Below are positions 1 through 64,000 of a stretch of 64,000 nt of DNA, piece after piece. The stretch is from Asparagopsis taxiformis. Its lineage: Eukaryota > Rhodophyta > Florideophyceae > Bonnemaisoniales > Bonnemaisoniaceae. The stretch spans positions 32,354 through 96,353 of the forward strand of contig JALQPE010000250.1 in assembly GCA_030407315.1 (NCBI GenBank). Direction: 5' to 3'. Position 1 is the first letter of the stretch; every line of letters starts with the position of its first letter. Under the pieces are notes generated by a model. It had not been told where the DNA came from and did no database searches. It worked only from the letters and a program-made list of their open reading frames with translations. Both the position numbers and the translations under genes were made by a program.

Positions 1-1091
1 TTCAGGTAAGCGGATGAATCCATTTAGCAGCGTAGTATAGTCCCAGATATGTTTGTATGCTATGCGCAACACACCGCACATCGCTGACCGTACGTGACTA
101 TTTTTAAAAAAGCAAAAGCAACTCAAATGGATCAAGTAATAGAAACGTTTTTCTCCCGTCTGTTTCCGCGCATTATGATACTAGATCTCGTCTCATTTCT
201 TCGCCTTAGCTGTCACACTCCAAACTTTGTTTTGTACCTGCCAAAAGAATATCTACCACAAATGGTGACGCGCCCCTGCGTTTCAGGGCATTTAAACAGG
301 TCTTCGCAAAACTCTATCGTTCGTCTCCCAACGCGTACTCGTACATCCGTACCATTGCATTCCTCGAGCACACAAGCCATTTTCTGCCACTCTTTCGTCG
401 ATATTTCACCACATGAAAACATGAATGGTTTGATTGGTCAGTAGACTAGCAGCCGGACAGCCCTGCCCATCCAATCATATTGCAGGAACTTAGTGTGTTG
501 CAGCTGGAGTGCTGCCGCCGCAAAAACAAGGTATAGAATAAAAATTTCCTGCACTTCACAGTCCGTATATGGAGTATGGGTATACCCCAGCTGTGTCCAG
601 AGTTATCAAGTCTCGCGGCAAGAACCGGAATAGAATTGTGGTAGAAAAACCTGTGTACGATAAAATCGCGATCGCGCACAGCGTAACCCAACTGTTTGCA
701 AACTCATATAGACCAGAGACGTAGAACAATATGAGTCACTCCCACTCCGATCAGTGACTGCCCACTTCTGTCCATCATCAGTTTTTGTAACAGTCCGTAG
801 AGTACGCGCAGAGATTCGCCCTCCGCTTCAATCATCGCTTGCTTTCAAAACCCATAACACGTCGTGGTATTCCACGGCTAGTAGAGTTTCCAAAGCGGTG
901 GTTTGCATCGCCGAAAGACCTATTCACCATGCACTAAACGCGGTCAATTCAATTGCAGGTCGCCGTTGAATCATCAATCCGGATGGTTTGGTGTCCAAGT
1001 AGCATAGACAAATTTCCGTATCGTTTCCTAGACTTCTTTCGCGCCGGACTTGCCACGCAGAATAACACGCTTACTTGCTTGCACGTCACAC

Positions 1092-1787
1092 GTGCACCAT
1101 GCACAAATCAGTCAGCTCATAGATTGCTCGTTCGTTCGCTCGTTTCTTCTGAAATTAGGATGCAATGCACCGCAGTTTTCGATTCCTAGTCACCTGATGT
1201 GCACCGCGCAGGTTCCCAATGCGCTGTCTCATACAAAGATCAACAAATTGTGTGTATTCATGCGCACACACACGATCGCTCGCGTCTCCTTTCAACAGCT
1301 AGCTATCACTCGTTCGCATCGCCAAATGAAATTAACCACGCAGTCTATGGCGGCGCTCTGGTCAGTGCAGTCAGCTGCTGGGTGAGTGGGCGACAACAGA
1401 CGGCACCAGGATTCACAGTGAAGTAACTGCAACTTAGAAACGGCGACGGCACAGGTGCACCATGCATACATCAGTCAGCTCATAGATTGCTCGCTCGCTC
1501 GTTCGCTCGTCCCTAAACAGCCCTGCAAAAGTGCAAGTAGGCTGCAATTCACTGCAGTTACCGATTCGCAGTCACCGGTCGTGCACCGCCGCGGTTCCCA
1601 ATGCTCTGTCCTATACAAAGATCCATAACTTGCGTGTATTGATGTGTACGCGCGATCGCTGGCTGGCTTCTCCTTTCACTGTCGATGGCGGCGCTCTGGT
1701 CGGTCAGCTGCTGGGTGAGTGGGCGACAACAGACGGCACCACGATTCACAGCGTAGTTACTGCAATTTAGAAACGGCGACGGCGGCG
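1092..1787 (+). repeat. Two-copy tandem duplication, period 363 bp
   Basis: The block that begins GTGCACCATGCA at 1092 begins again at 1455. Both copies share, in the same order, a CAGTCAGCTCATAGATTGCT block, a GGTTCCCAATGC block, a TATGGCGGCGCTCTGGTC-type block and an AGAAACGGCGACGGC end. The second copy is about 30 bp shorter and has diverged by scattered substitutions. No coding frame is preserved across the copies, so this is non-coding duplication. Confidence 0.8.
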
Positions 1788-4628
1788 GTGGCCGGCTGTA
1801 AAAGCGGCAATTTTTTAAATTGTATTAGAAATTCAAAAATATGGCCAAAACAAATTCCCTCCGTCGTCGCCGCAAGTGCCAGTGAGTCGTATGATCTATA
1901 TTGCAGCTTTCTGTCGAGAGCATGACAATAGATTCAAACCACTCCCGTCACTCCAGCTTCCAGCCTCTGTCATCCACACGCACGCATATAATACATGCAA
2001 GCGCAGCCTCCCACGCATGTTCCGAACAAACAACACTCGTTTTCCGTGGTCGCATCTTGCGATGGACAGCCAGTCCACGCCGTATCATGGCCACTCCGTC
2101 AAATAACTGACTGAAAATGAGAACGGGACGCCTGCTCTCTGCGCATTATTATTCCCATGCTACTTGCACATTTTCATATCACTTCATCAACCTCAACAGC
2201 CATCCTTCAATATTTTCCAAGCCGCTGACATACCTCCGCACGTACTCTGTGATGCACACCCCAACTATCATGTCACACCAAATGTGGCCTTTTCGTGCAA
2301 ACGCTCTGACCGACTGACCGTCCTTCTCTTCAATGAATGCACAACTCCACAGCGATCCAGGCATTGCTGACTAGGACTAGGGTGTGTGCACCAAAATATT
2401 TGCGATATCGATGGGAGCATAGTCACCTTCTGGTACCATCACTACCATGCATGCGTACGTCATTCATCAACCATAATAGGTTTTGCACCAGCAACGTTGT
2501 GCACCACAACATGATGCTCAATGCATGGTAAACGATCTACGGCGTAAACAAAACAACATTTGGCGGACTGTAGCAGGTGGTTTGGCTGCAACGACAAGCA
2601 GCGACAAGCAAACACAAAATATAGACAAAGTCTGGCGTAACTCATCGAGCGTAGGTATTCACAGATTATCGCGTCGACGGCACCCACATGCCTGCAGGCA
2701 TGCAATAACTTTGTACATTGTAAATATATACATACTCTTAATTCATACCACAGTCGCCATCAAGGATCAAACAAACCTCTCGACCACCCATCCCTTCCTA
2801 TGATCTACAGGAAAACTACATGAGCAGAAGCTAAAATGATTTACATCCCCCCTCGCCATCCATAACAGAACTACCTCCAACACCTCACAGCCCATCATAC
2901 ACAATCTGAAACTTCCTAGTTTGCGGCGCTCTATGGTTGACTTCCTGTTCCAGCCACTAAAAACGTAAATACCTCAGCAACATTATAGAACCACAGCAAG
3001 ACGTGCAGATGTGCTTGCATTCGAAACGTTTCTCACGCTGCGGACCGAATACGTCCATATCAACACCAGCCACAGTGTACAGAACACAGCGCAAACTTGA
3101 CACATCTTGTAGCTCTCTGCGCTCAGTAAACAGCAAACAAATACTGCAAACTTTCTTGTCATTTCCTTGTCTTCTTCGCCGCATAGTCGCATCACTCCAA
3201 TGAGACTTTACCACTTTTCGGACGCGCATGGGCACACCAAATTCAGTGACGTCACTGCGCGTTTCTAACATAACAACTCGAAACATGACTTTGCTCTCGA
3301 TTCTATTCCCTCCTGGCTGGTGCTGCTTGTTCAGAGAATCCACTATTGTTGCCACCTGCCTTGATTCTTCGATATCTTCCTCGCTGCTGATCTGCTGCTC
3401 ACTGTACAATGGATACACCGACCGACCGACCATCCTTCACACCGCTGCGACTGTACACTCGCCATTGGCCCCATAAAATTCATTCATATTTTTTCACCAC
3501 TTCTTCCATGAGGCTGAAGATATGAACCGACCCGTCCAATGAAAATCCTTCAATCCCTAATCCCCTAAGCACTTACTCCCACACCATCTCATTCCGTCAA
3601 CCCGCCCACGGGCTTGGTCCCATCAAACGCAGCACATACAAAAACTTTCCTTTGTTGGCGTTAGCATAGGTACAAACAAACACACACAGACACAAACGGA
3701 CACACAACCGGTACCTTGGGCGTTCAACTGATTATACTAACCAGCCGATACATGTTAGTGGTGGCACGCACACAAACGGCCTACATACAACTCCATTCGA
3801 TCATAGACCAAGTCATGTCATTTATTAGAAAAATGCTCCAGCGCATTCGATACATATACACAGTGCCATAGTCAAGTCTAGACGCGTCATATGCAACGAC
3901 AGTGAGCCATTCAGTCGCAGTCAGCAGCCCGTCCAATCCCAACCCATTCTTCTGTACTAGCCCCTCTTCGCTCGCTACCTCTCACCAGTGACACGCGCTC
4001 ACAATCTAAACGTAGACGAAAACAAACCAACACTAGCATCCATTCATGCTTCCCAATTCATGGAGACTGAGCGATCTTCCGCGATATCGTTTCGACCAGC
4101 ACGCAACACCGCTTTCTCCATGATTCCGCTCAGCCCCTGCAAACATCCATCCTACTCAAAAGCGGAGAGATCTATCATACCACCCACTGCAATATTGTTC
4201 TGGTGCAGCAGCACGCAGTCAATCTCCGTGTTGCATCTTGTTGGACTTCGTGGCAAGCATCACGCAAGTAGAACAACTCGTTCGATTTTCATCCCCATTT
4301 CAACACACCGATCCTTCCTTCCCGCGCGTTGTTGCCATTGACATCCATTCTCAAGACAGCCTGATCGTTTCCCTACCAAACAGCGCGGCTTGAAATGGAA
4401 GCAATACACTGTGCATCGCATCAAACGCTTCCCTTCACCACGCCGGCCGCCGTTATCACCTGGTCAATAACACTTTGCATCGTACGTCCGCGGAAGAGAG
4501 CAACAGAGTGTTAGTCATGAACGATTGGTCATATTGAGGAATCACATACAAGAGTCGATCAATGTTTCCAGATGCTCACCCATCTGCACCTGGTGGTGGA
4601 TAGAGCAAGCAACTCATGCTGAGAAATT

Positions 4629-4728
4629 GCGACGGCGGTACTGAAAGACGATGGGAATCTTCAAAATTTATGAAATATGTTATTTCTTGAAATTCATGAA
4701 AATTATTCGGTAGCACCACCGCCGTCGC
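4629..4728. repeat. Hairpin/MITE-like element with 11-bp terminal inverted repeats
   Basis: GCGACGGCGGT at 4629-4639 is the exact reverse complement of 4718-4728. The 78 bases between are strongly AT-rich, unlike the GC-rich ends. This size and layout fit a very short MITE or a stable RNA hairpin. No clear target-site duplication is visible. Confidence 0.45.
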
Positions 4729-7130
4729 TGCAGCACTGTCAGCAATATGCCACATCATAGCCAGGAACATTGGGTCAGTTTCTGGCTTGGCCCCAACACA
4801 TCATCACCCTCAATTATTATTCATTCTCACATCTCTTGTATACACTGCTCGCTCACAATATTTTATCTGTTTTCAGTACTGCTACTGTGTATAATAGTAC
4901 CTCGCGAACACGGCGACAAATCGCAAACAAATGGAGGACCACACATACCCCCCTTCATCCAGCAGCTTTCATCATTGCATACGTCACTCGCTGATAATTA
5001 TACCAACACAATGTGGTGTAACAAATTCCATCACATCTCCTCGCCATGCCGCCACTGCACACACGAATCACACACCGCCTCTAGCATGATCCGCTGGCAC
5101 CATTTTTGATACATCTTATATCCCCTATTTTGATTTGATTTTCCGACACGTACCGGCCATACCGTGGTAGCCAATCAGAGCTCACCATTTTCGCATAACC
5201 TTCTGCGCGCAAAAACATGGTCCGCGCGGCAAAGTTTGACTATCATACATCTTCCCCCATGTTCCCGTTCCATGTAATCTCCCAATCACACTGTAACATG
5301 TTTCCAAACGTCTCCAGCTCACTCATTCTCTCGTTCATTCAGTATTATACGTCGATATATCCCCGCAGTGTCCCTCATACAGTTTATAATCTTTGACATC
5401 TCGCATGATGCACTACTTCACTTACTGAAAGCTGGTTCCTCAACCATCTCAATCGTGTCTTCACTATCATATGTCTATATACAAGCAGGTACCTTCATAC
5501 GATTTATCCTTTCCCATACCGTCATACAAATTATACATCCCACTCACCCGAATGTCAAAATACAGTCAGTCCAGCGGAAACAGCCTGTCCTCGGACTTCA
5601 TCCCACAGAAAACATGACCGTGCGAGGTAAGTCCATGTCGGACTTCAGTCGCACCTTTCCCAGACTTACTTCCCTGACCGATTTTCGCTCCCCTCATGTC
5701 CCACTCCATCACCTTTTCCCACCACCATATATCCCCGACCAATCGGACTTGATTCCTGTGCATGCCGCTTTCCAGGCCATTGCAAGGGATCAGACTTGAT
5801 CCCGCTACGACATACCATTAGGCACATACCTACATGCCGATATAGTGTCAGCGATGGCAGTTCTGTTATCCCCTGAAAGTCTAATCTGAATAATCACACT
5901 GTGTTCCGCATATTGAAACGCAGTTCTTCTTTAGACGCACCAGCAGAAAGTCTGCCCTACTCCCGTGAACGAATACACTTCCGTCCCTTATATGATATTG
6001 TTCTGGTGTACTGCAACCTTTATGTGTGGGTCTGGGCTCTCGCCCCGCCCCTGTGTCTGTTTGTGCGGACAACATTTGTTATACTTTTCCCATTTTCAAA
6101 CAAGAACGGGCTGCCTAGACGAGATGATGGTCGAGGTGCCAGTTCAATCCCTGTTCAGTGGTTCTTGAAGCAGTGTTCTTGTGAATGCGATCACCATTAG
6201 TAGAAGCATTATTGCCTGGTTATAAGTTGTTCAGAAGGCATCCTATGTCAGCATAACTGCAGGGGTCCTCGCTCTGTGAATATATATACTCTGCCCCAAC
6301 AGTACCAGCACCGAAATAGAAAGAATAGCTCATCTGGGTAATTATTCCTTCAAGAATGAGAGGGCCCGGTTCGAGTCTCGCCAAAATTTGAAAATTTATT
6401 TTTATATAATTGAGGAGGTGGTTGTGGGACTGATCATCCCATGCTGCCTCCGCACCGTCCTAATGCTTGAAGCGCTTCCGGGAGCAGTGGGTTGGTTTCT
6501 ACCACTATAAAAATTGATTTAGGGGGCTTTGGGACAGTAAATCCTAGAGGCTGCCTATATCTAGCTGAAGGTGACTCATAGCAACCCTTCCATGGTTACG
6601 TGATTTCGTTGTGTTGTGTGCTCGTCCTGTCCGAAACGTCCTCTCCCGGAAGAGATGCTGGTGGCCGCGGTCTCGTGGGAGAGAGATCGCAGGGGTGGAT
6701 CTTTTTTAGATCTATTTGCAGAGATATTGTTTAGATCAGAGGTCGAGTATGAGTCCCTTACAGAAAAGAGGTCGGAGTAGAGGTACATTGTTCTGTACAC
6801 AACGCACATGCATGAACTGTGGATGAGGTGTTGACATGGCATGCGTGTGCTCGGAACATTGGCTGTGTACATCGCGCAGTTGTCTATGGTTCATGTACTA
6901 CGTTGCACACGTGCTTCAGAGTGGGCGCCTGGATATGTGTGCCAGCCTGTAGGCTACAGCTAATCCGCGACATGTACTACCGTGGCTGCAGTACCACACG
7001 TGTACTCGGAGCATTGTGCTGTGACTGCAACAGTACACGTGTGGCAGTGGCACTGCAGAGCTAGCGGGAGCATGTACACGTTGTGCAGAGGTGGCGACTT
7101 GAAGCACCAATGAGAGGGCGCTGGACGGTA

Positions 7131-7171
7131 AGTCCGACGTCGGAATTCTGGTTGGGGTTGTCGGACTTACA
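7131..7171. repeat. Inverted repeat just upstream of the Penelope-like element ORF
   Basis: TAAGTCCGAC and its reverse complement GTCGGACTTA flank about 20 bases and would form a 10-bp stem. It lies about 120 bp before the reverse-transcriptase ORF and could belong to the element's 5' untranslated region. Function unknown. Confidence 0.4.
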
Positions 7172-7290
7172 GCCGAACGGCGTAATATTTCTCATACCAC
7201 GGCGCGGAGCTGGCTGATGGACCGGGCCAGACGCTGCAGCCAATGGGACCCGTGGCAAATCTGGCCCGGTGGGAACTGTAGCTGTGGTGA

Positions 7291-9154
7291 ATGGACTTGA
7301 AAACGTCGAGGAATATAATAAGGACGAACGAAAAAAATTATTTTGCACAAGGAAAACAACAGCGAACAAGGAAGCGGGAGCGGAAGCGTAAACCGAAAAC
7401 ACCCTTCCCGTTCCAAGCATACAACAGGCCAATCGGGATCAAACCAGAAAGGTTCTCGCCCGAAGCAAAATTAGTCCTACGCCTCGGTCACAAATTTGCG
7501 ATTACCAATCGTCTCAAACCAAAATTAGCAGACGTCATCTCGCAAATACACAGTACCCTACGGTACCACTTTGACTCCCTATCCACAACAGAAAACACCA
7601 ACTGGGATACCTGGAAAAAATTTATGCTCCAGGAACTGGACAAAATAAGAGAGCCGAGAACATCGAGTCTCGTCTACAAAGTTCAGAAAGGAATCAAAGA
7701 TTTAAAATCAATGGATGTGGTGACCAAACAAGCGGACAAGAACTTTGGAATTGTTGCAATAAGAGGAGATTACTACAACAGCCTCCTATCTTCAAACTTG
7801 AGCACAACTTCATTCAGGAAAGTCAGCATATTTCCCCACAGCCAAATTCTTCACAGGTTGAAGAATATTCTAAATAGTACTTGGGATATACAACTATGGC
7901 GAAAAAAACAAATGGCTGACACACGCTGAACAAGCGAAAGACCCCTCACCATTTTATATAATCCCCAAGCTGCACAAACCAACGCTCGGAACACGCCCTA
8001 TAACGGCACAACATTCGTATATGTTGGCACCATTAAGCAAGGCACTCGCAGAAGTACTACAGAACGAAGTCGAGAAATTCTCGGAAATTGCTAGAGATTC
8101 GAGACAAATCATACAACAAATAGAAGACTTCAGAGAAGACAATGAATTTGTCTTCGTCACATACGATGTTGAACAGCTATATCCAAGCATAGACATCAGA
8201 GACGCGATAAGAACATTACGGAGAAACCTTATCTGTATGCGCAGTTCCAACAATTTTTGGACCAAGATACTACAGCTTATAATGTTCAATAATTACGTCA
8301 GTGCTAACAACAGAATCTACGTACAGATAACAGGCACAGCCACCGGAACACAAGTGGCTCCGCCGTTCGCGAACCTCTACTTGTATTACAAATTCAAAGA
8401 GGTATTGTCACATCCAGACATCCTATTTCAAAGCCGTTTCATAGATGATGGCTTCTTGATCACGAGGACAAAGGAAATTGGGGAAAAAATTATAGGAGAG
8501 CTCAACAGAGCATCCTCTCTCCGCCTCACTCATAATATTTGTGAGTATAACGCACGGTACCTGGACATCGAAATCTACAAAGGATTCCGATATAAACTGG
8601 AGAAAAAATTAGACACAAAGGTGTTCTTCAAACCTACAAACCGGTTCCTCTATCTGCCGTTCAACAGCGGTCACCCTATCCAGCACAAAACTGCAATAAT
8701 TAAGGGAGAGGCAATCCGGTGTATGAGAAACAGTTCAAGTAAGTCAGAGTGGCTGGCAGCGATGAATATCATTTTCAAAGGCCTCCGCGCAAGAGGATAT
8801 CCCGCTGCAATAATCCAGCGCCACTGGAAAAATATCAAATATGATGACCGACAGAAATACATCTATGAACAGCGAGTGTCGAAGAAACCAGACAAAGAGA
8901 TGGTATTTACCGCTTTCCATCCCTTGCTCAAATATTATTTGAGTAGATGGATTGCGAAATACCCACTTCGACCCCTACTCATCACAAAAAAGCTGAACAA
9001 ATTCAGCAACCGCCAAATTGTCCTTCTTGAATCATATCCACCGATGATTGTGTTCAAAGACTTTGAGAAGATTGGAAAAAGTCTCATATCAGCGAAGCAG
9101 CATTGGAAATACAAATGCATACGTGAAAGAGACCAGAATGCACTGGAAGAATAA
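7291..9154 (+). pseudogene. Penelope-like element reverse transcriptase, one frame break
   Basis: The first frame (7291-7929) has the basic N-terminus and the conserved block before the RT fingers (KQADKNFGIVAIRGDYY). Near the A7 run at 7902-7908 the homologous reading moves by +1 and continues through PKLHKPTLGTRPIT (about 7970) into 8021-9154. That part has the palm motifs YDVEQLYPSID, GTATGTQVAPPFAN and the catalytic FIDDGFLI (about 8430). This motif order is the Penelope-like retroelement type, not LINE or LTR. No GIY-YIG endonuclease follows the RT; the C-terminus ends with a basic tail. The shift at A7 is a mutation, a sequencing error or, less likely, programmed. Otherwise the coding sequence is well preserved, so the insertion is probably not very old. 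Confidence 0.85.
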
Positions 9155-9561
9155 TGAGAGCGTGGAAACCCTTGCACAAAAAAATTAGCGAGGAAAAAGT
9201 AGTGCGGAATTACGAACTACACATACAAATCACACGGTGAGAGGAAGATATTGGAAGCTGATGATCTCAGGATGGATAGTTTCACTCCAACTACCAATGG
9301 CAGTGCTTGATCGAAAAGCCGTTGCCCTGAGAAAATTGCCCAAAATTCATCTCCTGAAAACCAGTTACAACTCGAATGGCCACAGCAATGTTCACAAACG
9401 GTTTCTGCAAATTCTGGAAAATTTGTGAAAGACCATCTAGGGCTGAATTCACCGCCGCCGCCGCACTGAAGATGTACAGTGTACATCGATGCCCTCGAAT
9501 TGCCAATTCGAGACCACAAGTCAGAATATAAGAGTAGCATAGGAAAAGTAGTTTCCTCCTC

Positions 9562-9614
9562 AGAGGTAAGAGCTGATGAAGCCATTGTAAATGTCGAAAC
9601 GTTCTCTTCACTCT
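9562..9614 (+). ncRNA. Type I hammerhead ribozyme in the Penelope-like element 3' region
   Basis: The conserved core CTGATGA (9573-9579) and GAAAC (9596-9600) are present at the right spacing. Stem I is AAGAG (9568-9572) with CTCTT (9604-9608), extended beyond a 2x2 internal loop by AGAG (9562-9565) with CTCT (9611-9614). Stem III is the minimal loopless AC/GT, so activity would favour a dimeric form, as known for Penelope-like elements. Stem II (9581-9595) is imperfect, with bulges and a GTA loop. Predicted self-cleavage is after T9603. The position 400 bp after the RT stop fits the known placement of these ribozymes. Confidence 0.6.
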
Positions 9615-9717
9615 AGACTGGGCGATCAGACTACTCTTTAGCGAAAACAACGCTCTTCACTGCGAATAACGGTCACGGCGCGCTCAGCACCCAGGTCGAG
9701 CAATCGGCTTTCACTAA

Positions 9718-9801
9718 CAATCCCCTAAATCCTAATCCCCTAAAATCCCCTAAAAAATCCCCTAAATCCCCTAAAATCCCCTAAATCCCCTAATCCCCTA
9801 A
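9718..9801 (+). repeat. Telomere-like C-rich array (CCCCTAAA-type)
   Basis: About nine imperfect units of TCCCCTAA with one to six A's are joined without spacers. On the minus strand they read TTTAGGGG-like. A short version, CCCTAATCCCCTAAG, also occurs at about 3550. It may be an interstitial telomeric tract, or the tail of a minus-strand SINE-like repeat. The host telomere unit is not visible in this window, so the identity is open. Confidence 0.55.
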
Positions 9802-9826
9802 GTACTGGTCCGGTCCCGGCAGTCTC

Positions 9827-9846
9827 GTTGACCATTTAAGGTCAAC
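9827..9846. repeat. Perfect 7-bp hairpin next to a Pol III A-box-like motif
   Basis: GTTGACC and GGTCAAC pair perfectly around a 6-base loop. Immediately beyond it, the minus strand reads GTAGCTTAGTGGTCAA (about 9847-9862), close to a tRNA A box. I cannot complete a cloverleaf or a good B box. This looks like the remains of a tRNA-derived SINE reading leftward into the C-rich array. Confidence 0.35.
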
Positions 9847-9861
9847 GGATTGACCACTAAG

Positions 9862-12130
9862 CTACAATAAAGGTAGATCGTCTCGGTTCCAAATCTTTCG
9901 ACCGTGGCCGTTTAACTTACAACTAAACGGCGGCGGCAGTTCCCTTACCGGATACCCGCTGCTCCGCTTCGATCTCCAATTGGGGATCGCTCGCACATTT
10001 CCGCAATTGCCCGCCGCGAGCGTCCTCCGGCGGGAGTGCACGTGGATTGCCCTAGGGCACTTCGTCTCCACGGTAGTGGAGAACCTTCCCGCTTCTTTTA
10101 ACGCCGCTAGGCGACTAGGAGGGGCCTTCCGCCCACCGGGACAAGGCTGCCGACTGGGAGTGCTGTCGGTTGGCACCCCCAGCCGGTCAACCGAAGCCAG
10201 CGCCCGCAGGCTTTTCAAACGGTCCCGACCGCTGCCGTCAGTGGTATCACAGTTGCGGAATACGTCGTGTGAAAACCACGCGTGGAGGCGACCACAATCC
10301 CCGCGGGGATCCATCGCGCTAAGTGCCTAGTTAACCCTTGAGTGGGTTGAGGACGGGCACGGCCGATAGATCCCTCCGGCAGGTTAGATCCAGCCGTCCC
10401 GGACCCCGCTCTACCACCCGCTACCGGGTTGGGAGACAGGTGTCCGGGCTCCGAGGGATCGATCCACCCGACACAGCCCTCGGGCTACTAGGATCGCACG
10501 AGGCGTCAACCTCGTGGAATCGGCGCTCTCACTCGTGAGTTCGAAGCCTTATCCCTATCCTCTAATCCTCCTCGGAGGTATAATCCATCTACAAGGGCTA
10601 AGGTCCTACAACTGTAACCAATTCCAGGAACCTTGGTCAATGACCGAAGTGAGACAATACTTGAGCAATACTTGACACATGTGCACGACCTGTAACATTC
10701 TTTCACACGCGATACGCGACCGTTTCACATGATGGAATGTGTGTTGACAATTCAATCGGGCGAAACACCACTTGCGCGCTACGCGACATCGATGGTGAGG
10801 CATTGCTTTCATAAAATAGCCTCGAACGGAGTGCATGTATCATGCAGTGCAAGAACTTGAACTTGATCCAAGGAACCATTAGGCACTGATGGGTCAAACC
10901 CTTCCCAAGCTGATACAGCGTACGGGTAAGACAGTATGTGGCACAAAGCGAGTACCGCGTGCTTCGAACTTGAACGACCTGGGGTGCATAGCTGACCATC
11001 ATTGAATGATACAAGAACGCGAATCGCGATTGAACGTCACCAAGGTGTGCAGGTACACACCAATGGTATGTGATGTATCATCTTCATCTTCATCACTGTG
11101 CTGCATGGTTGCATCGTGACGTGAGACATTTTTGATGAACTCATCAAGCCCATCGCTGACCATCATTTGGCAAACCTCTTTGCACATCGGGTACCGGGTA
11201 GCAAAGGGGTGTGATAACACATTCCAGTCTCCAGCTTTGGTAAACGGTACGGTTTTGGCAACTGATCATCCATATCCAGGACCATCTATACATCATTTGC
11301 GAGCCGCATACCAGAGATCTTTGATGAGCCGTTGGTCAGGTCATTGTTGAAGATGCCTGTGATGATCGCGCTTCGCGGACGGCGATTACCAAGGGGCGTT
11401 GGTGCACGCCATGTACCGTCGAGGTTTGTCATCAGATCATCACTTTTCTACATGGAAGTAGGATAGATCACCATCATCATACCTCTTCGCCGATCCGGCC
11501 ATGGAAATCTTGTTGTGTGAATCACTGGTGGTTCATCACAGCAAAGGTAGCTCTCTGCAAGAATTGAGGGGAGGGGGCAGCGGTTACCCCTACGACCAAG
11601 TGGGTGCAGAGATGCTTTCATTGTCCGAAACGGGGTAACATGGGTGCCAAGTCCAGTGACAGACGATCACTGCTGCCGGTGATACACGGGTTATACCCGT
11701 TCCGGGGATGACGAAGTGAGCACTACCTGTCTTGTACCCCAACCATCTATGAAGTCCAGTGGAGAGACAAAGTCCAGAGGGCGGATCGCCGTATGCCACT
11801 TGAGCTTCCAATGACGCTATCATTGACTTGCCGTCGTGTATGGTTTGCCTTGTTCCGAGAAGCTGTGCTGTCACAGCTGGTGTGAGTTATTATACATGGG
11901 AGCTTCTCCGACATCGACTCCCAGTTCCAATCATGAAAGCGGATGAGTCATCGGCGTAGTGCATCGGTTATCCCAATCAGGGTCCAGGCGTACCGCCAGT
12001 TGGGACTCGCTGATATCTTGCCTCGACTGATACAGTTACTTCCTGAAAGGTGTTATAGTACATTATGTTGTACAATGTTGTTACAAGTTCAGCACACCAT
12101 GCATGGTTCATGAAACCATGTGAAGCCAAA
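9862..12130. other. GC-rich non-coding region with possible decayed reading frame
   Basis: 9.86-10.6 kb is markedly GC-rich and contains a minus-strand GGTGGTAGAGC motif shared with other repeats of this window (12.27, 14.08 and 33.67 kb). From about 11.9 down to 11.0 kb the minus strand has stretches with few stops, including an acidic run (HSDEDEDDTSHT, about 11.09 kb). They change frame repeatedly and match no family I recognise. This may be internal DNA of a degraded retroelement whose LTR-like end lies at 12.13-12.5 kb. Confidence 0.3.
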
Positions 12131-12520
12131 CAAGATTCTAGGTCGAGAGACCAATGTAGTGCAATGGCTTGGTCGATTCGACAACGGGCAGCCTTGGCTG
12201 TAAGCCGAATCGGCGAGCCACCGCGAGGTGTTCGACCCTCCTGTCTCGGTAGTCGGGTTCGGGTCGAGTGTGGTAGAGCAAAGGCGAATCGCCTGCCTTA
12301 GTGTGGGTTGTAAGGCCACACAGACGATCCGTCTCGAATCCTGTGGTCACATGGTGAGTCATGGTGGTGCACCGAAAGGATGGTGGTTCACCAACCCTAA
12401 TAGGGAAGAAGGGAGGACACCAGGCACAAAAGGGATGAGTGCCCTGTATAAGAAGCAAAAAGGGAAGAAGAAGGGGGAGCCCTATAGGATAGGGCGGGCG
12501 CTGGTACAGCGATGCATACA
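12131..12520 (-). repeat. LTR-like repeat copy A (minus orientation)
   Basis: The sequence from 12131 to about 12400 is clearly similar, in the opposite direction, to 33480-33825. Shared blocks include CAAGATTCTAGGTCGAGAG, TGTAGTGCAATG, CCTCCTGTCTCGGTAGTC, GGTAGAGC and GGGTTGTAAGGCCACACAGA. The repeat edge reads TGTAGTGCAATG, next to the same primer-binding-site-like 20-mer as in the 33.8 kb copy. An LTR or a tRNA-derived SINE are both possible. The PBS-like sequence favours an LTR. Confidence 0.5.
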
Positions 12521-12539
12521 GCGATACGCTGGTACAGCG

Positions 12540-13400
12540 GGAGAGGAGCAGTTGCTCAAGAGCCGGGCACCAGGCACCCAAAGATACCTGATCGAAGGGC
12601 ACGCGCACCACTGGTGACGCGTGGTATCAGGGAAAGGGAAGCTGATCCAGCAGAATAACCAGTCAAAGACTGAATCAGAGAGTGACCAGGGTCGGCGCGG
12701 TCCGCGCTATAGCCAAAGACGAAGCAGGCTTCTATGAGACTGCAAAACGATAGTTGGGAGCACATCAATAACCAAGTCCGATTGGTCGGGGGGGGGTTTT
12801 GCTGAACCAGCACGACGGCCAGGACAGAAAGCTGATACAGCGGGGAATGGGTTCCAGAAGCAGGCCAGACACTATAGCCAAAGTCGAAGCAGGCTGTAAT
12901 GAGACTGCGAAACGCAAGTTGGGAGTGGCTCGCAACCATACCTCCGGGTGGGCACCAGGCGGCCGAAGACACCTGATTGAGGGGCACGCGCACCACCGGT
13001 GACGCGTGGTAGGGGCAATGCTGATACAGCGTCCCGAAATTGAGAAGCTGAATCAGCGAAAAGGGACACCGGAAGAGTGCCAAGCACCATAGCCAAGGGA
13101 GAAGCACACTGAATCAGTAGGCAAAACGCACCCTGGGGGTAGATTGGACACCGAGCTTCCGGCTGGCTTTTACAATCAAAGGACATGGAGATTCGCCTCT
13201 AGTTAAATGATAAATTACATGTGGCTTGTAGCCCTAAATGTCCTTGTGGTTGGTGTCCAATAGCTAGGCTAAATACTGATACAGTGGGGTGGTCGAAAAA
13301 CCCTAAGTGACGGGTGCGCCGGCGGCGCTGGCACACTGTAAATACAGTGTAAACTGTTAGGTGTAGTGTACAATTCAGTGTATCACTGGTGTCACGTGCC
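12540..13400 (+). repeat. Left arm of a large imperfect inverted repeat
   Basis: It contains two related sub-units (about 12569-12650 and 12950-13030), each with a CACCAGGC block, GGGCACGCGCACCAC, GGTGACGCGTGGTA and a CTGATCCAGC/CTGATACAGC block. These are followed by TAAATACTGATACAGTGGGG (about 13274). All of these blocks return in reverse order and opposite orientation at 14.36-15.08 kb. Similarity is imperfect, so the structure is not recent. Confidence 0.65.
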
Positions 13401-14008
13401 ACGTGTTCAGTGATTGCACTGCTGTTAGAATAGATAGTCCAAAATAGTTGAGAATTAAAAGAATTGGGTAAAGTGCCCAAAATTGGAGGTGAAACACCTA
13501 GCTGTAAGCGCTTCGCCAAGTTGCATTGCACTACACCAGCCCATTGCATATAGAATCCTGTTCAACTCCACCTTCCAAATCTGAACCTTCGCAAGCATTC
13601 GAAGTCGTCAAGCTCATGTAAGTCGAATCTTCCAGCATATATTTTTGCCTTCCGCTCAAGACGGAGCATGTCATCAGAGTATTCTTCTGCAGCTGCCTTC
13701 AACATCATTGCCGAAATCATAGGCGCTTTCATGACACTACATTTTGTTACGGCCGAAAGGCAGGTCCCCATCTTCGTTCTCGAACGGTAAACGGTACGTT
13801 GTCTTTGTGTACGAACTCGGGTCATTTTTTGATAGAACACTTTTCTTCCCCCTGTTCATCAACTGCTCTTTCGTTCACGACCAGGGTCTTCATTTCCAAA
13901 CATTTATAGCCAATGTATCCCAACCGCGCATCCATACAACCATGCTATCACCCATCTTCATAAGGGTGATTTATAGCACTGATGACACTTCTGCTCATTC
14001 ATTTTTGT

Positions 14009-14280
14009 AGTGCAATGCCGGGAGGCGGGGTTCCCTTCGGCACAGCGTGAGGACAGTCCGAGATCCTTCTAGTCCTGGTAGGTGGTAGAGCGTCGAATCT
14101 CCGGTGTTCTCGTAACGGGTTGTAAGTCCGTTCCGGAGACTCTATTAGAATCTGAGGGATACAGTCACTTGACAAGTTCCAGGAGTATCCGGTTTCGGTT
14201 ACTGAGGAACTCGAGAGAACGAAAGGGTAGCAGCGAAGTGCGTGTGGTGCAATGCCAAGTGGCGGGTCGCCTTGCATGAT
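14009..14280 (+). repeat. Diverged repeat copies with shared LTR-like edge
   Basis: TGTAGTGCAATGCC at about 14007 matches the edge of the repeats at 12.15 and 33.80 kb. GGTGGTAGAGC followed by CGAATC and GGGTTGTAAGTCC (about 14079-14133) repeats their internal module. A second edge-like GTGGTGCAATGCC occurs at about 14244. It lacks the adjacent primer-binding-like sequence, so it could be a solo or 3' copy. Confidence 0.4.
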
Positions 14281-14359
14281 GTACCACTTTTAAACTGTGT
14301 AATGGTTTTTCTGAAAACTTTTACTTTCCAAACCTTTCCGATATTTATGCTAATTACAG

Positions 14360-15080
14360 TGACACACTGGACTCGATACACGTGGAACCAGTGGCACACT
14401 GTGATACACACTAACCCTGTTGCACAAGACACTGACTCTGCGTGTACCACGCCTGCCACGCCATTCATTTAGGGTTTTTCCGACCGCCCTGCTGTACCAG
14501 TATTTAGCCTATCCACTGACAACCGTAGAAGTTCACTTAGGGCTAGCCACCGTGCTGTAACATAGTATTTATTTCACGGCGGATCGCCCAGTTCTTCGAT
14601 TGTAAAGTCACCGGAAGTTCGGTTGTCATTTTGCTCCCAAGGTGCGTTTCGCCGTCTGAGTCAGCCTGCTTCTCCCTTGGCTATAGTACTTGGCACCCTT
14701 CCGGTACCCGTTCGTCGCTGATCCAGCGTTTGCCCTTGGCACTCCACCCGCTGTATCAGCATTATCCCTTACCACGCGCAGCCTGTGGCGCGCGTGCCCC
14801 TCTATCAGGAGTCTTCGGCCTCTTGGTGTACCACCGTACCTGATCGTGTCGCTTCGCTCCCATCCTGCGGATCGCAGTAACTGTTTGCCTACTCCGCCTG
14901 TGGCTATAGTGCGTTGCACAAGTCAGGCCTTACTCTTGCCGCTGTACCAGCTTCTCCTCTACCCTTTCAGGGTCTCTCCCCTGCACGTGCCACCAGTGGT
15001 GCACGTGCCCACTCACCCCTTTCCCACTACCAGGTACCCTCGCCTGCTCGGTGGACCACCATTCACGCTGTATCAGCTCC
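14360..15080 (-). repeat. Right arm of the large imperfect inverted repeat
   Basis: Reverse-complement counterpart of 12.54-13.40 kb: TTAGGGTTTTTCCGACC and CAGTATTTAGCC (about 14470-14510) mirror 13274-13310. The blocks at 14740-14830 and 14940-15060 mirror the two left sub-units. The two arms are centred near 13.88 kb and enclose about 0.95 kb with no recognisable gene. A foldback-type element or head-to-head insertion of two copies would explain it. Confidence 0.65.
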
Positions 15081-15139
15081 CCTTCATTTCCTTCTCGACC
15101 GTTGGTCATTCCCCTCACACCACTGCGTACAGAATAATT

Positions 15140-16565
15140 ATTCCGTGACAACGAAATCAAGAAAATAGTGATGGATGTGTAGCAAGAAAATCATCGGGGT
15201 GACGTATTGCTCGAAATACATCGGAAAATTTGGTATGAGGTTTCTCCATTGCTACAAAAGTTAGTAAGGCATTACAATAGTACTTGACCAATCTTTTTCT
15301 AGGCTGCAAAAATTCATTAAAGTATTGGAGTATTACGAATGCATCGATGTATCCCCGGTGAAATTTTCCCCGCACACCTTTCAGATTGTAACCATCATTA
15401 CTCCAAAAGTAAATGAAGTACTCAGTAACCTTTGATTATGATGACCATTAATGTAACGTTGTCTGGGATTGTGCAAAAAATACTAAACCGAATGTTTTGT
15501 ACTTGGAAGCAATAATTGACTTTTCGTTCTTGAAGAGGGGGAATGTAAAACTGCTTGAACTATGCTCCCAAGAAGTATTAATCTAAAAAAATGTTCGTCA
15601 GCAATGATAGACAGAAAACCATTCGATAATGTTTTTTTATTAGGAATGTAGATTTATTCGTTGAAATAAGTAGGGGATGCATCCTGATGCTTTCAAATAA
15701 CTGAAGAAAGAAGTTCAGAATAGAACAAATGTGAAATATAATGTTTGACGGCATAGCTGCAATGTGTCACTGTATTATTTTCACTGCAAAAGAATGATTT
15801 TCTGCATTCATTTGACACTTTTCGATTCCAGATATATAGATTCTTCCCATTAGACTAGTGTTTCTCATAGTGCTCATGGAAACATTTCCTAAATTATGTC
15901 TTGCTTTTTCTCTCCTCATTTATCGTAAAAACGGTAAGAGAACTTTTTTCTATGATTCCATTATCAATATGTTCCAGCATTATTCTGCTTGCATCCAACA
16001 CCCAGAACTCGATGTGGTCATTGATAGATATATAAGAGAACGCAGTATTATAGCAATGTGTACCAGAAGTGTTCCCCGACAGCTACGAGGGATAGGAGTT
16101 CTGTAGTCCTTCGGGCTGAGGTTCTGCCGGAGCGTGTAAGAATAGCCCTGCCGGTAGCGGTCCGGACTAAGCTACGGAGTCTTGAGATAGAGTTGGATGG
16201 TGGGAGTAGGACGAAAGCGATGACCTAACCGTAGAAACGTTCCTCCTGAGGGATGAGGAACTGCGGACATATTTCCCTTCTGGGGGCGACCACGAACGTT
16301 TGCCTCAGACATGCCGACTGCTACGCATCAGTGCGTAGGAAATTTGAGACCAGACAGTTTCTATCGCTCGGATGCTGGGCGCCGACGGACATTCTGATTT
16401 CAAAATGCGTGCGCTGAGCCACCGAAACTGCTGGATAACACATGTTGGGTGCAGACTGTGCCGCTACGGTCTTCAATCTGTCAACTGCTTGTTCGTACTT
16501 CAGCTAACGCTGTGAAGGTAAAATACCTTCCGCGTCCCTTGGAATCCTATTGCTTGAAATCTGTT
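15140..16565. other. AT-rich intergenic DNA with a GC-rich insert
   Basis: No supported gene. 15.15-16.07 kb is AT-rich and probably starts element 1. 16070-16440 is abruptly GC-rich and contains a 7-bp stem (GTTCCTC/GAGGAAC, about 16238-16260). It may be a separate small insertion. I recognise no family in it. Confidence 0.4.
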
Positions 16566-19500
16566 CTACCCCATTCTTGGCGGATAGCCATTACACCGCA
16601 GAATTACGTGATAGTATCCACCATTATAGATTAACCTGCAGTGTTCGATCTTTTTCTCTTTCAGGAGAACTGTGCAATTTCCGTCTTGTTTGCATGCATG
16701 AACTGCTCCGGTTCTCCTCACCACTTTCGAAAGTTCAACTAGTTGTACCCGTCCGTATTCCTTCACACTATAGAGACCAGTGTTACCATCCATGTACATT
16801 CTCCTTGACACCACCCATAAGCGTGTATTATTTACACCGATAATTCCACATACCAGAAACACGCCAGCTTTCCCACTGAATCCCTTGGAAGAAACCAATG
16901 GTTCGTTGTCGACAAAGTCCTGATGGAGTTTATGATCCTCGCAAACTACTTGTATCACACTTCCAGCCCGCAGAATATTATGAGCATAGGATTTCCTTCT
17001 CATTCCACTTCTTTTCTGTTGTATAAATCTTGCGCGATCATATACGATTATTTCCTCGGAGACCAACAGCTCTTCAGTATTTTCCCCTGGAATGATAGCA
17101 TCGGACAGCATTGCTTTTCCCAACTCCACCTCTTTACTAAAAGCCATGGAGATACGACCAGCTCCTTCCCATCTTCGATCATTTTCTGTCCATGACGCAT
17201 TAACGCCTTTTCTTCCTGCCAAAAATTTCGAAACAGGATTCTGCAAAGCTTCCTTAATCCTTCTATCTGTCTCCAATGCGAACTTTTCCCAGAGCCTATC
17301 TGATTCATCAAGACGCAGAGCCTCGTGCCCCAGAAATAAACTTCGCATACTCCTCAACGTAGCGTCTTGTTTTTCGGAGCTGACAGGGATTTCATTCCGA
17401 CGGTCTCTTTCGCTTCTTTCAATCAGAGTCGCAATCCTGATTTGCCAATCCTGGCACAGTACATGTTCAATTGCTGTCACATAAGACCCGTGATTATTAT
17501 CTCGAGAGAGACAGCGCTTAAGTGGTTGATGGACGCTCTCTAGGACCATCTCTGATACAATAGAAACATGACCAAAAATGGGTATCGTATGCACAAAAAG
17601 TTCTAGCATTCGATGAAGATTTGGTTTGTCAAGAATCTTACCTGCTTCAGGATATTGAGTGCAGTACGAATGGACTGAACTAACATACCTAGTTGCCATT
17701 TTATGAAGTTTCTCGTTTCGAAGGGCTAGACCGCCATCTGAACAGTACGGAGCCGCCAATTGTCCGTCAATTTCCGTCTTGGGCCACCAGTATGTCTCAG
17801 AGACCAGGTTGGACAGTTCCTGGAGAAGTTGAACGCAGAATATGTCAACAAGTTCTGATTGCTGAAGGAAAACTCGTGAAGAAACAAGGAGAACACTAAA
17901 AACACCAGTAATTGTCATGCTGTTCAAACTCTTTCTCTGTATGTTATACACGCTTACCTGACGTTGCAGCCCGTTCGACCGTAACGCTCCGCATATAGTT
18001 ATGTCAACGGACATTCGAACCTCATCGGTAGTAAGGCGAGAGAAGCATAGGTCAAGTAAATTGCGAGCAAGACCCATGAATAGGTGATCTGGAGCCACTG
18101 CTGAGTTTCTGTAAGGATCGAAAATCCCTGAAACAACAGGAACATTTTGATTTGTCAGAGGAATCAGATGCCTCTTTTTCGACAGTTCATTGTGGAGCAT
18201 GAAGTAGGGTGACTCCTCAAGATAATCTACTCCTCCAGGTTTCATTCCTAGCAACTGCGCATCTCGAACCATAAAATTATTCTTCCTTACCGCTATGGTT
18301 CTTTGTGCACATCGAAATTGGGAAGGTCTCATCGAGTGCAAATCAGTTGAATACCCAAGAGCACTCCCAATGTCGTTTCGGCGTCTTGGAAATATGCAGT
18401 GAGTGCATGGAACGTTTGAAATATGTCCCATGACATCCACAGCGCTTGCTGCTGCAGGGTAATCAGCAACGCATGCAGTTACATCTATGAATGCTACCAA
18501 GTCGTCACCGTATGGACTCACACATTCAACTCCATTCACAGTACCCTCAACGAGGTCCTCGACAATATATTTCAATACTTTTGTTGAATTAACTCCTGGT
18601 GGTGTTACTGAAATAACACGTGTTGAGAATGGGGTGTTCCGGGCTGCGGAAGATAGACCCAACGGAACCATATAAACGCCACCGGCAGATCCTTGCGAAT
18701 ACAAAGACGAGGATGGGTTACAGTCATCATGGTAAAGCATCATTCGATATATTACGAAATTCTTTCCGTTTTCCAGACTCCCAGATACTGAATGCAATTT
18801 TGAGCAATGATCGATCTCGCGCTGAGGTGCAAGCTCATTTTCGATTTCATTTCGTAAAGAACTAGTCTGTACTTTTTTCGCAAACCCCACCACGGTACAT
18901 TCGTAGAGCAGGTTACAACTTGATATTTTTCCGAATCCTTCACCATCTGGATCTTGATCATTGGGTGTATCTCTCGAATTACTTTTAACTTCCATCCAGA
19001 TTAGTCGTTCCATATCATCCCTGTTACGACCCTTCCAGAATCGTGCAACAAAGTAACAAGAAGGATCTTGTTTTCCATCCCTGGGCGCATGGGACTCAGC
19101 GAAAGGATATATTGAAGCACAGAGATCGCCTGGTAAAACGGAAGGATATTTTGTATTCAATTGTTCGAGAAGTTCGGTGTTGTTCCCATCGTTCGTTCCA
19201 CTAGTACAAGATTGCATATTGGAGATTTTTCCACTAGAGTATAACGCACCCCTTCTCTTGTTTAAGCCCACTCTTCGTAGCTTCCGAGTCGGATAGTTAT
19301 GTTCTTTAGGCTGTTCAGATGAGAAACGTTGGGCGATTTCTTCGAACTGGATCCGCACTTCAGCGTCCAAGCTCTCGTTTGAATTCTTCTCTGAACTGGA
19401 AGAAATGTCGCATGTTCCGACCATCCAGACTGTTCCTATTTTCCCTGTTAACATCGTGACATTCTCTGCTGTAGATGGCTCCGAACATCGCCATCCATAC

Positions 19501-20342
19501 CTCTCAAGTGAAAAACCTTCAATTGTCGGTGGTAAACTTCTGCACGGAAAAGAAATAATGTCTCCTGGACAAGCTCTTTCAAGTCCTGAGGTACCCAGTA
19601 CATAAAATTGCCTGGAAGGAAGAGCAAAATTCTCCCTCATAGTTACTGCAGGCGATTTCTCAATCGAAGGCCCTTCCGTATCGGAATGCTTCTTGCATAT
19701 TTCTTCGAAGAACGTTAGAGTAGCGATATCCTTCCTCACCCACTCGGAAGGCAGTACAATTCTTACGGATTGTTTCCTCTGGTTCGGTGACGACAGAGCC
19801 TGGGGATCTCCGGAGTTCGATGTTCCAGTGACTGCTGATGATAATTCTGCACCAGTGCTCTGTTCAGAGGCCTCTACCTCCTGAAAGTTCGAAGTCGGGT
19901 GAAACTTGACCACATGAGACTTCGGAAAGCATACATCAAGAAGGCAATTCCATATCGAACCATGTATTGTTGAGTAAGATGGAAATGAATGAGAATCGTC
20001 TAGAGACCTTGCCAGTGAAATAAAAAGTTCATACTGTTTGACAGTGAAACGATCTATGCCTGAAACAGACAAGATTGAAAGCATTTTTGGCCAAGACAAT
20101 AGCGTTCTCAACTGTTTTTCCATTTCTTCAAGCATTTGAATCGTCCTTCCATCAGCATATTCTCCATTTATGCCTTTCTGAGTAGATTGATTTTCAGAGT
20201 TCCAGACATTTGACTGTTCATCGCTTTCATCCCCTTCTGAACACAGTAGTTCTCCATCTGATGAGTATGTTTCGTTCCATCTCGGTGAAGATTCATGGAT
20301 AGCGTTGGTGTTTTGTAACGTGTTGTGTGTGAGGAACGGCAA
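16566..20342 (-). CDS. CxxC-type DDE transposase of element 1 (Plavaka/KDZ/TNP2-like)
   Basis: Probable transposase that cuts and pastes the element. Numbering from the upstream open frame (about 1258 codons), the three RNase-H-fold acidic positions appear as follows. First D is in DVTACVADYPAAA (about 616-627), followed by a zinc-like PCTHCIFPRR insertion. The second is in APDHLFMGLARNLLD (about 750). The third is the E of VLESVHQPLKRCLS (about 935). The order D-Y/F-P, CxxC, DHL-xxGL, E-x2-H-x3-K is repeated in the element-2 transposase. Such CxxC insertions are known in KDZ and CACTA/Plavaka-type enzymes. The N-terminal part is acidic and variable. The frame opens without a good ATG (the first codon is TTG), so an upstream exon or frame change at about 20340 is likely. 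Confidence 0.7.
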   Translation of the reverse strand: MPFLTHNTLQNTNAIHESSPRWNETYSSDGELLCSEGDESDEQSNVWNSENQSTQKGINGEYADGRTIQMLEEMEKQLRTLLSWPKMLSILSVSGIDRFTVKQYELFISLARSLDDSHSFPSYSTIHGSIWNCLLDVCFPKSHVVKFHPTSNFQEVEASEQSTGAELSSAVTGTSNSGDPQALSSPNQRKQSVRIVLPSEWVRKDIATLTFFEEICKKHSDTEGPSIEKSPAVTMRENFALPSRQFYVLGTSGLERACPGDIISFPCRSLPPTIEGFSLERYGWRCSEPSTAENVTMLTGKIGTVWMVGTCDISSSSEKNSNESLDAEVRIQFEEIAQRFSSEQPKEHNYPTRKLRRVGLNKRRGALYSSGKISNMQSCTSGTNDGNNTELLEQLNTKYPSVLPGDLCASIYPFAESHAPRDGKQDPSCYFVARFWKGRNRDDMERLIWMEVKSNSRDTPNDQDPDGEGFGKISSCNLLYECTVVGFAKKVQTSSLRNEIENELAPQREIDHCSKLHSVSGSLENGKNFVIYRMMLYHDDCNPSSSLYSQGSAGGVYMVPLGLSSAARNTPFSTRVISVTPPGVNSTKVLKYIVEDLVEGTVNGVECVSPYGDDLVAFIDVTACVADYPAAASAVDVMGHISNVPCTHCIFPRRRNDIGSALGYSTDLHSMRPSQFRCAQRTIAVRKNNFMVRDAQLLGMKPGGVDYLEESPYFMLHNELSKKRHLIPLTNQNVPVVSGIFDPYRNSAVAPDHLFMGLARNLLDLCFSRLTTDEVRMSVDITICGALRSNGLQRQVSVYNIQRKSLNSMTITGVFSVLLVSSRVFLQQSELVDIFCVQLLQELSNLVSETYWWPKTEIDGQLAAPYCSDGGLALRNEKLHKMATRYVSSVHSYCTQYPEAGKILDKPNLHRMLELFVHTIPIFGHVSIVSEMVLESVHQPLKRCLSRDNNHGSYVTAIEHVLCQDWQIRIATLIERSERDRRNEIPVSSEKQDATLRSMRSLFLGHEALRLDESDRLWEKFALETDRRIKEALQNPVSKFLAGRKGVNASWTENDRRWEGAGRISMAFSKEVELGKAMLSDAIIPGENTEELLVSEEIIVYDRARFIQQKRSGMRRKSYAHNILRAGSVIQVVCEDHKLHQDFVDNEPLVSSKGFSGKAGVFLVCGIIGVNNTRLWVVSRRMYMDGNTGLYSVKEYGRVQLVELSKVVRRTGAVHACKQDGNCTVLLKEKKIEHCRLIYNGGYYHVILRCNGYPPRMG

Positions 20343-20623
20343 TTCAACGGGCTGTTCCTTTCGGTATCGAAGATAATCTCACAGGGATTTGAATCTTGGA
20401 TATATTGCCGCGCTGAGAAATTTTCTTTTCCTCGGGGAGATGTTTCGCCGCGAGGCAGAGGCATGGAATTCAGAGCAATAGACTGGGAGCGTCTGCGATC
20501 ATTGGGTTCGAGGCCTCGAAAAAGACTAGAATATTGTTGTTTACCTCCTGCAAGATCTTCCCATCCAGATCGAAGCGACCTTCTCCGACGTTCACGAAAG
20601 AGTTGAGGTTTGTGGCGCCCCAT
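20342..20623 (-). CDS. Probable N-terminal exon of the element-1 transposase
   Basis: An ATG-initiated frame begins MGRHKPQLFRERRRR at 20623. It is basic and runs through a polar region up to the point where the long transposase frame opens in another register. Its start, strand and position suit the missing N-terminus. Joining requires either a short intron or a one-base frame change near 20330-20345, and I cannot choose between them. The basic start could be a nuclear localisation signal. Confidence 0.4.
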
Positions 20624-21263
20624 CAAAGATGGGTGTGGCTGCGAACTTTGCAATTTCTCACAGTCTGAGACTCTTTTGGAAATGTGGGTATTCTAAATGT
20701 GTCTTGAAGAGCTTGTCCTCTTAGGATTGTGTAAAGTTTCTGCTGGCGTTGGGAGCCGGTCCGTCGTAAGGATCGTTACATGTTATTGGCAGATCACCAG
20801 TCATTTCTCTGTATAGAACTTCTATTTCAATTATTCTGTGCCACTTTTAGCCCTCGTCATATGGCTCTCCGGAGATGAATTCTGTCCTGTAGGCCATATT
20901 CTGTACATCCGGATATCTGCAGCCACGGACTCGAAACAATATCCGAAAACATACCCCTCATAAGCACAATGGATTCAAAAAGTAGAATTTCATTTAAAAA
21001 AATTAGCTACCTTGCCAATTTTAGAAGCAGGGTTGCAATTTAATGCAAAAAATTGATATATGTATATCTTCTCTTGCTCCTTCGTGAGCTTCTAGTCTGC
21101 CTACTGTAATTTCTCTCAATACCAAGCTTCACTCAAAATATGAACAGTAAACTTTTTAGACGTGCAGCTTTTCAATGCCATGAGATAAATATTGTGCAAG
21201 CTCCACTGGCTTTGCACCATACGGCCTTAGAGAAGTGTACTCTCCCTTACGACCTATTTCAAC
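20624..21263. promoter_or_regulatory. Divergent intergenic region of element 1
   Basis: This 640-bp AT-rich gap separates the minus-strand transposase from the plus-strand ParB-like gene, so it must hold both promoters. I see no repeat, palindrome or clear TATA box in it. Confidence 0.35.
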
Positions 21264-23063
21264 ATGCAAGCAGATCCAAAAGCCACTACTCGCAAAAGAC
21301 CTGGACAGTCCAATACGACGGATATGATGTCCACAACTTCCAGATTGCCCGCATCCGATGAACAGCATGAATCTCCGAAGCGCAGGACCGTTGCCCAAAA
21401 AGAGCCAAGGAAAGAAATCTCTCAATACGCACTTTCACAGAGTATAAATAAGCCCTGGACAACTCAGCATTTTTCTGAGTATTCAGCACAGCTCGAAACG
21501 ATATTCTCTCATGAAAACTCAATGGTGAACTTAATGCATTTAATACCTCATAGGTTGGTACCAGTAATGCTCTCGGAGGATGAGCTGTTGAAGCTTTCGC
21601 ATCCGCAACTTCCTTTGCGCAATGTTGACAGTGGACAAGTTCAGATGCTGAAGAGAAGTCTATTGGAAAGTGGTTGGTTGAATTACTCCGGTAAAATACT
21701 TGTCTGCCCAGTGCAACAACCACACAGCCGTCTCGACAGTGAATCAGACTGTACATCTTCTTCTCATGATACTGGACAGGAATGTAGATTCGAATTGATA
21801 GGTGGAGTGCAGCTTGTTGCTGCTTTTATGCAGCTGAGGAAAGAGACTACAGGGCCGAGAAACATACCTAATATGGATGCAGGAGTACCATGCACAATTT
21901 TTACACCATGTGGAGAACGTCATAAATCGAATCTAACCCCGTTAGAGAAAATAATGATTGGAGCAGTGAGCAATTTGGGGAACTACGGTACACGCGCTAT
22001 GTCATTCTCAGACAATATGTGCTTGTCACGTAGCTTTGTTGCAGAGTGTCTATATGAGTTTGGTAATGAAAGAACTGTGCTGGAGAGTGTCAGATCTGGC
22101 CAATTGCATTCTCATCTGTGGCCGCTACAGGCTTCAATCATTGACAGAGCGCAGAATGTTAGACTTATCGGCTACTGCCAGAGCTCAAAAACATTGAGAA
22201 GAGACTGTCCTGAATGGGATTCTGAGGTCATCGGAGGTACTGAACGTGTAACATCCAGTTTCAGAAAACGTCAAGCAGCCTACATCACTGCATCTATGGG
22301 GCTATTTGCTACTCCAATCGCATATCGAATTTCCATGGAGCAGTTCACATTTAACAACGTCAGACTGACATCAAAGTATTGGACAATGCAGAATTTTGGC
22401 CTGGACGTATTTACACGGGCTAACGATGAGGAGAAATGTGCTATGCTATTAGTTTTGTACCGAAGGGAGTGCAGTGGTAATCTGAACAGATTGGAGAGAT
22501 TGCCATCTCAGAAGACTGAAAATACAGTCAATGTTCTCTTCCAATTTGTTCACCATCTCCTGGCAGTTGCCAAGCAGTCCTTCCAAGGCTCGTTGGCTGC
22601 CAGAGGTTCAACTAGAAAACCAATCAGACTACATCACCTTCTTTGCTCTCGCCTGGATTCCCACCCACAACCATGTTTCCGGCGGTATTTACTTGTCGAT
22701 GTAGTCGTTTCATTTGCTCTTCTCTGGGGAACAGGTGACCAATACAATTCTAATGTTGCCAAAGCAAGGGTTGGTGAGGCTGCTTCGGTATGCAAACTGG
22801 GAAAATCTCATGCTCGTGATCCAAATTATTTTGACCCTGCAATATTCATGCGCAATGTTATCTCTGTTTCGAGCAAAAATGGTCAGTCTGAAACTAACGT
22901 TAATGAACCAGACAACAATGGAGACAGTAGTAATACAAGGTATCAGTTCGGAGGCGCTCCAAGGTTTCTGACCCTGCGTATATACCACCTTCGAAATACA
23001 CCGGGACAAAAAGACGTTTTTCATCAGCCTGTTTGGGGAAAAAATGGTCGTCCCAGGGTCTAA
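21264..23063 (+). CDS. ParB-like protein of element 1
   Basis: A 599-aa frame from a clear ATG. The region around residues 90-200 follows the ParB/Srx fold plan: a RNVDSGQVQMLKRSLLESG segment, which corresponds to the 'do these, then a new value' part, then FELIGGVQLVAAFMQL in the place of the ParB box. The box is degenerate: GGVQ replaces the DGxHR seen in the element-2 and element-3 proteins, so nuclease/CTPase chemistry may be lost. The rest is helical with no other recognised domain. It overlaps the next frame by 20 bases, next to an A6 run at 23039-23044. The element-2 homologue is one continuous frame across the same junction, which suggests these two are one protein. Confidence 0.55.
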   Translation: MQADPKATTRKRPGQSNTTDMMSTTSRLPASDEQHESPKRRTVAQKEPRKEISQYALSQSINKPWTTQHFSEYSAQLETIFSHENSMVNLMHLIPHRLVPVMLSEDELLKLSHPQLPLRNVDSGQVQMLKRSLLESGWLNYSGKILVCPVQQPHSRLDSESDCTSSSHDTGQECRFELIGGVQLVAAFMQLRKETTGPRNIPNMDAGVPCTIFTPCGERHKSNLTPLEKIMIGAVSNLGNYGTRAMSFSDNMCLSRSFVAECLYEFGNERTVLESVRSGQLHSHLWPLQASIIDRAQNVRLIGYCQSSKTLRRDCPEWDSEVIGGTERVTSSFRKRQAAYITASMGLFATPIAYRISMEQFTFNNVRLTSKYWTMQNFGLDVFTRANDEEKCAMLLVLYRRECSGNLNRLERLPSQKTENTVNVLFQFVHHLLAVAKQSFQGSLAARGSTRKPIRLHHLLCSRLDSHPQPCFRRYLLVDVVVSFALLWGTGDQYNSNVAKARVGEAASVCKLGKSHARDPNYFDPAIFMRNVISVSSKNGQSETNVNEPDNNGDSSNTRYQFGGAPRFLTLRIYHLRNTPGQKDVFHQPVWGKNGRPRV

Positions 23064-24048
23064 TGGGTCTGAATGTGATATTCTACCAAAGGTACCATGC
23101 ATCTCAGACCTCCCAACAGCGTGCTCGACTGATGCGAACTGGCAAGGTGTAGTATCCAAAACGGAAATGACTGCTATTCGGCAAGAAATTACAGCTTCTT
23201 GCGCAGCTCTATACCTTTTCCCATCATCTGATGTTGATCTGTCATTTAATGCTTTCCGGTTGCAAAGTATTGCTCGCTTGGAGCATAACGGATACATTTG
23301 TTTACCCGAAATAACAAAAGGCTCGCACATTTTCAAGGACATTGATTTCATTTTGAGCAAATGCACCATTGCATTTCCACGTAGTGGCGATACGAGTCCA
23401 TGGGTGATTCTGGGGGACGACGAAGATGAGAATAGTTCCCATGGTCATGATATTGAAGGAATTTATGTTGCTAACTTCGATGAAATGGATATGCCGGAAA
23501 CAGAATCTATTGAAAAATGTCTGCGGCGAGTGGAAGTCTATATTGGCGCTTTGGGAGAGAGCATAATAGAAGACAGGAACAATTCAAAACCTCTACGGTT
23601 TCCATCTGAAGGGATTGTTGCTATGCGAAGAACTAAAAATGCACCACGTCAAGCACCTCGAACCTGCTCCCCTGTTATTCCTTACAAGAATTCAAACACT
23701 GCCTGGTGCCCTTCTACGTTTGAAGCCCAATATGGAATATACATATCTGGACACGACTCATGTCATATGCGTGTATGGGACAAGAGTCATATAATGATGT
23801 TTGGACCTCATGAAATCGTCAGCAGTATAGCTGGTACACTCTCTTCCACAGTTATCGAGATTCCTCCATTCTCTATTTTTATCATTCGTGGCGACTTGCC
23901 ACACGCGGAACTTGGAATAGAAGATGCTGACCTGTACGCAATGAGTCAATCGCATGCCTATCTCTACACATCAATGCAGAGAGGAAAGGAGAACAAAGAA
24001 CACGTGTTCTATAGCTTCGAATATGACTTGCGTACACACGATATATAG
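23044..24048 (+). CDS. Double-stranded beta-helix oxygenase-like protein (ParB partner)
   Basis: A 334-aa frame beginning ATG in good context (AAAATGG), 20 bases before the ParB stop. RLEHNGYICLPEI (about residues 77-89) resembles the first strand of phytanoyl-hydroxylase-like 2-oxoglutarate oxygenases. IEIPPFSIFIIRGDLPHAEL (about 272-292) resembles the C-terminal strand where such enzymes place a metal-binding His. I cannot confidently assign the HxD pair; CHMRVWDKSH (about 240) is a weak candidate. If active, it could oxidise DNA bases or chromatin. It may equally be an inactive cupin-like fold. Translation may need re-initiation, a +1 shift or splicing. Confidence 0.45.
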   Translation: MVVPGSNGSECDILPKVPCISDLPTACSTDANWQGVVSKTEMTAIRQEITASCAALYLFPSSDVDLSFNAFRLQSIARLEHNGYICLPEITKGSHIFKDIDFILSKCTIAFPRSGDTSPWVILGDDEDENSSHGHDIEGIYVANFDEMDMPETESIEKCLRRVEVYIGALGESIIEDRNNSKPLRFPSEGIVAMRRTKNAPRQAPRTCSPVIPYKNSNTAWCPSTFEAQYGIYISGHDSCHMRVWDKSHIMMFGPHEIVSSIAGTLSSTVIEIPPFSIFIIRGDLPHAELGIEDADLYAMSQSHAYLYTSMQRGKENKEHVFYSFEYDLRTHDI

Positions 24049-24600
24049 CTCACCTCGAATCAAGGCACCTTAGCTCCAGGAGCATAGAGTCGGGTGTTTG
24101 CTAGGCAATGAAGCAATGATACTTCTGGAAGCAATTTGCAGTTTGGGAATGAGGGTCAAATACTGTGGGAAACTCACGCGCCGTTTCCATTCAATTAAAG
24201 AGGTAAGCCCAACGTGCCATTGATGCATTGAAGTAGTTGTGTGATTCAACTTTTATTCAGCAAAGGCAGGGGAGATATATCAGAGAGTGGATATTTTGGA
24301 TTACAAGTTATGATAGTACCTGAGTTTTGAATTTTCCAGCCAATTGAAATTGAATTTGTGTCCACATACGCTGAAAGCTGTCTATCCATCACCAACACAT
24401 TCCGGCAGGGGTTGCAGAACAGTATCACACTTGCGACGGGTTGAATATGTCCATTACGGCTCGTGCTACATCTACTATCCAACTGATTATAGGATCCCAT
24501 ACTTGCGGGTTTCCGAAACAAAAAGTTCTTGCAATCTGCGCGCCTCGGTTTGCACACTCTTCACACGACCGCGAAGTTGTAAAACATATCCAACTGGACT
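24049..24600. other. Intergenic, nothing recognised
   Basis: No conserved frame or repeat seen between the oxygenase-like ORF and the haloperoxidase pseudogene. Confidence 0.4.
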
Positions 24601-26182
24601 TTGAATTTGAGATCACTCAATTCCCCCGACACTGAACGAGTTGAGAGGCCTCTCGAGCTGAGACGCCTTAAACTTGGAATCGATGAGGATCCTCGCTTCA
24701 TATCTGGTATTGCTTCCAAGGGTGACAAGCATCCTTTTGCCGATACGAGCCCCTGGGAATCCATAGCCGCCGGTCTCACAAACGATCTAGAAGGCCCTGA
24801 TGTCCAAGCTGTCACCGTACCACCGGCGCCGAAACTCGACAGTGATGACCTCGACACAGAGATTTCAGAGAGCTATTAGATAGGTCTTCTTCGTGATGTG
24901 CCGTTCATAGAGTTTGAACGTGATGGATGTGCAACCGCAGCTTCCATCAGTCGCACTCGTTGGGTACAGTTCATTGAGCAGCCTTCACAGCGTCTGTCAA
25001 CATTGACCGATGAAGAGATTGCTAGATTGAGGGGTGTCCTTATACCAAGAAAAATGTATTCCGTAGTGTGACGATCGGTGAGAACTTCGGCCCGTATCTG
25101 TCTCAGTTCTTACTCGTAGCCACGAAAGGTATCGGCGATGCACAGCAAATTTCGGATGGTTCCATTCAGTATGGAAGTATGCGAATGGATCAGCGTGTCC
25201 GCGTCGCAGTGCCGAAACGCGATTATATGACATCTTGGGCATCCTGGCTAGATGTGCAGAACGCTTGTGATTTACTACGACGTGAAATTCACGATGATGA
25301 TACACTGTTCCGCTTCATTACAACTATAACTCTACGCAACCTTGCGACATGGGTTCATTTCGACGCGTTGTACCAGGCATATTTGAATGCTTTCATCATC
25401 CTTCTCTACATCAAGGCGCCGTTCGATCCACACATTTCGTTCCAGGCTGATGACGATGTAGATAAGCAGCAAGTATTTGCAACGTTTGGCGGACCGCACA
25501 TCCTATCATTGTGCACGGAAGTGGCTACGTGAGCACTCAAGGCATTTCGCTTCCAAAGGTGCAACTTGCATCGTCTTCTTCGTCCGGAGGCTATCGGCGG
25601 GCTTGTGGAACGCTTCAAGAAGACAAACGGTGATCCCAAGTTTGCCCCTGTGGAGAAGCTGGTGAATGACCTGGACTGCGATATTCTGTGACGCATTGAG
25701 CAACACAACTGTGAGCAGAATAAGCTTTCGGATGATGAACATGCACGCCGAGACGATTGTTCACCGGAGGGTGAGAGTCGCCAGACGTAACTACGGCCCA
25801 TGGCGCTTGCGGAGGGAAGCCCGATGTACCCGTCATATGGTGCACGTCATGCCACAGTTGCCGGTGCGTGTGTGACGGTGCTCAAGGCATTCTTCGACCA
25901 TGAATATGAGCTCGACTTCTGCCACGTTCGGGACACGGATGGTAAGCCTCTGTTGAAGGTAAATACCAATGAGAAGTAGGCCGTAGAAGGTGAACTGAAT
26001 AAGCTGTGCGCTGATATCAGTATTGGTCGAAACCGGGCTGGCTTGCATTACTACCCGGACTACTTAGGAAGTATCAAAGTTGGTGAGGAGATATTACTAC
26101 TTTGCAAGAACAGAAGCTTACGTGTGGTGAAGAATTTCTCATGACGCTTCGCAAGTTTGACGGTGAAAAGATCTGCACCTAA
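24601..26182 (+). pseudogene. Vanadium-dependent haloperoxidase pseudogene
   Basis: Decayed copy of an algal/cyanobacterial-type vanadium bromoperoxidase, an enzyme that oxidises halides with hydrogen peroxide. Recognisable stretches in order: DPRFISGIASKGDKHPF, a FDLEGPD-like region, LLRDVPFIEFERD, FRSVTIGENFGPYLSQFLL, QYGSMRMDQRVRVAVP, DALYQAYLNA, AFRFQRCNLHRLLRPEA, EGSPMYPSYGARHA and GRNRAGLHYYPD, ending KFDGEKICT. In-frame stops lie at 24877 (a TAG where the family has Trp), 25530, 25689, 25788, 25977 and 26142. A frame change falls at about 25030-25060 and another near 26138; the ancestral stop is probably at 26180. The vanadate motif is also damaged, since Ser-Gly-His reads Ala-Arg-His. 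It has no introns, so it is either an intron-poor gene copy or a retrocopy. Confidence 0.88.
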
Positions 26183-28740
26183 AAAAGCAGTAATCCGTAT
26201 CCTGTTATACAGCTCTCAGTGTATTGATCTACGTGCAATGTTACTCAATAAAACAGGATATGGTCAGAAGGAAATCTACAGCATGCGATTACCCATCTCC
26301 CAGACATACTTGTCCCTCATCTCAATATGTTGTATCGTAAAAGTGACCAACTCCCATACCCTCAAGGATCAAAACTGTATCCATGAGGCGAGTGTGATTT
26401 CAAAGTACATTTCTAAATCGCAGTTCGCCAGCCAGGGGTAACGGGTTCCTAGCTAGACTATAAAGAATACTGTGTCTCCTCAGACTAACCAGCTGGTTAT
26501 ATGCATATCCCAACAATGTCACAGAATTGGAACTATCAATTTCCAGCTCTTCATTCTATTATTTCTTTGACCGTGAGGTCACTCGACACAGCGCCTGAGA
26601 AGACGGGCTGCGGCTGTGTGAACACAATATATGACGGCATGCCGTGCACGGCACACAGGTCCATGATATATTTCTTTGATCTCAACGACACGAACCGTCT
26701 ACGCTCAATTTAATCTAAACCCCACGCGCATTATGATTGAGAACGGGCACGTATGCACATTGAAGTTGGCTCGTGTCATCGCCCGATCCGCACAAGTTTT
26801 TTCCAACTGATCCCCAAGGATTCTGGTACACCACACGATCAGCAAACTGGTACGGTATTCAAGGTCACTTGCATCCCGACAAGCTTCGCTGTCAAAATAT
26901 TTTCCAAAAATGACAAGTTATTTTAGCTTACACAGGCAGATTTTTGCGAAATTCTTTATCAACTTTCCATCCAGTAAGCTCTCATGCCGTTCAATTCTCA
27001 AATTACCTCCTTTTGACACTCCGTCGACTCTACAACCGCGTCTCTGATCTTCTTCATAATCTCACTTGCGCTGCTTTCTCTGTACCGCTGTCCCTACCCG
27101 CTACTCTGCCCTTGAGTGACTCCAGTGAAGCTCCGCTGAAGCCTTTGCTGTGTATGCACCTCACTGATGATTTAGATCAATTCATTTCTACAATCCTAGC
27201 TGCTCTCATACCTGAACGGGAGCCAATCGTCTCAATCGCCAATCTTCTCAATCGAGATGAGTTTTTTGCATACGCCTAACGCATTGCTCTCCATCCTAGG
27301 TCAAGTATTCGAATCGGTGGCGTACATGTCAAACCGCCACTTTACAAGCGAACAGGCATCACACAAACACGGGGAGCATACACGCGAATCAAGCGTTCAA
27401 TTGCACCGGTAGCACATGAGATGAACCTGGACGAACAAGTGTTCTGAAAAGTACAAGTTCTACCAACTATTGTTTTCCATCGCGTGCTCTCCGCCGGCGC
27501 TGTGAGCAACAGTCTCTACGTCGCTGAAGATTTGTGCCAACCGTCATCAAGCATCCTCACGTCGTCGGACTTACATTACCTACTCCAAAGACACGACCAG
27601 ATCACTACTCGTGATCCCCACCATGTCATCCGCCGCCTAGTTTGGCGTTAGCCCATCATGTCAGATATGCGTCTTTCTCGCCTTGTATCATCTTCCTACT
27701 ATGGAGAAATCAACTGCCACATGACTCTAACATGCTCGCCACAGAACTGAATGAGTATATTGTCTTTGCTGTGCACGCGCCCGATTTTGCAAACTTCGCA
27801 TCTGCTAGTTTCCCACTGCGACATAAGACAACTCCCATACTGCTAAGCGCGATTATGAACCGCTCGTTCGCATTCGATTGTGAGGCGATCTACCTTACCC
27901 ACACATTTGCGCAAGCTTTGTGTAAAGGTATCCGACGCGACAGGGGCGTTATGTGCATATGGCATGTATGAATAGAGTATTTGTGTGAATGAAAAGCTCT
28001 GCGATGAACCGGATCGATTTTGTATTGCACCGCAGACTGCGTGGTGAATATGAAGGAATTTACCTCAGTTGTTTGGTCTGAGTATGCTTTCCAAAACCTT
28101 CTTGGCAAACGGCTTCTCTCAGCCCAAAACCGCTCGGCGGTAATCGAGACGATGTCCATTCCTTTGTACTTTCGTGATACAAAAGTCGACCATCTCGTTT
28201 AACGAGTAAATGTGACTATCTTTTTTGCCAAAACCACTATCCGCTTCGCTGCCGTTCCAGTCATCGTTCACCTCCGAATGCAATCCCGCGCTAAATCCCG
28301 TAATCCCACCTCCCGTGTAGTCCCCATGTCTGCTGCTAAATTCTTGCGTCACATTTTTATACCGAAAAATGATTTACCAACTTTCTACTCCATAATCTCT
28401 CATCCCTGTGCATTGCTCGGACCAGCAGCCGCATGCGGCACCACTTTTCAACCGCTCCATCGCCACTACTATCGCTGCTTACATTTTCATGAAAGTTGAA
28501 CATTCATTCAAGATTTTCGGAGGATGGAGGTAGTCATTTCCAATCCCCCATGATGCCTGGTTGCGGTAACATGAGCTTTGAAAAGGGTACCCGAAAAGCT
28601 GAAAGGTCAGTTGAGGAACTCTAGCTTCATTCAGAACATTATGGAGAAAACTGTTCGGATGCGTGGAAGGTGCTTCATTGACGAAAGTGCTTCCGAAGTC
28701 TTTATGAAGAGGCGCATAAGTGTCGTGGATTATGCGGAAA
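26183..28740. other. Intergenic DNA with one decayed frame of unknown family
   Basis: Mostly featureless. The exception is the decayed frame at 26944-27748, listed separately. From 27.75 to 28.74 kb stops are frequent in all frames and I see nothing. Confidence 0.4.
26944..27748 (+). pseudogene. Decayed protein-coding frame, family unknown
   Basis: One frame runs for 268 codons with only four stops (at about 27277, 27446, 27650 and 27746), far fewer than chance would give. It includes an intact 111-codon start. Readable parts such as DDLDQFISTILAALIPERE and VHVKPPLYKRTGITQTRGAY look like folded protein, but I do not recognise the family. It lies downstream of the haloperoxidase pseudogene on the same strand and may be another decayed host gene carried or trapped in element 1. 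Confidence 0.35.
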
Positions 28741-30804
28741 TCACATGTCGAACTGCTCGAGATCCTGCTCATCTTCTCTCGATTCCTCACAGAACGAGTC
28801 GACTTCGTCGGAGTGATCCCGACCTGTCATATAATTTCTACCGGTTCCATTCTCTTCGTCAGCAATATGGAGTCTGTTAAATTCTATCTCAGTCATTCCG
28901 GTCAATATCTTCCTCAAAATCCGTTGGCGCTGGGTCATTGATGGGACAAGGTCCCCCAACTTCAAATCTTCCAAAACCACTGTTTCATCATACATCATAA
29001 TGGAGGTATTCTCTTCCGAGCTTTTCATTACTTCATCGTCTCCGAAACCACCAATACAATTCCCAGAAAATTTTTCCTCCCCAGCAACCTCGAAGAACTC
29101 CTCGACTATTTCACGGAAAAGTGAGGCAAGGCTGTACAATGATATAAGTGACCCTTTGTGTGCTGACAGTATTTCAAGAAGCCCATCATGATCGTTTCCT
29201 CCAAAAAAGGCAATGAGAAATTTGGAAGCTACATGGACAAAATTGATCACTCTTCTCAAGACAACGGGACGACCGTTCTTTGAGGCGCGTCTACTCCCGC
29301 CTGTACTTCGCAGGAAAACAACATGCTCCACGCGAAGTATCATTTCTTTGCTCTTCTGCAGAACGCCTTGATACAGAGAAATATTCTGGTCATCACTCAC
29401 AAAATTATCTGCCGATCTTTTCGTACATAGAGGAATTTCACAAACAGTTTCGTAGGCGTGCGATGCATTAGGGAAAGCAAAGGAGATGTTTGGAGTCCCC
29501 AATTTCTTCCCAACGTCTTTTTCTGACCAAGGTGAGAACAAGTACCCCAGCTCTGTGAAAAAAGTAATGCGAGCTTGCTCCCTGAAATTGTGCATATATT
29601 CCGTCCAGTGTCTACAAAGTCTTATGGAAGCATACTTTGCTATCACATTCCTTGGGAACCCATTGTTTGGAATGCGATCGCAGCCAGATCGCCATGGGCT
29701 CCGATACTCGCTTCCTGTCTTCTCCAGCCACCCTCGAACGAAGTCTACATGCCAGAGTTCGACGTACCCTTTTCGGAGCCATTTTGGGCGAGGTATTGAA
29801 CGCTCCTTATCTTCTGCAAGTATGTTTTCCTGCAAAATACTTTGATTTTGGACTCGAATGGTCTCATCAATAGCCAGAGACGCCGTGTCAGATCCATGAT
29901 CTTCATCCCGAAAAAGTCTGAAATCGTTTCTGTACATGCTGCGGAATGCTGTGTATACAGCCTTTCGGCGGAGCAAAGAAAATCTTTCCCCTGGACCAGA
30001 TTCGAAAACCGTTTTCTTATCCTTAGGCATATATCCGAATAACATTCCACGAATGCAACTTATTGTAGCTTTCACAAGGTTTTCTGAATTCAAGACCAGT
30101 CCTGAGAGCTCTGAAAGAATTGCATACCTTGTCACGGCAGATATTACTTCGGAGTTGAACACAAACTGAAAGTATGGAATCTCATTTTCAAGAAGATAAT
30201 CATACGTGATGTTCTTCTTCCCTGAAATGGCACTCTTGCGAACTGTAGAGCCTGTTGCAGCTGGAGAATTACTTACAACTCTAAGCGTTTGAACCTCGCT
30301 TTGCAATCTTTGCACATTGGCAGAGACTTTATCTACGCTCTTTTCCATTTCATGGAGGCTTTCTTTGATGAAGTTTGTTTGACTGCTTTGAAATTCGAGG
30401 AGAAGTCTCCGTATAGATGATATGTCATATCGTGGTCGATCATGTGGATAAACTTCCGAATGGATTGGCGATGCAGTTGGCTGATTATGAATCACCGGTT
30501 TGTGCAGCTGGGTACTCGTTCCACCAGAATCATCGACACGATTGGGATTTATAAGAGAAGAATGCTTATTTCCCTTTCTTGGTGCATTTTGAAAAGATGT
30601 CCGCTTCAGTTTCTGCACTGGCTGATGGATACCGGGAGTTTTGTTGATTTGATCTCCTTTTCTCTTCAATGGCATGATGTCTGAATACCACAGTGATTCG
30701 GATAGCTTGAAGAAAAACCTCTGCAGTGTATTTGATGCTTTCGAAAGTCTGAAGTCTTCTCTGAGCACTCGATCCGTGCTTATACCTTTTTTCCGGAGCA
30801 TCAT
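28741..30804 (-). CDS. Large coiled-coil protein of element 1, function unknown
   Basis: A 687-codon frame. Initiation could be at 30804 or, more likely, at MPLKRKGDQINKT (ATG at about 30676), which begins a basic, nuclear-signal-like tail. A coiled coil follows (about residues 130-175, with FIKESLHEMEKSVDKVS and VQRLQSEVQTL), then a helical region and an acidic C-terminus. I know no family match. Its plan (basic tail, coiled coil, then an Arg/Lys-rich helix such as LLRRKAVYTAFRSMY) loosely resembles the four-ORF string of element 2 (39.8-42.1 kb). A structural or transposase-accessory role is inference only. Confidence 0.55.
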   Translation of the reverse strand: MMLRKKGISTDRVLREDFRLSKASNTLQRFFFKLSESLWYSDIMPLKRKGDQINKTPGIHQPVQKLKRTSFQNAPRKGNKHSSLINPNRVDDSGGTSTQLHKPVIHNQPTASPIHSEVYPHDRPRYDISSIRRLLLEFQSSQTNFIKESLHEMEKSVDKVSANVQRLQSEVQTLRVVSNSPAATGSTVRKSAISGKKNITYDYLLENEIPYFQFVFNSEVISAVTRYAILSELSGLVLNSENLVKATISCIRGMLFGYMPKDKKTVFESGPGERFSLLRRKAVYTAFRSMYRNDFRLFRDEDHGSDTASLAIDETIRVQNQSILQENILAEDKERSIPRPKWLRKGYVELWHVDFVRGWLEKTGSEYRSPWRSGCDRIPNNGFPRNVIAKYASIRLCRHWTEYMHNFREQARITFFTELGYLFSPWSEKDVGKKLGTPNISFAFPNASHAYETVCEIPLCTKRSADNFVSDDQNISLYQGVLQKSKEMILRVEHVVFLRSTGGSRRASKNGRPVVLRRVINFVHVASKFLIAFFGGNDHDGLLEILSAHKGSLISLYSLASLFREIVEEFFEVAGEEKFSGNCIGGFGDDEVMKSSEENTSIMMYDETVVLEDLKLGDLVPSMTQRQRILRKILTGMTEIEFNRLHIADEENGTGRNYMTGRDHSDEVDSFCEESREDEQDLEQFDM

Positions 30805-31608
30805 CCATTTTCCCTTGATTCCCCAAGGTTTATTAAGTTGTGAATGCTATCCTAGCCTCCAAATTCCAATGCATGATGGGATACCATCTTCTATAGGCTG
30901 CAAATGAGTTGAACGGATTGAAGAATTCTCTAGAATTTTACACGTGATACATGAGTCGTTCTATTCGACCCGTTTCGATTTGTTTTATGAAGAGGACCAG
31001 ATGAATTTATACGTTCTCGACGAGCTTCAGTCCTTGAGTATTCATATTATTTCTCGGCCTGATTCTTCTATCAGTTCAAGAAAATTGGATGGTGAGAGCT
31101 TACATGCTCTAGGAACCATATTCCTGTCTGAAAAATTATCGATACCGTATCGTTGCGTGACGCAAGTTTTACGCGAAATCCTCATGGAGACCCACTAGGC
31201 AACCGATTTCCAATCACTTTCTGTGATGAACGGCTATTTCAAAGAGGTTTTCAGATCTTCACCCGACCTCTTCGTACCATTTGGGGATCTAAATGTTGTT
31301 ACAATCCAAAATCCTGTGCTGTTTCTCGCCGTTACACTACTTCCAGTGTGAATCCATTCTTCATATCAAGCGGATACAATCTTTTCTATACGTTTGCCCT
31401 GTGCTCCATCTGAAGTCAAGAATACGTCTGCCCAGGTAGGAACGTATATGAATATTATTTCTCTGCCATTTGCGGGAATTTGGGTATCTATCAGCTGTAA
31501 CAGAAAGTATTTCTGGAATTGATCTCTAGCGGCATTACTCTGCGTCCAAAAAATACGGAAGAGTAAGAGGACATATACGTGGTATAAATAGACAATCTTC
31601 AAAGCGTC
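30805..31608. promoter_or_regulatory. Divergent intergenic region between coiled-coil and Tudor-like genes
   Basis: About 0.8 kb separating two divergent genes, so both promoters should be here. No repeated or palindromic element was noticed. Confidence 0.3.
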
Positions 31609-32502
31609 ATGGATCTAATCAAGCTGTTCTCCTTTCCGCTGGAATTTGTTTTCTGTGAAACTTTGAAAGAAACCATGGCGAAAGCTAAGCATTCTTTGTC
31701 AAGAAGGTATCCTAAGAGAAAATCGAAAAGAGTTTTATATTTGCCTCGAAGAATTGTTCCAAACAAATCCAGTTCCCTGTCACAAAGCGCTCCAATTTGT
31801 TCTCTTTCAACTCCGCCGAGAATCATCACCAAGACACCCTGCACTGGATCTTCCAAACATACACTTGAAAGTGTAGAAGAGCTTCCGCAAGAGACAGATC
31901 TGATAGAAGTTCTATGGGAGCTCAGTGACGGAGAGATGGTTTGGTGGAAGGCAGACATTGAAGAAATTCACAGGGTTTATATCGGGGACGTCATTGGGTA
32001 TGGAACCCTGCGGTATCATGGTATGCACGGATTAAAGCCTCAGGTCTGTGAAGTATTCTTTTTAAGAAGAAACCTGCTTAGGGAACAGGAATTGCCCGTT
32101 TCAAATGAATTGAATCCTGAAGTTTCGTGGCGTCTACAAGACTATGATCCCTGCAATGACATATCTTCTCGATATGAATGTGAAGGAGATGCTGGCGTCC
32201 ATATACCAGATGAAGGCAAATCTACGGTATCTCGAGGAGGTGAAGACTTAGTGAAGTACCACATGGATGCAATCCAAACATCGTATTTGCAGTTAAATCG
32301 TCGAGTGAGCAAACTAGAGGAAAATCTCGTCGACCGTATTGATGCCGGAAGCGAATCTATGAAAGAAGGGAGAGTGAATGTCTTCAAAGCAACGCTTCGC
32401 CGAAAAATGTTACAACTGCTACACCAGTATCCAAAACTCGAAAGCGCTGATCGAGCACCAGGAAGACGTTTCACGCAGTCTAACATATCATATTACAGCT
32501 GA
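31609..32502 (+). CDS. Tudor-like chromatin-reader-like protein, first frame
   Basis: A 297-codon frame with a basic N-terminus (KHSLSRRYPKRKSKR). A segment at about residues 102-160 (LWELSDGEMVWWKADIEEI, IGYGTLRYHG) has the spacing and aromatic residues of a Tudor/PWWP-like barrel, which in known proteins binds methylated histones. A short coiled coil follows (YLQLNRRVSKLEENL). The second frame (32378-33190) overlaps its end by 125 bases, and the two are probably parts of one protein joined by an intron or a frame change. Confidence 0.45.
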   Translation: MDLIKLFSFPLEFVFCETLKETMAKAKHSLSRRYPKRKSKRVLYLPRRIVPNKSSSLSQSAPICSLSTPPRIITKTPCTGSSKHTLESVEELPQETDLIEVLWELSDGEMVWWKADIEEIHRVYIGDVIGYGTLRYHGMHGLKPQVCEVFFLRRNLLREQELPVSNELNPEVSWRLQDYDPCNDISSRYECEGDAGVHIPDEGKSTVSRGGEDLVKYHMDAIQTSYLQLNRRVSKLEENLVDRIDAGSESMKEGRVNVFKATLRRKMLQLLHQYPKLESADRAPGRRFTQSNISYYS

Positions 32503-33190
32503 CTGTGACCTTCTACTTTGGAGATGGATAGCAGAGAATATATCGAGAGGACAAGAAAATGTTTCATTTTGGGCTGATTTCAACACTATGCAGCGCCCAG
32601 GTATTTCTGCTTCACGATTCTACATCACGTTCTCTGGATTTGGGGGAATTTGCAACTGGATAGGATTGTGGGATCAATCAGATCGTCAACGAGCTATATG
32701 GAAACTAAGAGAATGCAAGGGTAACCATAACTGTAAATTGCGAGTTCTGGGTGTCTCTAGATTTGAGGAGGACGAAAGTCAAGGAAATGCAAAATTCTTT
32801 TTCGGGTTGACGGCTGGGAAAGAACTGGAAAACTCAATTATTGGAAACGGTAACAAAGTTGTCCTGGAAAGAAACTCTATGGCTTGGGACAATGAAAATG
32901 GGCATTTCATTCATCGCCTTAACGAGACAGAACTTCCACAACTTTCAGTTTCCGATCCCTTTGAAAGTGGAGGAGGCAATGTTCTGAGGGAAACAGCATT
33001 CCATCTACTGTGGCGTCCACTGACTCAACTTCCAGCTAGAAGTTGGTCAAAGAATTCATGTTATGATGGAGATATTGTAGTTGGCCGTGTTGAGCTTGTC
33101 TTACCAACAGTAACTTTCTTTGGAAGTTCAACTTGTGATGAAGTTCTGGATATGTTATCTCAAAAGATAATTGATCAAGCGATTCACTGA
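32378..33190 (+). CDS. C-terminal frame of the Tudor-like gene, unknown domain
   Basis: A 270-codon frame in another register, rich in Trp and beta-strand-like segments (FYITFSGFGGICNWIGLWD, RVELVLPTVTFFG). It has normal protein composition but no family I recognise. A 3' splice-like site (ATTACAG at about 32493-32499) would allow joining to the first frame, though I cannot identify a matching donor with certainty. Confidence 0.45.
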   Translation: MSSKQRFAEKCYNCYTSIQNSKALIEHQEDVSRSLTYHITADCDLLLWRWIAENISRGQENVSFWADFNTMQRPGISASRFYITFSGFGGICNWIGLWDQSDRQRAIWKLRECKGNHNCKLRVLGVSRFEEDESQGNAKFFFGLTAGKELENSIIGNGNKVVLERNSMAWDNENGHFIHRLNETELPQLSVSDPFESGGGNVLRETAFHLLWRPLTQLPARSWSKNSCYDGDIVVGRVELVLPTVTFFGSSTCDEVLDMLSQKIIDQAIH

Positions 33191-33470
33191 TAAAAGAATC
33201 AATAAAGTGAACGAGTACTGGTACCAAGACATTCAAGACAGAGAAACATTAAGGTTTTACAAAAGATACATTAAACAATAGCTACTGTGGCGTAGATTTC
33301 AAGTCCGCCATACCATTGCAAAAATTCGGAACATAACGTGCTGGAAATAGATTTTATAATATATATAGCCATTGTTTCTAGTTCTGTCTTGAGCTGTATT
33401 ATTTCCAATGGGTTTACTAATCTAAATATATTACATCTGCAAATATTTCATACGCAGTGACACTAAGTGT
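33191..33470. other. AT-rich end of element 1
   Basis: No gene. The composition changes sharply at about 33460, where the LTR-like repeat starts. No terminal inverted repeat matching the left side (about 15.15 kb) was found by eye. Confidence 0.35.
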
Positions 33471-33799
33471 CCGTTGACACCCGGTGTATCACCGTCACAC
33501 ACTACCACTTCAGTACACCACTGATCCAGTGTTTGCGCTATCCCTTCTACCCCTTTAGGGTTGGCCTGACAAGCCAATCTCTCACCTGCAAAGCAGTATC
33601 ACTTGAACCAAGATTCTCGACGTACCGTCTGTGTGGCCTTACAACCCACAGTCAAGCAGGCGATCCGCCTTAGCTCTACCACCTCTACCCTGAGCCTGAC
33701 TACCGAGACAGGAGGGCTCGAACACCTTGCAGTGCTTAGCCGAATCGGCTCACTACCCCAAGTCGAATCGACAGCTCGGGCATTGCACTACATTGGTCT
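33470..33799 (+). repeat. LTR-like repeat copy B
   Basis: Reverse-oriented relative of 12.13-12.5 kb, ending in GGCATTGCACTACA. It is followed after one T by a tRNA-complementary-looking 20-mer and then by a Gag-like ORF, which is the arrangement of a 5' LTR. The opposite edge is near TGACACTAAGTGTCC (about 33458). The length of about 330 bp is normal for an LTR. A SINE remains possible because of internal tRNA-like motifs (GGTAGAGC on the minus strand). Confidence 0.5.
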
Positions 33800-33820
33800 C
33801 TCGACCTAGAATCTTGACCA
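33799..33820 (+). other. Candidate tRNA primer-binding site
   Basis: TGGTCTCTCGACCTAGAATC. Its complement reads as a normal tRNA 3' end: the last part of a T loop (ATT), a 5-base T-stem strand (CTAGG), a 7-base acceptor strand (TCGAGAG), discriminator A and CCA. It lies right after the LTR-like edge, and the same sequence adjoins the copy at 12.13 kb. Confidence 0.5.
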
Positions 33821-33839
33821 AGTTCATCTGATACTCAAG

Positions 33840-34301
33840 ATGGTTCCGCCCAAGGCCGTAACGTCGAAAGCCTCGACACGAGCAGGATCTGCTGTCGGTT
33901 CGACGACTGGAAAACTGGAAGCTCGGAACGATGCTTTGGGATCCGCGGCTGTACCAGCCCGTAGTCCAGAACTAGCCACAATGGCGAAGTGTCATGAGAT
34001 GAACGAGAACCTTCGCGATGAAGTTCTGGAGATGTTTGCTTCTGAATTTGAAAAGCTGAACCAGGAACTGGAAGCAATTCGGAGTAATTCCTTTGCGGTC
34101 ATCAACGAGCTGGCCGGTCGCCTTACCGTTCTCGAAGCCCGCAAGCCAGGCAGTGATGCCAACAAAGACATACGTGAGCTCCGACAAGATGTCAACCAAC
34201 TCCTCGAAGGTCGTAACAACCTTGCCCAAGAAATGGACATGCGGTTCACTCGTGTTTCGTCTGTGTTTTCGGATGTGGACGCGGACGTCCAGTCTCTCTA
34301 G
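33840..34301 (+). CDS. Gag-like coiled-coil ORF fragment
   Basis: 153 codons from an ATG about 20 bp after the candidate primer-binding site. It has a low-complexity N-terminus followed by a long heptad-repeat coiled coil (MFASEFEKLNQELEAI, DIRELRQDVNQLLEGRNNL). Position and coiled coil suggest the start of an LTR-retrotransposon Gag. No zinc knuckle, protease, RT or integrase follows, so the element is truncated or a non-autonomous derivative. Confidence 0.4.
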   Translation: MVPPKAVTSKASTRAGSAVGSTTGKLEARNDALGSAAVPARSPELATMAKCHEMNENLRDEVLEMFASEFEKLNQELEAIRSNSFAVINELAGRLTVLEARKPGSDANKDIRELRQDVNQLLEGRNNLAQEMDMRFTRVSSVFSDVDADVQSL

Positions 34302-34339
34302 TACGGGTCCTAGTCGGCCCCGAGATTTACTAGAACAAA

Positions 34340-34392
34340 TGAACGTCCGCGTCCAAAAAATAATAAAAAATTTTTGGATGCGGACGTCCACT
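34340..34392. repeat. Long AT-core hairpin flanked by GGACGTCC-type ends
   Basis: AACGTCCGCGTCCAAAAAA on the left pairs with TTTTTGGATGCGGACGTC on the right across a short AT loop, allowing one or two mismatches. It sits between the Gag-like stop and the 43-bp tandem array, whose units end in a similar GACATCCA. Confidence 0.55.
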
Positions 34393-34567
34393 TTCTCTAG
34401 TACATATGGCGGAATACTAGGGCCCGACATCCACTTTCTCTAGTACATATGGCGGAATACTAGGACCCGACATCCACTTTCTCTAGTACATATGGCGGAA
34501 TACTAGGACCCGACATCCACTTTCTCTAGTACATATGGCGGAATACTAGGACCCGACATCCAGTATA
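34385..34567 (+). repeat. Tandem array, 43-bp unit, about four copies
   Basis: TAGTACATATGGCGGAATAC recurs at 34398, 34441, 34484 and 34527, exactly 43 bp apart and nearly identical. The copies are contiguous without unique spacers, so this is a minisatellite and not a CRISPR. Confidence 0.9.
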
Positions 34568-34683
34568 CAATATATCAGCGAAAACCGGGAGGGAAGAAAT
34601 TACAGCGGATGGTAAATTCAGGGCCCATATCGGACCGTATTTTATTCTCTCATTTAGGAAACTGCTCGTATACAATACGTCTC

Positions 34684-34832
34684 TCTAGAATAGGGAATAC
34701 ATATCTGGTCAGAATAGGAAATAAATACCCGGTTAGAATAGGAAATACGTATCCAGCCAGAATACGGAATATGTATCCAGCCAGAATACGAAATACGTAT
34801 CCAGCCAGAATACAAAATACCTGTCAGCATAT
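34684..34832 (+). repeat. Tandem array, about 24-bp unit
   Basis: About six imperfect units of the type CCAGCCAGAATACGAAATAC. The left units have diverged more than the right ones. Confidence 0.8.
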
Positions 34833-35109
34833 CGTCGATCACCCATCTCCCTCAATATCGCGTTCTCCCTACCATCCGAACGCCATGCACCACCATCCGC
34901 ACATACTTCAAGAACCCTCACGACCTAGATTACAAAAATCCGCTCCTTCCCAATTCCATCCCCGCTTTCCTCGACACCACCCCAGCCCATTAAATCATCA
35001 AGACATCAAACATGAACATGGTCAGCAAAATCTTACACCACTTGAAACCACTCTCACTTCTATCGTATGCCCCAAAATATACACATACCAGAAACACCTC
35101 ACAGCTTCA

Positions 35110-36120
35110 TTCCCCATCTTCCTACATCCCTTCTTCACTCTCCTTCAGTCCTGCCGTTCCTGCTTCACCACTCCTGCATCACATACAAAACATCAACGCC
35201 AACAGTCAGATTCAAAAGCAACGCTTACCACGACAGATATCCTAGAAACTCCCTTACTTACCTCTCCGAGAGGATGAGTGAATCATCCATCCTACACAAA
35301 ATACAAACCATGATCCAAAAACCTTCCAATGAATAATCAAAGTCAGCAGTCCATATCTTCGCAAAACAAGTCTTGGTGCTCAGTGAAACTTACCTTCTGT
35401 CATCAACATTCCTGCACCATCTACACAACATCGGAATCAACCACAACAGTCAGACCCAAAACCAACCTTCCCTCGCTGCTTACTTTCAAAACTCGCACAC
35501 TTACTTTACCTGTTCCATCCTGCACACAATAAAAACCATAAATTACGTAATCGTGTAGCCAAGAAAAGTAGTCAGCATTCCGCATCTTCGCACAACCGGT
35601 CTGGGCGCCCAATGTGACTTACCTTCCGTCATCAGTATTCCTCCATCACCTACGCAACATCAGATTCAATCGCAACAGTCAGATTGAAAACCAACGTTTC
35701 CCTCGCTACATACCCTGAGAACTCGCAAATGTACCTCTCATCCATCCTACACACAATACAAACCATGATCCAAAAACCTTGCAATGAACAATAATCATAG
35801 TCAGCAGTCCATATCTTCGCAAAGCACATCTTGGCACTCAATGAAACTTACCTTCCGTCATCAACATTCCTGCATCATCTACACAACATCGGAATCAACC
35901 ACAACAGTCAGACTCAAAACCAACCTTCCCTCACAGCATACTTTCAAAACTTCACGTACCTCTCTTCCATCCTCCGCTCAATACACACCATCAGTCAACA
36001 GGCTTCCCATGAAAAATATCGCATTAACGGAAATAGTCAGACTCAAAACCCACGCTTCCCTCAATGCATACCCTCAAGATTCGCGCACGTACCTTCGTCC
36101 ATCCTCTACACTAAACAAAG
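35110..36120 (+). repeat. Tandem array, 229-bp unit, upstream of element-2 transposase
   Basis: AGTCAGCAGTCC/AGTCAGCATTCC recurs at 35341, 35570 and 35799, exactly 229 bp apart. A diverged unit precedes them (about 35110) and a partial one follows (about 35993). Each contains an ACAGTCAGATTCAAAA-type block. Such subterminal arrays are common transposase-binding regions in large DNA transposons, and this may be the left end of element 2. Confidence 0.8.
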
Positions 36121-36717
36121 CAAAGGCGGTCAAAGAATCCCAGTCGGTGATGAGGGCGGAGTGGAGCCTGCGGCGTCGACCGGACAGCTTTCTGCGTCCG
36201 CTTAAGTCTTGCTGTGCATACTCGAAATCATCGCCGGCAGTGAGATTGCGTATGGCCCAAGCCATGGTCTCTGATTCCCCGGACAATGAGATCCGGATCG
36301 AGAACAACAAATATAAACATATAATCATATATATGAGAATCCATTTGCTTTCCTTACATGATCCGTGGCATATCCGCTGTAAAGCACATTCAGATTCCAC
36401 GAAGTTCGGAAATAAAAAAGTTTATTATTACAAATGAATTAATTGAAAATTCATCTCCCAGGGTGGTCGTTCGTCCTTCCATGCACACGTTGCCAGCACG
36501 CAATGTGATGTAACAGTTGGAAATGATTGAACTCTCGGTTAAATTCCACCGTTGGGATGTCAGCTGGAGTGAGCAAAAAACTACTACCCACAAAACTACG
36601 AACGAACACGTTACATTCCAAGTCTCGAAAGCACCACAAAAATAAAATTGGTCGCATCTGGACGGCACAGTCTCCCCTGTTCAGCTCGCAATCCTCCCTT
36701 TTGCGTCAAAACTCGAC
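36121..36717. other. Intergenic region before the element-2 transposase
   Basis: No gene supported. It should contain the transposase promoter; no clear motif was found. Confidence 0.35.
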
Positions 36718-39700
36718 ATGGAATGCAAGTATGAAGGGTGCTTCTACTACTGCGTAGATGCTTATGCGCTCGCGCTGCATGAGCGAACGTGTCGCTACCG
36801 TTTCAACCCCTCTCCCCAACATTTCAACAACGCTCGTGTCCCTGCCGTCACCCATGAGCCTGCTCGAAACGGCGACCATGATTCCCCGCAACCCAGCTCC
36901 CCAGACCCAGAATCTGGTCGTGCTTCCTCCAGCGACTCACCCTGTGACGCTCCACTGCCACCAACCTCAACCCCCTCCCGCGCAGACCTCCTCGTGCAAT
37001 CCCTCGCCGCCAGTCTCACAACCCTCGAGTACAAGGCCGGCGCTGGCCGCGTGAGCGAAGTCATCACCATCCTACAAGACCCCGCATTCTCCCTAGAAAA
37101 GTTCAACAGCGCCGTTCGCACCGTAGAAGAATGTCGCCACGTTACCGCTTCCATGGTCGAAACACATTTCCGCACCGAAGGTTACAAGAGCCACATCATT
37201 CCAGACAAAACTGGTAAGTACTCGGCACAGCTGTACCTCCGCGACCCAGTCGACATGCTCCGCAGGCAGTTAGCACTGGCTAACGACCAAAATACTCTCT
37301 TCCACCCCTCCCCACAGACCGCCCCAGACGGCACCGCAATATTTTCTCATCCCCTACACACAGAATTCCCGAAAACGCTGCACCAGGTTACTAGACAGCG
37401 CGTGCAGCTCTCGGAAGATCCACAGGTCGTATGGGCAGAGGAAAATGATCCCACCGCTTCCTCCTTTGCCGGCCTCCTCCAAGTGTACTCCGACAAGAGC
37501 AGCACAAGCCTCAAGAGCTCCGCAATCGTCGCATACCCCATACACGTCACACTGCTCAACTTCTCCGCCCCCCTCCGTCGCCACTGCATCCGTACCGGCC
37601 TCACCATCGCCGGGTATCTTCCGTACATTGTTAACCCTTCGTCCAACGCCTTGTTCGGTGATGAAATGCCGACAACCTCTAGTTCTGCTAGTCGCGCTCG
37701 CAAAATTGATATTCTTCATAAAGCACTCGAAAAAGTGTTTTCGTCCCTATCCACCGCGTTCTCTTCCGGGTTCCCCTGCACATACTCCACTGCAACTGCC
37801 CGCCAATGCTTTCCCATCCTAGCCAATTATTGCTGCGACTTTCCAGAGGCCAAAGAGCTGTCATGCACTCGCAACAGCACTACCACCACACATCCCTGCC
37901 ACCGCTGCTACATCCCCGCCACTCAACTTGAATCCAGCGCGCCACACCAGCCCCGCTCCCTCGATGATACACGCTCTGCACGCCAAGAGAGCGCTCAGGA
38001 GCATACAACTGCTCCGCTCGAAGCTCTCTCCCTCCTCGAACAACACTCTGTCCTCGAATCGACCGCTCTTTTACCCACCAACAGTCCGCTAGACCCCTAC
38101 AACATTTTCTCCTTCGAGCCTCTGCACAATCTCCACCTCGGCATCTCAAAGCTCATCAAACAGTGCATTGTCCACCGCCTCAGCTCCCCAGACCTCACCA
38201 CCACTGCCTCCCATTCCGGGACACCTCGCACCTTCAAGAAGGTGAAAAAATCCATCCTCGCCGGCTCAAACAGCATTCTGTCCGCTATCGAACGCGACTA
38301 CTACATCACCGGTCTTCATGTCGACTTCTCCAAGGGTGAGAAGGGCACCAATTTGAACGGCCTCTTCACGGAGGACGGCATACGCGGCATGCTCGCAGCC
38401 AAAGACTATCACCATGTCGACATGGTGTTCCCTTTCATCGCAGCATTCATTGACACATGCTGTGACGAAGTAGATACAGCCCCCCTCACTTCCATCTGCA
38501 CGCAATACTCTGACCTCGTCGCATGGGTCATGAAACGCGGTCGCATCAAGCACTGGACTGCCGCCGAACTAGAAAGCCTCCAGAACTCCATTTCCTATTT
38601 CAAACAATCAATGCTCTCCACCCTCGGCCCATTCCACACCACAGGTCTCAAAACTTTCAAGTTCCATCTTCTAGACCATCTTCCCGGTGACTTGCAGAGA
38701 TATGGCGCCCTGGAACACATTGATGCAGGCCCCTACGAACACTCGCATCTTCTGTTCAAACAGAGTTATAGGAAAACCTCTCGAAGGCGCTCCACAGCCA
38801 TGGAAGAGACTATTCGCCACATGGAATTCTCCTTGGCCACTCCAACTGGTCATACCCCATCGAACACATTGGGAAACGCACGCATGATATCGCCCACAGA
38901 CGGTGCAGTACTCGTTCGCGACGGATTCACCGTTGCACTGCACGACTTTGCCTCCCTGCTGCCCGATGCAACCCTCCTCGTTGCAGATATCGACGGACAG
39001 CCCGATCCTGCCACTCTTTTGCCGCTGCACAACTCCTCGTTCCCGTCTGGCACCATAACGCTATTCCAGCAACTCGGTGACACAGCTGCACAAGCGTTCC
39101 TCACCCTCGCTAGACTGCGCGCCACGGCAGAAGGCCCTCCAATACATGACATGGACATTTCCGTCACCGTGGTAAAGTCCGCCTACGTCATGGGAGGGTA
39201 CGTCCCAGATGCCGACGACTTTGACCCGCACAGTGGCATGCTTCGCCCCACAAACGTGTCGAGGCACAAGCAGCAGCGCGTCTTTGCAACTTCATCGTTC
39301 GGCCCCGCAAAGAGATCGCAGTACTCCTTTGTCGTCATCTCCGGAACTGCCGATGACTACAGAACCATATGGGTAGGGCGCGTCCTGGCACTGGTACGCC
39401 TGCAGTCTCCAAACCTGTTTCAACCTGTAGAACTCGCTTTCGTTCAGTATATGACCTGCTTTGCCCCAAAAACCGCTGTGGAAAAATCACTTGGGTGCAT
39501 TTGTTTAAAGTGGTCCACATGGGACCCGGACAACGGATCCGTTGACAGCAATGACACTGCATCCCACAGTGCAGGTGGTCCTTGGTTTGACCTCATTCCT
39601 GCATCTACTATATCTGGCACCGTGCACATCGTACGAAGTAACTTTCCAGTCAAGCCATTTACGAAACAAATGCACTGGTCGGACCACCGTTTCTATCTCA

Positions 39701-39756
39701 ACCGCTTCTACACCAACACTGATTACCAATTCACAGATGATAATGAAGAAGAATAA
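36718..39756 (+). CDS. CxxC-type DDE transposase of element 2 (Plavaka/KDZ/TNP2-like)
   Basis: A complete 1012-aa frame from ATG. A C2H2-like finger starts the protein (MECKYEGCFYYC and HERTC). The catalytic plan matches the element-1 enzyme: D in CCDFPEAKELSC (about 374) followed by HPCHRCYI, then FEPLHNLHLGISKLIK (about 464-479), then the Glu of GPYEHSHLLFKQSYRKT (about 672), preceded by KFHLLDHLPGDLQRYG. A late segment (IWVGRVLALVRLQ, PVELAFVQYM, about 885-915) looks like the BAH/Tudor-like tail often seen in such transposases. It is intact and GC-rich, unlike the element-1 copy. It converges on the four-ORF string, whose stop is 78 bp away. Confidence 0.8.
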   Translation: MECKYEGCFYYCVDAYALALHERTCRYRFNPSPQHFNNARVPAVTHEPARNGDHDSPQPSSPDPESGRASSSDSPCDAPLPPTSTPSRADLLVQSLAASLTTLEYKAGAGRVSEVITILQDPAFSLEKFNSAVRTVEECRHVTASMVETHFRTEGYKSHIIPDKTGKYSAQLYLRDPVDMLRRQLALANDQNTLFHPSPQTAPDGTAIFSHPLHTEFPKTLHQVTRQRVQLSEDPQVVWAEENDPTASSFAGLLQVYSDKSSTSLKSSAIVAYPIHVTLLNFSAPLRRHCIRTGLTIAGYLPYIVNPSSNALFGDEMPTTSSSASRARKIDILHKALEKVFSSLSTAFSSGFPCTYSTATARQCFPILANYCCDFPEAKELSCTRNSTTTTHPCHRCYIPATQLESSAPHQPRSLDDTRSARQESAQEHTTAPLEALSLLEQHSVLESTALLPTNSPLDPYNIFSFEPLHNLHLGISKLIKQCIVHRLSSPDLTTTASHSGTPRTFKKVKKSILAGSNSILSAIERDYYITGLHVDFSKGEKGTNLNGLFTEDGIRGMLAAKDYHHVDMVFPFIAAFIDTCCDEVDTAPLTSICTQYSDLVAWVMKRGRIKHWTAAELESLQNSISYFKQSMLSTLGPFHTTGLKTFKFHLLDHLPGDLQRYGALEHIDAGPYEHSHLLFKQSYRKTSRRRSTAMEETIRHMEFSLATPTGHTPSNTLGNARMISPTDGAVLVRDGFTVALHDFASLLPDATLLVADIDGQPDPATLLPLHNSSFPSGTITLFQQLGDTAAQAFLTLARLRATAEGPPIHDMDISVTVVKSAYVMGGYVPDADDFDPHSGMLRPTNVSRHKQQRVFATSSFGPAKRSQYSFVVISGTADDYRTIWVGRVLALVRLQSPNLFQPVELAFVQYMTCFAPKTAVEKSLGCICLKWSTWDPDNGSVDSNDTASHSAGGPWFDLIPASTISGTVHIVRSNFPVKPFTKQMHWSDHRFYLNRFYTNTDYQFTDDNEEE

Positions 39757-39833
39757 ATCTAAATCGCAGCACTCTATTGATAATGTACTACATGATAAGC
39801 CTTCTAGTCAACGTCACATTTACTGCACTAATT

Positions 39834-40439
39834 TCAACCATCCTCCATTACGCCAAAACTGTTATCAGCAGTTGCTGCATGGCGCCGCTCCATGCCCCCA
39901 TACTGTGGGGCATTGATTTCTACATTCAGGTTTGCACTCAGGTGTCCAGCATATGGGTCAACGACGAAAAGTTCTGCGCCAATTAGTCCTTGCGCAATCA
40001 CACAATCCATTACAGCACCGAGGTTTGACGTAATATGCGATTGAATCCAATCCTCGGACACTAGAACAAGTGATGAGCAGCGGTTTACATCATCAACGAC
40101 ATGAACAATTCCAGACCCCTCTCCGCTTTGCCACACTTCAACAGCCTCTCTCGTCACAGTACGGCTTGCAAACACATGCCGTGACTGTGCACTAGTCCGC
40201 TGTTCGCTCTCGACAACGTCCGTTTCTTCCCTTGCTTGCGAGCCTTGGAGACAAGACATGCAGTACACCACCATACCAACTAATTGCTGAAAAGCTACCC
40301 CCACATATTGACTGTACCGCCTTGTAAACTCCTTCTGCCGTGCACCTCCTTTCCCCTTCGGTTCATCCAAACACTCCACAGTAGTCACTAGCCAAGCATC
40401 CAGGCGCGCCAGCGTTAGTATGCTCGTCTCTATGTCCAT
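39834..40439 (-). CDS. ORF D of the element-2 four-ORF string
   Basis: 201 codons starting MDIETSILTLARLDAW. Its ATG overlaps the stop of ORF C in a TAATG pentamer at 40437-40441. It is mainly helical with a cysteine-containing hydrophobic stretch, and no family is recognised. The stop-start overlap suggests translation after termination on the same mRNA. Alternatively it is a separate exon. Confidence 0.5.
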   Translation of the reverse strand: MDIETSILTLARLDAWLVTTVECLDEPKGKGGARQKEFTRRYSQYVGVAFQQLVGMVVYCMSCLQGSQAREETDVVESEQRTSAQSRHVFASRTVTREAVEVWQSGEGSGIVHVVDDVNRCSSLVLVSEDWIQSHITSNLGAVMDCVIAQGLIGAELFVVDPYAGHLSANLNVEINAPQYGGMERRHAATADNSFGVMEDG

Positions 40440-40714
40440 TACTTGTTCTGGTCGTATCGAATACCCCTGAAGATGTCCAGCACATTCACAGCTACTCGGT
40501 TGTTAAACCATGCATCACCATTCACTTCCATTTCGAAGCTGTCAGGAACCATGCCTTTGCTGTATCGCAGCTCTGAGAACGGTGCCGTTCGCCACCTCCC
40601 CATATCCAAATCACCGTTGCTTTCCCGTTTCAAAAGCTTCTCAGACGCTTCGCGCTTTTGATCCTCTCGCTCGTCCATCTCAGCTCGCGTCGTCAGCATC
40701 GTGCATCTAGACAT
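40439..40714 (-). CDS. ORF C of the element-2 four-ORF string
   Basis: 91 codons starting MSRCTMLTTRAEMDERE, charged and helical at the start. Its ATG overlaps the ORF B stop as TAATG (40712-40716), and its own stop overlaps the ORF D start in the same way. No family recognised. Confidence 0.5.
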   Translation of the reverse strand: MSRCTMLTTRAEMDEREDQKREASEKLLKRESNGDLDMGRWRTAPFSELRYSKGMVPDSFEMEVNGDAWFNNRVAVNVLDIFRGIRYDQNK

Positions 40715-41337
40715 TAATTTCGTGTACCCAGCGAACCGAACAATCTGTCCCTCGCATTACGCTTCCGTGCACTCATCACGTCGGACAGTTTCTGCGTCAC
40801 CTCCACTTTCAAGTCCTTGCTCCGCGCCACAGCCTCTTGACAGCACACACGCTGCTCCTCATCGGAAAACACATCACACCACGGAGTTTGACGCAGTACG
40901 TGTCGCACCAAGTCATTCAGCAGATCACTCTCGTCTCTGTACGAAGGTGTATACCACTGCAGATTCTTGATGATGTAGCCCGGAGGGGTAGCAATATATC
41001 CTACACCGTTTTCGCTCCAAAGTGTCCCTTCTACCGGCTCTACCTCGATGGTACGTCCAGTCCAACGTCTCTGCGTTTGTTCCGCTATAGGGTCCAGCTC
41101 CATAGTCTCGTTCTTGCACCACTTTGTCAGGTTTTCCTCAACCGCCCTAAGAACTCCAAGGTATTTCACAGGAATGGCTTTCTGTATTTTCGACTTACCG
41201 CCACCGTGATCACTGATTCTACCTGTTCTCGCAATTGCAGTAAGGCTGGCATTTTCCGCCTGCAGAGTTTTCACCTTAGCCTCCAACGCAACTATCTCCA
41301 TGGTGAGCGCCTTGTTTGCTATGTCCTGGCTAAACAC
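40714..41337 (-). CDS. ORF B of the element-2 four-ORF string (coiled coil)
   Basis: About 207 codons that begin without an ATG at VFSQDIANK, exactly where ORF A could shift -1 on AAAAAAG. Its heptads (MEIVALEAKVKTLQAEN) continue the coiled coil that ends ORF A in register, so A and B are probably one protein. The rest has an aromatic-rich middle (IATPPGYIIKNLQWYTP) and an Arg/Lys-rich end (MSARKRNARDRLFGSLG). No family recognised. Confidence 0.55.
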   Translation of the reverse strand: MFSQDIANKALTMEIVALEAKVKTLQAENASLTAIARTGRISDHGGGKSKIQKAIPVKYLGVLRAVEENLTKWCKNETMELDPIAEQTQRRWTGRTIEVEPVEGTLWSENGVGYIATPPGYIIKNLQWYTPSYRDESDLLNDLVRHVLRQTPWCDVFSDEEQRVCCQEAVARSKDLKVEVTQKLSDVMSARKRNARDRLFGSLGTRN

Positions 41338-42116
41338 TTTTTTTCCAGCTCCGCGATCTTCTTCTTCTGCGCATTGATGCGACTCGCCATTAAATCGATG
41401 GATTCCGGCGGATGCAACCTCTCTGCCCTCACCGTCCCCCCATCTCCCACGCTATCGGGATTATGATGTCCTCCATCGGCAATAGCCTGACGTCGTGGGG
41501 GCGTTACGCGCATATTTGGCACCAATGACAGTCTGTTGTGACGAGGCCCGCACTCCGGCTGCTCTCTCCCCTCAGTACCACCTGACCGCCGATGATAGTT
41601 GGCATCCTGTGAACGTTGCTCAGAAACAACATCCCTTGCCGCTATCCTCGGGTCCCTGACTGCATTACCTGCTGGGGCTGATGTACTCGGCATAGTTGGC
41701 GCAGTGGGGGTCACAGCCTCCAGTGTCTCGGGAACCCCCGGCTGGGACTCCGTCTGCAGCACCTCCGCATCTGCCAACCCGGGAGGAACTACCTTTGCCA
41801 TAGCACTCTGCCGCAATTCCAACATGTTTTGAGCCACTATCATGTCATCATCATGATGTTCACTGTCCCTGCGAGCACGCTTGCCTCGGTCAAGCCCCAT
41901 CTCTCTCCGCGCCGTTCCTCCTTCCTCACTTTCTCGCTGCGGATCCCCAGTTCTGCGCCGGTCCGTCTTGCGACTACCGGACCGCGGTTCAATGCTGCCG
42001 GTAGGCCCAGACCGCTTCTTCGCACGGGATTGTCGGGCACTCGATACAGCAGCTGCTGACCGGGTTTTCTGGAGGCCCGGAGGCTTTGGAGCTTTCTTCG
42101 CAATACGCGGCGGCAT
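41319..42116 (-). CDS. ORF A of the element-2 four-ORF string (basic nuclear-type protein)
   Basis: 265 codons from MPPRIAKKAPKPPG (ATG at 42116). It is very rich in Arg, Lys, Ser and Pro with nuclear-signal-like clusters (RQSRAKKRSG, RKTDRRRTGD), and ends in a coiled coil (RINAQKKKIAELEKK). The zero-frame stop comes nine codons after the slippery run. The start resembles MPLKRKGDQ of the element-1 coiled-coil protein, so the two may be homologous accessory proteins; this is weak inference. Confidence 0.55.
   Translation of the reverse strand: MPPRIAKKAPKPPGLQKTRSAAAVSSARQSRAKKRSGPTGSIEPRSGSRKTDRRRTGDPQRESEEGGTARREMGLDRGKRARRDSEHHDDDMIVAQNMLELRQSAMAKVVPPGLADAEVLQTESQPGVPETLEAVTPTAPTMPSTSAPAGNAVRDPRIAARDVVSEQRSQDANYHRRSGGTEGREQPECGPRHNRLSLVPNMRVTPPRRQAIADGGHHNPDSVGDGGTVRAERLHPPESIDLMASRINAQKKKIAELEKKCLART
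41338..41345 (-). promoter_or_regulatory. Candidate -1 ribosomal frameshift heptamer
   Basis: On the coding strand the codons are GAA AAA AAG TGT. The heptamer A AAA AAG is a canonical slippery sequence in the correct zero frame. Slipping back one base gives GTG TTT AGC, the first codons of ORF B. No downstream pseudoknot was verified. Confidence 0.4.
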
Positions 42117-42288
42117 AATGAAGCTTTCCCGAAGCGATGGAACGATCGAGTTGCACGAGATACAAAAAAGATTGCTGTATAGTGTCGGTAACCACAACGG
42201 TCTGCGATGAACGTCAGGTCAAGTACCGGAGAATACGTCAACAGTCCAGATTGTATACGGTAGGCAGTCATCAACAGTATTTAATGAG

Positions 42289-42584
42289 GTACAATTACAG
42301 CTGTCGAGCTAGGCCGCGAGCACCCCTATATCCGGAAGACGTCCTGATTTGAATTAAAATTTGGGCTATTCTCAAAAACATGCACATGTGAACATGTTTT
42401 TGAGATGGGGGTGTGCCGTACGGCACAATCGACCCGCTGAAATCGATGTTTTTTGCAATATTTTTTTCTGCCCTGAATTGTAGAATTTCTGGGCTGGACA
42501 GCAATGCAACTGAGCTGGACATCCACCGGGCGTCCATTTCAACTTGGTCGTGTATTTTGCATCTGCACGCATAACAGCATCCAA
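42289..42584 (-). repeat. Palindrome-bearing repeat, copy 1
   Basis: Full-length copy of an approximately 300-bp repeat, about 170 bp upstream of ORF A. It contains the perfect 14-bp palindrome GTGCCGTACGGCAC and an inverted pair CTCAAAAACATG/CATGTTTTTGAG separated by ten bases. Homology to copy 4 (opposite orientation) extends over the whole length, including the outer part (GACAGCTGTAATT). Confidence 0.85.
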
Positions 42585-42768
42585 GCAGTCAGGTTCACTG
42601 CTCGGACGAAGTGCACCTAGAGTGTGAACGATTGGTTTTGACAGGCGAGTACTGCCGAATAGGTTTCACCCTGGACTAATGGTGGCTGGACATGCTGCAT
42701 TATATGATATACTTCAACTCTGGAACGTAGCTTTATTTGTAGTCGAAATGAAAACATCTTTCGTGACC
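42585..42768. other. 3' flank of the methyltransferase-SET gene
   Basis: Short gap between repeat copy 1 and the methyltransferase stop. Nothing else seen. Confidence 0.4.
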
Positions 42769-45700
42769 CTAATTCCATGCTCTAAACGCTGTCCCATAAT
42801 GAACGTAGAGCTCCTGCCCCGGACGGATATCGCGGATTGCACGTACTACAATGATCTTCGGATTTTCTAGGTCCTTCGCCTTGAGCTTCTTCCCCGTCGA
42901 ACCGCTGCTGTAGTTCTCGACAAACTCGACGTTGGCCATCCGCCTGGTGTCTTCCGCCGGAGTGTCCTCACCTCGCAAATACCGCGGGTCGTTGATGAAC
43001 TGCGCCGAACAGAACGGAGCCGGAACAATCCAAATTGGATGCTCGATGTTTTCGTCGTCCTCCGCTGTTGCATACAGCTTGATGGCATACATCAAGAATG
43101 TTTCCTTCGTTATCGCCATGTGACCCTCTCCGTACGCGAACCTCATCGACTCCTTGCTCATATCAGAGTACACAACAGTTCCGTAGTATGCACATACTTC
43201 GTCGCCAACATTAAATGTCTGTTCAGCGAAGAGCCCTCTTCCTGCATTTGGATGCTTAATCAGCGATGGTCGAACGCTCAATTTTTTCGCAACACAATCG
43301 TGTGCCCGCATCACGCGAGGGTTTTCAGTTTGCAACCAGCGGCGCAGGGAAGGTGGCCAATAATGTACCGGTTTTTCCATGTGCTCGTGCGACGCAATCG
43401 ACTCTGGGCACAGCTGCCAGAGGTACTGCCGAATATATTTCGGGAACCTCTGGTACAGGGGAAGGCCAGGTGGGGGTTCGATGATCCTGCGTTCCCTCTG
43501 CGTACGCATCGTGACAGAGGGGGACGCCAAGAACTTCTCAGCACTCTGTTTCGCTTCTGTCGTGACCCTCATGTCAGTGTTGTTTGAAAGAATTACACGT
43601 GACATGACTGCACACAGCTTTGGAAGCGATCGTGCCACACACAATTTGTCCATGTCACTGCCGACGAAAACACGGTGCTCAGGCAAGCTCATAGCTGCTT
43701 TTCCCGTTGCGAAAGTGCCAGAGAATGGATCGACAACAATATCACCAGGCTGTGAATGCTGGCTGATCAACTCCATCATGAGAGCGACGCTCTTCTGCTC
43801 TGCACGAACTCTGACCGTAGCACCGGTTGTGCTCCTTGTTCGCCACACCATCTCATTCGAATCGATGGCGGGCATATTGATGGTGACGTTGCACCACGCC
43901 GGGTACGTGCCGTCCATGTATCCGTGGTTCCTATAGGCCACCATCTCGCTTCCAGTCTTGAACGGAACACCTCGCTTCCAGAAGTGGATAGCGACCTCTG
44001 CCATGTTCATGCGTTGGTACCTCTTCCGCCCCGGCATTTGATAGAGGTGCCCAGGTAGTCGGACAAACAACAGAGGTACCTCGTCAACGAAGAAAACTGA
44101 ATTCCGAACGACGTCCTCCTCCTCCTCGTCCTCCTCCTCATCCGCACTTTCTTCGCCACTGTGCTGCGATGCTTCGGAGTCCGAATTCATGGACGTAACC
44201 TCTTCTTCATCCGACCCGTCATCACTGGCAGCAGCATCGGTTGGGCCTTCTGACTGCGGTCCTTTGTACGTTTCCAAGTAATGGAACCATTCGTAGAACT
44301 GCAAAACGGAGCAGAACACGATGCCGTGGCCACCGGGGCGCAACAGCTCGTCAAACACTTCGATGCTAGCCTGCATATCTTCTGCAGTTAGCCTGTCGTA
44401 CGAAGAGTTGGAATCGTTCCTCTTACGACGAACATTGTAGGGCGGATCAGTCAGAATGAGCTGAACGTTGCCCGTGATGGGCACGTGTTCTCGGCTCTCG
44501 TCGGCACTGACCAAATCTTCGAAAGGGACGTCGTACACCCGGCAATACTGACTCATTTTCGAAAGAAAGTCCTTTGCGAGAGCCTGCCCTTCACTTTCCT
44601 GCTCTTCTGTCGCATGGGGTGACGGTGACGGGGGAGACGGCCCTTGGGCAGTAAGACTGGTCCTCCCAGGTCCAAGTTGAAGCCTGGTTGTGTGTCTTGT
44701 CGACGGAACCAAACCTCTCCCTCCTGTGTTGCGACGAGTGGGAGTGTCATCAACCGGCTTGGGGACCTTTTCTGCGTCCGCGGCTTGTGGTGCCGGGCGG
44801 AGGACAGCCATAACGTCTTCGTCGAGGGTGTCAAAGTACGCTGGCAGCTTGTCCGGATTTCCGCTTGACAAGTATATTTCCAGCGCCCCCCAGCGGTCGG
44901 ACTCCGGCCAGGTGTACAGGTCCGGGTTGACGATAAGAAACTGCAACCGGTCGAAGAACTTCCTCACAAGGTCCCTAAATGCACTGTGCTGCGCACTGGT
45001 TCTTGTCTCTACTTTTCCACCATATCCATCAGGATGAGATAGGGGAGCTTTGTCGTGGTAGAGATCTAGCTTCTGCTCCATCGGTGCGAATAGACCTTCA
45101 TCGAGCACGTCAAACCAATGCTCACTGCTGTCGAAAATGATGTACGGCGCCATCAACTCTTCGAAGCTGGAAAACTTTGCGGCGAAGGCCACATCGGTCC
45201 AAGCATGGTATAAAACTTGAACCACGTAACAAGCTCGATTAGTGCTTTTCCGATGGGCTGGGACGCGTGCGGCTTCGTTCCCCTCTTCGGCCGCGTCGCC
45301 TATTCGGCGACGCGGCAGGTTCTTGTTGTGATTTCGGATGATAGACAACGCTTGGAAATACATCAATACCTCGAACGTTTCCGGTGGAGCAAGAACGAAG
45401 GCGCTTGGTTCCCCGCGCTGCGGCGCCTGTAGTGGCGAAGGAAGCATGTTACATCCAATAAGGAAGGTCTGCGGCACGATCCCAGAAAGGATGCAGTGCT
45501 CAACCCATTGCCCGATACGCTCATCCTGTCTTGAAAACTCGGCAATCGGTAATGCCAGACGAACAATCTGCTTGGCTCGCTCAACGTTCATCTCTGCCAT
45601 GACGATTTCGGCAACATCCGCCTCGACTCCAGCATTCTTCGAACGACCGCTGAAGGCCATGCTGAGTCGACCTTGCAGCGCCGCAAATTGTTCTTCCGTG

Positions 45701-45966
45701 CCCTGCGCAACCCAAGCGCCAAGGTCCGCGTATGTGAAACCTCCCGGCTTGTCCGTCAAGTCTGCGAAACTTGAGTGGGCGAATAAATCCAGCAAGAGGC
45801 GGAGGAAGTCTTTGCCAGCGAGAGTAGTTTCGCGGGCGGCGCGACCTACGTTTCGACGTGTACCCATGTCACTAGAATCCTCCCAAGGGCTAGCGGGTTC
45901 GCGCAGAATTGGCACGGTTGCGTCGTCAACGATCGGATTGCTGTTGCGCCTGCGCTTATTCGTCAT
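42769..45966 (-). CDS. DNA adenine-type methyltransferase fused to a SET domain
   Basis: A complete 1065-aa frame from ATG. Residues 1-420 form a helical region without a recognised fold. The methyltransferase has motif IV ILTDPPYNV (about 503-511) before motif I DIVVDPFSGTFATGKAA (about 740-756). This is the permuted beta order with a DPPY catalytic loop, which normally methylates the amino group of adenine (or cytosine N4) in DNA. A very acidic insert (about 579-617) separates them. The C-terminus (about 895-1063) is a SET domain: NAGRGLFAEQTFNVGDEVCA, a substrate/cofactor region INDPRYLRGED with ANVEF, and IRDIRPGQELYVHYG. SET enzymes methylate protein lysines. DNA methyltransferase and histone-type methyltransferase in one chain is unusual. 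All core motifs look intact. Confidence 0.85.
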   Translation of the reverse strand: MTNKRRRNSNPIVDDATVPILREPASPWEDSSDMGTRRNVGRAARETTLAGKDFLRLLLDLFAHSSFADLTDKPGGFTYADLGAWVAQGTEEQFAALQGRLSMAFSGRSKNAGVEADVAEIVMAEMNVERAKQIVRLALPIAEFSRQDERIGQWVEHCILSGIVPQTFLIGCNMLPSPLQAPQRGEPSAFVLAPPETFEVLMYFQALSIIRNHNKNLPRRRIGDAAEEGNEAARVPAHRKSTNRACYVVQVLYHAWTDVAFAAKFSSFEELMAPYIIFDSSEHWFDVLDEGLFAPMEQKLDLYHDKAPLSHPDGYGGKVETRTSAQHSAFRDLVRKFFDRLQFLIVNPDLYTWPESDRWGALEIYLSSGNPDKLPAYFDTLDEDVMAVLRPAPQAADAEKVPKPVDDTPTRRNTGGRGLVPSTRHTTRLQLGPGRTSLTAQGPSPPSPSPHATEEQESEGQALAKDFLSKMSQYCRVYDVPFEDLVSADESREHVPITGNVQLILTDPPYNVRRKRNDSNSSYDRLTAEDMQASIEVFDELLRPGGHGIVFCSVLQFYEWFHYLETYKGPQSEGPTDAAASDDGSDEEEVTSMNSDSEASQHSGEESADEEEDEEEEDVVRNSVFFVDEVPLLFVRLPGHLYQMPGRKRYQRMNMAEVAIHFWKRGVPFKTGSEMVAYRNHGYMDGTYPAWCNVTINMPAIDSNEMVWRTRSTTGATVRVRAEQKSVALMMELISQHSQPGDIVVDPFSGTFATGKAAMSLPEHRVFVGSDMDKLCVARSLPKLCAVMSRVILSNNTDMRVTTEAKQSAEKFLASPSVTMRTQRERRIIEPPPGLPLYQRFPKYIRQYLWQLCPESIASHEHMEKPVHYWPPSLRRWLQTENPRVMRAHDCVAKKLSVRPSLIKHPNAGRGLFAEQTFNVGDEVCAYYGTVVYSDMSKESMRFAYGEGHMAITKETFLMYAIKLYATAEDDENIEHPIWIVPAPFCSAQFINDPRYLRGEDTPAEDTRRMANVEFVENYSSGSTGKKLKAKDLENPKIIVVRAIRDIRPGQELYVHYGTAFRAWN

Positions 45967-46301
45967 AATGGAATGAGTGGAAATTCGGTACAGGATGGCG
46001 ACCGCTCGGCGAGACAGTCAAATTTGACGACGTATCTCGTGACGTTTGCACTCTTTCGTGAGGAACACTGGTTGATATCGAACGGAACAGAGTATACGGG
46101 TACACAGCACTGGAAAGGTCTTGAAACCCGTAACCGGTGTAGGTAATAAGTTGTGACGGATACGTGGTAGAGAAAAATTTTAAAAAGATTGTGATTCCCT
46201 GTCTTTGAGTGTTGTACTGCACGGCCGCCATGGCGGCTGTGACTGCAGTCACATAGGTTGTCACAGGTGCATCACGCTTACCAGGTGAGCGACATCCGGA
46301 C

Positions 46302-46505
46302 GGCCACTGGACATGGGGATGTCCAGCTCAGATGCATTGCTGGCCAGACCAGAAATTCTACAATTTCGGGCAGAAAAAATATTGCAAAAAACATCGATTT
46401 CGGCGGTCGATTGTGCCGTACGGCACACCCCCATCTCAAAAACATGTTCACATGTGCATGTTTTTGAGAATAGCCCAAATTTTAATTCAAATCAGGATGC
46501 AGATA
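46302..46505 (+). repeat. Palindrome-bearing repeat, copy 2
   Basis: Same GTGCCGTACGGCAC palindrome and CTCAAAAACATG inverted pair, about 340 bp upstream of the methyltransferase-SET start. Shorter than copies 1 and 4, lacking the outer part. Confidence 0.85.
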
Positions 46506-46794
46506 TTCGTCTTCTAGCATTGTCAGAACACATTCGTATAACCACATTTGGAGAACCTGAGCCCAGAGCTATCGGTTTTGGCGGGAGCTAAGCCATATCT
46601 CATATAATCAGTAACTACTTCCCGCCAGCTGAGTGGTGGAACCCCTGCTATTTCTACCAACGAGACATACGGGGTGTCAACTCGGCAATCGTATATGATT
46701 TGGGTGCTAAATTTATTCAAGAGACGAATGGGCTTCGAAAAGGAGCCCAACAACGTCTTCTTGTGATCCATGGGTATAGGACTACTCTATTCTT

Positions 46795-46985
46795 CTCCAG
46801 GCTTCCACCATAGCCTCCTCCACCTCCGTTAATGGAAAGAATATCCGAACCGGACCTGAACATGTGTTTCTTCTCATCCATGGGTACTGACATCTCACAT
46901 GTTCTCAACATGTGAGATGTCAGTACCGGAGAAGTTCTCCAGGCTTCCTCCGTAGCCACCTCCTCCACCTCCGTCTGTGGGAATC
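46795..46985 (+). repeat. Direct duplication enclosing a perfect 21-bp inverted repeat
   Basis: The segment with CTCCAGGCTTCC and TCCTCCACCTCCGT (about 46795-46835) recurs at about 46939-46985. Between them, 46883-46903 is the exact reverse complement of 46907-46927 with a 3-base spacer (CTC). This would form a very stable cruciform or RNA hairpin. Function unknown. Confidence 0.8.
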
Positions 46986-47511
46986 AACACAACATCACCA
47001 CTGCGTCTTACCTCACATCCACATCTCTCCGGGATGAAAACGGACGGACGACATAGGGTTTGTAGACGTTTAGAATCTTGTTAGAAAAAGTAAACGAAAG
47101 AGAACTTCTCTTTCATTGAATGATATCTCGTCCCTGTCGCAATATGTTCCATTTTCATTTTCTCGGGTTGCACACCCATCATGGGTGATCAAGGCCTGGA
47201 TCGAACCCTCCGAGGGTCTTCGATGGATAGGACAGATAGTGGAAGGCTTTTAAGCCTGTGACCAAGCGGCTATTGATTGGTTGGAGGAAGGAAATTACAG
47301 AGGAAATATAGCTGAGTACGGTGCTCGCGATAGCTGTTAGGTTAAAGTCAAATATGTTTTTCGATTATTTTTCGTACGGAAATGCCTTGCAAAAGACGAT
47401 GCTTTGTCGTTCTCCTGGAGGGAGTCCGTTGCATTGCACTCAATTCGAGAGCATCGTCATGAAGGAGAGGATTCTTTCTGCTTGTTAGAATCGTTTAGAG
47501 CAGATAGCTAA

Positions 47512-47675
47512 TGCATTACTGGCCAGCCCAGAAATTGTAGAATTTCGGGCAGCAAAAATATTGTAAAAAACCTTGATTCAGCGGGTCGATTGTGCCGTAC
47601 GGCACACCCCATCTCAAAAACATGTTCACATGTGCATGTTTTTGAGAATAGCCCAAATTTTAATTCAAATCATGG
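47512..47675 (+). repeat. Palindrome-bearing repeat, copy 3
   Basis: Truncated copy with the same palindrome and inverted pair, ending at TTTTAATTCAAATCA. Confidence 0.85.
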
Positions 47676-47923
47676 TGTCTAATTTGGCCACAACGGCCCC
47701 AGGCACCGGCCGCCGCCCCGAGTGGGGTCACACTGGCTTCTGTAAGCACTAACTGTAAGAAATGGCGTTTACGATGGGTCGATTCCAGGCTTCAAGCCTA
47801 AGTTATGCTAGGTGAATCTTTTCCCTGTTTCATCATGGTGCCTTACCTCACACAAACACTACTCACCCATCACGTTACTCATATTCCGTGCACTTTGTAT
47901 TAGTAGTGAACCCGCCTGCTTAG

Positions 47924-48232
47924 TTGCTGCAATGCGTGGATGTAGGCAGCACACGACCAACCTGAAATGGACGTCCGGTGGATGTCCAGCTCGATTGCAC
48001 TGCTGGCCAGCCCAGAAATTCTAAAATTCGGGCACAAAAATCTTGCAAAAATCAACGATTTGGGCGGGTCGATTGTGCCGTACGGCACACCCCCATCTCA
48101 AAAACATGTTCACATGTGCATGTTTTTGAGAATAGCCCAATTTTAACTCAAATCAGGGTGTTCCCCGGATAAAGGGGTGCTCGCAGCCGCCCCAAAAGCC
48201 GCCTAGCTTGACAGCTGTAATTTTAACACATT
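47924..48232 (+). repeat. Palindrome-bearing repeat, copy 4
   Basis: Full-length copy about 270 bp before the ParB-like gene, in the same orientation relative to its gene as copy 1 is to ORF A. It shares the outer blocks CACGACCAA and GACAGCTGTAATT with copy 1. Confidence 0.85.
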
Positions 48233-48500
48233 ACACATCAAGGACACTGCCTGCTTCACGCCACCTCGTCAGGTTTCGAGAGCCCGACTCGGGCCCGTTC
48301 CGAACGGACACTCACATCTCGATTGCCTGTCTTGCATTCCAGCGGTCACGATAGGTGTGTACCTAACAAAATTTCGGTTGTATTGTGTTATTATTTCCAG
48401 CGATTGGCGTTCACGACCATTCTTCAACGTGAAACATACCATCCACATCACTCGAATACGTCAACGTCAACCATCTCTTTTCCTTTCCAACTCAACAACC

Positions 48501-51500
48501 ATGGCGGATACGCATTTCAGCAGTTTGTTTTCAACGGTTTGCGGCGATCAAGTGAGCGCGTCAGCGGAGTCGCGCGGACTCAAGCGCGGCGTCGATGTCA
48601 ATTTGTTTGCGGACGTGGACGGTGCGGCTGTGCATATTGGGACGGCTTCGGTGAGCACTGCTGGTGGCGATGTTGGCCTTCCGCGCACGCTGCACAACCA
48701 CAAGCTGCCGGAAACCGACGAGGCGGACTATATCGTCGTGCGCAACATTGCGACTAAGGACAAGTTCAAGGACCTCCCGTTCCCGTACATGTTTGATGGC
48801 GCCGAGGGACCGCCGGAGACGATGGGTGGAGCATACGCCGCGGCGTTTTACCCTTGGGATACTCGGATGATGCGCCCCGCTGCGGAGGATGGCCCTAGCG
48901 ACATTCGTACCCCTGCTGCAGCGTCAAACTTCAACGCAGCGACGAACCAGGCCAGCTCGGGACGGATGCCCAGTACCGGTCCAGCAGGCGAAATCACTGG
49001 TTCGGGGGGTACGAAGCATCCAGCACGCTCCGTCCCGGTTTCGGGAGGCACGAAGCGCCCTGCTCGCTCTGCCAGAGCCTCCAGTGGAGGCACGAAGCAC
49101 CCTGCTCGCTCCAACGTCACCGAAGCTACTACGCAGGACGTAACAGAGGTGGACGACGAACCGGAGGTGGCGGAAAGCATTCGTGAGCAGCAGGGGACGC
49201 AAATTACGGTGCCCAAGTTTGTGACGTCGGATTACGTCGGAGAAGGAGCGACTGTGTTGGTGAGGCAGCTAGTGGAACCGGCCGTGACCCTTCGGGATGT
49301 GAAAGAAGACCACGTGGAGGACCTGCGCAACAATATGTTGGCTGTGGGGTATGTGAGCTCTTCGCGTATCACTGTGACGGTGCTGAGGTCGCAGAACACG
49401 CATCTGTCCGCCGACACGCGTCTGTTCCAGAATGGAAAATTCCATGCCAATGCGAACGTGACCGTGATCGACGGACTGCATCGTCTCAATGCTATGCATA
49501 GCATTGCGGATGACTTCACGCGCCTCACCCGTATGCACAGAACCAAGCTGCCACAGGAGGCAAACCGCTTGCGCTGGGTTACTCAGCCTCTGGATGTGTA
49601 CTACCTTCGCCGCAAGGACGACAGTGATCTCCAGCCTCATGAGATCATCCACAAGAGTGCAGAGTCGAACCATACGACTGGGACGCAACTGACGGAGCGC
49701 TCCCTGGTTCGAATCTTGTCGTCCATCCAGCAGTTCATCCGTACGATTGCTGTTGCAAACAACGTGGAAAACGCTGGCGACTTGCGTGAGTCTGATGTCA
49801 TCCGAACATTGTTCGAGGCGCAGTTCATGGGGATGATGAATTCAACGAACACGGCCCGGCGGTGGACGCGTTTGGCTATAGCAACGCTGAAGCATCCTGT
49901 TCTCGACGAAGTGTTGCGTGAGCTGAACAATTCTGAGCGCCGCAACGAGATTGGGATAACGCACCTGGACCACAAGATAGTGCGCGAGTTGCTGGAAGAA
50001 AACTTTGTCTTCGTCTTGCGTGGTCTTTCGGAGTACTTGAACCCTGCTCATGGTGGACGTCCGGATGGACGCTTTGACATGAACGACTTCTATACATACG
50101 TCCGTCGCGTGACTGCAATAGCAAATTCTCTGTACGCTGCGTATGGGCGCCCAAAGAGTATTATGCGCAAGTCATTTCTGAGCACAGAGATGGCAATTGG
50201 GTCGGTTAAGCAGCCGAAGGAGTTGCAATGGCATCTCACCAATGCCATTGCAATGTATAGAGGGGACGACCGGAGCAGTGAGGTTCGAATGCGACGGAGA
50301 ACCACGCGTTTACAGGATTTGGAAACGAACTTGAAAGAGTTTTTCAATCCGACATTGAAGAAGAAGACTAAGGCTCGACGCAAACGCCGCCCTTCTGCTG
50401 CCAATGTGAGACTCACTCACAAGAAGCAGCGGAATGTCGAACATGAGCCTGCTTCGCATGGCATCCGCCGCCGTTCACAGCGACTTCGCTCGACGGGGAG
50501 CACACGCCTCGAGGAAGAAGAGCCGGTTGTGGTACAACAATCCGCCGGGGAAGAAGAGCAGGCCGTTGTTGATAAACCCACCGATCAACAACAAGCCACT
50601 GCTTCCGGTGATGAGGTTGACGAAGACTCCACCCGTTCCCCCGATTCTGCCGTTGAGATTGTCCCCCAAGATAACCAACGTGCTGGTGCTACTCCCTCCA
50701 ACCAAGAATCTGTCCATACCGCTTCGGACGAGGAAGACAAAAACGGTGCAGACGAGGGCCAAGTCGAAAGCAAGGGGGTCCGCGAAGTGACAATTACATT
50801 CACTGTTCCGGAAGGGGTGGAAGTCGATGAAGACGGTTACATCGTTCGTGACTCTCCTTCTGAACACGACCTCCTGTTCGACGACCGTATGCCATCTCTT
50901 CCCGACGATTTCGAAGTCAAAGACCGAGCCGAAGGGCATCATCTGGCGCAGCGTCCCGCGGACGTCATCGCATCGGTGAGGGTTGGCTGTCTGCCCCCGA
51001 TTGAGCTCAGGTTGTTATTGGAGAGTGTGGAAATCGATGAGGAGGGCAGAGAGGTGAAGTATTTGAAGCAAGTGGCGATGGACCCTGTGTTTGAGGGGCT
51101 GCATATTCCGGAACAACATCGGGCTCGTCATCTTGTTTTGGAGATCGACACCATCTATCCGATGTTTTTCGCAGCGTGGAAGATGGCTGCCAAGGCGATG
51201 TGTGAGCCTACATCGACGTTTCTACCCTCGAGGCTGGACTTCGCTCAGGTTGCGCGAATGTCTACAAGCTGGAAGGATTCGTATGAGGCCGGCACTGGTA
51301 TGGCGTACTTCCACAATTGCCGAACGGAAATCAACGAGCGAGGGTATACGGTGATGCACAATTTCGCGGATGTAAGCTACCTCGATGCGTCGGACAAGTT
51401 CCCATTTGACTTGTGTCTCATGGAAGAAATTCCTAACCAGGAATTGTTTCGGTACTTCTTGGGAACATGGGAGGGTGAGGAGGTGCACAAGGACCGTGGG

Positions 51501-51803
51501 AACCGGCAGCTGTGGAGTCCCATTGTCAATACGGGGGACGATGAAACAGATGAGAAGGACCGGAATGAGGGGAGGGCTCGCTTCACGTCTACGCGCCACT
51601 GCCTGGTTGACTATGCCGAGAACGATGAGACGCATATCGACCGGTTCAAGTTTGTGACGCGGCGAGCCCTGCTGGATGTGTGGTTGGGAATCCAACTCTG
51701 CTTTAGAGGGAATCAGAATTGTCTTTTCTGTGAAACGGAATATTTTATTGATAAAATAAGGTGTTTTGTCACGCTGGTGTGTCACGCTGGGAAAGAGGAG
51801 TAG
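48501..51803 (+). CDS. ParB-like protein of element 2, oxygenase end missing
   Basis: 1100 aa from an ATG in ideal eukaryotic context (ACCATGG); the frame is open upstream to 48357, but that part looks like 5' UTR. Three copies of GGTKHPARS/GGTKRPARS (about residues 170-203) form a basic linker. The ParB/Srx-like core follows, with EDHVEDLRNNMLAVGY and an intact box VIDGLHRLNAM (about 321-331). Next come helical regions, a basic patch (KKKTKARRKRRPS) and a long acidic Ser/Glu linker. The region from about 943 (INERGYTVMHNF) matches the start of the element-1 oxygenase-like domain, but the metal-binding end (the IPPxSxxxxRGDLPHA region) is absent. The last roughly 30 codons, after GIQLC, turn AT-rich, as if a foreign sequence begins there. 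Confidence 0.65.
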   Translation: MADTHFSSLFSTVCGDQVSASAESRGLKRGVDVNLFADVDGAAVHIGTASVSTAGGDVGLPRTLHNHKLPETDEADYIVVRNIATKDKFKDLPFPYMFDGAEGPPETMGGAYAAAFYPWDTRMMRPAAEDGPSDIRTPAAASNFNAATNQASSGRMPSTGPAGEITGSGGTKHPARSVPVSGGTKRPARSARASSGGTKHPARSNVTEATTQDVTEVDDEPEVAESIREQQGTQITVPKFVTSDYVGEGATVLVRQLVEPAVTLRDVKEDHVEDLRNNMLAVGYVSSSRITVTVLRSQNTHLSADTRLFQNGKFHANANVTVIDGLHRLNAMHSIADDFTRLTRMHRTKLPQEANRLRWVTQPLDVYYLRRKDDSDLQPHEIIHKSAESNHTTGTQLTERSLVRILSSIQQFIRTIAVANNVENAGDLRESDVIRTLFEAQFMGMMNSTNTARRWTRLAIATLKHPVLDEVLRELNNSERRNEIGITHLDHKIVRELLEENFVFVLRGLSEYLNPAHGGRPDGRFDMNDFYTYVRRVTAIANSLYAAYGRPKSIMRKSFLSTEMAIGSVKQPKELQWHLTNAIAMYRGDDRSSEVRMRRRTTRLQDLETNLKEFFNPTLKKKTKARRKRRPSAANVRLTHKKQRNVEHEPASHGIRRRSQRLRSTGSTRLEEEEPVVVQQSAGEEEQAVVDKPTDQQQATASGDEVDEDSTRSPDSAVEIVPQDNQRAGATPSNQESVHTASDEEDKNGADEGQVESKGVREVTITFTVPEGVEVDEDGYIVRDSPSEHDLLFDDRMPSLPDDFEVKDRAEGHHLAQRPADVIASVRVGCLPPIELRLLLESVEIDEEGREVKYLKQVAMDPVFEGLHIPEQHRARHLVLEIDTIYPMFFAAWKMAAKAMCEPTSTFLPSRLDFAQVARMSTSWKDSYEAGTGMAYFHNCRTEINERGYTVMHNFADVSYLDASDKFPFDLCLMEEIPNQELFRYFLGTWEGEEVHKDRGNRQLWSPIVNTGDDETDEKDRNEGRARFTSTRHCLVDYAENDETHIDRFKFVTRRALLDVWLGIQLCFRGNQNCLFCETEYFIDKIRCFVTLVCHAGKEE

Positions 51804-52122
51804 TACTTGTTCCATGTAGATGGTGGATCATGTTCCAGCAATAGAAGCCATGGGCGTGTTGATAAATTACTGCGTGACATATTAAATATGAATTAGTATA
51901 TGAATAATAGTTTAAAGAGATGAAATTGAAAAATTTGGATTGAATAGTGTGGTACGTCACGGATTATTTATGGAGTCGGAGCGGAAATTTTGGGAATGAA
52001 TAGTTTGCAGAAGGCTAGAAGCAGTAAATCCATGGAAGAGCTGCTGAATACTCCCCTATTCTCTGGCATGGAGTAGTACCGTGCACGGAGAGCAGAGACT
52101 ATTGCATGGGCAACATATGTAG
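51804..52122. other. Junction between element 2 and the left repeat of element 3
   Basis: AT-rich, no gene. The terminal inverted repeat of element 3 is demonstrable from 52123 only because the window ends at 64000. It may really start further left, possibly inside the end of the ParB-like gene. Confidence 0.4.
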
Positions 52123-54361
52123 TGTAGTACGGGCGAAGTTTAAAGTTCCTCAAAATGAGGCTATTTTGAAACACAATAAAATTTCTAAACATATTCATGA
52201 AATACTGTACCAGAGCTGGGATGTAATGATCTCAAAAACATTTGATTTTAAATTTATTGTATTCCAGCCGTACAATGTTGGATAGCCATACCGCCATACT
52301 ATCTGTACGTGGCTGTAATGAACTTATCCGCCGCCGTGCCTCCAGTGGCACAACATGGAGAGACATTTTTGTCCTCATGAATGGCTCCTTGCACCTTTCC
52401 AGTTGAAACTGGAAAGCAACATTGCATTATGGTGAGTTCATCATAGAACGTGGCACTATTACTCATGGAAGAGTCGAATTGGCCGTGCGTGGCGATCATG
52501 TTCGTGAACATTTCCAGTGGCATTGTCGGCAGCTTCGAAATTTACTGTTACAGTGTCTTAGGACATCTAGCGGAAGTTTAAAAGTTCACATACATTCTTG
52601 GGAAGCATTTGTGCGCGAGGGAGGAAGATCTTCCTACATCGCTATGTATTCTGAAGCGGATCAATTGCATACGATTCGGTGCTGATGAGCAGCTGATCAA
52701 GGTTCGTAAAGAGCGAGCTACGATACGAAAACTATCTGTACTGGGAGTCTATGACAGTGAGCAAGCTTGCGTTGAAGGTTAACTGTGCACGTGTATTGGT
52801 ACTGCAAGTGAGTACAACTGCCGAGGTGTGTATCAATGGGAATCATGAAAGAACTGATCACTGGTCACACAATTTTTATACACAATGATAGGACAGGTTT
52901 CCAGGGAGCATTTCTGCGCGAGGAAGCAGTGATTGATTATGAATCAATGCAACTGAAAAACGATCTATGGTGGAGAAAAGTTATCCAAGATTTGTCCATT
53001 TATATTGTGAAAGGAGTACGATGCACGCAAAATCATTGCAGTAAATGTGCAAACGAATACACGCTTCGAAGGATAAATACTACTAACGTGTCTTTCTGCT
53101 CCAAAAACTACAGCAGTTAAAGTGTATGGGAAGATCGTGAGCTATCCCCAATATTTATATGTATATGCACATGCCGTGGTATTACGGAAATCTGGAAGCA
53201 CCGATCGTCATATTAATGTAAGACTGTGTGCTAGTATTTACAAGCGCACTCGGTCGTGAACAAGAATCCTTCAAGATCGCTGCAGTGATTGTATCATGAT
53301 GTTAGCGTCTATACAATTGTATGACCTCAGTACGCTTCCCTTCTTCCGTAAGCAATTGTTTATATGCTAGCAAAGGACTAACGAACGAAAGCCTATGTAT
53401 ACTCAGTCATCAATGCAGTACATCATAGTCCATATTTGACTACTTTCCATGTGCTGTTTACGTGTTGCTGGCCTAATACTTGTCTGCTTGAAGTGGACAA
53501 TTCAGGTTCCACATCAGGTGACAGATGGGATTCCAACACATATTCTCATGTGTGAGAGAGAGAGAGAGCTATGCGCACACTGTGACACACATATTGATAG
53601 ATACTGCAGGAAGGTTCTGTGCACTTGGAGAAGTGGGAAATGCCGAATAGATACGTTCACTCATAGGTGTGAAGTGATCGAAAAGTCCTGCAGATGAATC
53701 TGATTTCAACGTAACAACAGAGATATCTATAGTATCAGCTTTACATCAACATATCGAAAATGCACTGTCCATTTCATGATGAGCCGACTAGATGCAGTTC
53801 GAACTGATCGGCAACCTGGACTCAACATATTGTAGCTACTCATAAAATGAACACAACAACTGAACTTCTATCTTGTACTAAATTTCGGTTTGCTCCGTTT
53901 ACGTATCTACCAGCTGAGCCTTTTTCCATGCCATGCGAACTATTAGTCTGCACTTTCTGTAAACGAAATCTCATTTGCATCCCAAGCGTAGAATGACGGA
54001 CCAAGCTCCCCTAGCGAAGAAGGTGGGGTTTCTACACCAGTGGAAGGGTAATTGTATGGTAGTTGTGCCTTGTTTTCGTCGATCCTGACCTTATAAATGA
54101 CAACTAGACATTGTCCCATAGGTGAAAAATCTGCCAGATTCGTACCGTGAAGTATGCGTCGCACTGTAGACTTCTCCTCAGGACCAGGTGGTGCAAGCTG
54201 ACCAAGCCCCACAACCTCCCCTTCGACCAACAGTTTCACATCACACCCAGGACGCAGCTTCTCACCTATTGAGACATACTGGTTTGTGACTTGCTGTTGT
54301 TGCAGAGCTGCAGTGCTTCCATTTACTGCGTCTTCCTCAGGCAAGACCACATTGGAGGATG
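52123..54361 (+). repeat. Left terminal inverted repeat of element 3
   Basis: About 2.24 kb that is the reverse complement of 61763-64000. All four small translated frames compared and the 138-codon methyltransferase tail are identical in the two arms; the one difference I found is an extra C at about 52211. It contains no gene of its own but includes the C-terminal coding part of the ParB-methyltransferase gene. The inner edge is sharp at CATCCTCC (54354-54361). Confidence 0.95.
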
Positions 54362-57101
54362 GGTTGTTTGTTGTTGTAGAACGGATGCAGGATCCCGGAG
54401 ACTGATCCGTCTTGTACCTCTTCGCAGGAGGAGTAGTAAATATATGACGGGACCTGTGGCACTTCTTGGCATTATTAGAATGCAGAGAGATAGCTCTTTG
54501 ACGCAGCCGCTCATGCGCAATCCTGAAACATTCAGGGTCTTTTTCAATACTAATGCATTTTCGTCTTGTCGCTAAGCATGACAGAGCTGTAGTGAGTGTT
54601 CCTGCATAGGCGTCCAGTAAGGAACCCCCCTCTGGACAGAAGGTGGTAAGAAGCTCTGTCAACAGATCAACACTCTTCTCTTCCACTCTGACTGTCAGCT
54701 TTTTCCCTGGTACTTTCAGCTTATTCTTAGCCACTGGGACATTGATTAGTGCAGAGAATCTCCTTGGAAGCGGACATGGTATAATATGATATGGACTTTC
54801 AAAGTCTGGCTCGAACCCTTGGGGATGATTACCCCCCTTCCGAGCCACAACTCCATACTCACAAATATTTTGAGGAAAGGATGAGATACGATGGAATTGG
54901 ATCCTTTTAGGACACTTCGTTATGGTATAAACGTGGCTCATAGCACGGAAACCTGAATCTCGCAGCGCACTAATCCACTTCTGTAAGAATCTCACTGACG
55001 AAAATATGAAGACGAAGCCACCACTTTTCAAAATGCGGTGTGCAAACTGACAAAACTGATGTATCTCTTTGTCGTCCAGCACGTCACAATAGTTCTGTCC
55101 AGTGCCAGATGCGTTTGGCTCCAACCCGTAAGGCGGGTCTGTTAGAATCATGTCAAGTAGAGGATCGTCCAACTTACGGATTCTACGGTCATAATCTTGC
55201 CATCGCATTTGGTGGCTTTCAATACCGTACTCATTCAAAAGCTTGTTTGGACATATCTTATCAATCCAATCGGAAGTTTTCAATGATTTTTGGTTCTTGG
55301 AAATAGATGGGAGAGTTGTTTTCAGACGTTCAGAGGTCTCTGTGAGCTGTCCGGCTTCGGCATTCTTCCCTATCATGGAGCTTCCATGCTCATGATTCAT
55401 TTTGGAGTTTTCAGAGCTCTGTATATCACTGAGATCGGGAGCAGGATGGAATTCAGAAGGTCCTTGCCCTGGAGATTCTCTGCTTTTGTTAGAGTCTCCT
55501 GGTGTGCACTCCGAACCGAATTCGATGGGGGGATCCGGATTTGTGAGGCCTTCATCATCGATATGAGGTGCTGAGGATAGATCCACACCCACTCTACCAT
55601 CACCGATCACTGATTTGCCCTGTGTGTCACACCTTAATGCATTTGGTTGGCTGATGGAGTCATTCCGTGAGTTTTCTTGTTTGCTTGGTTGGAAAGTAGC
55701 CTTGTACTTAGCCTGTTTGATAGGTGCCAGCGAGGGATACAACTTGAAGTAAATGTCAAGAAGGAATGGCAATATGTCATCGTCATTTCCGCTATTCTCT
55801 TCAACCTCATTGTCCAGACGAGTGGATCTAAGTAGATTTTCATGTGCAGCCTCCATGTCTGTTGGCCAAGTTTCGCTTTCGATGAAAGCTTCAAACTTGC
55901 GGGCTTCACCTAAAGCTTTAGAAGCTCGCTTGAATTGCTCCGTAACTGTGGTGTGCTGTACCGGCTTGTAGCATCTCTCTTGACATGCTTCCCGAAGTCT
56001 GTAAAGTGTGTGTATCTGGATCTCTTCTCCTTCATCACCATCTGCTTTCATGAACACAGTGGACTGCTTTAGAGAGGAAATGTTGATAAACTTCCGGAAT
56101 ACTCTGCAGTCCACCTTAGCGGTAATTGACTCCATGGATACCATAGGATCCATATTATCACGTTTCGAAAGCTGATCTGCTGCTATCTCAGTCAGCTCTT
56201 CATTCATTATAGCGCCGATTGTGTCAATTACCTTGTGAGAGAGACGAGCAGCTGTTGCCGCTATTTGTTTCAGTGTGCTTTCTTTCGTATGAGTTGCACC
56301 ATCATAAGCTGCAGCAACGTCTGCCATCGTTACTTTCTTAACACTTTTCTCTCCTTTCAAACGGTCATGTTCTTCGCGGAGGCCAGATAGAACATCGAAA
56401 AAAGTCGGCTCAATGTAATACTCGCTTGAGTGCTTCGTGTTCTGCGATCTGGCCAATTGTTTCAAGGTTTGCAATGGAAAGCCTCCACTTAGAAGAGTAA
56501 CTGGCCATCGAAAGCTCTCCCACCGTTTCTTTATGTCTTCGTCCTCATGATTCATGAGCTGAATGATTGCCTCGTGACGGTGAACACCATCTACAACCCC
56601 ATACCACTCTGATCTTGATTCAATTTTTTCCTTCACTTCTTCTGACGATAGTCCCAAACCTCGGAAATAATCTGAGACATGGTGGCGATGTGCTCCTGTG
56701 AGCGGCATTATGATAGCTGAGTCCGAGCCGGCTGTGAAACCTGTTCTCACGAAAATAGCTTTGAGGCGGTCAACTCCTGACCTGGAGACGGGTCGTATTT
56801 TTGTCATTGGCACACAAGCTTGAGGATCCACGGTGGTGTTTACAGAATTTTCCATCACAACACCGAAGCGCAGCACTTCTGGGGCCCGTTCAAGGTCCTG
56901 ATCTTCAAGCTGATTAGGAGCAGGGGAATGTACATTAGGGAGTTTGGAATGTTTGACCATATTTCTCTCCTTGGAACTAAGGGTTTGGGAGGAAGACCTT
57001 CCATCATTCCGACTATTACCGCCCTTTCTCAGCTTCGAATCACGCTTGGACCGATACATAGACGAAGATCGAGGAGGTCTTAGTTGCATCTCCGTATTCA
57101 A
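53943..57101 (-). CDS. ParB-DNA methyltransferase fusion of element 3
   Basis: 1052 aa from ATG. A basic N-terminus is followed by a ParB-like domain with box GVVDGVHRHEAIIQL (about 168-182) and long helices to about 420. After an acidic polar linker comes a permuted beta-type DNA methyltransferase: motif IV MILTDPPYGLEPN (about 650-662), then VFIFSSVRFLQKWI, then motif I GSLLDAYAGTLTTALSC (about 823-839). The catalytic DPPY is intact; motif I has AYAG where DPFxG is usual. The last 110 residues (SIGEKLRPGCDVKLLVEGEV, VIYKVRIDE, FYAWDANEI) resemble the small beta domain called DUF8039 in plant transposon proteins. The fusion ties together functions that are separate genes in element 2. Its 3' end lies inside the left terminal repeat. 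Confidence 0.82.
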   Translation of the reverse strand: MNTEMQLRPPRSSSMYRSKRDSKLRKGGNSRNDGRSSSQTLSSKERNMVKHSKLPNVHSPAPNQLEDQDLERAPEVLRFGVVMENSVNTTVDPQACVPMTKIRPVSRSGVDRLKAIFVRTGFTAGSDSAIIMPLTGAHRHHVSDYFRGLGLSSEEVKEKIESRSEWYGVVDGVHRHEAIIQLMNHEDEDIKKRWESFRWPVTLLSGGFPLQTLKQLARSQNTKHSSEYYIEPTFFDVLSGLREEHDRLKGEKSVKKVTMADVAAAYDGATHTKESTLKQIAATAARLSHKVIDTIGAIMNEELTEIAADQLSKRDNMDPMVSMESITAKVDCRVFRKFINISSLKQSTVFMKADGDEGEEIQIHTLYRLREACQERCYKPVQHTTVTEQFKRASKALGEARKFEAFIESETWPTDMEAAHENLLRSTRLDNEVEENSGNDDDILPFLLDIYFKLYPSLAPIKQAKYKATFQPSKQENSRNDSISQPNALRCDTQGKSVIGDGRVGVDLSSAPHIDDEGLTNPDPPIEFGSECTPGDSNKSRESPGQGPSEFHPAPDLSDIQSSENSKMNHEHGSSMIGKNAEAGQLTETSERLKTTLPSISKNQKSLKTSDWIDKICPNKLLNEYGIESHQMRWQDYDRRIRKLDDPLLDMILTDPPYGLEPNASGTGQNYCDVLDDKEIHQFCQFAHRILKSGGFVFIFSSVRFLQKWISALRDSGFRAMSHVYTITKCPKRIQFHRISSFPQNICEYGVVARKGGNHPQGFEPDFESPYHIIPCPLPRRFSALINVPVAKNKLKVPGKKLTVRVEEKSVDLLTELLTTFCPEGGSLLDAYAGTLTTALSCLATRRKCISIEKDPECFRIAHERLRQRAISLHSNNAKKCHRSRHIFTTPPAKRYKTDQSPGSCIRSTTTNNPSSNVVLPEEDAVNGSTAALQQQQVTNQYVSIGEKLRPGCDVKLLVEGEVVGLGQLAPPGPEEKSTVRRILHGTNLADFSPMGQCLVVIYKVRIDENKAQLPYNYPSTGVETPPSSLGELGPSFYAWDANEISFTESAD

Positions 57102-59235
57102 CTAATCGATGATCTCAGTAGCTCAGCCAAAAAGGGATGCGTAAAACTGAAAATTGGTTTTGGAAAGGGAATTGCTTGTGGGACCCTTGACTGTTTTGAG
57201 AAACCGGAAATTATGCCCAAGCAACGTACAGATGTGTTCAATTAGTTGAATCGTTCTCACCAGGAGATGCTGAGATGGTAGCGAAGTTTTGCGTTCAAGA
57301 AGCTTGATGATATTCTGGAGGATGTGCCTGGGTTCATTAGCATCGGGTATCTTATTTATACCGAGTTCACTCAGGCGTTTCAGAATAAGAGACCTCATGT
57401 ACTGGGCCTCATTACTGTTGAAGTGTGATTCAACCTAAGGTTTTTCTGAGGTCGGAGAACTATCTCGGAAAACTGCCTCTCAGTACCATTTCATTTAGTC
57501 CCGTATGACAAATCAACTTTGAGAAATGGATAGAAAACTGTGCCTCATGCCGCCCTGATAGGCCTTTCTTTACGCCAGATATTAGGTATGACGAATCTCC
57601 ACTTGCACATACAGGCGTGAGTCGCACTACTCTGCAGAGCACTGCATACGGTGTAAAGCACTTTTAATCTTACGCTCCGCCGACCAGTCTTCATCTATCA
57701 GTTTTAATCAAGTCCGTTGTGTAGATCTCCATTACGGTTGTGACCACGCGGAAATTCATGTGCGCAATATATATGATTGAGTTCTGTAAGGATTAGTCCT
57801 AGAGGTGCTTTCAGTTGTGGCAGTATGAAATATTTCCTCCGATTTTCGGTTCAGAAACCATATTGATGCTCGGACATGATATTGTGAACCTTTGTCACTT
57901 GACATCTCAGAGATTTAGGATACCGACAAGCTCAAGATGTTCCAATCTTGATAGCTAGTGATTTCTTCTATGTCCGTTTCAGGATTACTGGGTAGCCACT
58001 GAAAAAAATTGCAGTAAAGGCCAAGGGCCTAAAGCATGCAACTTACTGATGAGTTCGTCTGCCATAAAGACGTTACGCTTTCGTTTCAATCTGTGGAGTA
58101 CGGATTTACGTATTCATTCAACTCGCTTCATTCAGACACGTATATGTTATGAAACATCGCTGTACTTCACCTACCAGTCCCGAATTATACGGCATTGGGA
58201 TAAGACATTGGACAAATCAATGTCGAGACAGAACGACACTGAGCTGACACGTTTTGAGATTTGAATCATCGACTGTACTTTGAGATTTTTTGTCTGTCTA
58301 GTTCTTGTCACAAAACGTCTTCCAAATGTGCTTCCAGGGTTCCTGATAACAGACATGTACAAGCTTGATGTGTGGGATTTGTCATATCACGCAGAGTTCA
58401 AGCTCCAGATCACCTACCCGGACACTTCATCGTGGGCACGTGGCGATCTGGCCCAAATGTTTTCCTTTTTTCTAACTATGGATTAGTATCGAACAATAAA
58501 CACTGCACTGGTCAAGTGGCCCAGGATCCCATCTCAATTTGAGTATCAATATAGACTTATTGTTATGAACCAATCAGGACTATTTTTGTGTAGAAAACAG
58601 TTCGTAAGTCGCTCCGAATTCCCCATTCTATATTGATCTATTCAAAGAACGTCAGATCATATCCATTTTTTTACTTCCTTTTCGGGCAGTCTGCTGCGCC
58701 GTGATAAGAGTTCAATTGAAAGTTGACGACATCAAACCTGTATTCACATGTTTCTCTGTCCTGCTCTAGAACGAACTGTAAAAGATTATCAGTATCCGAA
58801 TATAGTTATACTGTGCAGGATATTTGGCTCGACCTGTCTAGTAGGTAGAGGGCAATATCACTTGAATGATCATGACAACGTCTAAGTCATGAACCCTAAA
58901 TGCCTCCAATATGCTTCAGCCGAGAATATTGCGTAATCGCTTCTTCGACAGACAATGAATGGCACCAAATCACACTCTCAACCATGATTGGTCATTTCAG
59001 ACATGAACGTGTCAATTCCGAGGCTTCATGAGCTAGAAAGAGAATTTCTTCTTTAGCGAGATTCTATCACAGGTTGGAGATAGTATAAGATATGCATCTT
59101 TTTCGCAGTTGAGGGGACCTTTACGATTCTGCGATCGTGCAAGACAATTCTATTTCACCTAACAAGATCTCCAACTTTCCCTTTGAGAAAGGCAAGAAAT
59201 ATTTCCAGCAGACTGTCGATCGTTTTGAGAAGAAA
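57102..59235. promoter_or_regulatory. Divergent intergenic region of element 3
   Basis: 2.1 kb between divergent genes, AT-rich. A minus-strand ORF at 57123-57398 (91 codons, helical, starting MRSLILKRLSELGINK) ends 22 bp before the ParB-methyltransferase ATG and could be a small upstream protein or exon, with low certainty. Nothing else recognised. Confidence 0.35.
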
Positions 59236-61650
59236 ATGGGGGATTCAATAGCATCCATCGGTCTGAGTTCTTTATCAGACACCTTGTTAAGTGGTTCGGA
59301 CTCAGAGGAATTATCTCAAGCTTCGCTGAAGGACGATTATATGACTAATGGCAGGCCTCCCAGTCACTTCAGTGATAATGTAAACTGGCATGAAGAAGAG
59401 TACGAATCATTCAATCGTTTTGAGTACAAGGGGGGAAACAACGCCAACAATCGTTCGTATAGGTTCAATCATCGCAGGAAATCCTCGGAGCCATCGGCGT
59501 CAACACTTCTCAAACGAAGAATAGAGGCTGCAGAAATCCTTTCGGCAGAAGACTTCAAGCTCATCCAATGCTGCAAGCGATTGAAGTGTTTCAAACGAGC
59601 AGATTCACGTTTCCTCAAACGAAAAATTGGTGCATTCTCCAGGATGACCAATGCACAAAGACGAGAATGCCTCACCGAGATGCTTCGTTTCAAAAGATCT
59701 ACTGAAGGAACCAGGAAGGTTTTTTATTTCGATGGAAGAACTGTATGTGCTAACTTCTTGAGCAAAGCCTTTAAGATATCTCGAGATTTACAATGTTCTA
59801 TCAAACGGACCAGATGTACCATCTCAAAAAGAAATGCCAAGTTGCAAAGAGGTTCATTAGATGTTCAATGTGTGCAGAAGGACTCTATTGTTACGTTCTT
59901 GTGTCGTCTTGCGGAAACAACAGGGTCAAAGATGCCTGACAGGACTGAGGCACACTTGCCCTTCTTCAAAAAGTCTGAAGTCTATCTGCGCTTCAAGGAA
60001 GAGCATGTGTTGCTTCATTCCACTGTGCCACCCTCTTCCTCTTACTTTTTGTATGTCTGGAAGCGTGAATGCCCTTCTATAAAGGTCCGGAAAGTTACGC
60101 GTTTTGCTAAATGCGATGAATGTGAGGATATGAGAGCTGCTCTTCTGCTGAACTCAGTACCTGGCCGTTCTACATCAGCAATCCTGTCCAGAAGGAAGCG
60201 TCATGTAGAAATGGTTTCGAGGGAAAGACGGGAGTACCAAACCAAAATAGAGAGATCAATTCTTCATCCCTCGCAATATCTTTCAATATGTATTGATGGA
60301 GCAGATCAGAGTGCTTTTGGTCTACCTCATTTTGCTGTGAATACGAAAAGAACTCGTGGAAGGGCGTTGCGCATCAAGTTGATTGGAGTCCTTGAGCATA
60401 GTACAGAGAAGAAATTACACCTCTACACAATGTCGGAGGAGTTCGAAACTGGGGCGAACCATATTATAGAGTGCATCCACCGGTTTCTCAACGACAGGCA
60501 ACGCATAGGAGCTCTTCCCCCAACATTTTATGTGCAACTCGACAACTGTAGCAGGGAGAACAAGAATAGATACTTGTTTGCATTCCTGGAGAGTCTGGTG
60601 GCATGGAAGGTATTTGATGAGGTCCACGCTTCATTTTTGCCCGTGGGTCATACTCACTCTGATATCGACCAATGCTTCAGCTGCACCTCTAGGAGACTCC
60701 GTTCCAATGACGCAGTAACCCTTTCAGAACTTCACTCTCAGCTCCGATTGTCATACAGTCCTCCTCCAACAGTATGTAATATTCGTCATATCGCAAACTT
60801 TTCCGGTCTCTGCAACACAGGAAAAAACCTCAGCAAGGTGAACAAGTTTAGTGACTATCAGTATTTCAAGTTCAACAGAACAAAAGAGTCGGATGGGATG
60901 GATGGCAGTGGCACCGTTTGCCATGTTAAAACTTTGAGCCATCAAAATTGGATGCTGCTGGGAGAAGGAAAAGTTCATATAGACTCGTTTCTCAAAAGCG
61001 TTCCAGATCTTAGCGATACTCCCGAGACAAGAATAAGATGCCCTGACGGGTCTCATCAAGTTGAACTACGGTTCAGATCTGAAGAAGGACGTATCAATTC
61101 TATGGCCAAAATGGTAACCCTTCGTCAGCTTGCCTCTGATGTTTTCCAGTCCAGAGTGGACCCGTTTCATTGGAACTTGAACACATGTGTGGAACTAAAA
61201 CGTTGGCGATCTGGAGAACCTGTCTCTGCAGAGCTCCCGAACTTCGTAAGTACTGATGATATATATTCACCAGAGCAAATCCAAAATAGATACGGTTATG
61301 AGCTCAACCGATTTGTTGCTGTACACCCCGAGACTCGTACAGACGCATGCCCGTTTTGGATAGGGCGGATATGTCAAATTCTGAAAGACTTCCAAGGAAA
61401 TGCTGCAAGTCTGGAAGTGCATTGGTACGAGCCTCTGACAGGGAGAGATGTGTTTCGGAGCAAATACAGTCCATCCTACTTGACATCCGATCCGTCGAAA
61501 ACGCCGAAACCCTGGCGTGATTTCATACCGACAGACTCTGTCATAGCTGAGTTTGATACGTTGACTATTAAGGGGGAGCTCAGAATGAGTGTCGTCAAAC
61601 TTCTTAGAAATACCTTCAGTGTGGAGGGCAAATATCTAACTCTGAGTTAA
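59236..61650 (+). CDS. RNase-H-fold transposase of element 3 (DUF7869-like)
   Basis: About 804 aa from the first ATG; the frame is open 33 codons further upstream but without an ATG. The N-terminal region has a Cys-rich helix (LIQCCKRLKCFKRADSRF) and a conserved-looking FYFDGRTVCANFLSKAF. The catalytic core reads YLSICIDGADQSAFGLP (D about 354), FYVQLDNCSRENKNRY (D about 436) and FLPVGHTHSDIDQCFS (about 469-484). The LDN and VGHTHxDID motifs are typical of a transposase/integrase-like family in eukaryotes (DUF7869). It differs from the CxxC enzymes of elements 1 and 2. The C-terminus (PFWIGRICQI, LEVHWYEP) looks like a Tudor/BAH-type barrel. It is intact and presumably mobilises element 3. 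Confidence 0.75.
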   Translation: MGDSIASIGLSSLSDTLLSGSDSEELSQASLKDDYMTNGRPPSHFSDNVNWHEEEYESFNRFEYKGGNNANNRSYRFNHRRKSSEPSASTLLKRRIEAAEILSAEDFKLIQCCKRLKCFKRADSRFLKRKIGAFSRMTNAQRRECLTEMLRFKRSTEGTRKVFYFDGRTVCANFLSKAFKISRDLQCSIKRTRCTISKRNAKLQRGSLDVQCVQKDSIVTFLCRLAETTGSKMPDRTEAHLPFFKKSEVYLRFKEEHVLLHSTVPPSSSYFLYVWKRECPSIKVRKVTRFAKCDECEDMRAALLLNSVPGRSTSAILSRRKRHVEMVSRERREYQTKIERSILHPSQYLSICIDGADQSAFGLPHFAVNTKRTRGRALRIKLIGVLEHSTEKKLHLYTMSEEFETGANHIIECIHRFLNDRQRIGALPPTFYVQLDNCSRENKNRYLFAFLESLVAWKVFDEVHASFLPVGHTHSDIDQCFSCTSRRLRSNDAVTLSELHSQLRLSYSPPPTVCNIRHIANFSGLCNTGKNLSKVNKFSDYQYFKFNRTKESDGMDGSGTVCHVKTLSHQNWMLLGEGKVHIDSFLKSVPDLSDTPETRIRCPDGSHQVELRFRSEEGRINSMAKMVTLRQLASDVFQSRVDPFHWNLNTCVELKRWRSGEPVSAELPNFVSTDDIYSPEQIQNRYGYELNRFVAVHPETRTDACPFWIGRICQILKDFQGNAASLEVHWYEPLTGRDVFRSKYSPSYLTSDPSKTPKPWRDFIPTDSVIAEFDTLTIKGELRMSVVKLLRNTFSVEGKYLTLS

Positions 61651-61698
61651 TGTCCACTTGAAGGAGATTTCAGAACTTCAGAAGAAAGAACTCTTCTA

Positions 61699-62181
61699 TT
61701 GGTTTTTAATGCTTCTCAAAAGTACTACCGTATGATTCCACATCCTGTAACGCGAAAGAACTCATCCTCCAATGTGGTCTTGCCTGAGGAAGACGCAGTA
61801 AATGGAAGCACTGCAGCTCTGCAACAACAGCAAGTCACAAACCAGTATGTCTCAATAGGTGAGAAGCTGCGTCCTGGGTGTGATGTGAAACTGTTGGTCG
61901 AAGGGGAGGTTGTGGGGCTTGGTCAGCTTGCACCACCTGGTCCTGAGGAGAAGTCTACAGTGCGACGCATACTTCACGGTACGAATCTGGCAGATTTTTC
62001 ACCTATGGGACAATGTCTAGTTGTCATTTATAAGGTCAGGATCGACGAAAACAAGGCACAACTACCATACAATTACCCTTCCACTGGTGTAGAAACCCCA
62101 CCTTCTTCGCTAGGGGAGCTTGGTCCGTCATTCTACGCTTGGGATGCAAATGAGATTTCGTTTACAGAAAGTGCAGACTAA
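61699..62181 (+). pseudogene. Duplicated C-terminal fragment of the ParB-methyltransferase
   Basis: From 61763 the frame is identical in sequence to the last 138 codons of the 53943-57101 gene and ends with the same stop. The first 21 codons are unrelated. It lacks ParB and catalytic parts and exists because the terminal inverted repeat extends into the gene. If translated it would yield only the small DUF8039-like domain. Confidence 0.85.
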
Positions 62182-64000
62182 TAGTTCGCATGGCATGGAA
62201 AAAGGCTCAGCTGGTAGATACGTAAACGGAGCAAACCGAAATTTAGTACAAGATAGAAGTTCAGTTGTTGTGTTCATTTTATGAGTAGCTACAATATGTT
62301 GAGTCCAGGTTGCCGATCAGTTCGAACTGCATCTAGTCGGCTCATCATGAAATGGACAGTGCATTTTCGATATGTTGATGTAAAGCTGATACTATAGATA
62401 TCTCTGTTGTTACGTTGAAATCAGATTCATCTGCAGGACTTTTCGATCACTTCACACCTATGAGTGAACGTATCTATTCGGCATTTCCCACTTCTCCAAG
62501 TGCACAGAACCTTCCTGCAGTATCTATCAATATGTGTGTCACAGTGTGCGCATAGCTCTCTCTCTCTCTCACACATGAGAATATGTGTTGGAATCCCATC
62601 TGTCACCTGATGTGGAACCTGAATTGTCCACTTCAAGCAGACAAGTATTAGGCCAGCAACACGTAAACAGCACATGGAAAGTAGTCAAATATGGACTATG
62701 ATGTACTGCATTGATGACTGAGTATACATAGGCTTTCGTTCGTTAGTCCTTTGCTAGCATATAAACAATTGCTTACGGAAGAAGGGAAGCGTACTGAGGT
62801 CATACAATTGTATAGACGCTAACATCATGATACAATCACTGCAGCGATCTTGAAGGATTCTTGTTCACGACCGAGTGCGCTTGTAAATACTAGCACACAG
62901 TCTTACATTAATATGACGATCGGTGCTTCCAGATTTCCGTAATACCACGGCATGTGCATATACATATAAATATTGGGGATAGCTCACGATCTTCCCATAC
63001 ACTTTAACTGCTGTAGTTTTTGGAGCAGAAAGACACGTTAGTAGTATTTATCCTTCGAAGCGTGTATTCGTTTGCACATTTACTGCAATGATTTTGCGTG
63101 CATCGTACTCCTTTCACAATATAAATGGACAAATCTTGGATAACTTTTCTCCACCATAGATCGTTTTTCAGTTGCATTGATTCATAATCAATCACTGCTT
63201 CCTCGCGCAGAAATGCTCCCTGGAAACCTGTCCTATCATTGTGTATAAAAATTGTGTGACCAGTGATCAGTTCTTTCATGATTCCCATTGATACACACCT
63301 CGGCAGTTGTACTCACTTGCAGTACCAATACACGTGCACAGTTAACCTTCAACGCAAGCTTGCTCACTGTCATAGACTCCCAGTACAGATAGTTTTCGTA
63401 TCGTAGCTCGCTCTTTACGAACCTTGATCAGCTGCTCATCAGCACCGAATCGTATGCAATTGATCCGCTTCAGAATACATAGCGATGTAGGAAGATCTTC
63501 CTCCCTCGCGCACAAATGCTTCCCAAGAATGTATGTGAACTTTTAAACTTCCGCTAGATGTCCTAAGACACTGTAACAGTAAATTTCGAAGCTGCCGACA
63601 ATGCCACTGGAAATGTTCACGAACATGATCGCCACGCACGGCCAATTCGACTCTTCCATGAGTAATAGTGCCACGTTCTATGATGAACTCACCATAATGC
63701 AATGTTGCTTTCCAGTTTCAACTGGAAAGGTGCAAGGAGCCATTCATGAGGACAAAAATGTCTCTCCATGTTGTGCCACTGGAGGCACGGCGGCGGATAA
63801 GTTCATTACAGCCACGTACAGATAGTATGGCGGTATGGCTATCCAACATTGTACGGCTGGAATACAATAAATTTAAAATCAAATGTTTTTGAGATCATTA
63901 CATCCCAGCTCTGTACAGTATTTCATGAATATGTTTAGAAATTTTATTGTGTTTCAAAATAGCCTCATTTTGAGGAACTTTAAACTTCGCCCGTACTACA
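61763..64000 (-). repeat. Right terminal inverted repeat of element 3 (cut by window end)
   Basis: Mirror copy of 52123-54361. The repeat continues past the end of the window, so the outer boundary, any target-site duplication and the full length are unknown. Confidence 0.95.

Follow-up and report, generated by a model that had tools for sequence, protein, structure and literature searches.

The three large transposons in this stretch of red-algal DNA include two, elements 2 and 3, that exist in many near-identical copies and probably encode enzymes recognising and marking DNA or chromatin, and one of these gives a known algal theme a new form: a single protein that joins a DNA-marking to a chromatin-marking enzyme. 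The window, the whole 64,000-nucleotide stretch of Asparagopsis taxiformis DNA analysed here, is the end of a 96-kb contig from a 141-Mb genome. Its three elements adjoin or nest, element 3 interrupting element 2 on its right. A sequence-only reading had proposed three separate mobile elements with at least two kinds of transposase. In agreement, copies elsewhere in the genome share the termini of each (both ends for element 3, the left end for element 2, and ends of element 1 too), and Pfam distinguishes Plavaka and DUF7869 transposases. Elements 2 and 3 are mobile.

Element 3 comprises the following features:
51694 to 64000: element 3, a DUF7869 transposon, with its right end beyond the contig end; about 12.7 kb in full copies
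51694 to 54369: left TIR, about 2.7 kb
61755 to 64000: right TIR, incomplete, 100% complementary
53943 to 57101, reverse strand: ParB-like/DNA methyltransferase fusion P0001, 1052 aa (PF01555 E=4.2e-14; DGVH motif)
about 55662 to 56867, reverse strand: ParB-like part of P0001
about 54483 to 55184, reverse strand: methyltransferase part of P0001
about 53964 to 54263, reverse strand: tail domain of P0001
59137 to 61650, forward strand: DUF7869 protein, presumed transposase (PF25273 E=2e-51)

Copies on C2197, C1974, C351 and C1689 carry the terminus AACTCTGC at both ends, and all four of these copies read are flanked by a 4-bp TSD; 4 bp is also the TSD length given for Sola2 (PMC3627910), and the element 3 protein is named DUF7869 by Pfam. 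The proposed fusion of a ParB-like protein to a DPPY methyltransferase is supported by the PF01555 match (53.5 bits against a cut-off of 26.7), with DGVH at residue 171 and DPPY at residue 655, and PF01555 is found in all nine P0001 family members at E≤10 (best 1.3e-16). The best family matches of the methyltransferase are adenine-specific PRK11524 and CcrM and, in PDB, DpnA. DPPY is intact in both window methyltransferases, those of elements 2 and 3, and absent from two of eight database relatives. P0001 recurs at 100% identity and full length in 13 places genome-wide, the window copy included, and a further ORF (61699 to 62181), mostly inside the right TIR, duplicates its last 142 codons. 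Comparison with the 59%-identical L019 gives pN of 0.196 in the ParB-like domain and 0.185 in the methyltransferase domain against 0.60 in the linker, with pS saturated, and indicates purifying selection on both domains of this family; recent copies are too alike to reveal selection (dN/dS 0.7–1.1 among L019, L020 and L023, for example).

Element 2 comprises the following features:
34258 to 51693: element 2, a giant Plavaka element, its right side interrupted by element 3
34383 to 34820: subterminal repeats of 43 bp (4.2 copies) and 24 bp (5.6 copies)
36718 to 39756, forward strand: Plavaka transposase, 1012 aa (PF18759 E=1.4e-23; 84.1 bits against a cut-off of 26.3)
42769 to 45966, reverse strand: DNA methyltransferase–SET fusion, 1065 aa (PF01555 3e-15, PF00856 1e-6)
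43645 to 44466, reverse strand: methyltransferase part of this fusion
42793 to 43242, reverse strand: SET part of this fusion
48501 to 51693, forward strand: free ParB-like gene P0002, first ATG at 48501; element 3 has taken off its C-terminus

The left end is placed by 35 of 95 match rows that start at query 750–762, 23 of them at 759, which is window position 34258; six rows continue without a break as far as the query reaches, which is just short of the Plavaka start. The right end of element 2 is absent from the contig. The subterminal repeats are a candidate transposase-binding region. The divergent pair of ParB-like and methyltransferase–SET genes described in the sequence-only reading stands, both domain matches of the fusion lying above cut-off (29.5 bits against 22.4 for SET), and the ParB-like gene is retained with coordinates corrected to an element start of 34258 and an ORF cut at 51693, residue 1112. 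Because element 3 cuts the ORF there, its last ~36 residues in the window are TIR; elsewhere the open frame measures 1229–1417 codons in 31 full-span copies, five of which contain internal stops. In PDB the SET domain weakly resembles lysine methyltransferases (best E 0.0018), and 33 of the 35 sequences at E≤10 are named SET/lysine methyltransferases or HRX-like, the other two being Legionella-type effectors or so named. The methyltransferase–SET fusion occupies 43 near-identical full-length places genome-wide, counting the window copy, and is the most frequent among the 150 places scored; the copy C136 has the full set of three element 2 genes.

The association of these genes with transposases is conserved across the genome. 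With DUF7869 partners drawn from the best 150 of 502 candidates, at least 27 of 44 places encoding the ParB-like/methyltransferase fusion, window included, have a DUF7869 gene head-to-head within 5 kb, above the ~1% expected per place, upholding the co-occurrence that the sequence-only reading had predicted. These pairs fall in several spacing classes, and a ~33%-identical family of the fusion shows the pairing in at least 7 of 12 places, at a spacing of ~3.69 kb. Likewise, with Plavaka partners drawn from the best 123 of 1208 candidates, a listed Plavaka lies near at least 9 of the 43 methyltransferase–SET copies, all nine convergent at 4625–4640 nt. In the tested range and orientation, 17 of the 44 and 34 of the 43 places have no partner transposase among the matches listed.

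Sequence comparison points, weakly, to a ParB relationship of the element 2 and element 3 proteins. Two segments of the element 3 family, a DGxHR-like motif followed by a helix-turn-helix-like segment, align in order with bacterial ParB/RepB, with 0/100 and 2/100 shuffles scoring as well, and DGxH is present in nine of nine family members. The element 2 protein, with a DGLHR motif at ~49278–49496, matches the element 3 family profile better than any of 40 shuffles; a direct comparison of P0002 with bacterial ParB yields no match (E=0.4; shuffles down to 0.12). The two are further joined by a tail domain common to fused and free forms (48573 to 48875 in P0002; hhalign 92%, E=6.5e-7), for which BLAST against P0002 gives E=2e-7 for L019 and 1e-4 and 1.4e-5 for P0001, and of which literature searches found no earlier description. 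Pfam, NCBIfam and PDB yield no ParB match for either protein, and PHROG a single ParB-like family at E=0.25 in one of nine proteins. The suggested Pfam ParB survey fared no better: its models match none of the three candidate proteins of the window, and ParB_N finds a single place in the whole genome, itself a probable bacterial contaminant (RepB), so such a survey would miss these genes. No viral relatives were found for the element 3 fusion or the contaminant RepB. A phage search with P0001 returned 204 records, the best 20 of which match the methyltransferase half only, and with P0002 none; among candidates scored from a 5.8-billion set, P0002 has no homologue at E≤0.001.

Element 2 also carries a 16-bp perfect palindrome, TGTGCCGTACGGCACA, at four sites:
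42412 to 42427: site 1
46412 to 46427: site 2
47591 to 47606: site 3
48074 to 48089: site 4

The core is identical in the four window copies, against 81% identity over the adjoining 85 bp. The palindrome has 6301 exact copies genome-wide, and literature searches found no earlier description of it. Bacterial parS is 16 bp long, and the palindrome is a candidate parS-like site.

We propose that elements 2 and 3 are transposons carrying, beside their own transposase gene, a self-marking module, a reading to which we give even chances of being right or wrong. The ParB-like protein would bind the DNA of its own element at particular sites and bring there a beta-class DNA methyltransferase, probably N6-adenine-specific. 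In element 3 the two are one protein; in element 2 a divergent gene of its own encodes the methyltransferase, whose SET fusion may mark DNA and histone (or another lysine substrate) together. The likeliest benefit would be active or protected chromatin, permitting transcription and transposition despite host silencing. Marking or recognition of the element's own DNA by this module is plausible. A specific version, in which the ParB-like protein loads on the palindrome as on parS and recruits a bifunctional DNA-adenine/histone-lysine methylating enzyme to set a common element-specific chromatin mark on all copies, we consider distinctly unlikely.

Other roles for the palindrome and the module can be weighed against these data. 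The palindrome may instead be a site for the Plavaka transposase or a host regulator, unrelated to ParB and compatible with self-marking through other sites; in the window and on C26 and C11 it stands 5205–5212 nt away from where the Plavaka domain match begins, and its spacing on C11 hints that this copy lacks the methyltransferase interval, whereas three of the four window copies fall in the divergent ParB/methyltransferase–SET promoter region, a long way from the element's left end, and we regard this role as possible if somewhat doubtful. That the module serves transposition, with methylated ends or palindromes tuning transposase binding or hemimethylated DNA coupling excision to replication, as Dam methylation tunes Tn10 transposition, draws on the recurrent head-to-head arrangement of DUF7869 and ParB-like/methyltransferase genes, the CcrM/DpnA-like methyltransferase and the position of the fusion's tail inside the TIR; it is unlikely, as the element 2 palindromes sit 8–14 kb inward of the left end, with other repeats in the subterminal region, and the SET fusion would imply chromatin and not cleavage timing.

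A perfect palindrome of parS length, present four times in element 2 of the window next to the parB-like gene, would suit a partition or cohesion factor that clusters or tethers copies through a multi-site array, with the methyltransferase secondary, yet a Pfam scan of the 20 distinct window ORFs reveals no ParA-like ATPase, episomes are without evidence and element 3, searched for a comparable repeated palindrome, has no such array, making this role improbable. Just as improbable is that the genes are captured cargo useless to the element: varied accessory genes are frequent in giant algal elements (PMC12477816), but the pairing recurs across diverged families, and the low pN in both domains means that selection disfavours it.

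Self-marking by algal transposons has precedent, as ParB–methyltransferase accessory proteins and the self-marking hypothesis itself are already published (PMC12477816). Sola1-1_Ec32 of Ectocarpus likewise encodes a ParB-like/N4C-N6A methyltransferase and attracted the same hypothesis, but measures 21.5 kb, compared with ~12.7 kb for element 3 and its Pfam-named DUF7869 protein, and the passages on Sola1-1_Ec32 in PMC12477816 make no mention of a split form with SET. In fungi, DNA transposons (Plavaka and EnSpm among them) with CMCT transposases and in most cases CA..TG termini bear TET/JBP genes that have been read as anti-silencing (PMC12730594); there too different transposase lineages carry the same kind of DNA-modifying enzyme, although those enzymes oxidise 5mC whereas adenine/N4C methylation plus SET is predicted here. 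Transposon-borne SET genes occur in oomycete HarbingerS and MuDR elements (as cited in PMC12730594), where that citing account describes no fusion to a DNA methyltransferase, and no such fusion in transposons appeared in the full-text literature searched, a scope that excludes preprints and most subscription papers. Bacterial ParB/RepB, despite the ordered motifs, show no Pfam-level similarity to these proteins, and their partner ATPase has no counterpart among the 20 window ORFs scanned. Should the ParB-like protein direct a DNA/histone methyltransferase to the element's copies, transposons would have a further route, besides fungal TET/JBP, to a self-written epigenetic state, and eukaryotes a natural 6mA writer guided by sequence.

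Element 1 has the following features:
15121 to 33459: element 1, with EnSpm-like termini CACTGCGTA...TACGCAGTG; ends found in other copies
16566 to 20378, reverse strand: large ORF, probable transposase with a PCxxC motif recognised by eye; without a Pfam match
21264 to 23063, forward strand: ORF earlier called ParB, unproven (weak profile matches)
23044 to 24048, forward strand: ORF earlier called oxygenase, unproven
28741 to 30846, reverse strand, and 31588 to 33190, forward strand: divergent accessory gene pair

The sequence-only reading had a ParB-like gene beside a transposase in all three elements, and a recurrent ParB/methyltransferase module combined with different transposases. Both claims find support for elements 2 and 3, in weak profile matches, different transposases, related methyltransferases and the common tail domain, and neither could be demonstrated for element 1. 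Its supposed ParB has no Pfam match, none of 4986 candidates (5.8-billion set) qualifies as a homologue at E≤0.001, and shuffle tests are mixed: 21 of 40 shuffles do as well against the element 3 family profile, none of 40 against bacterial ParB. The overlapping 'oxygenase' is without support in Pfam, NCBIfam or PDB. Transposase likeness of the large ORF is at motif level (E=2.6).

Element 1 is a real low-copy element. Its right end is common to C398, C2796 and C795 and its left end to C398 and C2798, CACTGCGTA occurring in inverted orientation at 15121 and 33459, as well as at five ends of other copies read; an alternative placement at 12131–33816, from an inverted repeat that has a perfect 36-nt end, was rejected, as copies end at 15121 and 33459. 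The CACTG termini agree with the 5'-CAC..GTG-3' form of EnSpm/CACTA, while the flanks, ACAC in the window and TG on C398, are not the 3 bp of an EnSpm/CACTA TSD. The closest relatives yet published for elements 1 and 2 may be the giant EnSpm elements, likewise with accessory genes, of the red alga Bostrychia (Petroll et al. 2025, as cited in PMC12477816). On C132, the one copy read, relatives of the accessory pair adjoin a gene of the abundant methyltransferase–SET family (tblastn E=2e-5 and 2e-4); the 4.5 kb upstream of that gene hold no ParB partner, and two other genes are found there.

Transposons of Asparagopsis taxiformis carry a ParB-like and methyltransferase module that is real, recurrent and recently mobile, and whose function we infer. 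The stretch analysed is the final 64 kb (C250:32354-96353) of its contig, which is 96,353 bases long and belongs to a genome assembly of 141.5 Mb and 3156 contigs. Genome searches scored best candidates only, so every count drawn from them is a minimum. The main inference of the sequence-only reading is already published, as the available text of PMC12477816 describes algal ParB-methyltransferase transposon proteins and the self-marking idea. A parallel appears in the available text of PMC12730594, in which a modifying enzyme likewise occurs in several transposon lineages, although the fungal enzymes are of the TET/JBP type and those here are methyltransferases. The general kind of system is thus in print; in the literature searched we found no report of the palindrome array, of the fusion of methyltransferase and SET, or of a split arrangement in which a tail domain is shared, although any of these may already have been published.

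Element 3, a DUF7869 transposon, carries two genes named by Pfam.

53943-57101, minus strand, N6_N4_Mtase domain gene (Pfam)
59137-61650, plus strand, DUF7869 gene (Pfam)

The earlier description of a fused ParB-like/methyltransferase protein beside a presumed transposase gene holds here, and so does the proposed co-occurrence. A head-to-head DUF7869 gene lies within 5 kb at 27 or more of the 44 ParB-like/methyltransferase places left after removal of 6 fragment rows (best 150 of 502 DUF7869 candidates), where the number of DUF7869 genes listed predicts a chance partner at about 1% of places. Identical copies are non-independent in this count, and different families are represented by the spacing classes: about 2.50 kb (3 pairs), 2.90-2.92 kb (3), 2.99 kb (4), 3.26 kb (15), 3.31 kb (1) and 3.37 kb (1). 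Among the remaining 17 places, two have a same-strand DUF7869 gene nearby and two have one about 14 kb away (same 150 of 502 candidates). Plavaka was found within 10 kb at none of the 44 places among the matches listed (123 of 1208 candidates). The fused gene is 100% identical over its full length at 13 or more places, including the window's, and has relatives at about 60, 50, 42 and 33% identity; the 33% family repeats the head-to-head layout at 7 of 12 places, with a spacing of about 3.69 kb.

Comparison with other copies demonstrates that the perfect 2159-nt inverted repeat of element 3 is the inner portion of a longer repeat, extending out to window position 51694 with terminus AACTCTGCTTTAGAGG. 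Full copies measure about 12.7 kb, and four are flanked on both sides by 4-bp target-site duplications (C2197, AACG; C1974, CACG; C351, CCTG; C1689, TCGT); the contig stops before the window copy reaches its right end. On C351, a copy (about 1110 and 13436) sits inside a methyltransferase-SET gene resembling that of element 2, its flanks matching residues 297-312 and 312-409 of the window's fusion protein (P0003) at 96-100% identity. The window shows a comparable insertion, of element 3 into an element 2 gene.

Element 2 is a Plavaka element with a left end at 34258: of 95 DNA match rows, 35 start at query 750-762, 23 of these at that position, and 6 continue unbroken until just ahead of the Plavaka gene. 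Its methyltransferase-SET gene (42769-45966) has at least 43 full-length places at about 100% identity, including the window's (best 43 of 4137 candidates). Plavaka lies near at least 9 of these, always convergent and at 4625-4640 nt (4618 in the window), with none nearby at the other 34 among the matches listed. The free ParB-like ORF recurs at 39 or more further places at 97-98% identity (best 40 of 3142 candidates), with matches ending at residue ~1122 because the window ORF is broken by element 3 at 51693 (residue 1112). A methyltransferase shares the contig at 8 of 40 places among the matches listed, and all eight pairs are divergent, as the sequence-only reading had described for the window; six lie within 5 kb, one at 68.5 kb and one at 8.5 kb (C286), the last with a partner that its score assigns to another methyltransferase-SET family. 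All three genes occur together on C136, so for this copy and the window's, at a minimum, the Plavaka, methyltransferase-SET and ParB-like genes travel as a single element.

That second family is represented by an identical score in 78 of 150 scored N6_N4_Mtase places, L061 included. Homology to P0003 was found for 14 of 30 loci read (L045-L049, L053-L061; alignments of up to 892 columns, E 3e-22 to 1e-47), one of which, L059, contains a SET domain (E=3e-6); the shared score is the basis for assigning all 78 places to the family. On C132, two genes related to an accessory pair of element 1 lie within the 4.5 kb upstream of a second-family gene, so modules seem to be common to different element lineages. 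Clustered ACAGTAAAATTTACTGT-type inverted repeats also occur close to this family on C132 (L085, 4220-4501).

Residues 73-173 of the free ParB-like protein (P0002) resemble the C-terminal tail of the fused protein (P0001) and its relatives, by BLAST (E=2e-7 to L019; 1e-4 and 1.4e-5 to P0001) and hhalign (92%, E=6.5e-7). The fused protein is thus ordered ParB-like/methyltransferase/tail and the free protein tail/ParB-like, and the common domain links the element 2 and element 3 systems. Pfam ParB models did not match the window's ParB-like proteins, and ParB_N found a single place genome-wide, a canonical plasmid RepB/ParB (L001, 61% to the alphaproteobacterium Palleronia) on C1526, which is probably a bacterial contaminant. 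We compared profiles, with shuffle controls, against an alignment of seven bacterial ParB/RepB proteins (L001, L086-L091). The element 3 family matched in a helix-turn-helix-like segment (E=0.023, 0/100 shuffles equally good) and a DGxHR segment (E=0.099, 2/100), in the correct order. P0002 matched the element 3 family (E=0.036 full length, 0/40 shuffles as good; cut piece E=0.011, best shuffle 0.013) and did not match the bacterial profile (E=0.4, compared with 0.12 for the best among 30 shuffles). Of the ParB-like proteins claimed for all three elements, profile comparison thus lends weak support to those of elements 3 and 2; the element 1 candidate reached E=0.043 against bacterial ParB (0/40 shuffles as good), and 21/40 shuffles did as well against the element 3 family, a mixed outcome for that part of the claim.

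P0001 and L019 are 59% identical, and synonymous sites are saturated between them; the nonsynonymous difference amounts to 0.196 for the ParB-like part and 0.185 for the methyltransferase, compared with 0.37 for the tail and 0.60 for the linker. Selection has maintained the first two parts across this divergence. Recent copies have few changes and no clear constraint (dN/dS 0.7-1.1 for L019, L020 and L023; 0.59 for L024-L029). DPPY preceding motif I (by eye) and top matches to CcrM, DpnA and PRK11524 point to a predicted beta-class adenine methyltransferase; the base methylated may instead be N4-cytosine. Two of eight database relatives (P0012, P0013) lack DPPY yet retain DGxH in the ParB-like part.

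Element 2 also contains a repeated palindrome.

42412, 46412, 47591 and 48074, palindrome TGTGCCGTACGGCACA, four sites

Three of the four sites fall in the interval that separates the ParB-like gene from its divergent methyltransferase-SET neighbour. The palindrome is a candidate site for regulation or for ParB-like binding; a site for Plavaka or a host factor is equally possible. The four copies are identical in the palindrome, the 7 preceding bases and a 38-base second inverted-repeat segment, and average 81% identity over the 85 bases ahead (these 7 included). With ten more copies, selected by exact palindrome match, mean identity is 100%, 98%, 99.6% and 86%, respectively. Genome-wide there are 6301 exact copies versus 0 for the reversed control, and 9024 with up to one mismatch; this abundance reflects amplification of elements and not independent origin.

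Element 1 has copies on C398, C2796, C795, C2797, C2798 and C768 (94-99% identity in matched pieces). Its right end, 33459, is common to C398, C2796 and C795 and its left end, 15121, to C398 and C2798; the inverted termini are the 9-bp CACTGCGTA, and candidate target-site duplications are ACAC or AC in the window and TG on C398. Among the domain libraries used, none gave a name to its large ORF, its 'ParB' or the ORF previously read as oxygenase-like. Copies on C2798, C2797 and C768 carry an insertion of about 806 bases that the window copy lacks, with a 5-bp duplication at the equivalent of window 20092-20096. Outside the true ends lies an inverted pair (12131-12343 and 33609-33816) with a 36-nt perfect end; element 2 interrupts a coiled-coil-like ORF (33840-34301) that comes after the right copy of this pair. 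A reverse-transcriptase fragment (8021-9154; PF00078, E=2e-7) is separate from the three elements.
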